Notes under the pieces: model-generated
The model's input: only the letters and a program-made list of their open reading frames with translations
Database searches by the model: none
What the model was told of the DNA's origin: nothing
Position numbers and translations under genes: made by a program
Shown here: positions 1-21,261 of the stretch, one piece after another
Numbering within the stretch: the stretch's first letter is position 1
Layout of the letters: the number at the start of each line of letters is the position of its first letter
IMG/VR virus record: IMGVR_UViG_3300020560_000006
Coordinates: 1 to 21,261 of that record
Reading direction: 5' to 3' (one strand)
Source of the DNA: a virus
DNA: 21,261 nucleotides

Positions 1-96
1 CATATACTCCAACACAAGATCTCAGGTCATAATATGCCAGATAGCTTGGCTCAAGATATATTGGCTGATCCAGACAGATATGGATCCATATCCTAG
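1..96 (+). CDS. C-terminal end of an unidentified plus-strand gene (partial)
   Basis: The frame is open from the window edge to a TAG at 94-96 and gives 31 residues ending ...DPDRYGSIS. The composition is ordinary for protein and no start is visible upstream of codon 12. The stop lies just after a perfect 16-bp palindrome at 77-92 (centre GGATCC). It is the only plus-strand reading in the left arm, so it would converge on the minus-strand gene at 633-1013. No family can be recognised from so short a tail; it could also be chance. Confidence 0.4.
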   Translation, partial: HILQHKISGHNMPDSLAQDILADPDRYGSIS

Positions 97-148
97 TATC
101 CCCCCGCCCATTATATGCTCTCATATAGCCTCCTAGACCCCTTATAAA

Positions 149-178
149 TGGAGTAAAGTGGAGCATAGTGGAGAATAA
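149..178. repeat. Three tandem 10-bp repeats (TGGAGNAWAR)
   Basis: The units tggagtaaag, tggagcatag and tggagaataa follow each other with an exact 10-bp period, one helical turn. They are followed by an AT-rich stretch rich in TACTATA (about 177-225). The arrangement resembles iterons next to an unwinding element. Confidence 0.6.
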
Positions 179-305
179 ATACTATAGATACTATATCAAT
201 TACTATACTTATACTTAGTTAGATATACCTATGTAATTGAGCATACCATTATCATAACCGTAATGTCAATAGCGACAATTCGGACATATACTCACATGTG
301 CATAT

Positions 306-334
306 TTTCAGGGATTTGTCAATACCCTTCGTAA
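306..334. repeat. TTTCAGGG-N16-CGTAA element, copy 1
   Basis: TTTCAGGG at 306-313, 16 bp, CGTAA at 330-334, then AATGG and a TTTGGCCCAC tail similar to copies 2 and 3. Not next to any promoter I can see. Confidence 0.75.
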
Positions 335-473
335 ATGGCATATTTGGCCCACTTTGTCAATAGATTTTCATAGAAAAATTTTGACAAATTCTGGCCTATT
401 CTGCACATATTCTATTAGATTTAGTATACATTCTATATCGATCTATATATATTATATTAGATTTGTTATAACT

Positions 474-502
474 TTTCAGGGATTTTTATAAGCTCGTCGT
501 AA
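474..502. repeat. TTTCAGGG-N16-CGTAA element, copy 2
   Basis: TTTCAGGG at 474-481, 16 bp, CGTAA at 498-502. The downstream tail ATAGAAAAATTTGCCCAC is nearly the same as in copy 3. Confidence 0.75.
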
Positions 503-521
503 ATAGAAAAATTTGCCCACA

Positions 522-550
522 TTTCAGGGATTCTAGATCATGTGTCGTAA
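522..550. repeat. TTTCAGGG-N16-CGTAA element, copy 3
   Basis: TTTCAGGG at 522-529, 16 bp, CGTAA at 546-550, then ATAGAAAATTTGGCCCTC. It lies 19 bp after copy 2, so the two form a tandem pair with a 48-bp period. Confidence 0.75.
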
Positions 551-580
551 ATAGAAAATTTGGCCCTCATGCCCACACAC

Positions 581-614
581 AAAAAATCCACAGGATGTGG
601 ATAACCCTGTGGAT
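581..614 (-). terminator. Rho-independent terminator for the 633-1013 gene
   Basis: Read on the minus strand, ATCCACAGG (594-586 as its complement partner) and CCTGTGGAT form a 9-bp stem with an 11-nt loop, followed at once by a T run (581-585 on the plus strand as A). It lies just after the stop of the 633-1013 gene. The stem arms and loop are built from TTATCCACA-like words, so it doubles as a cluster of DnaA-box-like sequences. Confidence 0.7.
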
Positions 615-616
615 AA
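596..616. other. Two perfect DnaA-box-like 9-mers (TGTGGATAA)
   Basis: TGTGGATAA occurs at 596-604 and 608-616, and a near-match TCCACA sits at 587-592. TTATCCACA is the classical DnaA box. The same sequence also makes up the terminator hairpin at 581-614, so DnaA binding is only one reading. Confidence 0.45.
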
Positions 617-632
617 TTTGGCCTAGATTAGT

Positions 633-1013
633 TTATACTTGGTCAAATGGATTCTTATCTTCATCTGTATAACCAAAGACTCTTGGTTCTACTTTGACCT
701 CCCGCTTTATATTATATGTGGTAGGTTTAGGTAATTTTAGATTAGATATAACATTGACTTCCTGATATGCTTTGATACATTCATTTAGTTCATTGGCAAG
801 AAGCAGACCTTCTGACGAAGTTCCTCTTACTTTTAGCAGTTCATATACTTTGTCTAGTTCGCTAATGACAGATACCAACATCTCAACAATTCTATCAACT
901 GTATATACTGGCTGGTCTGCCAAATATCTACCGAAAATAGTAGGGTTGAACCAATGGTCATCTGTTAGATTAACTAGTGCTTCTGCTACTTTGATTTCTT
1001 GTGTCTTACTCAT
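633..1013 (-). CDS. Hypothetical phage protein, 126 aa
   Basis: The ATG at 1013 follows GAAAGGCGG, a good ribosome binding site. The protein has an N-terminal part containing DHWFNPTIFGRYLADQP and a long predicted helical middle (about residues 40-90), then a charged tail. The NPxxFGRYLxDQP-type segment reminds me of small unknown proteins in other actinobacteriophages, but no function is known to me. It is the last gene of the minus-strand arm. It has its own canonical promoter (1035-1063), placed inside the terminator of the Lsr2-like gene, and a terminator at 581-614, so it is probably a single-gene unit expressed early. Confidence 0.85.
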   Translation of the reverse strand: MSKTQEIKVAEALVNLTDDHWFNPTIFGRYLADQPVYTVDRIVEMLVSVISELDKVYELLKVRGTSSEGLLLANELNECIKAYQEVNVISNLKLPKPTTYNIKREVKVEPRVFGYTDEDKNPFDQV

Positions 1014-1034
1014 AGTCCGCCTTTCTAACCTATC

Positions 1035-1063
1035 ATTATATCAAAAATAAGAAACGGGGTCAA
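1035..1063 (-). promoter_or_regulatory. Canonical -35/-10 promoter of the 633-1013 gene
   Basis: Minus strand: TTGACC (1063-1058), 17-bp spacer, TATAAT (1040-1035). No TGTCA box at the 11-bp position used elsewhere. The -35 lies within the 3' arm of the preceding terminator hairpin. Confidence 0.8.
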
Positions 1064-1087
1064 GGACCAACGAAGCCCTAACCCCGT
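1050..1087 (-). terminator. Terminator of the Lsr2-like gene
   Basis: Minus strand ACGGGGT (1087-1081) pairs with ACCCCGT (1060-1054) across a 20-nt loop that can pair further (AGG/CCT), followed by TTTCTTATTTTT. It overlaps the promoter of the next gene. Confidence 0.65.
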
Positions 1088-1094
1088 CCCTGGT

Positions 1095-1247
1095 TTACTT
1101 AGCCTTGTTTGTAGCTGGCTGCGGATCTGAAAATGTAATGCCCTTGTTGATAGCTTCCTGGATAGCTACCTTAGCAGCTCCTGAGAAGCGACCACGTACA
1201 CCTACTGTGATGCCTTGTGTCTTTAGATATTCTCGCTTTGTTGTCAT
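1095..1247 (-). CDS. Minimal Lsr2-like DNA-binding protein, 50 aa
   Basis: The ATG at 1247 follows AAAGGATC. The 50-residue product carries REYLKTQGITVGVRGRFSGA (residues 5-24) followed by AKVAIQEA. This matches the C-terminal DNA-binding domain of Lsr2: a helix, a G-x-x-V turn, the RGR minor-groove motif (here R18-G19-R20), then a second helix. Lsr2 is the xenogeneic silencer of actinobacteria and binds AT-rich DNA; phages often carry relatives. The N-terminal oligomerisation domain of full Lsr2 (about 112 aa) is absent, so the protein could bind without bridging DNA, and might counteract host Lsr2 or act as a local regulator (inference). It has its own canonical promoter (1277-1305) and terminator. 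Confidence 0.8.
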   Translation of the reverse strand: MTTKREYLKTQGITVGVRGRFSGAAKVAIQEAINKGITFSDPQPATNKAK

Positions 1248-1276
1248 GATGATCCTTTCTAGATCGGTTTGCTTTA

Positions 1277-1305
1277 ATTATATCAACTATTCACGGCTTT
1301 GTAAA
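1277..1305 (-). promoter_or_regulatory. Canonical promoter of the Lsr2-like gene
   Basis: Minus strand TTTACA (1305-1300), 17-bp spacer, TATAAT (1282-1277), about 23 nt before the likely leader end. It overlaps copy 4 of the TTTCAGGG-N16-CGTAA element. Confidence 0.75.
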
Positions 1306-1317
1306 TAGCTTTCGTAA
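1289..1317. repeat. TTTCAGGG-N16-CGTAA element, copy 4 (divergent)
   Basis: ATTCACGG at 1289-1296, 16 bp, CGTAA at 1313-1317, then a TGAAAAACTTGCCC tail like copies 2 and 3. It covers the spacer and -35 of the Lsr2-like promoter. Confidence 0.6.
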
Positions 1318-1333
1318 ACTGAAAAACTTGCCC

Positions 1334-1471
1334 TTAGTTAGAAACTTGTTCTAACCTATCTCTAATTAGATTAGATACAATGTTATGTGCTTCGTCTACC
1401 TCATGTAGAGATCCAGACCATAACAAAGCTTGGGCCTTACTTAACTGATCATTGATGTATTGATCACTCAT
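1334..1471 (-). CDS. Hypothetical small protein, 45 aa
   Basis: The ATG at 1471 overlaps the end of the upstream gene (stop at 1464-1466), which indicates coupled translation. The product is one predicted amphipathic helix region with no cysteines and ends LEQVSN. A hairpin (GTTAGAA / TTCTAAC, 1338-1356) overlaps the stop and is followed by a short T run. It is the last gene of the operon that begins at 3641. No family recognised. Confidence 0.65.
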   Translation of the reverse strand: MSDQYINDQLSKAQALLWSGSLHEVDEAHNIVSNLIRDRLEQVSN

Positions 1472-1778
1472 CTTCATCTTCGTCTTCTTCCCTGTCGTCA
1501 TTGAGGTCAATCATATATTCTCGACTCAACATCCATTGCATTACATCTTCGTAATGCTGTTCGGCACCATACTCTAATGTAAAGCCCATACCAGCCTCCA
1601 CAGCCTCACAGAGGTGTGCCCACATCTCGTCCTCAGTTGCCACCACTTCCCAGTCTGTGTCGCTTCTAAAGTTGTTAATGGTGGACCAGGTCCACAACCA
1701 AACCAGGGATAATCCAAGGTCGGTGGTATCTAGAATCTTTAAACATTCGTTGAGTTTATCTTTATCGGCTGGCTTCAT
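1464..1778 (-). CDS. Hypothetical acidic protein, 104 aa
   Basis: It begins MKPADKDKLNECLKIL and ends with the strongly acidic tail DREEDEDEDE. The middle holds tryptophan-rich LVWLWTW (about residues 26-32). Its start at 1778 lies 17 nt inside the upstream gene, a typical operon overlap. The acidic tail could suggest DNA mimicry or protein binding, but nothing else supports that. Family unknown to me. Confidence 0.8.
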   Translation of the reverse strand: MKPADKDKLNECLKILDTTDLGLSLVWLWTWSTINNFRSDTDWEVVATEDEMWAHLCEAVEAGMGFTLEYGAEQHYEDVMQWMLSREYMIDLNDDREEDEDEDE

Positions 1779-1995
1779 ATGCTAACTCCCTTTCATTCCA
1801 TTCCGCTAATGTCTTGACAGTAAAGTCTTTCCCTAAATTATAACAGTAGAGCACAGCATCCGTCAAGGACTCAGTCTCATATATTGGGACAGACAAAGGT
1901 ATATCTGTTTTATCATAGACCTCAAATGTATCTACTCCTCCAGGTGAGCAAGAGTATTCCATTTCCAGGATTTCCAAGGTTGGCTCGTATGACAT
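1762..1995 (-). CDS. Hypothetical protein, 77 aa
   Basis: I take the ATG at 1995, which overlaps the upstream stop as TGATG, with AAAGGA about 12 nt upstream; a TTG three bases earlier is also possible. The product (MSYEPTLEIL...) is acidic with aromatic residues and no clear motif. It overlaps the following gene by 17 nt. Confidence 0.8.
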   Translation of the reverse strand: MSYEPTLEILEMEYSCSPGGVDTFEVYDKTDIPLSVPIYETESLTDAVLYCYNLGKDFTVKTLAEWNERELAYEASR

Positions 1996-2285
1996 CAAAT
2001 GTGCCCGTCCTTTCTATTTTCTGTGCGAATTCCAATCGCAAATGATAAATCATATGTTAGTTTATATAGTTCTGTTAGAGTATCTAGTCGTCCTTCACAT
2101 TCTGTTCGGACCATAGAATCCATTGCCTCTTCGGACCGCTCTTCTTGTTCAATTGCGTCCGATAGTTCTTGTTCAGCAATAAGCATTAGGTTTTTTAGTT
2201 CCCCGTGCATTATATCTATTCCAGGTACATCTGCATTAACCATACGTTGCAAATGGGGCGGGAGCCCAATGTCTTCAGCATTCAT
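1995..2285 (-). CDS. Hypothetical protein with coiled-coil character, 96 aa
   Basis: The ATG at 2285 overlaps the upstream stop (TAATG), with GGAAAGGG as ribosome binding site. Residues about 28-85 form a long charged helical stretch (ELKNLMLIAEQELSDAIEQE), consistent with a coiled coil. An internal promoter of the TGTCA-N11-TATAAT class lies upstream at 2316-2337, so this gene and the three after it can be transcribed separately from the rest of the operon. Function unknown. Confidence 0.8.
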   Translation of the reverse strand: MNAEDIGLPPHLQRMVNADVPGIDIMHGELKNLMLIAEQELSDAIEQEERSEEAMDSMVRTECEGRLDTLTELYKLTYDLSFAIGIRTENRKDGHI

Positions 2286-2479
2286 TAATATCCCTTTCCT
2301 TGTAGGTTGTCATTCATTATATCAGTAGCCACTGACAATAAATGTTCGGTTGCCATAATTTGTCCCTGGATATTAATCTTAGATTGAACATTCAAGTCTT
2401 TATCCAAGTCCTGGTTAAGACTAATTAGATGTATCTTCATATACTCTATGAATTTACTAGACTTAGTTTGTGTAGTCAA
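2285..2479 (-). CDS. Hypothetical small helical protein, 64 aa
   Basis: It starts MTTQTKSSKFIEYMKIHL and is predicted mainly helical, without cysteines. The start at 2479 lies 17 nt inside the upstream gene and its stop overlaps the next ATG. It also contains the internal promoter at 2316-2337. Family unknown. Confidence 0.75.
   Translation of the reverse strand: MTTQTKSSKFIEYMKIHLISLNQDLDKDLNVQSKINIQGQIMATEHLLSVATDIMNDNLQGKGY
2316..2337 (-). promoter_or_regulatory. Internal TGTCA-N11-TATAAT promoter
   Basis: Minus strand TGTCA (2337-2333), 11 bp, TATAAT (2321-2316), inside the 64-aa gene and about 24 nt before the transcript would reach the ATG at 2285. It has no CRP-type site or CGTAA element. 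Confidence 0.6.
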
Positions 2480-2645
2480 AGTAACCCTCCGCCCACAGAC
2501 CTTGCAAGAAACTAACAGCGTCTTCCAAGTCTTTCCTCAAAGGCTCCTTGTCCATTAAATCGGACGGGGTCCTAAGATAGAAAAGCTTTGAATCGTGTAT
2601 AGCATTAATCATTCTATTTAGATCGGATTCAGTGTAGCCTAACAT
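2463..2645 (-). CDS. Hypothetical small protein, 60 aa
   Basis: MLGYTESDLNRMINAIHDSK starts a predicted helical protein with a C-terminal GLWAEGYFDYTN. It overlaps the gene before by 7 nt and the gene after by 17 nt. No family recognised. Confidence 0.75.
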   Translation of the reverse strand: MLGYTESDLNRMINAIHDSKLFYLRTPSDLMDKEPLRKDLEDAVSFLQGLWAEGYFDYTN

Positions 2646-2857
2646 AGGTAATCCTCATCTCCCTCTTTTAGATTATAGAACTTATTGAATTCACCATATA
2701 TAAATTCATCTCCTGACATTTCTGCAAATTGTTTATCTGCATAGTACTGGCCTTCATCTAGATTATTATTAATCCAGTCCTCTAGTAATTGTTCTGCTAT
2801 ATCTTGATATACAGCGTCAATTACCATTTGATTTACATCTTCTAAGAAACTAGCCAT
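2639..2857 (-). CDS. Hypothetical acidic protein, 72 aa
   Basis: MASFLEDVNQMVIDAVYQDI... is acidic and rich in aromatic residues. The start at 2857 overlaps the end of the YubB-like gene by 8 nt. Function unknown; membership of the operon from 3641 is clear from the overlaps. Confidence 0.78.
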   Translation of the reverse strand: MASFLEDVNQMVIDAVYQDIAEQLLEDWINNNLDEGQYYADKQFAEMSGDEFIYGEFNKFYNLKEGDEDYLC

Positions 2858-3641
2858 TTAGCGCTTCCTCCTGTGTGTAGGTTTTCAAAGGTAATAATAC
2901 ACTATGGGTCTGACATTCTGCCATAGCCTTTTCATCCTGCCAAGAACCTTGATTACATTCTGAGCAGAATTCACCGCAGTCATCTTCGCAATACTCAACA
3001 CAATCAAAAGACTGGCAAGCATAGCAACGGTTTTCATATTCCAAGATTTCCTTTACTTCACCACGGACAATCTCATATTCTCCACCCCAACCTGTTTCTT
3101 CCTCAAACTCTAATGTGAGCAGGCAGTTAGGAACAAGATTACTTAGTTTAGTTAAGATAGTTACAGCAGGTGACCAAGCAGTCTCATACTTATAGACAAC
3201 CCAATTGTCATCACCTTCTGATTTATATTCAAGCAATTCTGTATTTGGATATTTATCACCGTCACGGACGGCTACATCCCATTTGGTTCCCCAATTAGAA
3301 TTATTCCAAGAATACCAATCCTTTTGAGTCTTAGCAAACTCAACAGATTTGCGGAACCAATCAGGGTCATTCTGAATATCTATATCACCACGATTAGGTT
3401 GGCAAGCATATTCCTCATCAGTAATTCCGTCATCCTTATATGAGTGGATATTGTGGAAAGCAAAGACAGGATTATTATATTCAACTAATTCAATTTTGGT
3501 GGGGAAACCTGAAAGACTAATATCACCCATACCATATGTCTCTTGTGCTAATACAAATGGCTTATTCAATCTATCTTTAATCATATCTACCTCAGACTTA
3601 GGTCCTTGGATAGTTAATGTGTTATAACACCAATTTGGCAT
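2850..3641 (-). CDS. YubB/DUF1281-like ferredoxin-fold protein with C-terminal cysteine cluster
   Basis: I choose the ATG at 3641 (MPNWCYNTLTIQGP), preceded by GAAAGGATATAAA and downstream of the promoter at 3669-3690; an upstream in-frame ATG at 3725 would lie before the transcription start. The MPNWCxN start and the later NWGTKWD (about 116-122) and YETAWSP (about 152-158) are hallmarks of the DUF1281/YubB-like family found in phages and plasmids. Its function is unknown. Residues about 206-229 add a dense cysteine cluster (CYACQSFDCVEYC, then CGEFCSEC) that probably binds zinc and is an extension of the usual domain. It is the first gene of a nine-gene operon running to 1334. Confidence 0.85.
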   Translation of the reverse strand: MPNWCYNTLTIQGPKSEVDMIKDRLNKPFVLAQETYGMGDISLSGFPTKIELVEYNNPVFAFHNIHSYKDDGITDEEYACQPNRGDIDIQNDPDWFRKSVEFAKTQKDWYSWNNSNWGTKWDVAVRDGDKYPNTELLEYKSEGDDNWVVYKYETAWSPAVTILTKLSNLVPNCLLTLEFEEETGWGGEYEIVRGEVKEILEYENRCYACQSFDCVEYCEDDCGEFCSECNQGSWQDEKAMAECQTHSVLLPLKTYTQEEALNG

Positions 3642-3668
3642 TTTATATCCTTTCGTTGATATGTGATA

Positions 3669-3690
3669 ATTATACATTGGACCACTGACA
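3669..3690 (-). promoter_or_regulatory. TGTCA-N11-TATAAT promoter of the 3641-1334 operon
   Basis: Minus strand TTGTCAGT box with TGTCA at 3690-3686, 11 bp, TATAAT at 3674-3669 with an extended -10 (ATG before TATAAT). A CRP-type site is centred 75.5 bp upstream of the -10 edge. Confidence 0.8.
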
Positions 3691-3736
3691 ATTGGAATAC
3701 TATTTGGGTGTGAGTCACACCACATTTTATTCAGAA

Positions 3737-3752
3737 TGTGGTCAAGATCACA
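3737..3752. promoter_or_regulatory. CRP/GlxR-type site
   Basis: TGTGG TCAAGA TCACA: one mismatch in the left half of TGTGA-N6-TCACA. Centre 3744.5. A TGTGAGTCACA word lies nearby at 3709-3719. Confidence 0.55.
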
Positions 3753-3755
3753 GAA

Positions 3756-3784
3756 TTTCAGGAGTTTTCATATTGACCTCGTAA
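3756..3784. repeat. TTTCAGGG-N16-CGTAA element, copy 5
   Basis: TTTCAGGA at 3756-3763, 16 bp, CGTAA at 3780-3784, starting 4 bp after the CRP-type site. Confidence 0.7.
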
Positions 3785-3814
3785 AAGAGATATGATACCC
3801 TCATGTCTTTGTGG

Positions 3815-3847
3815 GCAAAAGAAAACCCCCAGCTATAAGCTGGGGGT
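3815..3847 (-). terminator. Strong rho-independent terminator
   Basis: A perfect 10-bp stem, ACCCCCAGCT (3825-3834) and AGCTGGGGGT (3838-3847), has a 3-nt loop and is followed on the minus strand by TTTTCTTTTG. It ends the operon that starts at 5564. Confidence 0.88.
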
Positions 3848-3970
3848 ATGAATATGGCTGCTGATTTCCAACGAAAGAAATAAACCGCTTTACTTAGCAC
3901 CTGGCCCGTAGACTAATAGATGCACCATTTCATTTCTATATTAAAACCAGGACCAAGGTCCTTGGATTAA
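3848..3970. other. Non-coding stretch after the 3971-4339 gene
   Basis: 123 bases of untranslated 3' region before the terminator. It has an imperfect palindrome around AAGGACCTTGG (3950-3966). A 12-codon reading on the minus strand (MVHLLVYGPGAK) lacks a ribosome binding site and I do not call it. Confidence 0.5.
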
Positions 3971-4339
3971 TTATACCATACTTGGTTGACTGGAATACTT
4001 TGAGACAAATGCATCCAGCGATTGACTGAAGACTTCTGCCTGCAGGTCCTCTTCCATGAGGGTAAACGTTTTAGCGGCCCAGTTAATTACAGGTACCTTG
4101 TGCTCATTATCGCCTAATTGATTGATGTAGAGGCCCCATCCAGTTTCGCTAGGCCATTCCTCATTTATCAATTGGCTAATGCATATACGTGTTGCATATG
4201 AGTGGTCGCTCCACCTAGGACGTGCCTGCTCTACAGCATTTGCTAAATTCTCTAGCATGCGATGTCCAGCCCAGTGTCCGTATAGATATAGTACATCGCC
4301 CTTAGAATCTTTAAATCCAAAGTTTGCTCTGTCGCCCAT
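3971..4339 (-). CDS. Conserved phage protein of unknown function, 122 aa
   Basis: Begins MGDRANFGFKDSKGDVLYLYGHWAGHRMLENLANA and has SYATRICISQLI and SETGWGLYINQLGDNEHKVP in the middle. These blocks are characteristic of a small protein widespread in actinobacteriophages whose role is not known to me. The start follows the previous gene by one base. It is the last gene of the operon from 5564 and is followed by untranslated sequence and a strong terminator. Confidence 0.85.
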   Translation of the reverse strand: MGDRANFGFKDSKGDVLYLYGHWAGHRMLENLANAVEQARPRWSDHSYATRICISQLINEEWPSETGWGLYINQLGDNEHKVPVINWAAKTFTLMEEDLQAEVFSQSLDAFVSKYSSQPSMV

Positions 4340-4340
4340 T

Positions 4341-4550
4341 TTATTCCGCCGTTTCTAGTATAGGTATTGCTTCTTCCGTTTTATTTAATTCTATCACTTC
4401 GTATGCGACCTTGTCAAGGCCTGCCTTGCTTGCATTGTAGTGGTGCCCGCAGAAGAAAAGCTCGCCTTCTACTAGTTTAACTACATACTTTGCTTGAGCT
4501 GTACCACATTGATCACAGCCAATCCATCTAGTTAGATCCTCAGTTGTCAT
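4341..4550 (-). CDS. Small zinc-binding protein, DUF7455-like, 69 aa
   Basis: CDQCGTAQAKYVVKLVEGELFFCGHHY shows two cysteine pairs of the type C-x2-C ... C-x-H-H, as in the DUF7455 family of actinobacteria and their phages (C12 and C15, then C34, H36, H37). It probably folds as a zinc ribbon; function unknown. The start overlaps the upstream stop by ATGA, so it is translationally coupled. Confidence 0.8.
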   Translation of the reverse strand: MTTEDLTRWIGCDQCGTAQAKYVVKLVEGELFFCGHHYNASKAGLDKVAYEVIELNKTEEAIPILETAE

Positions 4551-4693
4551 AATGTTCCACCTTCAATCATTTCGGAAAGACGGTCAAGAATCCAAGAGTC
4601 GATGTCAGCGATATCAATCTCTGCCAACTTCTCCATCATCTCTTCACGAGCAAACTTATACCCGTCTTCAAAACCATCTTTGTAATCTGACAT
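4547..4693 (-). CDS. Hypothetical small protein, 48 aa
   Basis: ATG at 4693 overlaps the stop of the gene before (TAATG) and the TGA overlaps the next ATG (ATGA). The product MSDYKDGFEDGYKFAREEMM is an acidic helical peptide; D-G-F-x-D-G-Y motifs of this sort occur at the start of small phage proteins. The overlaps on both sides make it real. Confidence 0.8.
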   Translation of the reverse strand: MSDYKDGFEDGYKFAREEMMEKLAEIDIADIDSWILDRLSEMIEGGTL

Positions 4694-4905
4694 TATTTCT
4701 CCTTATATCCTGTCGCTTCTCTATCTGACCAATATGATTCTGATAAATTATACTTGTCACGAATGCGACTTACTTTCTCAATACTACCAGTTCCGACATT
4801 GAATGTCAACGGTGGCATAAACTCAGGGTCGAGTCCAGTGATTTGTGCATCCCAATAAGCCATCTCAAGAGATAGCCTATCGGGAGCAGTCAACTCAAAA
4901 TACAT
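4693..4905 (-). CDS. Hypothetical protein, 70 aa
   Basis: I take the ATG at 4905 (MYFELTAPDR), which has AAGGGAAGC before it and overlaps the upstream stop as TAATG; an in-frame ATG at 4926 lies inside the upstream gene with no good site. The protein has an early ferredoxin-like look (strand, then LSLEMAYWDAQITGLDP) but no family I can name. Operon partner of its neighbours. Confidence 0.8.
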   Translation of the reverse strand: MYFELTAPDRLSLEMAYWDAQITGLDPEFMPPLTFNVGTGSIEKVSRIRDKYNLSESYWSDREATGYKEK

Positions 4906-5564
4906 TATGCTTCCCTTACGTGGCAAACTTCGGTGTCATCAATTGTGATGTTACCGTTATTTGAATCGGCGTAAAGAGCATCTGTGACTTCTGAATCAAG
5001 GTCCAATTCATAATCTGAATCTAATACATTGTATGAATATGTTCCGCTAACTTCAAGAGTTGCAGTAAATAGAACTTCTCGAACTAGTTCAATGCCAAGC
5101 GCTTCAGCAATTGCACGAAGTGTATCTTGGTCATCTGAATCGGCATATGCCTCAGTGATAATATCCTTGACTGTGTCAATCTTAGAATTTAAAACGTGAA
5201 TTGTTTTAGAATTAGTTCTAGAGTTATGAAGGTCCCATTCAATTGATGAGACTTTGTCAGTTGCATATTCTGCATCTGAATAACCACGGATTACTTTGTA
5301 TGTAACCAATAAGTTAGGATTGTATGTATCAGGAATTGTTACTGCTGATGTTTCTGTTGTTTCCATTGGTTCCTCTTTCGTTAGGGGTGTATCTGTATAC
5401 GGTATTGTAGCATCTTCCACTGACAATAATGTGCAACTGGTCCCACATCTGCATGTGAGGTCCATCACACCGTTTGGCCATCCATAGCCATCTTTAAAGG
5501 TATATTCAATTAAGGCATCACAATCGCTTGTGCACACCCAGGTATACTTCTGATACTTTGTCAT
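4905..5564 (-). CDS. Zinc-ribbon N-terminal phage protein, 219 aa, leaderless start
   Basis: The ATG at 5564 lies 7 nt after the TATAAT box of its promoter, so the mRNA would begin at or next to the start codon. The N-terminus has C11, C15, C38, C40 and C44 (WVCTSDC, then LTCRCGTSC), probably a zinc ribbon. The rest is acidic, with two beta-rich halves after residue 75 and DSDDQDTLRAIAEALGIELV around 135-155. An in-frame ATG at 5366 (METTET, residue 67) has a strong site AAAGAGGA, so a shorter 153-aa product lacking the ribbon may also be made. First gene of a five-gene operon; function unknown. Confidence 0.8.
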   Translation of the reverse strand: MTKYQKYTWVCTSDCDALIEYTFKDGYGWPNGVMDLTCRCGTSCTLLSVEDATIPYTDTPLTKEEPMETTETSAVTIPDTYNPNLLVTYKVIRGYSDAEYATDKVSSIEWDLHNSRTNSKTIHVLNSKIDTVKDIITEAYADSDDQDTLRAIAEALGIELVREVLFTATLEVSGTYSYNVLDSDYELDLDSEVTDALYADSNNGNITIDDTEVCHVREA

Positions 5565-5571
5565 GCCGAGA

Positions 5572-5593
5572 ATTATACACGACCCCACTGACA
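5572..5593 (-). promoter_or_regulatory. TGTCA-N11-TATAAT promoter of the 5564-3971 operon
   Basis: Minus strand ATGTCAGT with TGTCA at 5593-5589, 11 bp, TATAAT at 5577-5572 with extended -10 TG. The predicted start (about 5565) is one base from the ATG. Confidence 0.85.
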
Positions 5594-5604
5594 TGTGCAA
5601 TAGT

Positions 5605-5633
5605 TTTCAGGGCTTTTTTTATGTGAGTCGTAA
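5605..5633. repeat. TTTCAGGG-N16-CGTAA element, copy 6
   Basis: TTTCAGGG at 5605-5612, 16 bp, CGTAA at 5629-5633. The CRP-type site overlaps its right end. Confidence 0.75.
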
Positions 5634-5637
5634 CACA
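5622..5637. promoter_or_regulatory. CRP/GlxR-type site (imperfect)
   Basis: TGTGA GTCGTA ACACA: perfect left half, one mismatch right. Centre 5629.5, which is 57.5 bp from the -10 edge. Confidence 0.5.
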
Positions 5638-5669
5638 TTTTTACTTCCCTTAACATTGCGGGCGCTTTG

Positions 5670-5743
5670 CGATCCATAACGGACTTGAACCGTCGGCCTC
5701 TACCGTGACAGGGTAGCGCTCTAACCAACTGAGCTAATGGATC
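5670..5743 (-). tRNA. tRNA-Asp (anticodon GTC)
   Basis: On the minus strand the 74-nt sequence folds fully: acceptor GATCCAT/ATGGATC, D stem GCTC/GAGC, anticodon stem CTACC/GGTAG around CTGTCAC (anticodon GTC), T stem GACGG/CCGTT around TTCAAGT. The discriminator is G. CCA is not encoded; the next bases are CAA. It lies 47 nt after the DUF932-like gene, right behind a hairpin with a T run, so it may be processed from that transcript. Confidence 0.93.
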
Positions 5744-5747
5744 AAGA

Positions 5748-5779
5748 AAAAATTGTGAGCAGTTTTAAATCTTGCTCAG
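5748..5779 (-). terminator. Weak terminator-like hairpin before the tRNA
   Basis: Minus strand TGAGCA and TGCTCA form a 6-bp stem with an 11-nt loop, followed by CAATTTTTTC. It lies between the stop of the DUF932-like gene and the tRNA, so it could end the mRNA or mark a processing site. Confidence 0.45.
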
Positions 5780-5790
5780 GATTTATTTAT

Positions 5791-6798
5791 TTAGAAAGCA
5801 GAAACCAATTTCTTGATTTTGTTTTTCTCAGCAGTTAGAATTGGGTCAAAGCCTGATGCACCAGCCATTAGTGTTTCAGAATTGCCACGACCTGAACGAT
5901 AATAGTCAAGGCGCTCAGTAAGTGCATTGAAAGCACCCCACTTAGTTCCCTTGATGTTAGCGTTAGTTGGTGAATTGTGGTAAAGGTCATCAAGCAATAC
6001 AACCTTATTCTCCCACTTAGTCAATGCAACCTTAGCAGAATCCTTATCTGGCTTAGGATAGATTGTCTGAATCAACTTAGAGAATTCAGCATCAGTAATT
6101 GCCTGAGAGTAAAGTGCCTTTGCTTCAGTTTCGAATTCATCGAAGTAACCGAGAGCAAGCCCAAGAGTTTCACGAGCAACTTGAATACGACCATCAACAG
6201 ATTGTGTATGACGAATCTTGAATGATTGCTTTGCATTACGCATTGCAAGGTTCAATGTATTTTGGCAGACAACACGAACAGGAGTAACCGCTGCTTGAAC
6301 GGCAACAGAACCATCGTGTGAAGTCCATACAATGAGATAAAGTTTTGTCTCATCGTTAGCGCCTTGTGGGTCAAGAACCATTGTGCGTGGAATATCTACA
6401 GTTCCGAACACGACTTTGCCCTTCTTTAGTGAGCCAGCAGATTCCCAACGGCAATCAGCATTGGCATCGTGAATTGCATCGGCAAATGCAAATAGTTCCT
6501 CATTCTGAACTGGCTTGTAACGCTTGCCAACAGTTGCAAGAACATCAGTTCCCTTATTGAATGGGTTATCACGAATAACCAACTGAGCCTGAGATACATC
6601 ATTCCAAGATTCTGAAATGTGGTCGGTGAGTGGAGATAAGCGAACATTCCAATTTGCTAACTTTGCTTCTTCAAGCATTGTTGCAGTTGTAACTTCCTCA
6701 TCTTTTGTAAAGATGCGATTTGCTAGGTTGTGCCAAGCAGGTGCGCCACGGAGAGCGAAAGCAACTTCGCCGTTTTCCATTTCTAGATTGTGAGCCAT
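5791..6798 (-). CDS. DUF932 / TIGR03299 phage-plasmid-like protein, 335 aa
   Basis: The ATG at 6798 (MAHNLEMENGEVAFALRGAPAWH) has AAAGG upstream and lies 25 nt after the predicted transcription start; a longer reading from 6852 would begin before the promoter. The conserved features of the TIGR03299 family are visible: W-H near the N-terminus (A-W-H-N-L), the V-G-x-x-Y-x-x-x-Q-N-E segment (about 91-101), FGTVDIPR (about 132-139), and the central TPVRVVCQNTL (about 174-184). These proteins are common in phages and plasmids; a DNA-related role is often assumed but unproven. It heads its own unit with the tRNA behind it. Confidence 0.9.
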   Translation of the reverse strand: MAHNLEMENGEVAFALRGAPAWHNLANRIFTKDEEVTTATMLEEAKLANWNVRLSPLTDHISESWNDVSQAQLVIRDNPFNKGTDVLATVGKRYKPVQNEELFAFADAIHDANADCRWESAGSLKKGKVVFGTVDIPRTMVLDPQGANDETKLYLIVWTSHDGSVAVQAAVTPVRVVCQNTLNLAMRNAKQSFKIRHTQSVDGRIQVARETLGLALGYFDEFETEAKALYSQAITDAEFSKLIQTIYPKPDKDSAKVALTKWENKVVLLDDLYHNSPTNANIKGTKWGAFNALTERLDYYRSGRGNSETLMAGASGFDPILTAEKNKIKKLVSAF

Positions 6799-6829
6799 AT
6801 ATTTTTTACCTTTCGTTTGATTAGTTGTA

Positions 6830-6851
6830 AGTATAACAGACCCCACTGACA
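6830..6851 (-). promoter_or_regulatory. TGTCA-N11-TATACT promoter
   Basis: Minus strand TGTCA at 6851-6847, 11 bp, TATACT at 6835-6830 with extended TGT. TAGACA lies at a weak -35 position. Confidence 0.85.
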
Positions 6852-6889
6852 TTGTCTAGGATTAGTTACAATATGTCCGAATTGATCAG

Positions 6890-6905
6890 TGTGATTAATC
6901 TCACA
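6890..6905. promoter_or_regulatory. CRP/GlxR-type site (perfect halves)
   Basis: TGTGA TTAATC TCACA, centre 6897.5, 67.5 bp from the -10 edge. A CAAWTCGGACAT-type motif lies beside it at 6873-6884. Confidence 0.75.
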
Positions 6906-6908
6906 GAA

Positions 6909-6937
6909 TTTCAGGGCTTATCCACAGGTGGCCGTAA
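6909..6937. repeat. TTTCAGGG-N16-CGTAA element, copy 7
   Basis: TTTCAGGG at 6909-6916, 16 bp containing a DnaA-box-like word, CGTAA at 6933-6937. Begins 4 bp after the CRP-type site. Confidence 0.8.
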
Positions 6938-6953
6938 CGCTGTGGATAACCCC
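6914..6953. other. Inverted pair of DnaA-box-like words (hairpin)
   Basis: TTATCCACA at 6918-6926 and TGTGGATAA at 6941-6949 form the arms of an inverted repeat with flanking GGG/CCC and a loop of about 12 nt. No T run follows on the minus strand, so a terminator is less likely than at 581. Confidence 0.5.
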
Positions 6954-6978
6954 TCCCTATTGGGGGCCGAGCTCAGGA

Positions 6979-7239
6979 TTAACTCCCGAATTCGATCCTT
7001 GTAGCCTTGCTTAGTAATTGTTTATTGAAGTTCACAATAGATTCATCTAAGAACATTGCGGTTGTCTTCTTTTTCTTTACGTTATCAAAAACGTAAGCAT
7101 TTATTTTGCCGCTGAATTTATTTAGATTACTAAAAACTAATTCAGTTAGGTATTCCTTATCAACACCTTGCTCAGAATAAATTGTTACATCATTGAGTTT
7201 GTTTGCGTCATAGATTTCAACACGATAACGATTTGCCAT
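6979..7239 (-). CDS. Hypothetical protein, 86 aa
   Basis: MANRYRVEIYDANKLNDVTIYSEQ starts at 7239 after AAAGGC. The protein looks like a small alpha/beta domain (strand, helix 27-40, strand GKINAYVFD, basic KKKK, helix). Same unit as the gene at 7308-7724, 68 nt downstream of it. Family not recognised. Confidence 0.8.
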   Translation of the reverse strand: MANRYRVEIYDANKLNDVTIYSEQGVDKEYLTELVFSNLNKFSGKINAYVFDNVKKKKTTAMFLDESIVNFNKQLLSKATRIEFGS

Positions 7240-7307
7240 TGTATTGCCTTTGTTAGTAGTTTCCCGAAGGAGAGCAGTTTGGCGACATACTCAGGTCGTT
7301 GGATTAT

Positions 7308-7724
7308 TTAGAGATACTTAGCAATCTGCTTCATTGTAGAAGCATTTACTGTTTCCTCATCTGTCATCTTGAGAATTGTGAGAGCATTTGTAATGTCCTC
7401 TTTCATCTCACGATACTGGTGCTGATGGATAACCTCAAAATCCTTTTCAGGTTCAGCAGGAAAACTTCCATCTTTTGTGATGATGTCAAAATCAACATTG
7501 AGAGTGTTGTTCCATTGACGATAGTTTGTGCGAAGGTTCTCAGCCTTTGAGAAGTTGGCAATAGCCCACTTACCGATTTCCTTGCGCCACGCTTCTTGCG
7601 CTTTGCCGAACTTTGCTTCCTTTGCGGTCTGTGTGCTGTAATCGCTTTCTAGTGTTGCTAGACGAGCCTCTAGTGCTTTGATTACTTTGCTTGTTGCTAC
7701 CTTTACTGTGATTTGTCTGCTCAT
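7308..7724 (-). CDS. Hypothetical coiled-coil phage protein, 138 aa
   Basis: The ATG at 7724 (MSRQITVKVATSKVIKALEARL) follows GAAAGGAAATACA. Residues about 10-60 form a charged helix with heptad-like spacing, followed by aromatic WRKEIGKWAIANF and a second helical segment near residues 100-138. This resembles small unknown proteins in actinobacteriophages. First gene of a two-gene unit with 6979-7239. Confidence 0.83.
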   Translation of the reverse strand: MSRQITVKVATSKVIKALEARLATLESDYSTQTAKEAKFGKAQEAWRKEIGKWAIANFSKAENLRTNYRQWNNTLNVDFDIITKDGSFPAEPEKDFEVIHQHQYREMKEDITNALTILKMTDEETVNASTMKQIAKYL

Positions 7725-7752
7725 TGTATTTCCTTTCGTTGGTTGGTTGATT

Positions 7753-7774
7753 AGTATAGCAGGGGGGTCTGACA
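7753..7774 (-). promoter_or_regulatory. TGTCA-N11-TATACT promoter
   Basis: Minus strand TGTCA at 7774-7770, 11 bp, TATACT at 7758-7753 with TGC before it. This is the only unit-head promoter of the class with no CRP-type site. A GGTGG/CCACC tetraloop hairpin (7778-7791) lies directly upstream. Confidence 0.8.
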
Positions 7775-7777
7775 TTT

Positions 7778-7828
7778 CCACCCGAAGGTGGAGAGTTCTT
7801 ACTTACGACATTGGACTAGAACACTCTC
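7778..7828 (-). terminator. Two hairpins after the 7854-8036 gene
   Basis: On the minus strand GAGAGTGTTCT (7828-7818) pairs imperfectly with AGAACTCTC (7799-7791). It is followed by CCACC-TTCG-GGTGG (7791-7778). There is no T run, so termination is uncertain. Confidence 0.4.
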
Positions 7829-7853
7829 TAAACTGTCCCTGTTTCGTTCTAGG

Positions 7854-8036
7854 TTATGCGCCTAGAAGTGTTTTAGCAGATACTGAAGTCCAGCGAGTTT
7901 CTTTGCTAGGCATTTCTAGCAAGACACGCACCGAGCCAGATGCTTGTGGGTGTATCTCTTTGATAACGCCCGTCTTTTTTGACTTTAGGGTGGTGAATAA
8001 ATCGCCAACCTGATACAACTTGTCGTTGATTGTCAT
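7854..8036 (-). CDS. SH3-like beta-barrel phage protein, 60 aa
   Basis: MTINDKLYQVGDLFTTLKSKKTGVIKEIHPQ... starts at 8036 after AAAAGAGG. The pattern VGD-x-F-T-T ... TGxIKEI ... SVRVLLEM ... RWTSV is that of a small SH3/KOW-like barrel found in actinobacteriophages. Such domains bind nucleic acid or proteins, but the role here is unknown. It forms a single-gene unit with its own promoter. Confidence 0.8.
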   Translation of the reverse strand: MTINDKLYQVGDLFTTLKSKKTGVIKEIHPQASGSVRVLLEMPSKETRWTSVSAKTLLGA

Positions 8037-8063
8037 TTTTGCCTCTTTTCTGTGTAGGTGGTA

Positions 8064-8085
8064 AGTATAACATTGGGGTCTGACA
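8064..8085 (-). promoter_or_regulatory. TGTCA-N11-TATACT promoter
   Basis: Minus strand TGTCA at 8085-8081, 11 bp, TATACT at 8069-8064. Confidence 0.82.
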
Positions 8086-8123
8086 TTTGTCTAGCCCTAT
8101 CTCAGTATTTGAGAAACTTATTG

Positions 8124-8139
8124 TGTGACCTTAGTCACT
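8124..8139. promoter_or_regulatory. CRP/GlxR-type site overlapping a stop codon
   Basis: TGTGA CCTTAG TCACT: one mismatch at the last base. Centre 8131.5, 67.5 bp from the -10 edge. It overlaps the 3' end of the 8131-8394 gene. Confidence 0.6.
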
Positions 8140-8394
8140 TTCTTGTAGCCAAGCGTCTAAGTGGTGCTGTTCGACAATAGCCGATGCAGGGGCAAACCTT
8201 TCGCCTCGATAGAATACGCCTTCAGGCATTTCGATCTGTCGGTTGTAGTCATTTTCCCAATAGGCGTCAATAGCCTCGATGCAAGGCTCGACCATAGATA
8301 GTGGAACGGGCGGGTAATGATTACCTTGTAAGTGCATAGCAATACCTTGTTCTAAATCTAATTCTGCAAAATCAAGCGCAGTGTTGTATCCCAT
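8131..8394 (-). CDS. Conserved actinophage protein of unknown function, 87 aa
   Basis: MGYNTALDFAELDLEQGIAMHLQGNHYPPVPLSMVEPCIEAIDAY... shows the HLQxNHxPPVPxxMVxPC block typical of a small protein common in actinobacteriophages; its role is not known to me. It follows the 8397-8621 gene with a 2-nt gap and uses GGAGA as ribosome binding site. The operator for the next unit overlaps its stop codon. Confidence 0.87.
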   Translation of the reverse strand: MGYNTALDFAELDLEQGIAMHLQGNHYPPVPLSMVEPCIEAIDAYWENDYNRQIEMPEGVFYRGERFAPASAIVEQHHLDAWLQESD

Positions 8395-8396
8395 TA

Positions 8397-8621
8397 TTAG
8401 TTATCTCCTTTGATAGTTACTTCAGCCCAAGTGTTGTTATCATTTGCAAGTGGTAATACATTAGACATACCAAGTGCGTGTAGTGTTGCTTCCTTGCACA
8501 TTTGTTCAATTGAACTTTTATCAAGCGCAATTAGCGCAGGCAATAAACTTGCAGGAATTTTATCCAAGTCAATAATTGCCTCGAATACAACTGTGTGTGG
8601 AACTTTCATTAGATTAGACAT
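8397..8621 (-). CDS. Hypothetical protein, 74 aa
   Basis: I choose the ATG at 8621 (MSNLMKVPHTVVFEAIIDLD), which has CGAAAGG before it; a reading from 8651 would start inside the -10 box. The protein is beta then helix (SSIEQMCKEATLHALGM) then a short strand. Family unknown. First gene of a two-gene unit. Confidence 0.8.
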   Translation of the reverse strand: MSNLMKVPHTVVFEAIIDLDKIPASLLPALIALDKSSIEQMCKEATLHALGMSNVLPLANDNNTWAEVTIKGDN

Positions 8622-8650
8622 TTGTAGCCTTTCGTTGTTGGATAGTAGCA

Positions 8651-8672
8651 ATTATAGCGTATGGCACTGACA
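8651..8672 (-). promoter_or_regulatory. TGTCA-N11-TATAAT promoter
   Basis: Minus strand TGTCA at 8672-8668, 11 bp, TATAAT at 8656-8651 (no extended TG). Confidence 0.8.
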
Positions 8673-8705
8673 TTACCTAATCCATCCTCGGCGTGTCGCA
8701 GCTTT

Positions 8706-8721
8706 TGTGATTAACCTCACA
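8706..8721. promoter_or_regulatory. CRP/GlxR-type site (perfect halves)
   Basis: TGTGA TTAACC TCACA, centre 8713.5, 62.5 bp from the -10 edge. This is the one spacing that does not fit the 10-bp periodicity of the others. Confidence 0.72.
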
Positions 8722-8722
8722 A

Positions 8723-8750
8723 TTTCAGGGGTTGTGGATAACTCTCGTAA
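8723..8750. repeat. TTTCAGGG-N15-CGTAA element, copy 8
   Basis: TTTCAGGG at 8723-8730, 15 bp (one less than the others), CGTAA at 8746-8750. It contains a DnaA-box-like word. Confidence 0.75.
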
Positions 8751-8811
8751 GCCTGTGGATAACCCCCCTACATATAGGGGCCGAGCTGACAATTGTCAAC
8801 TCGACACGCCG
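8731..8811. other. DnaA-box-like repeats and hairpins
   Basis: TGTGGATAA occurs as a direct repeat at 8733-8741 and 8754-8762. A CCCCTA/TAGGGG hairpin follows, then the palindrome TGACAATTGTCA, and finally CGACACGCC at 8802-8810. On the minus strand this is the 3' end of the unit starting at 9684. Confidence 0.5.
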
Positions 8812-8964
8812 TTATTGTTTCTCCCAACGATAGGGCACATCATCTTTACCGTCATTATCACTATCAATCTTGGCCCCACGCCACATGTACACCGCTAGCA
8901 CAAGTGGTGAGCACAAGAATGCAATTAATATAATTCCAATTACAGATCCGATCACGTCATACAT
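8812..8964 (-). CDS. Small single-pass membrane protein, 50 aa
   Basis: ATG at 8964 directly follows the upstream stop (TAAATG). Residues 4-27 (VIGSVIGIILIAFLCSPLVL...) are a clear transmembrane segment, followed by a polar tail KIDSDNDGKDDVPYRW that resembles the calcium-loop DxDxDG pattern. Topology and function unknown; coupled to the GP88-like gene. Confidence 0.78.
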   Translation of the reverse strand: MYDVIGSVIGIILIAFLCSPLVLAVYMWRGAKIDSDNDGKDDVPYRWEKQ

Positions 8965-9684
8965 TTATTTTTTACTCGCAGAAAATCTTATATCCGCTTT
9001 ACCATAAACACACAATCCACACGATACGCAGGCGGACCCTGCAGAAGAGATAAGTGGAATTGATTTCATATTCTCAGGACACTTAGCACCAGGCTTGCCC
9101 GTCAATTCTTTCATTGTGCTTTCAGTCACGGCGAATGTCTTCCCTAGGTAGGCAAGACGAATTCCCTCATTTACTTTTAGTTCGTGACCGATTTCCTTAT
9201 TATCATCATCGGTGGAATAGTAAAGAGATAGATTAGGAACATCCTTTAGAATAAGCGCTGCAGACTTTACACGTGTGTAAACCCAGAATTGAACATCGGT
9301 GTGCTCATTGATTACATTCTTCCAGGCATAAGTATAGAAATCATTGAAGAAATCCCCGTCCCAGTGGATACGGAATAACATAGGGGCGTCTTTCTTTACA
9401 CAATCAGCCTTGAAATCAATAATCATTTCATTTAGCAATTGATACATTGTTTCCATATCGGCATTGCGTAGCAATTCCCAATTGTGTAGCAGATTAGTTT
9501 TTACTCCAGGGAATAACTTTTCGAGTTTTCCTGCGTAGCAAACACTCTCACAAATACTAGTGGCACCAGGGCATGAATAATTCTTTCCTGCAGGGAGCCC
9601 GAACGTGTTCGCAATTGCGGCTTGCTTTCCATTTTTTGTGACAAGGTTAGCCACCTTTCTATCGTTAGAGCGTTTTAGTTTCAT
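8965..9684 (-). CDS. GP88-family phage protein, 239 aa
   Basis: The N-terminal SCPGATSICESVCYAGK (about residues 37-53) and the C-terminal CVSCGLCVYG (about 219-228) match the cysteine pattern of the Gene product 88 family, known from mycobacteriophages and other phages. The cysteines probably bind a metal; no activity is established. Aromatic FRIHWDGDFFNDFYTYAW (about 103-120) is the conserved core. ATG at 9684 follows GAGGTCCA. It heads a two-gene unit with the small membrane protein. Confidence 0.87.
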   Translation of the reverse strand: MKLKRSNDRKVANLVTKNGKQAAIANTFGLPAGKNYSCPGATSICESVCYAGKLEKLFPGVKTNLLHNWELLRNADMETMYQLLNEMIIDFKADCVKKDAPMLFRIHWDGDFFNDFYTYAWKNVINEHTDVQFWVYTRVKSAALILKDVPNLSLYYSTDDDNKEIGHELKVNEGIRLAYLGKTFAVTESTMKELTGKPGAKCPENMKSIPLISSAGSACVSCGLCVYGKADIRFSASKK

Positions 9685-9711
9685 TGGACCTCAATCGTTG
9701 GTTGAATGGCA

Positions 9712-9733
9712 AGTATAGCAGAATGGACCGACA
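9712..9733 (-). promoter_or_regulatory. TGTCG-N11-TATACT promoter
   Basis: Minus strand TGTCG at 9733-9729 (A to G variant), 11 bp, TATACT at 9717-9712. Confidence 0.78.
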
Positions 9734-9754
9734 TATTCCAATCTTGGCCCAGCT

Positions 9755-9783
9755 TTCCAGGGTGATTTTGATCACAGCCGTAA
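9755..9783. repeat. TTTCAGGG-N16-CGTAA element, copy 9
   Basis: TTCCAGGG at 9755-9762, 16 bp, CGTAA at 9779-9783. The CRP-type site (9761-9776) lies inside it. Confidence 0.68.
9761..9776. promoter_or_regulatory. CRP/GlxR-type site
   Basis: GGTGA TTTTGA TCACA: one mismatch. Centre 9768.5, 56.5 bp from the -10 edge. Confidence 0.6.
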
Positions 9784-9819
9784 CGACACGCCCGACCCCG
9801 TGCCTTTGGGGGCCAAGCT
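9779..9819. repeat. Partial copy of the 65-bp intergenic repeat
   Basis: CGTAACGACACGCCCGACC and the following CCGTGCCTTTG match the elements at 11038 and 11819, then the copy diverges. It sits between the stop at 9825 and the promoter at 9712. Confidence 0.7.
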
Positions 9820-9824
9820 GCGGG

Positions 9825-9956
9825 CTATTGATCAAATTTATTTTTATGTTTTATTTTGCGTGTGTATTTTTTTTTATTACGAACAGGTTGCGCCGCATTA
9901 CTGCGACGCAATTCCTGAATTCGTTTAACTTTATCTTGAAGTGAAGTTAGGAACAT
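9825..9956 (-). CDS. Hypothetical small basic protein, 43 aa
   Basis: MFLTSLQDKVKRIQELRRSN starts at 9956, 26 nt inside the upstream gene, and continues to a very basic tail (RNKKKYTRKIKHKNK). The ribosome binding site is weak (GTGGG), but the coding frame is open over a run of A that would otherwise break, and overlapping starts are the rule here. The charge suggests nucleic-acid binding (inference). Confidence 0.6.
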   Translation of the reverse strand: MFLTSLQDKVKRIQELRRSNAAQPVRNKKKYTRKIKHKNKFDQ

Positions 9957-10122
9957 TATACCCACTCGCTTCGTGAAATCGTTTTACATCAAATCTTTCA
10001 TTATCAACCGCAAACATTTCAGCGAAATCATTTACGATTTTAGAAAAAACAGCGGGGTGAATTTTATTGCTAGCATACTTTAGAATTTCTGCCGTTGCGA
10101 CATAATCTTTGCGTGTCATCAT
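9931..10122 (-). CDS. Hypothetical protein, 63 aa
   Basis: The start at 10122 (or the next codon, 10119) overlaps the upstream stop as ATGA. The protein MMTRKDYVATAEILKYASNK is helical and ends RFHEASGYNVPNF; the pattern K-D-Y-V-A-T-A-E-I is like small proteins repeatedly seen in phages, often with FDxxRFxxA near the end. Function unknown. Confidence 0.82.
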   Translation of the reverse strand: MMTRKDYVATAEILKYASNKIHPAVFSKIVNDFAEMFAVDNERFDVKRFHEASGYNVPNFTSR

Positions 10123-10322
10123 TTAACTGATACCATTCCTGTTCTGTAGAAAACTTTTGTATAGCATTTGCCTGTTGGCGTGTAAATATTTACAGTTGAG
10201 TATTCATCAGCAAATCCCCAATCGGTAAATTTGAAAAAGTTTTCCCAAGCACCAAATTCGCTTTCGTATTCGGCAGACCAGTGGGGAGCGTTGCTATCAT
10301 AAGCACAAGTTATTTTATACAT
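10119..10322 (-). CDS. Hypothetical phage protein, 67 aa
   Basis: MYKITCAYDSNAPHWSAEYE... with AWENFFKFTDWGFADEYSTVN and YTPTGKCYTKVFYR. This block structure (D-W-G-x-A-D-E-Y-S-T-V-N) is typical of a small phage protein of unknown function. ATG at 10322 after TAGGAAAA. Part of a six-gene unit from 10851. Confidence 0.83.
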   Translation of the reverse strand: MYKITCAYDSNAPHWSAEYESEFGAWENFFKFTDWGFADEYSTVNIYTPTGKCYTKVFYRTGMVSVK

Positions 10323-10330
10323 TAGTTTTC

Positions 10331-10474
10331 CTATTCGTTTGGGTTGTAGTGGTTATAGTTTGGAGTTAGAGCGCAATCGCAAGGCTCGACATCATAGTCA
10401 AGGTCATTACCCCAAAAGATAAGACCTGAACCATCACATTCATCACAAGGGAAAGTCATTACTGAATTTATCAT
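10331..10474 (-). CDS. Small zinc-finger-like protein, 47 aa
   Basis: The ATG at 10474 overlaps the upstream stop (TAATG). CDECDGSG (residues 10-17) is the DnaJ-type C-x2-C-x-G-x-G motif, paired with CDC at 32-34. A small zinc knuckle is likely; role unknown. The stop lies 8 nt before the next start. Confidence 0.75.
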   Translation of the reverse strand: MINSVMTFPCDECDGSGLIFWGNDLDYDVEPCDCALTPNYNHYNPNE

Positions 10475-10644
10475 TAGTGTTGTTCCTCGCAATCTTGGTC
10501 ATAATCAAATCCGCAAAAGTAGCAATCCATTTGCTCGCCGTGTGCTTTACACACATAGCGGAATTGACTTTCATCACAGCAAAAGTGTTGCTCATCTTTT
10601 ACCAAATAGAATTCGGTTTGGTCAATGTAATCTTTAGTTATCAT
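10474..10644 (-). CDS. Small cysteine-rich protein, 56 aa
   Basis: MITKDYIDQTEFYLVKDEQH is followed by C22, C23, C32, C41, C44 and C52 (FCC, VCKAHGEQMDCYFCGFD), which could hold one or two zinc ions. TAAATG joins it to the upstream gene and TAATG to the next. Function unknown. Confidence 0.75.
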   Translation of the reverse strand: MITKDYIDQTEFYLVKDEQHFCCDESQFRYVCKAHGEQMDCYFCGFDYDQDCEEQH

Positions 10645-10851
10645 TTATTCACCAACCTTTACGGCAACAGTTGCGAATTTATTTCGCAGACCGCCTGTGC
10701 GAATTTCGATTAGAAACGCTTCAGTTTTATCGCCATACCAAATTTCAGGGCGAGGCTTAGCGGATACAATTTCACCAGCAAAGTGGCGATTGCGTGAGCG
10801 GTAGTTTTGTCCTACGAGTAGGCTTTCGATTGTGTATAGTTTGGTAGCCAT
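10645..10851 (-). CDS. Conserved small phage protein, 68 aa
   Basis: MATKLYTIESLLVGQNYRSRNRHFAGEIVSAKPR... and ATVAVKVGE at the end form a beta-rich barrel-like protein. The GxNYRSRxRHFxGEI block is familiar from actinobacteriophage proteins of unknown function. ATG at 10851 after AGAAGG. First gene of the unit ending at 9825. Confidence 0.83.
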   Translation of the reverse strand: MATKLYTIESLLVGQNYRSRNRHFAGEIVSAKPRPEIWYGDKTEAFLIEIRTGGLRNKFATVAVKVGE

Positions 10852-10886
10852 TGGCAGACCTTCTTTCGTTTGTTGTTATGTATGGA

Positions 10887-10908
10887 ATTATACACGAGCC
10901 TACTGACA
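10887..10908 (-). promoter_or_regulatory. TGTCA-N11-TATAAT promoter
   Basis: Minus strand TGTCA at 10908-10904, 11 bp, TATAAT at 10892-10887 with extended TG. Confidence 0.85.
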
Positions 10909-10956
10909 TTTTCACATTACTAGCCAGTAAGTCCAAATAATGAGACGCTCAAGCCG

Positions 10957-10972
10957 TGTGATACTAATCACA
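10957..10972. promoter_or_regulatory. CRP/GlxR-type site (perfect halves)
   Basis: TGTGA TACTAA TCACA, centre 10964.5, 77.5 bp from the -10 edge. A CAAWTCGGACAT-type motif follows at 10978-10989. Confidence 0.75.
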
Positions 10973-11013
10973 TCAATATGTCCGATTTGTCTGTCAAATC
11001 GACACGCCGCAAA

Positions 11014-11042
11014 TTTCACGGGATTTTATAACAATCTCGTAA
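11014..11042. repeat. TTTCAGGG-N16-CGTAA element, copy 10
   Basis: TTTCACGG at 11014-11021, 16 bp, CGTAA at 11038-11042. It runs straight into the 65-bp repeat. Confidence 0.7.
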
Positions 11043-11102
11043 CGACACGCCCGACCCCGTGCCTTTGCGGGCCAGCTTGACTTTGTCAAGCCGACACGCC
11101 GT
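11038..11102. repeat. 65-bp intergenic repeat, copy A
   Basis: Identical to 11819-11883 except one base (T/C near 11063). It contains CGACACGCC at both ends (11043, 11092) and a GCTTGAC-TTT-GTCAAGC hairpin. It begins right at the stop of the 11102-11296 gene, so it may end that transcript. Confidence 0.9.
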
Positions 11103-11296
11103 TATTCTTCTTCTAATTCTGCTAAATAATCTTCGTGCTCTACTAATCCAATCGCAAACGCAACAGGATCGCAACACTCTAGAATTTCGGCGGGTGTGAA
11201 AGTTGAGTAGCCGATTTTTACAGTTGGATAAAGGTCATTTAGAAAGTCTATAAAACTTTCTTTGATTTCTAAATCTTTTTCAAACTGCGATTTCAT
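11102..11296 (-). CDS. Hypothetical acidic protein, 64 aa
   Basis: I choose the ATG at 11296 (MKSQFEKDLEIKESFIDFLN), which follows AGAGGTTGCAG, over a longer reading with no ribosome site. It overlaps the upstream gene by 17 nt. It is helical and acidic (ends YLAELEEE). The 65-bp repeat begins at its stop. Function unknown. Confidence 0.78.
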   Translation of the reverse strand: MKSQFEKDLEIKESFIDFLNDLYPTVKIGYSTFTPAEILECCDPVAFAIGLVEHEDYLAELEEE

Positions 11297-11432
11297 CTGC
11301 AACCTCTTTCCATTCAAAACAATAAGAGTCTGAAACAAAAGCATTTTTTACAACGCTATCAAATAAAGAAATAGCCATTTCTTCATCTTCTGCATCTATG
11401 TCTAGCCAAACGCCAAATGTGTATCTTTTCAT
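11280..11432 (-). CDS. Hypothetical small protein, 50 aa
   Basis: MKRYTFGVWLDIDAEDEEMA starts at 11432, overlapping the upstream stop (TAATG) with AGGAAGG before it. The beta-helix-beta look (strand YTFGVWLDI, helix DEEMAISLFDSVV, strand YCFEWKEV) is like a small ferredoxin-type fold. Unknown function. Confidence 0.75.
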   Translation of the reverse strand: MKRYTFGVWLDIDAEDEEMAISLFDSVVKNAFVSDSYCFEWKEVADEIAV

Positions 11433-11554
11433 TAGAGCGCACCTTCCTGAAATAATCCAATTTCTAAATCTAGTAATTCATCGGGGGTTGCTTCGGATAA
11501 ATCTACCCAACCCGCACCCTCGTTATCTATGCGAAAGATTTCTACATAACCCAT
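11432..11554 (-). CDS. Hypothetical small protein, 40 aa
   Basis: MGYVEIFRIDNEGAGWVDLS... is an acidic peptide. ATG at 11554 directly follows the upstream stop (TAAATG) with AGGAGGCA upstream, a strong ribosome site; TAATG links it to the next gene. Unknown function. Confidence 0.75.
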   Translation of the reverse strand: MGYVEIFRIDNEGAGWVDLSEATPDELLDLEIGLFQEGAL

Positions 11555-11683
11555 TTAGTCTGCCTCCTTAGTATTGAATAGAGAGGACATCTTATCATTA
11601 GCCTCTGACATTGTTGCGATAGCCTTCAATAGGCTTTCCTTGCGTGTGGCTTCTACATAAGCCTTGTATTCATCTAGTGTCAT
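11555..11683 (-). CDS. Hypothetical small helical protein, 42 aa
   Basis: MTLDEYKAYVEATRKESLLK starts at 11683 after AACGAAAGGTCGATAAA and 26 nt behind the predicted transcription start. The peptide is a single charged helix region. First gene of the unit ending at 11102. Confidence 0.76.
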   Translation of the reverse strand: MTLDEYKAYVEATRKESLLKAIATMSEANDKMSSLFNTKEAD

Positions 11684-11715
11684 TTTATCGACCTTTCGTT
11701 GTGGTTATAGTAGGT

Positions 11716-11737
11716 AGTATACACGAGCACACCGACA
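11716..11737 (-). promoter_or_regulatory. TGTCG-N11-TATACT promoter
   Basis: Minus strand TTGATAATGTCGGT, with TGTCG at 11737-11733, 11 bp, TATACT at 11721-11716. This copy also has a fair -35 (TTGATA). Confidence 0.8.
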
Positions 11738-11776
11738 TTATCAACACGACACGCCGTGTTTCAAGAAATCTTTTTT

Positions 11777-11792
11777 TGTGATAAACCTCACA
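11777..11792. promoter_or_regulatory. CRP/GlxR-type site (perfect halves)
   Basis: TGTGA TAAACC TCACA, centre 11784.5, 68.5 bp from the -10 edge. Confidence 0.75.
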
Positions 11793-11794
11793 AA

Positions 11795-11823
11795 ATTCAA
11801 GGGGTTCTATAACATTAGCGTAA
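11795..11823. repeat. TTTCAGGG-N16-CGTAA element, copy 11
   Basis: ATTCAAGG at 11795-11802, 16 bp, CGTAA at 11819-11823, starting 3 bp after the CRP-type site and running into the 65-bp repeat. Confidence 0.65.
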
Positions 11824-11883
11824 CGACACGCCCGACCCCGTGCCCTTGCGGGCCAGCTTGACTTTGTCAAGCCGACACGCCGT
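11819..11883. repeat. 65-bp intergenic repeat, copy B
   Basis: One base different from copy A (11038-11102). The two copies sit at equivalent places, between the end of one unit and the promoter of the next, about 780 bp apart. Confidence 0.9.
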
Positions 11884-11887
11884 AGCG

Positions 11888-11998
11888 TTAGCGTAATTTA
11901 TTGTGAATTAGATCACGAATTACTAGGCGTAGCATAATTAGGGCGGGGATACCGATACCTAATTGGACTAGCGTAGTTAGTATGCGATTAGTAGTCAT
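11888..11998 (-). CDS. Tiny membrane protein, 36 aa
   Basis: MTTNRILTTLVQLGIGIPAL continues IMLRLVI and ends basic; residues 5-27 are a transmembrane helix. ATG at 11998 overlaps the stop of the upstream membrane protein (TAATG). Function unknown. Confidence 0.7.
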   Translation of the reverse strand: MTTNRILTTLVQLGIGIPALIMLRLVIRDLIHNKLR

Positions 11999-12153
11999 TA
12001 CTTATTCTTCTTTCTCTTATAAATCTTATAAGCGATTAGTGCTAGGGCGGTGATAATAATAGTGTGCCAAGGTAGATAGATAGACCCTAAGAAACTATCT
12101 AACTCAAATCCGTATTCGCTTGTTATGTATAAATCAAATCCGTTAGGTATCAT
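11998..12153 (-). CDS. Small membrane protein, 51 aa
   Basis: A polar N-terminal half is followed by HTIIITALALIAYKIYKRKK, a transmembrane helix with a basic cytoplasmic end (positive-inside suggests N-out). Start 2 nt after the upstream stop. Coupled to the 36-aa membrane protein, so the two may act as a pair (inference). Confidence 0.75.
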   Translation of the reverse strand: MIPNGFDLYITSEYGFELDSFLGSIYLPWHTIIITALALIAYKIYKRKKNK

Positions 12154-12155
12154 TA

Positions 12156-12338
12156 TTAGTTATCCCAACTTAGTGCGAATACTTTTGCTAATTCTTCATC
12201 ATCAACATCATCAAAGTCATCTAGTGGCGGTTGTTCTTCATCTGCCTCATCTAGATAAGTGTATGCGTCTGCGACATCTGATTGGATAGACTCGTATTTA
12301 TCTATCGTGTTTGTATTGTATGAGTATGCGTATGACAT
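12156..12338 (-). CDS. Hypothetical strongly acidic protein, 60 aa
   Basis: MSYAYSYNTNTIDKYESIQS is followed by a run of acidic residues (DEADEEQPPLDDFDDVDDEE). TAATG overlap with the upstream gene. The charge pattern could suggest a DNA mimic, but there is no homology I can name. Confidence 0.76.
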   Translation of the reverse strand: MSYAYSYNTNTIDKYESIQSDVADAYTYLDEADEEQPPLDDFDDVDDEELAKVFALSWDN

Positions 12339-12490
12339 TACTTGACCTCTACTTCTCTAATGTTGTAAGTGAAACCCTTACCTAGTTTATTTAGTTCAGC
12401 GATTACCGCTAAGATTTCTTCAGGCTTGCTAGCCTTTTGATTGACGGCTAATAGTTGAGAGCCTTGCCATAGTGTGTATGTGATAGTCAT
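12338..12490 (-). CDS. Hypothetical small protein, 50 aa
   Basis: MTITYTLWQGSQLLAVNQKA... then PEEILAVIAELNKLGKGFTY: strand-turn-helix-strand. ATG at 12490 after GAAAGAAGAACAGAC. First gene of a four-gene unit; its mRNA leader is long (about 110 nt) and holds a 19-bp direct repeat. Function unknown. Confidence 0.76.
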   Translation of the reverse strand: MTITYTLWQGSQLLAVNQKASKPEEILAVIAELNKLGKGFTYNIREVEVK

Positions 12491-12531
12491 TGTCTGTTCT
12501 TCTTTCGTTAGTAGTTAGTTAGTTGTTGAGC

Positions 12532-12575
12532 GATTATTTGCTAGGCTCACCTTTCGGATTATTTGCTAGGCTCAC
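12532..12575. repeat. 19-bp direct repeat in an mRNA leader
   Basis: gattatttgctaggctcac occurs at 12532-12550 and 12557-12575 (period 25). It lies between the promoter at 12607-12628 and the ATG at 12490, so it would be transcribed. The outer flanks can pair (GAGCG/CGCTC). Confidence 0.8.
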
Positions 12576-12606
12576 GCTCTAATTCTTATTTAGTTGTTAT
12601 GTCGTT

Positions 12607-12628
12607 ATTGTAGCCGATACGACTGACA
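12607..12628 (-). promoter_or_regulatory. TGTCA-N11-TACAAT promoter
   Basis: Minus strand TGTCA at 12628-12624, 11 bp, TACAAT at 12612-12607. The -10 has one change from TATAAT. Confidence 0.72.
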
Positions 12629-12656
12629 TTTAGGGGGATTTAGACCCTAGTGTCCG

Positions 12657-12672
12657 TGTGATTTACCTCACA
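12657..12672. promoter_or_regulatory. CRP/GlxR-type site (perfect halves) over a stop codon
   Basis: TGTGA TTTACC TCACA, centre 12664.5, 57.5 bp from the -10 edge. It contains the stop codon of the 12663-12815 gene. Confidence 0.72.
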
Positions 12673-12815
12673 CAACAAGCGCAATAGGTCGGTAGGCTAA
12701 AGAGGTGCTTTAGCAACGCCTTGCGTTCATAGGTAGTCAATTCGGGGTGGTTAGACTTCACGCCCCCGTGTTGGTATTCATAGACGATTGCGTCTAGTGT
12801 TTTTTGAGTGAGCAT
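12663..12815 (-). CDS. Hypothetical small protein, 50 aa
   Basis: MLTQKTLDAIVYEYQHGGVK... ends LPTYCACCVR. ATG at 12815 follows GAAAGGAGC. The C-A-C-C end could bind metal. It is the first gene of the minus arm, alone in its unit, and its last codons overlap the operator of the next unit, so its sequence is under double constraint. Unknown family. Confidence 0.72.
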   Translation of the reverse strand: MLTQKTLDAIVYEYQHGGVKSNHPELTTYERKALLKHLFSLPTYCACCVR

Positions 12816-12871
12816 TTGATTGCTCCTTTCTTTAGCGGATTTCTTTACCGCTTGTTTTTCTTTATATATTT

Positions 12872-12893
12872 AGTCTAGCAGGGGGGACTGACA
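12872..12893 (-). promoter_or_regulatory. TGTCA-N11-TAGACT promoter
   Basis: Minus strand TGTCA at 12893-12889, 11 bp, TAGACT at 12877-12872 with TGC before it. Confidence 0.7.
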
Positions 12894-12931
12894 TTTATGC
12901 CCGTTTCTCGGGCGTGTCGGTAAAAAACTTT

Positions 12932-12947
12932 TGTGAGTCGCATCACA
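12932..12947. promoter_or_regulatory. CRP/GlxR-type site (perfect halves)
   Basis: TGTGA GTCGCA TCACA, centre 12939.5, 67.5 bp from the -10 edge. Confidence 0.72.
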
Positions 12948-13340
12948 CTCACGCTCAAGGTCGGAAGCCTATGTGCTCACTATCGGGCAAATCGGACATT
13001 TTCTATAGTGTGTATCATACAAGTTAAAAATATATTAACATTTTCTCAAATTTCAAAAAGCTATTGACTTTCGAAAATACGTAATGTTATACTTGGGAAG
13101 GTTTCGGGGGTTACACTAGAGAACTCAATACACCAAGTAATTCTTGGGATTGGATCTTGCAACTCTCCTCTATCTTTCCAAAAAGTTAAAATTTGGGGGG
13201 TAGGGGGGGTTTGCTAAAAAATCTAATTCCCAAGTAATCAATAAAAAGAATATATAATATATATAAGCAATATGCAATAGGCAAAAAAATATTTTATTAA
13301 CATTTAGTAGGATATTAAAAGCAGTCGACTAGGATATAAC
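12948..13340. other. Non-coding divergence region between the two arms
   Basis: No gene seen. It holds a CAAWTCGGACAT-type motif (12988-12999), a plus-strand promoter (13064-13093), a CCAAG/CTTGG inverted repeat near 13133-13147, repeated CCAAGTAAT (about 13133 and 13226), two G runs in the GGGGGGTAGGGGGGG stretch around 13195-13210, and AT-rich sequence up to the first plus-strand gene. If the promoter is used, the first gene has a leader of about 240 nt. Confidence 0.6.
13064..13093 (+). promoter_or_regulatory. Plus-strand promoter of the right arm
   Basis: TTGACT (13064-13069), 18-bp spacer, TATACT (13088-13093) with extended TGT. No TGTCA box. Confidence 0.7.
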
Positions 13341-13496
13341 ATGTCATTAAAGGTATACATTTACGATTTAGCTATTCAGGTAGCAGTCATGGCGGAAACA
13401 GAAGAAGAAGCACAAGCAAAAATGGATCAGGGACAAGCATCACAGCTATCTATGGTTAAGACTCTATCTAGCACTACAGATATTATTGTTAATTAA
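13341..13496 (+). CDS. Hypothetical small protein, 51 aa
   Basis: MSLKVYIYDLAIQVAVMAET... then EEEAQAKMDQGQASQ: a strand, a short hydrophobic stretch and a charged helix. The start is preceded by AGTCGACTAGGATATAAC, where AGGA can act as ribosome site; the same word precedes the gene at 13709. First gene of the right arm; family unknown. Confidence 0.7.
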   Translation: MSLKVYIYDLAIQVAVMAETEEEAQAKMDQGQASQLSMVKTLSSTTDIIVN

Positions 13497-13508
13497 TTTC
13501 AAGGGTGG

Positions 13509-13514
13509 TATAAT
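13509..13514 (+). promoter_or_regulatory. -10 box giving a leaderless start
   Basis: TATAAT, 6 nt, ATG at 13521. A TTGTTA lies 17 bp upstream as a -35. No ribosome site is present. Confidence 0.6.
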
Positions 13515-13520
13515 AAAGAT

Positions 13521-13688
13521 ATGACAAACAACGTTATTGGAACTAATTTAGGCGACTGTCCTATTTGCGAAGAAAGCAGATGGGGAGTTAAATTAAACTC
13601 AGATGGAGTTGCTGCACCTTTTTGCATCGAATGTTCTGGAGACTATGCTGCAAAGCTAGCCTGGGAACAATCTGTAAACAATATTTAA
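13521..13688 (+). CDS. Small zinc-ribbon protein, 55 aa
   Basis: CPIC (residues 13-16) and CIEC (36-39) form a typical two-knuckle zinc ribbon; the ends are unremarkable. The ATG lies exactly 6 nt behind TATAAT, so it is probably translated from a leaderless mRNA. Function unknown. Confidence 0.75.
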   Translation: MTNNVIGTNLGDCPICEESRWGVKLNSDGVAAPFCIECSGDYAAKLAWEQSVNNI

Positions 13689-13708
13689 TTTAGTCAACTA
13701 GGATATAT

Positions 13709-14413
13709 ATGTATTCAGTTGAGACTTATAAACTTCATCCAACCAACACTGCAATACTTTCTCCTTTGGGTTTAAAAAGAGATTGGCAGGACGAGACTAA
13801 TTACGAGCATGTTTACAAATGCTTTCCATTGACTCTTGCAAATACAATGGGTTGGGGAATAAGTTATCCAGAAGATTTATCATTTATTTGGGACGGCAGA
13901 TACACAGGATCTTCAGACTCAGTAAAAATTTTAAAAGGTCAAAACTGGTTAACAACAACTAGAGGATATGCAACAGTAAACTTTAGAACTGGGATTAAAT
14001 TTAAAACTGATCCTGATGTAAGCATGTTAGGTTATCCAGTTCCAAATCAGTTCATTGATGGATTTCAATCTTTCACTTCACTTATATCAACTTCTTTCTT
14101 TATGGGAGAATGGCAGGTTGCTGGGAGAATAACTACTCCAAACAAGATCATTACAATTAAGGCTGGAACTCCAATCTCAGCAGTAATGCCAATATCGCTA
14201 ACACATCTAAATAACTCTGAGATAATTGAAAAGCCAATTGAAAACTTAAAAACAAAAGAAATTATGAGCAATGAGTATGCTGCACTGGTTGGAATGACAA
14301 ATGTAAAAGGTGGAGTTTTGAATTTTTATAGAAATGCTACAGATATGCATGGCAATAAAATCGGAGAGCATGAGCTTAAAGCTTTAAAGCTACATTATAG
14401 AAAAGGTAAGTAA
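13709..14413 (+). CDS. DUF6065-like protein, 234 aa
   Basis: Residues 1-60 (YKLHPTN ... KRDWQDET ... CFPLTLANTMGWGISYPEDL, then FIWDGRY) match what I know of the DUF6065 family: Y-x-L-H-P, W-M/Q-D, C-x-P-L-x-x-A-N-x-x-G-W, then W-D-G. The C-terminal half has FRTGIKFKTDPD and KAGTPISAVMP, which recur in modified form in the gene at 16366-17127. Function not established. Its stop overlaps the next ATG (TAATG) and so does that gene's, so the trio with the DUF6171 protein and the 2OG oxygenase is made together. ATG at 13709 after AGTCAACTAGGATATAT. Confidence 0.78.
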   Translation: MYSVETYKLHPTNTAILSPLGLKRDWQDETNYEHVYKCFPLTLANTMGWGISYPEDLSFIWDGRYTGSSDSVKILKGQNWLTTTRGYATVNFRTGIKFKTDPDVSMLGYPVPNQFIDGFQSFTSLISTSFFMGEWQVAGRITTPNKIITIKAGTPISAVMPISLTHLNNSEIIEKPIENLKTKEIMSNEYAALVGMTNVKGGVLNFYRNATDMHGNKIGEHELKALKLHYRKGK

Positions 14414-14625
14414 TGTCTGTAAAACCGTGGGACTTATTCAATCCTCAAGAATCAAGAGTGTCTTTAGATGTGCTAGAAGAAAGATTACAGATATGCTCAA
14501 CATGTCCACAATTTATTAAAGCTACAAAGCAATGTAAAAAGTGTGGGTGTTTTATGAACTTAAAAGCAAAATTAGAAAATGCTACTTGTCCAATAAACAA
14601 ATGGCCAGAACTTGAGATCATTTAA
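14413..14625 (+). CDS. DUF6171-type zinc-binding protein, 70 aa
   Basis: CSTC ... CKKCGCFMNLKAKLENATCPINKW (residues about 28-64) has the C-x2-C, C-x2-C-G-C-F, K-x-K, C-P-x-x-K-W order of the DUF6171 family, common in phages with structural or host-interaction clusters. Two or more cysteine pairs probably bind zinc. Coupled by TAATG on both sides. Confidence 0.82.
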   Translation: MSVKPWDLFNPQESRVSLDVLEERLQICSTCPQFIKATKQCKKCGCFMNLKAKLENATCPINKWPELEII

Positions 14626-15152
14626 TGAAAATAAATAAAATCCACGATGGTATCTACGAGATAGAAGAATTTCTTACTCAACTAGAAGTAGATTCAATCC
14701 TTAAAACTTTAGATTCTGGAGAATGGCAAGGCTTAGATAGCGGAAGTCATTGGGAAAAAAGAATTAAAAAAATAAATCCACGACCAGAAGAACTTAATGA
14801 CATATGCAAAAGAATTTCTAATCTTTTTTTATCCTATGGAGTAATAAACAACATTCAAAGTATTCAAAGATTTGAAGTTGGTGGAAGTATGGGTGTTCAT
14901 ATAGATAAAATGCCATATAACAATGTGAGATATGGGATAGTCTGTTATTTAAACGATAACTACACAGGTGGAGAAGTGTATTATCCAGATTTAGGCATTG
15001 AGATAAAACCTAAACTAAGATCTCTTGTTATTCACAAAGGTGATATCAGACATGGCGTAAAAGAAGTTTTGTCTGGATCAGATAGATATTTTTTAACTAC
15101 TTTTGCCCAAGCGGATGATTCTAATGAGGTTGTTCTTAAAAGCTTTGAATAG
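14625..15152 (+). CDS. 2OG-Fe(II) oxygenase (prolyl-4-hydroxylase type), 175 aa
   Basis: The double-stranded beta-helix core is complete: the iron ligands H92 and D94 (GVHIDKM), the distal H143 (IRHGV) and the 2-oxoglutarate arginine R154 (GSDRYFLTTF). GGEVYYPD (about 115-122) is the usual P4H-superfamily segment. The enzyme would hydroxylate a protein or another substrate using O2 and 2-oxoglutarate; the substrate is unknown. It shares a TAATG overlap with the DUF6171 gene, so the substrate may be a neighbour product or a virion or host protein (inference). Its last 60 bases overlap the opposite-strand gene at 15093-15269. Confidence 0.9.
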   Translation: MKINKIHDGIYEIEEFLTQLEVDSILKTLDSGEWQGLDSGSHWEKRIKKINPRPEELNDICKRISNLFLSYGVINNIQSIQRFEVGGSMGVHIDKMPYNNVRYGIVCYLNDNYTGGEVYYPDLGIEIKPKLRSLVIHKGDIRHGVKEVLSGSDRYFLTTFAQADDSNEVVLKSFE

Positions 15153-15269
15153 TTTTTCTGCTTTGCGTTCAAACTTGCCACCAGGACCTTCAACGTATTC
15201 GTTGCCTACAAATGTAGGGCTAAACTGTTGATGGGTAAAATGTCTTCTAGGTCCTTTTTCTGGGGTCAT
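15093..15269 (-). CDS. Hypothetical small basic protein, 58 aa, leaderless start
   Basis: MTPEKGPRRHFTHQQFSPTF starts at 15269, exactly 6 nt behind TATAAT (15281-15276, minus strand). The protein is basic (FERKAEKLFKAFKNN) and overlaps the 3' end of the oxygenase gene on the other strand by 60 bp. The matching leaderless layout of the divergent HNH gene 50 bp away supports that it is real. Function unknown. Confidence 0.6.
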   Translation of the reverse strand: MTPEKGPRRHFTHQQFSPTFVGNEYVEGPGGKFERKAEKLFKAFKNNLIRIIRLGKSS

Positions 15270-15275
15270 AATATA

Positions 15276-15281
15276 ATTATA
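15276..15281 (-). promoter_or_regulatory. -10 box, leaderless start of the 15093-15269 gene
   Basis: Minus strand TGTATAAT (extended -10), 6 nt, ATG at 15269. Confidence 0.6.
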
Positions 15282-15307
15282 CACCTTATGTTATGAAAAT
15301 AATGTTA

Positions 15308-15313
15308 TATAAT
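15308..15313 (+). promoter_or_regulatory. -10 box, leaderless start of the HNH gene
   Basis: TATAAT, then TGAGGT, then ATG at 15320. It lies back to back with the minus-strand -10 at 15276-15281. Confidence 0.6.
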
Positions 15314-15319
15314 TGAGGT

Positions 15320-15601
15320 ATGTCTCCAGAGAAGATATCGATCAAGAAACAAAAAGAAGCTCTGGCACGTTATTTAAAAGAAGTAAAAGAAAAGAACCCA
15401 TGTATGGATTGCAAGGTCTGGTACCCATACTATATGATGGATTTTGATCACGTCCGTGGACAAAAACATGCAAATGTGGCGGAGCTCATTAATACGTTAT
15501 CTAAGAAACGAATCGATGAAGAAATAGCCAAATGTGAAGTAGTATGTTCTAATTGCCACAGAGCAAGAACATATATGAGAAAAAATCGGAAGGCAGGATA
15601 A
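15320..15601 (+). CDS. HNH endonuclease-like protein, 93 aa
   Basis: Zinc cysteines C28/C31 (NPCMDC) and C76/C79 (CSNCHR) frame the nuclease core FDHVRG (D43, H44) with N78 and H80 completing the HNH pattern. The form CxxC ... DFDHV ... EIxKCExVCxNCHRxRT is that of small phage HNH proteins. These are either free-standing homing-type nucleases or helpers of DNA packaging; the terminase is not in the window, so I cannot choose. ATG at 15320 is placed for a leaderless start. Confidence 0.88.
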   Translation: MSPEKISIKKQKEALARYLKEVKEKNPCMDCKVWYPYYMMDFDHVRGQKHANVAELINTLSKKRIDEEIAKCEVVCSNCHRARTYMRKNRKAG

Positions 15602-15712
15602 ATGAGATTTTGTAGTTATTGCGATAAGGCATCATATACATCTAAACTATTATTAGATGGATCTATGAAATACTATTGTTTAGAACATGCTATTAATATT
15701 ACAGTTGACTAG
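15602..15712 (+). CDS. Hypothetical small zinc protein, 36 aa
   Basis: MRFCSYCDKA ... YYCLEHA: C4, C7, C26 and H29 form a C-x2-C ... C-x2-H knuckle. The ATG immediately follows the HNH stop (TAA ATG). It ends within the AGTTGACTAG word. Very short but the metal-site pattern supports it. Confidence 0.65.
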   Translation: MRFCSYCDKASYTSKLLLDGSMKYYCLEHAINITVD

Positions 15713-15720
15713 AATTATGG

Positions 15721-15726
15721 TATAAT
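15721..15726 (+). promoter_or_regulatory. -10 box, leaderless start at 15733
   Basis: TATAAT, then AATATT, then ATG at 15733. Upstream is AGTTGACTAG. Confidence 0.55.
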
Positions 15727-15732
15727 AATATT

Positions 15733-15876
15733 ATGCATGATCATGAAAATATAGTATTAACCACAGGTTCAGGAATAACTGAAATGCAACTGATGTGGAT
15801 TATCATGGGAGCCATGGCCATTCACCATATTTGGATGTGGTGGAAGATGAAAAAGAAAAATTGTAATTGCAAGTGA
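15733..15876 (+). CDS. Small membrane protein, 47 aa
   Basis: MHDHENIVLTTGSGITEMQL is followed by a hydrophobic, Trp- and Met-rich segment (LMWIIMGAMAIHHIWMWW) and a basic, cysteine-containing end (KKKNCNCK). One transmembrane helix. First of four tiny membrane proteins in overlapping frames. Confidence 0.7.
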   Translation: MHDHENIVLTTGSGITEMQLMWIIMGAMAIHHIWMWWKMKKKNCNCK

Positions 15877-15950
15877 GCTTGATACAAGCAACAGTAATAT
15901 TTGGACCTATATTGGTTCTATTAATAGCATTTTGGGATGATATAAAATGA
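15873..15950 (+). CDS. Tiny membrane peptide, 25 aa (GTG start)
   Basis: GTG at 15873 overlaps the previous stop (GTGA) and its TGA overlaps the next ATG (ATGA). The peptide SLIQATVIFGPILVLLIAFW is nearly all transmembrane. The overlap chain is the main argument; no ribosome site of its own. Confidence 0.5.
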   Translation: MSLIQATVIFGPILVLLIAFWDDIK

Positions 15951-16090
15951 AAAAGATCTATGCTTTAATTGCGTTAACTGCGACAGCAGTCTTCTCAGGT
16001 CTTGCTATGTCTAAATTTTTAAATTGGGCGGGACAGCAAGAAATCTTTGATTTTGACCTAAATGAAGATATAGATCATGAAGAGATATAA
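15947..16090 (+). CDS. Small membrane or secreted protein, 47 aa
   Basis: MKKIYALIALTATAVFSGLA looks like a signal peptide or N-terminal anchor, followed by an acidic tail (DFDLNEDIDHEEI). ATGA overlap with the gene before, and the next ATG lies inside its end. Confidence 0.65.
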   Translation: MKKIYALIALTATAVFSGLAMSKFLNWAGQQEIFDFDLNEDIDHEEI

Positions 16091-16160
16091 ATTACTTATA
16101 TTACTTCCATTGGTCCTAATAACTACCTATGTACTGGGTATTGTAATACAGATTAAATAG
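16077..16160 (+). CDS. Tiny membrane peptide, 27 aa
   Basis: MKRYKLLILLPLVLITTYVL plus GIVIQIK: a basic start and a single transmembrane helix. ATG lies within the last codons of the upstream gene. Plausible as lysis- or membrane-related, unproven. Confidence 0.5.
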   Translation: MKRYKLLILLPLVLITTYVLGIVIQIK

Positions 16161-16353
16161 CTCATCTTTTTTCTCCCGCCCTTTCTGGGGTCTTTGTATC
16201 GGAGATACCAAATATGACCCGTTAAGGGCTTAGAGGCCCCGTAGAGGCCTTATATGACATATTCTACAAATTACTGCACATGAGATATGGCTCTTCTTTC
16301 GACGGCGCACTTTTTTCGCACTTTTTGCACTATACAGGTCTAAATAAATTTGC
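16161..16353. other. Non-coding region with hairpins
   Basis: GGGTC ... GACCC (16191-16218 region) encloses an inner GTATC-GGA-GATAC hairpin, and GAGGCC is repeated around 16230-16250. Three short GCAC..TTTTT words follow before the next promoter. No gene and no convincing terminator. Confidence 0.45.
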
Positions 16354-16359
16354 TATACT
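16354..16359 (+). promoter_or_regulatory. -10 box, leaderless start of the 16366 gene
   Basis: TATACT with TGC before it, then 6 nt, then ATG at 16366. The -35 is poor. Confidence 0.55.
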
Positions 16360-16365
16360 GTTGTA

Positions 16366-17127
16366 ATGAGTAATATTGAATTTATATCTATGATGCCAGG
16401 GCTGCAAGAGATACAGCAATGTAAGCCAAAGCCTTCAAAGCAGTTTGTGCCGCAATGGTTTAAAGATACTCCAAGTATGTTGGGCTTAAATGACATGCCG
16501 TATGGCCCAGGATCTGCTCAAGTTGGTACTATTAGCTTTCCTTCCGCATCTACTGTAAAAATTTGTCCTGCCTTCCCAGACTTCTTTTCTCAAGGCTATG
16601 TTCTTCCAATGTGGTGCGATACAGAACTTGCCTTTAATGACGAAACACAGGAATTTTTTTGGAAGACCTCTAACGATGCATTTTCTTGGAGTATTCACAC
16701 TAACAATCAGTTTTTAAAATGGGCAGATGCATCCCTGCATGGAGACAAGGCAAAGTTTGTTTTTAAAGCCGAATGCCCTTGGAGAATAATTACTCCTAAA
16801 GGCTGGTCTGTTTTACAGCTTCCAATGTTTTATCATTATAATAAAAACTTTTCAGTTCTTCCTGGCATTATTGATACTGATATCCATCATGAAATTAATC
16901 AACAAGTTTTGTATCATGGTGGCACAGATAAAATTACAATTAGTCGAGGAGACCCTTTTGTCCATTATATTCCTTTTGAAAGAAAGTCAAAGCTAGGACT
17001 TGAGATTAGAGAATTGACTGACATAGACAGAAAACGTTTTCAGAAAAACGAAATGAATATAGCGTCAAAGTTTGTTCCAAATGGCTTGTATAGGCTATTA
17101 CAAAGAGAACGAGATAAAAAGAAATAA
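16366..17127 (+). CDS. Phage protein related to the DUF6065-like neighbour, 253 aa
   Basis: The N-terminal half has KPSKQFVPQWFKDTP and SASTVKICPAFPDFFSQGYVLPMW; the C-terminal half has PWRIITPKGWSVLQLPMF, LPGIIDTDIH and ISRGDPFVHYIPFER. The order P-K-G-x-S-x-L, P-G-I-x-D-T-D, G-D/T-P-x-x-x-x-x-P also appears, altered, in the protein at 13709-14413, so I read them as the same fold (inference). Proteins with this layout occur as unknowns in phages of aquatic bacteria. It is a single gene, leaderless, ended by the terminator at 17139. Confidence 0.75.
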   Translation: MSNIEFISMMPGLQEIQQCKPKPSKQFVPQWFKDTPSMLGLNDMPYGPGSAQVGTISFPSASTVKICPAFPDFFSQGYVLPMWCDTELAFNDETQEFFWKTSNDAFSWSIHTNNQFLKWADASLHGDKAKFVFKAECPWRIITPKGWSVLQLPMFYHYNKNFSVLPGIIDTDIHHEINQQVLYHGGTDKITISRGDPFVHYIPFERKSKLGLEIRELTDIDRKRFQKNEMNIASKFVPNGLYRLLQRERDKKK

Positions 17128-17129
17128 AA

Positions 17130-17170
17130 AGAAAAAATCCCATTCAGAGGCGGATCCGAATGGGCTTTTC
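17130..17170. terminator. Bidirectional terminator
   Basis: CCCATTC (17139-17145) and GAATGGG (17158-17164) form a 7-bp stem, with the palindrome CGGATCCG in the loop. CTTTTCT follows on the plus strand and ATTTTTTCTTTTT on the minus strand. It serves the plus-strand gene before it and the convergent minus operon. Confidence 0.82.
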
Positions 17171-17233
17171 TAGTATATTGCTATACATTATATAGGGAAG
17201 CATTACTGCCGTCACCTACACATCTTAATTGTA

Positions 17234-17533
17234 TTACACGTTATTTTCTAAGTCAACTGTTTTTTCAACAATTTTTTCAGCAACAGGATATTCAGTAATC
17301 CAGCCATAGGGATCCTTATTAGTTTCAGGATTATTGCCTAGATAGGTTAGGTACTCAGGCAGGTTGGTTATTTCTGCCAAAAGAACCATCAGGTCTACGC
17401 ATCTAGTATGAGCTTTTTGATGAGCTGTGTGGCATTTATATTTGTCGTCTACATTAGGACAAACTTTTAATATTTCCATAAGTCGAAAAACAACCTTATG
17501 GGCAAAATCCATTTGTTCTTGACTGTAAGACAT
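17234..17533 (-). CDS. Hypothetical protein, 99 aa
   Basis: MSYSQEQMDFAHKVVFRLME starts at 17533 overlapping the upstream stop (TAATG). Helical, with two cysteines and two histidines around KYKCHTAHQKAHTRC (about residues 31-45), which might bind metal. Last gene of the operon from 18654. Unknown family. Confidence 0.78.
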   Translation of the reverse strand: MSYSQEQMDFAHKVVFRLMEILKVCPNVDDKYKCHTAHQKAHTRCVDLMVLLAEITNLPEYLTYLGNNPETNKDPYGWITEYPVAEKIVEKTVDLENNV

Positions 17534-17757
17534 TATGCCTTTTCCCCTGGAGTAAATGCTGGTTCAGGTCCAAGCAGGTATCCCTCTTGGTGGTACTCGA
17601 TCATTCTTGTTGCCTTTTCAGTATCAAAATGATTTGCAATAAGCGTCATCATGTCGTATATACGGTGGAGCATAATATAATTAACCATAGGCAAATTATC
17701 TTCAATAGTTCCAGCGTCTCTAATTATTGCTCCATCAGGTAGCTTTGATTCATCCAT
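17533..17757 (-). CDS. Hypothetical protein, 74 aa
   Basis: MDESKLPDGAIIRDAGTIED is followed by a helical region (NYIMLHRIYDMMTLIANHFD) and a proline-rich end. ATG at 17757 overlaps the upstream stop. Small proteins with this layout are seen near lysis or tail genes in some phages; I cannot name it. Confidence 0.76.
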   Translation of the reverse strand: MDESKLPDGAIIRDAGTIEDNLPMVNYIMLHRIYDMMTLIANHFDTEKATRMIEYHQEGYLLGPEPAFTPGEKA

Positions 17758-17879
17758 TATTTGTCTATTCCTCCATCTGTATTAGGGAAAATTACAGGCA
17801 TCTTCCATTCGTATGTGTTAAATCCAGAAGACTCGTATTGAAGCTCTTCTTCCGCCGACTCACTTTTTTTGTTGTCCAT
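17757..17879 (-). CDS. Hypothetical small acidic protein, 40 aa
   Basis: MDNKKSESAEEELQYESSGF... ends FPNTDGGIDK. The start at 17879 lies 20 nt inside the upstream gene; TAATG joins it to the next. Overlap on both sides supports it. Confidence 0.68.
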   Translation of the reverse strand: MDNKKSESAEEELQYESSGFNTYEWKMPVIFPNTDGGIDK

Positions 17880-18087
17880 TAATAATTCTTTCTACTAAAT
17901 CTACAAGATTTTTATAGTCGACAATTCCGACTGTTTTCTTGTATGAGCAAGTTAAGCAATATAAAAATATGTTTTCTTCAACATCTTGATTGGGATAGAG
18001 AGAGCCTTGATCCATTGGGCATAAAAGCTCTGGAACAAGGCCCTCTCTTGAAAGAGAAAGGTACTTAGACACATATTGTATCTTCAT
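17860..18087 (-). CDS. Small zinc-ribbon-like protein, 75 aa
   Basis: C23 (LLCPMD) and C44/C47 (YCLTCSYKK) suggest a zinc ribbon with one missing cysteine partner; the rest is helical (KNLVDLVERIINGQ). ATG at 18087 after GAAAGGAAGGTAC. 12 nt behind the transglycosylase-like gene. Confidence 0.75.
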   Translation of the reverse strand: MKIQYVSKYLSLSREGLVPELLCPMDQGSLYPNQDVEENIFLYCLTCSYKKTVGIVDYKNLVDLVERIINGQQKK

Positions 18088-18099
18088 GTACCTTCCTTT

Positions 18100-18654
18100 C
18101 TAATGTTTGAATTCCGCTAGGAACTCCTTGTGTCTTGTCCCATTTAGGGAAGACCATGATGACCAATCTGTGCCGCCTTTAGTCATGTAATACGTTATCT
18201 CTGCGTTTATTACTGGGTCAAACAATAAAATGTTTGACTTTAGATCAAATTTTTCTTTACGATCAATGCCGAGTTCACCCAACATATTAATCTGAAAAAT
18301 TCCGTAGGAACTGTCTCCAGTTTTCCTGTTACCATTGTAAGCCATAGGTCTTGCGTTAGACTCTGCCTTAACAATAGCCCAAGCCGTTTTAAGGGCTTTT
18401 CCTTCAAAACCAACAGCTGATAGAAGTTCTTTTAGTTCTTCGTCTGTTAGCGTCTCAGAAGGCTTGTATACAGTAGTGCTGTACTTCTCTAAGGTTTCTT
18501 TCTTTAGTTGTACTGTTGATTTCACAGGTGTTTCTACCTGCAATGCTTGAGTTGCTGTTGGTCCTGGCTGAACCGTAAATAGAAATAATACTATTACTAC
18601 TATGTACGACCAACTATTGGCAACTTCGCTCAAGCGTTGTTTTACTTTCTCCAT
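18100..18654 (-). CDS. Membrane-anchored lytic transglycosylase/lysozyme-like protein, 184 aa
   Basis: I take the ATG at 18654 (MEKVKQRLSEVANSW), 8 nt behind GGAGG; an ATG six bases upstream is too close to it. Residues 16-28 (SYIVVIVLFLFTV) form a signal anchor, followed by a linker to about residue 65. The C-terminal domain has AWAIVKAESNARPMAYN with the likely catalytic glutamate E98, then DSSYGIFQIN (about 114-123), the classic lysozyme/SLT substrate-cleft motif, and LFDPVINAEITYYM. It would cut peptidoglycan glycan strands; either an endolysin exported by its anchor or a virion-associated or host-wall enzyme. It heads a five-gene minus-strand operon. Confidence 0.87.
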   Translation of the reverse strand: MEKVKQRLSEVANSWSYIVVIVLFLFTVQPGPTATQALQVETPVKSTVQLKKETLEKYSTTVYKPSETLTDEELKELLSAVGFEGKALKTAWAIVKAESNARPMAYNGNRKTGDSSYGIFQINMLGELGIDRKEKFDLKSNILLFDPVINAEITYYMTKGGTDWSSWSSLNGTRHKEFLAEFKH

Positions 18655-18687
18655 TGGCATTTCCTCCTTTAGAGATAACGAACTCTA

Positions 18688-18717
18688 AGCATAACATTAA
18701 TTGCATAACCCTGTCAA
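18688..18717 (-). promoter_or_regulatory. Promoter of the transglycosylase-like operon
   Basis: Minus strand TTGACA (18717-18712), 18-bp spacer, TATGCT (18693-18688) with extended TGT. The TAATGTTAT stretch is shared with the plus promoter at 13064-13093. Confidence 0.65.
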
Positions 18718-18720
18718 GCC

Positions 18721-18887
18721 AGTCAACTAGAATAAATGTAAAGTATAAATGTCTAGTTTAGTAATAATATTTTAAATTTAAGCATAAAAAAATATATTTT
18801 TGCTTCCCATATGAATAGTTGTTTGGTAGAATAGGATCTTCACACTAAATTTAAATTAACCGCTAGGCGGAGAAACAGGTACTATAA
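18721..18887 (+). promoter_or_regulatory. Leader region of the ribonucleotide reductase gene
   Basis: It holds an AGTCAACTAG word (18721-18730), a near-palindrome of A and T runs (about 18779-18805), a possible -10 TAGAAT (18827-18832) without a good -35, and a small CCGC-TAG-GCGG hairpin (18860-18870) shortly before the ATG. A short reading, TATAAATGTCTAG..., at about 18742 mimics the true start TATAAATGTCTAA. I see no cobalamin riboswitch. Confidence 0.45.
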
Positions 18888-20822
18888 ATGTCTAAAACTA
18901 TTGCAAACCCATACGAAAATTTTATTGCGTTATCAAGATATGCAAGATGGATATCAGAAGATAATCGCCGTGAGACTTGGGGTGAAACAGTAGATAGATA
19001 TTTTAACTTTATGCTCGGCCATCTAGAAAAAAATCATAATTATATTCCAAATGAGAAGCTTGTTGCGGAATTAAAAGAGTTTGTTTTTGAAAGAAATGTA
19101 ATGCCATCAATGCGTTCTGTTATGACTTCAGGAGCCGCATTGGAAAGAGATAATGTAGCTGGATATAACTGTGCTTTCTTACCAGTTGATTCCCCACGTT
19201 CATTTGATGAGACTATGTATATCCTTATGTGCGGTACAGGTGTAGGATTCTCTGTTGAGTATAAGTACATCAATAAACTTCCTGCCGTCCCAGAAACTTT
19301 AGAGAAATCAACTACAGTTATTACAGTAGAAGACTCAAAGCAGGGCTGGGCTAAAGCATACCGTGAGCTGCTAGCACTACTTTGGTCTGGACAGATTCCA
19401 GCAATTGATGTTTCTAAGGTAAGACCAGCAGGAGCAAGACTTAAGACAATGGGTGGAAGATCTTCAGGCCCACAGCCACTTATTAACTTGTTTGATTTTA
19501 CAATTGCAAAGTTTAAGAATGCTACAGGAAGAAACCTAAAGCCAATCGAATGCCACGACATTATGTGCAAGATTGGTGAAGTAGTTGTTGTAGGAGGAGT
19601 CCGTCGCTCAGCAATGATTTCTCTTTCTAATATTAATGATATTGAAATGGCGCAGGCAAAGTCAGGTAACTGGTGGGAAGCAAGCCCACAACGTGCCTTG
19701 TCTAATAACTCTGTTGCGTATTCACGCAAGCCAGAGATGGAGCAGTTTATTGCAGAATGGAAATCGCTATATGATTCAAAATCAGGAGAACGAGGCATAT
19801 ACAATGTGGCCGCAGCTCAAGCCCAAGCAGCCAAGTATGGAAGAAGAGATCCAGATATACACTATGGAACTAACCCGTGTTCAGAGATTATTCTACGTCC
19901 TTACCAGTTTTGTAATCTTTCAGAAGTCGTACTACGTGAAAATGATACAAAGAAAGATATTGAACGTAAAGTAGAACTAGCAACTATTCTTGGAACCTGG
20001 CAGTCTACTCTTACAGACTTTAAGTATCTACGTAAGATTTGGAAAGATAACACAGAAGAGGAACGCTTACTAGGAGTTTCTTTGACTGGACAGTTTGGGC
20101 ATAAGTTTATGTCAGGCAAACAAGATTTGGTTGCACTAGAGTCATTCTTGATGACCCTTAGAGAAGCGGCAAGAGCAAAGAATAAAGAAGAGGCTGGGAA
20201 AATTGGGATTCCTGAGTCTGCCGCTATTACTTGTGTAAAGCCTTCTGGAACAGTATCTCAATTGGTCGGGGTATCTTCAGGAATGCATGCTTGGCATTCT
20301 CCATACTATATTAGAACTGTTCGTGGTTCAAAGGGAGATCCAATTTCTACCTTCCTTAAAGAGGTGGGGATTCCAGTAGAAGATGATGTAATGAAGCCAA
20401 ACGATACATACGTATTTTCATTTCCAGTAAAGGCACCAGAGGGTGCAATTGTCAGAAATGATCTAACAGCTATTGAGCACCTTAACATTTGGTTGGTTTA
20501 CCAACGTGCATGGTGTGAGCATAAGCCATCAATTACAGTATCTGTAAAAGAAGATGAGTGGATGGAAGTTGGGGCATGGGTTTATAAGAATTTTGATGAA
20601 GTATCTGGAATTTCATTTCTACCGCATTCAGATCATTCATACAAGCAGGCGCCATACCAAGAAGTAGATAAAACAGAATATGATGCGCTTGTTGAAAGAA
20701 TGCCTAAAGATATTCGTTGGGAAGATTTATCTTTTTATGAAACAGAAGACGGAACTTCTACAAATGCCACACTAGCATGTAGCTCAGATGGAAATTGCGA
20801 GCTAGTAGACATTTCTAGTTAA
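18888..20822 (+). CDS. nrdJ: Adenosylcobalamin-dependent ribonucleoside-triphosphate reductase (class II), 644 aa
   Basis: Monomeric class II enzyme of the Lactobacillus leichmannii RTPR type: it makes deoxynucleotides from NTPs with coenzyme B12 and needs no oxygen. Seen here: C95 (YNCAFLPVDSPRS) and C342 (QFCNLSEVV) as the reducing cysteine pair, the radical site C331 in TNPCSEI with N329 and E333, the glycine-rich MCGTGVGFSV (114-123), GRSSGPQPL (190-198), VKPSGTVSQL (450-459), and the C-terminal shuttle cysteines C631 and C637 (ACSSDGNCELV). All five key cysteines are present, so it should be active. At 644 residues it is about 100 shorter than the L. leichmannii enzyme. Phages use such enzymes for their own DNA synthesis. 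Confidence 0.95.
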   Translation: MSKTIANPYENFIALSRYARWISEDNRRETWGETVDRYFNFMLGHLEKNHNYIPNEKLVAELKEFVFERNVMPSMRSVMTSGAALERDNVAGYNCAFLPVDSPRSFDETMYILMCGTGVGFSVEYKYINKLPAVPETLEKSTTVITVEDSKQGWAKAYRELLALLWSGQIPAIDVSKVRPAGARLKTMGGRSSGPQPLINLFDFTIAKFKNATGRNLKPIECHDIMCKIGEVVVVGGVRRSAMISLSNINDIEMAQAKSGNWWEASPQRALSNNSVAYSRKPEMEQFIAEWKSLYDSKSGERGIYNVAAAQAQAAKYGRRDPDIHYGTNPCSEIILRPYQFCNLSEVVLRENDTKKDIERKVELATILGTWQSTLTDFKYLRKIWKDNTEEERLLGVSLTGQFGHKFMSGKQDLVALESFLMTLREAARAKNKEEAGKIGIPESAAITCVKPSGTVSQLVGVSSGMHAWHSPYYIRTVRGSKGDPISTFLKEVGIPVEDDVMKPNDTYVFSFPVKAPEGAIVRNDLTAIEHLNIWLVYQRAWCEHKPSITVSVKEDEWMEVGAWVYKNFDEVSGISFLPHSDHSYKQAPYQEVDKTEYDALVERMPKDIRWEDLSFYETEDGTSTNATLACSSDGNCELVDISS

Positions 20823-20834
20823 AAGTAGTACAAT
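20806..20834 (+). promoter_or_regulatory. Promoter for the holin-like gene
   Basis: TAGACA (20806-20811), 17-bp spacer, TACAAT (20829-20834), overlapping the end of the reductase gene. Confidence 0.6.
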
Positions 20835-20838
20835 GTAA

Positions 20839-20887
20839 TTGGGGTAAAACCCAAATTCCTGGGCACAACGCCCAGAAATAGGAGGAT
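20839..20887 (+). promoter_or_regulatory. Tandem hairpins and strong ribosome site
   Basis: TTGGG/CCCAA (20839-20854) and CTGGGC/GCCCAG (20859-20875) are two small stem-loops, followed by AGGAGG 7 nt before the ATG at 20891. They may stabilise the message. Confidence 0.5.
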
Positions 20888-20890
20888 CTA

Positions 20891-21115
20891 ATGAAACAAG
20901 ATCTAAACAATGATGGAAAGGTAACTATGCAAGAGAAAATTCTAGCAGCGTTGGCAAGCTATGGTCGTCACTTTTTGGGTGCAGCCATTGCTCTTTACAT
21001 GACTGGTAACACTGACCCAGGAGACTTACTCAAGGGCGGAATCGCAGCATGTCTGCCAGTTATTTTGAAGGCACTTAATCCAAACGAAAGCTCATTTGGG
21101 TTTACAAAGAAGTAA
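20891..21115 (+). CDS. Holin-like small membrane protein, 74 aa
   Basis: A polar N-terminus with an EF-hand-like DLNNDGKVT loop (residues 4-12) is followed by two hydrophobic stretches, about 22-42 (ASYGRHFLGAAIALYMTGN) and 46-62 (LLKGGIAACLPVILKALN), and the ending NPNESSFGFTKK. The layout fits a class II holin or a similar small phage membrane protein. Proteins ending LPVxLxxLNPNxxxFG occur near structural or lysis genes in actinobacteriophages. Strong ribosome site and own terminator at 21138 suggest high expression. Confidence 0.68.
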   Translation: MKQDLNNDGKVTMQEKILAALASYGRHFLGAAIALYMTGNTDPGDLLKGGIAACLPVILKALNPNESSFGFTKK

Positions 21116-21137
21116 AAATTTAATATAGATTAGGAGT

Positions 21138-21170
21138 GCCCTTATGGTAAAATATCCATAAGGGCTTTTC
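21138..21170 (+). terminator. Rho-independent terminator
   Basis: GCCCTTATG (21138-21146) and CATAAGGGC (21157-21165) form a perfect 9-bp stem with a 10-nt loop, followed by TTTTCT. Confidence 0.88.
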
Positions 21171-21185
21171 TAATTAGGGGTAACC

Positions 21186-21261
21186 GTGGCAGCGCAAAAA
21201 AACTTTGAAGTTGATCAAAATACTACTTTTTCATTTGTTATTGACTATACCGATAACAATG
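21186..21261 (+). CDS. 5' end of a probable virion protein (partial, GTG start)
   Basis: GTG at 21186 lies 5 nt behind AGGGG. The 25 visible residues, MAAQKNFEVDQNTTFSFVID plus YTDNN, match the start of phage structural proteins that continue with a Leu-Thr-Gly-Tyr beta-sandwich (baseplate or fibre type). The gene runs off the window, so the assignment rests on this N-terminus alone. Confidence 0.6.
   Translation, partial: MAAQKNFEVDQNTTFSFVIDYTDNN

Follow-up and report, generated by a model that had tools for sequence, protein, structure and literature searches.

The window analyzed here is the whole of positions 1 to 21,261 (21,261 nt) of IMG/VR record IMGVR_UViG_3300020560_000006, a 21-kb fragment, and it raises the question of why a block of viral genes should carry repeated copies of the palindrome typical of CRP-family regulators. 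TGTGA-N6-TCACA occurs in seven perfect and six one-mismatch copies, vs. a mean of 1.0 and a maximum of 5 sites in shuffled sequence, where none of 100 shuffles reached 13; by this measure the elements qualify as putative CRP-family palindromes. An earlier note on this DNA had counted six perfect and four one-mismatch copies. Every one of these ten sites lies where it was placed, but the list was incomplete, a perfect copy at 5454-5469 and one-mismatch copies at 3709 and 11902 having been overlooked. We propose, with a probability of roughly 0.7, that a CRP-type activator of the host uses the sites as its operators; bound there, it would switch on 11 leftward promoters and couple small phage genes to the cAMP/carbon state of the cell.

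Eleven leftward promoters of one type bear a CRP-type site in the window, and at 10 of them a site lies within 1 bp of 42.5, 52.5, 62.5, or 72.5 bp, with distances running from the middle of the site to the base at which the -10 hexamer begins. The first (3669-3693, minus strand, as are all those below; TGTCAG box 3690-3685, -10 3674-3669; gene 2850-3641) has two one-mismatch candidate sites in tandem, at 3709-3724 (42.5 bp, in phase) and 3737-3752 (70.5 bp, 2 bp off phase). Gene 4905-5564 is preceded by a promoter at 5572-5596 (TGTCAG 5593, -10 5577-5572) with a one-mismatch candidate at 5622-5637 (52.5 bp), and its short form, 4905-5366, by one at 5404-5428 (TGTCAG 5425, -10 5409-5404) with a perfect candidate at 5454-5469 (52.5 bp, in phase). 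The DUF932 gene (PF06067; 5791-6798, minus strand) has its promoter at 6830-6854 (TGTCAG 6851, -10 6835-6830) and a perfect candidate at 6890-6905 (62.5 bp); gene 7854-8036 has a promoter at 8064-8088 (TGTCAG 8085, -10 8069-8064) and a one-mismatch candidate at 8124-8139 (62.5 bp). Ahead of gene 8397-8621, the promoter at 8651-8675 (TGTCAG 8672, -10 8656-8651) has a perfect candidate at 8706-8721, which at 57.5 bp is half a turn off phase and belongs to a cassette that recurs in relatives. The GP88 gene (PF17338; 8965-9684) has a promoter at 9712-9736 (TGTCGG 9733, -10 9717-9712) and a one-mismatch candidate at 9761-9776 (51.5 bp). Perfect candidates lie upstream of the remaining promoters: 10957-10972 (72.5 bp) for 10887-10911 (TGTCAG 10908, -10 10892-10887; gene 10645-10851), 11777-11792 (63.5 bp) for 11716-11740 (TGTCGG 11737, -10 11721-11716; gene 11555-11683), 12657-12672 (52.5 bp) for 12607-12631 (TGTCAG 12628, -10 12612-12607; gene 12338-12490), and 12932-12947 (62.5 bp) for 12872-12896 (TGTCAG 12893, -10 TAGACT 12877-12872; gene 12663-12815). 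No promoter of the type stands at a usual distance from the one-mismatch candidate at 11902-11917, the -10 at 11721 being 188.5 bp away, and a promoter of the same type at 7753-7777 (gene 7308-7724) has no CRP-type site. The sites had been described as nearly all non-coding or just over a stop codon; 5454 lies inside the longer frame 4905-5564, and 12657-12672 reaches into frame 12663-12815 at its 3′ end.

A Rayleigh-type test at period 10 gave R 0.75 and p ~0.0005 for all 12 linked sites, and R 0.70 and p ~0.006 for the ten of the earlier note (null uniform over 40.5-75.5); with the period scanned from 9.5 to 11.5, p was 0.0017 and 0.015, respectively. The linked sites that had not been used before (5454 at 52.5, 3709 at 42.5) fall exactly in phase. 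Distances given previously equal ours plus 5; the steps of about 10 bp stand, and the only off-phase promoter is that of 8706 (57.5 here, 62.5 there), since 3737 (70.5) has an in-phase partner, 3709, on the same promoter. Phased placement of CRP-type sites upstream of these promoters is confirmed as real and is stronger than first stated. To our knowledge, class I promoters offer no parallel to the 42.5 class.

Class I CRP promoters of E. coli use one helix face. On the proposed reading, a CRP dimer placed some 4 to 7 turns of the helix ahead of the -10 could likewise contact RNA polymerase along a single face of the DNA, on the model of CRP AR1 against the alpha C-terminal domain. The 11 leftward promoters would thereby be switched on, and a specific set of small, probably early, phage genes would follow the host's cAMP/carbon state. 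Host CRP as the binder, activation as the outcome, cAMP as the signal, and the early timing of the genes are what we infer from the arrangement, which suggests that phage genes are coupled to the host's metabolic sensor as a switch. As in the E. coli -61.5 class (PMC5957442), a dimeric site would lie upstream of the core promoter. In contrast, centres here would fall at about -54.5, -64.5, -74.5, and -84.5 if the -10 starts at -12, a register ~3 bp farther upstream, on that assumption, than -61.5 and its whole turns. Also unlike E. coli class I promoters, these have little -35 and carry a TGTCAGT box in the spacer.

The host is most plausibly actinobacterial: 22 of 40 relatives (all records of 40 kb or more among at least 119 loci) carry whiB, and kinship with Streptomyces phages points the same way. 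The phages form a widespread group whose hosts are probably freshwater actinobacteria. With the Streptomyces BE phages (Stanwilliamsviridae: Jay2Jay, Yaboi), the window shares a leftward block of small genes with a DUF932 homologue, then a transglycosylase and a rightward ribonucleotide reductase (RNR). The likeness to the Stanwilliamsviridae lies in the RNR and DUF932 homologues and their shared gene order, with best identities of 65.5% for RNR and ~50% for DUF932. Unlike the window phage, neither Jay2Jay nor Yaboi has a perfect CRP-type site in its first 24 kb; Yaboi has two one-mismatch sites there, and Jay2Jay one chance-like promoter match inside the RNR gene. The genes concerned had been called middle genes, a label that is doubtful, since synteny aligns the block with the terminal-repeat end of the Streptomyces BE phages; its small genes are probably early.

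Which protein binds the sites bears directly on this reading. The suggestion that the phage encodes its own CRP-like protein found no backing in the 40 relatives (records up to 117 kb, possibly incomplete): the cNMP-binding domain PF00027 was found in none at E ≤ 0.001 and HTH_Crp_2 (PF13545) in none above the cut-off, two weak sub-threshold matches aside. On this two-family search of the 40 records we rejected a phage-encoded CRP. Adenylate cyclase PF00211 was likewise found in none of the 40. Because no cNMP-binding domain was found among them, a CRP-type activator of the host is the probable binder. As for its name, the earlier label of CRP/GlxR-type operators is supported for the CRP-family palindrome but not for GlxR by name: the Corynebacterium GlxR consensus (PMC4254451) has a central TA, TGTGANNTANNTCACA, which occurs in one of the seven perfect window sites. 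A phage protein of CRP-like specificity but no recognizable CRP fold might instead bind and activate. The site-plus-promoter layout recurs in at least 119 viral stretches (none with swapped half-sites) and is nearly missing from bacterial genome contigs (2 stretches), and WhiB or a small HTH protein (weak matches in 10 of 40 relatives) could be candidates; however, the palindrome agrees with that of the CRP family even in its half-sites and its 6-bp spacer, and the domain searches point away from such a protein, so that we regard it as improbable. The 2 genome-contig stretches vs. at least 119 viral ones also led us to reject ordinary host promoters as a description of the layout. One of the two is a contig of 109,918 bp binned as "cyanobacterium", which may be a phage put into the wrong bin; the 9 PF00027 matches counted over that entire bin are uninformative about phage.

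Host regulators acting on phage promoters have precedents. Promoters for NtcA, a CRP-family protein, occur in T4-like cyanophages at 1-16 sites per genome on diverse phage genes (PMC3037559). That system resembles ours in its many sites for a host CRP-family regulator and in the proposal that host metabolism drives transcription, but differs in regulator, motif (GTA-N8-TAC), signal (2-oxoglutarate), host, and phage family, and its NtcA passages contain no helical-phase analysis (PMC3037559). PhoB boxes on cyanophage genes likewise place a host stress regulator on phage promoters, with gel shift for part of them, but involve a two-component regulator and a phosphate signal; the same source warns that boxes predicted in phage genomes are not reliable unless binding data back them (PMC10976474). 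Among the papers listed, judged by title and opening of the abstract, none describes CRP/GlxR operators spread over the promoters of an actinophage. In coliphage T1, host cAMP-CRP acts on the phage promoters pir, dam, and recE (PMC6737242); there, however, CRP represses, three promoters are described, and the link is to the lysogeny-lysis choice. Since repression by CRP has been demonstrated on those phage promoters (PMC6737242), host CRP might bind in the window and yet repress or time its promoters. We consider this distinctly unlikely, as every linked window site is upstream and clear of the core promoter, 42.5 bp or more from the -10, and placement on one helix face, together with whole-turn changes among relatives, fits polymerase contact.

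Activation by host CRP would also suit the core promoters, which consist of an extended -10 (TGnTATAAT) and a AAATGTCAGT box at about -31 to -22, with hardly any -35, and because of this may be weak unaided. Upstream of the box's A-rich start the only bias is at T-35 (0.59) and G-33 (0.49), the weak or missing -35 being itself a class I trait. Conservation of the box and -10 letters is mostly by construction, as the search pattern fixes them; that of the flanking A-rich start, T-22, and the TG of the extended -10 is independent of it. Site-bearing and site-free promoters showed no clear difference in -10 strength (distinct promoters, 60% dereplication), and we rejected the idea that core promoters are weaker where a site is present. 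It is possible, if doubtful, that the early block of this freshwater actinophage lineage is run by an AND gate, in which a phage-dedicated core promoter, with the TGTCAGT box in place of a -35 and with WhiB, a small HTH protein, or another phage factor as its probable reader, is combined with host cAMP-CRP on one helix face in a register unused by E. coli. Were this so, host carbon state would time infection.

Loss of the periodicity in related phages had been named as grounds for abandoning the idea; we looked for such a loss and it did not occur, and the claim of predicted CRP-family sites helically phased upstream of promoters in a class I-like manner holds in window and relatives alike. 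Among 323 distinct promoters from loci chosen regardless of the site, 212 sites lie 35-205 bp upstream, vs. 13 for the swapped and 1 for the reversed control, and of the 202 that fall within 35-100 bp, 171 keep the phase, where chance would give ~28% and the classes were set after the data were seen. Members of this site-blind set have 220 bp of locus ahead of the box and 130 bp beyond the -10, and share no more than 50% of their 10-mers with one another; the upstream interval spans 170 bp and the downstream one ~120 bp. Over all loci, including those picked for the site, 469 promoters bear a site at 35-100 bp and 416 of them have one in phase, as do 385 of the 437 with a single site. The class I trait of a site upstream of the core promoter at whole-turn spacing is thus present, with 53 of the 469 not conforming; these are solely off phase, and 20 stand half a turn out, at 57.5. 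Of the 807 distinct promoters of the type, 338 are free of any site between 35 and 100 bp. The search pattern misses -10 hexamers such as TAGACT, which leaves window promoter 12893 outside these sets, and 60% dereplication applies to the core-promoter, family-phasing, and single-site counts and to the DUF932 and GP88 upstreams below (short ones skipped).

It is very improbable that the periodicity merely reflects common descent from a handful of promoter cassettes that were copied. The promoter regions are related, and some cassettes, such as the 57.5 of 8706, look copied, but phasing at period 10 persists with one modal distance per gene family (R 0.63, 0 of 20,000 simulations, 51 families with up to one mismatch; R 0.42, p 0.002, 34 families with perfect sites only), a test that is weaker if gene families exchange promoters. 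Families were used in place of k-mer clusters, which lumped 139 of 307 matches; 119 of 1804 promoters were left out for want of a downstream frame, and the family table holds families with at least three distinct members or a window member. Orthologous promoters also differ by whole turns, 17 families having the site in two or more whole-turn classes, and four DUF932 relatives at 54-59% protein identity, with sites at 61.5, 62.5, 71.5, and 72.5, differ by one turn. The gene-family test and these divergent relatives led us to reject a copied-cassette artefact, save for the 57.5 cassette: of 26 distinct promoters in that class, 18 carry GACACGCC, the cassette seen at 8706, another 6 show an additional site at 72.5-74.5 bp, and 2 have neither. 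If host CRP is the binder, variation over hundreds of promoters would be an evolutionary readout of the distance and register permitted to a CRP-type activator, and one gene block of a widespread phage lineage would be built into the host's cAMP regulon. Dependence of phage takeover of common lake bacteria on host carbon state thereby becomes testable.

The sites are confined to one stretch of the genome, and 19 long relatives have 1-8 perfect sites each (reversed control 0 in 18 of 19). Presence or absence of a site is gene-specific: among the best 80 of 258 DUF932 loci, all 31 distinct upstreams have it at 62.5, and all 53 distinct relatives of promoter 7774 (gene 7308-7724) are, like it, without one. 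A sponge titrating host CRP with no effect on promoters, which the 4-8 perfect sites in 17 of the 19 long relatives would suit, is barely conceivable, as it would need no promoter link, no gene-specific retention, and no helical phase. At some genes the site is optional, GP88 being one: among the best 80 of 591 loci, 10 of 52 distinct relatives have it, 7 at 51.5 and 3 elsewhere.

Core promoters of one type recur on the minus strand of the window, with the first T of their TGTC(A/G)G box at 12893, 12628, 11737, 10908, 9733, 8672, 8085, 7774, 6851, 5593, 5425, 3690 and 2337, and the -10 hexamer begins exactly 16 bp after that T. The TGTCAG box is exactly 10 bp from the extended -10, hexamer to hexamer, and lies within the normal spacer; there is no proper -35. 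When 471 dereplicated promoters that carry a site, from the window and its relatives, were combined in a logo (with the -10 taken to start at -12), it gave AAATGTCAGT at -31 to -22 and an extended -10 of TGnTATAAT, with only a weak T-35/G-33 bias in the -35 region. Most of the -10 and the TGTC(A/G)(G/A) letters were prescribed by the pattern used in the search, so that the information of this logo lies in the flanking letters alone.

The CRP-type palindrome TGTGA-N6-TCACA occurs in the 21,261-bp window in seven perfect and six one-mismatch copies (shuffles: mean 1.0, maximum 5). All ten operators listed in an earlier note were confirmed in the sequence, but the list was incomplete, as sites beginning at 5454 (perfect), 3709 and 11902 had been overlooked. 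Twelve linked sites lie at eleven window promoters, with two at promoter 3690, and their centres lie 62.5, 52.5, 63.5, 72.5, 51.5, 57.5, 62.5, 62.5, 52.5, 52.5, 70.5 and 42.5 bp from the first base of the -10. In ten of the eleven promoters a site falls no more than 1 bp from 42.5, 52.5, 62.5 or 72.5, and the phasing is significant at period 10 (R 0.75, p ~0.0005; p 0.0017 with the period scanned). It also holds for the ten sites on which it was originally proposed (R 0.70, p 0.006; 0.015 with the period scanned), and two linked sites outside that set are exactly in phase. Site 8706 is the off-phase exception. Within the window, promoters 7774 and 2337, of the same type, and a possible promoter at 2915 have no CRP-type site. 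The gene at 4905-5564 has two promoters (5593 and 5425) with one site each, which could yield long (219 aa) and short (153 aa) forms; the inner site falls within the coding sequence, between the cysteine clusters of the long form.

When viral contigs were scanned for a site followed by 18-48 bp and TGTCAG-N10-TATAMT, the pattern was found in at least 119 viral stretches, and the same pattern in two stretches from the genome contigs; a version with swapped half-sites had no match in viral contigs. A looser pattern gave 278 distinct matches at these conditioned loci (at least 119), with peaks at 52.5 (33), 62.5 (72) and 72.5 (43) plus neighbours, and smaller ones at 42.5 (9), 57.5 (21) and 94.5 (6). 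Because choice by site was to be avoided, further loci were fetched by kinship to DUF932 (PF06067; best 80 of 258) and GP88 (PF17338; best 80 of 591). All 31 distinct DUF932 upstream regions, which are close relatives (protein identity at least 91%), have a site at 62.5, perfect in 30. For GP88, 43 of 52 distinct regions have the core promoter within 40 bp of the gene start, and just 10 have a site (seven at 51.5, the other three at 65.5, 67.5 and 174.5). Upstream of the 323 distinct promoters in these unconditioned loci, 212 sites with at most one mismatch were found at 35-205 bp, as against 13 swapped half-sites and one reversed motif; the 120 bp downstream held 28 sites. Of the sites at 35-100 bp, 171/202 lie within 1 bp of 42.5, 52.5, 62.5, 72.5, 83.5 or 94.5, classes chosen after inspection of the data (chance ~28%). 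Over all loci, an in-phase site at 35-100 bp stands upstream of 416 of the 469 distinct promoters that carry a site; by both measures the periodicity, whose loss in related phages the earlier note had named as grounds for rejecting its proposal, is kept. Single-site promoters alone gave 385/437. Of the 469, the 53 without an in-phase site have theirs at 57.5 (20), 64.5 (11), 65.5 (6), 70.5 (6) and elsewhere (10), and a further 338 distinct promoters of this type have no site at 35-100 bp.

Related promoters inherit their spacing and were therefore sorted into families by the gene that they precede. When each family counted once, at its modal distance, phasing at period 10 persisted for sites with at most one mismatch (R 0.63, 51 families, 0/20,000 simulations) and for perfect sites only (R 0.42, p 0.002, 34 families). 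In 17 families, the site of orthologous promoters takes two or more positions that differ by whole turns; the family of the 7854-8036 gene has it at 42.5, 52.5, 61.5-62.5 and 72.5. Four distant DUF932 relatives (54-59% identity) have it at 61.5, 62.5, 71.5 and 72.5, the last two being one-mismatch sites, with a perfect site at 89.5 accompanying that at 72.5.

The best site is at 57.5 in 26 distinct promoters. Eighteen of them share the cassette of the perfect site 8706-8721, half a turn off, with its GACACGCC element; six have a further site at 72.5-74.5, and two have neither. The 57.5 cassette is a genuine exception to the phasing.

The earlier note's suggestion of a phage-encoded CRP found no support: a CRP-fold search gave no PF00027 match (E ≤ 0.001) in 40 relatives (records of at least 40 kb) or the window's own record, and in the 40 relatives HTH_Crp_2 had two matches, neither above cut-off, and no PF00211 cyclase domain was found. 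Sigma-region-4-like matches were weak (10/40 relatives, none above cut-off). A small 46-aa HTH-like protein is encoded at 1477-1617 of sequence L301, after a 188-aa frame that by eye appears RuvC-like. WhiB is present in 22/40 relatives and in 14/15 records of at least 90 kb, and among 14 control genomes Corynebacterium alone was positive; the host is therefore most likely an actinobacterium, the setting implied by the GlxR of the earlier note. Freshwater Nanopelagicales would be a guess from the literature (PMC10202952; PMC6802176), the available portions of which do not name the phage group. Contig L127 (109,918 bases), from a cyanobacterial metagenome bin, has two site-promoter arrangements and may be a phage genome that was misbinned.

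The simplest reading is that a putative host CRP, bound on one helix face, would activate promoters that lack a good -35. In the 52.5, 62.5 and 72.5 classes, the stretch from about -51 to -48 is A/T-rich and could seat an alpha C-terminal domain, although it is also, more weakly, A/T-rich in site-less promoters. For the 42.5 class, no counterpart among class I promoters is known to us. If the -10 starts at -12, the register would also be about 3 bp off the E. coli -61.5 class (PMC5957442, in part); both features may reflect actinobacterial geometry or a TGTCAGT-box factor. Control of phage promoters by host regulators is not new in kind, given NtcA (PMC3037559), PhoB (PMC10976474) and CRP on T1 (PMC6737242), as described in parts of these sources; the present case stands out by its extent and helical phase.

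Site presence is gene-specific: promoter 7774 lacks one in 53/53 distinct relatives, and DUF932 in 3/66. Nineteen records of 86-117 kb have 1-8 perfect sites each (reversed control: 0 in 18/19), and in all 13 records with a full site listing the sites are confined to one stretch of at most ~10 kb. In several long records (e.g., G006, G008, G010), DUF932 and ribonucleotide reductase (RNR) are separated by 11-13 kb, the distance also seen in the window; in G001 and G014 they are not. Among isolates, Streptomyces BE phages are the closest (RNR 65.5%, DUF932 ~50% identity); like the window, they have a leftward small-gene block with DUF932, a transglycosylase and then a rightward RNR; an SLT-type domain lies at window 18100-18660. 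In cluster BE1 phages the direct terminal repeats span ~11 kbp (PMC5764925, in part), and among the matches listed DUF932 is at two places in each of 25 records from the BE-phage search. By analogy, the block, described earlier as middle genes, would be terminal and probably early; since none of the 19 long records has two DUF932 copies, this assignment is one that we infer. In the BE phages Jay2Jay and Yaboi, unlike in the window, the first 24 kb hold no perfect CRP-type site; two one-mismatch sites occur there in Yaboi and none in Jay2Jay.

Another dispersed repeat, with the approximate form TTTCAGGG-N~13-TCGTAA, occurs on the plus strand at 305-334, 473-502, 521-550, 1288-1317, 3755-3784, 5604-5633 and 11013-11042, in places adjoining or overlapping a CRP-type site. 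DnaA-box-like TTATCCACA/TGTGGATAA elements were read at ~590-620, 6918-6950 and 8735-8765, two of the three groups being next to CRP-type sites. A 93-bp direct repeat (11010-11102 and 11791-11883, 91% identical) contains GACACGCC elements, with further copies at 8793 and 9779. Finally, GTCRACTAGGATATA, read at 13324-13338 and 13693-13707 directly before two rightward genes, may mark a second class of promoter that is almost leaderless.
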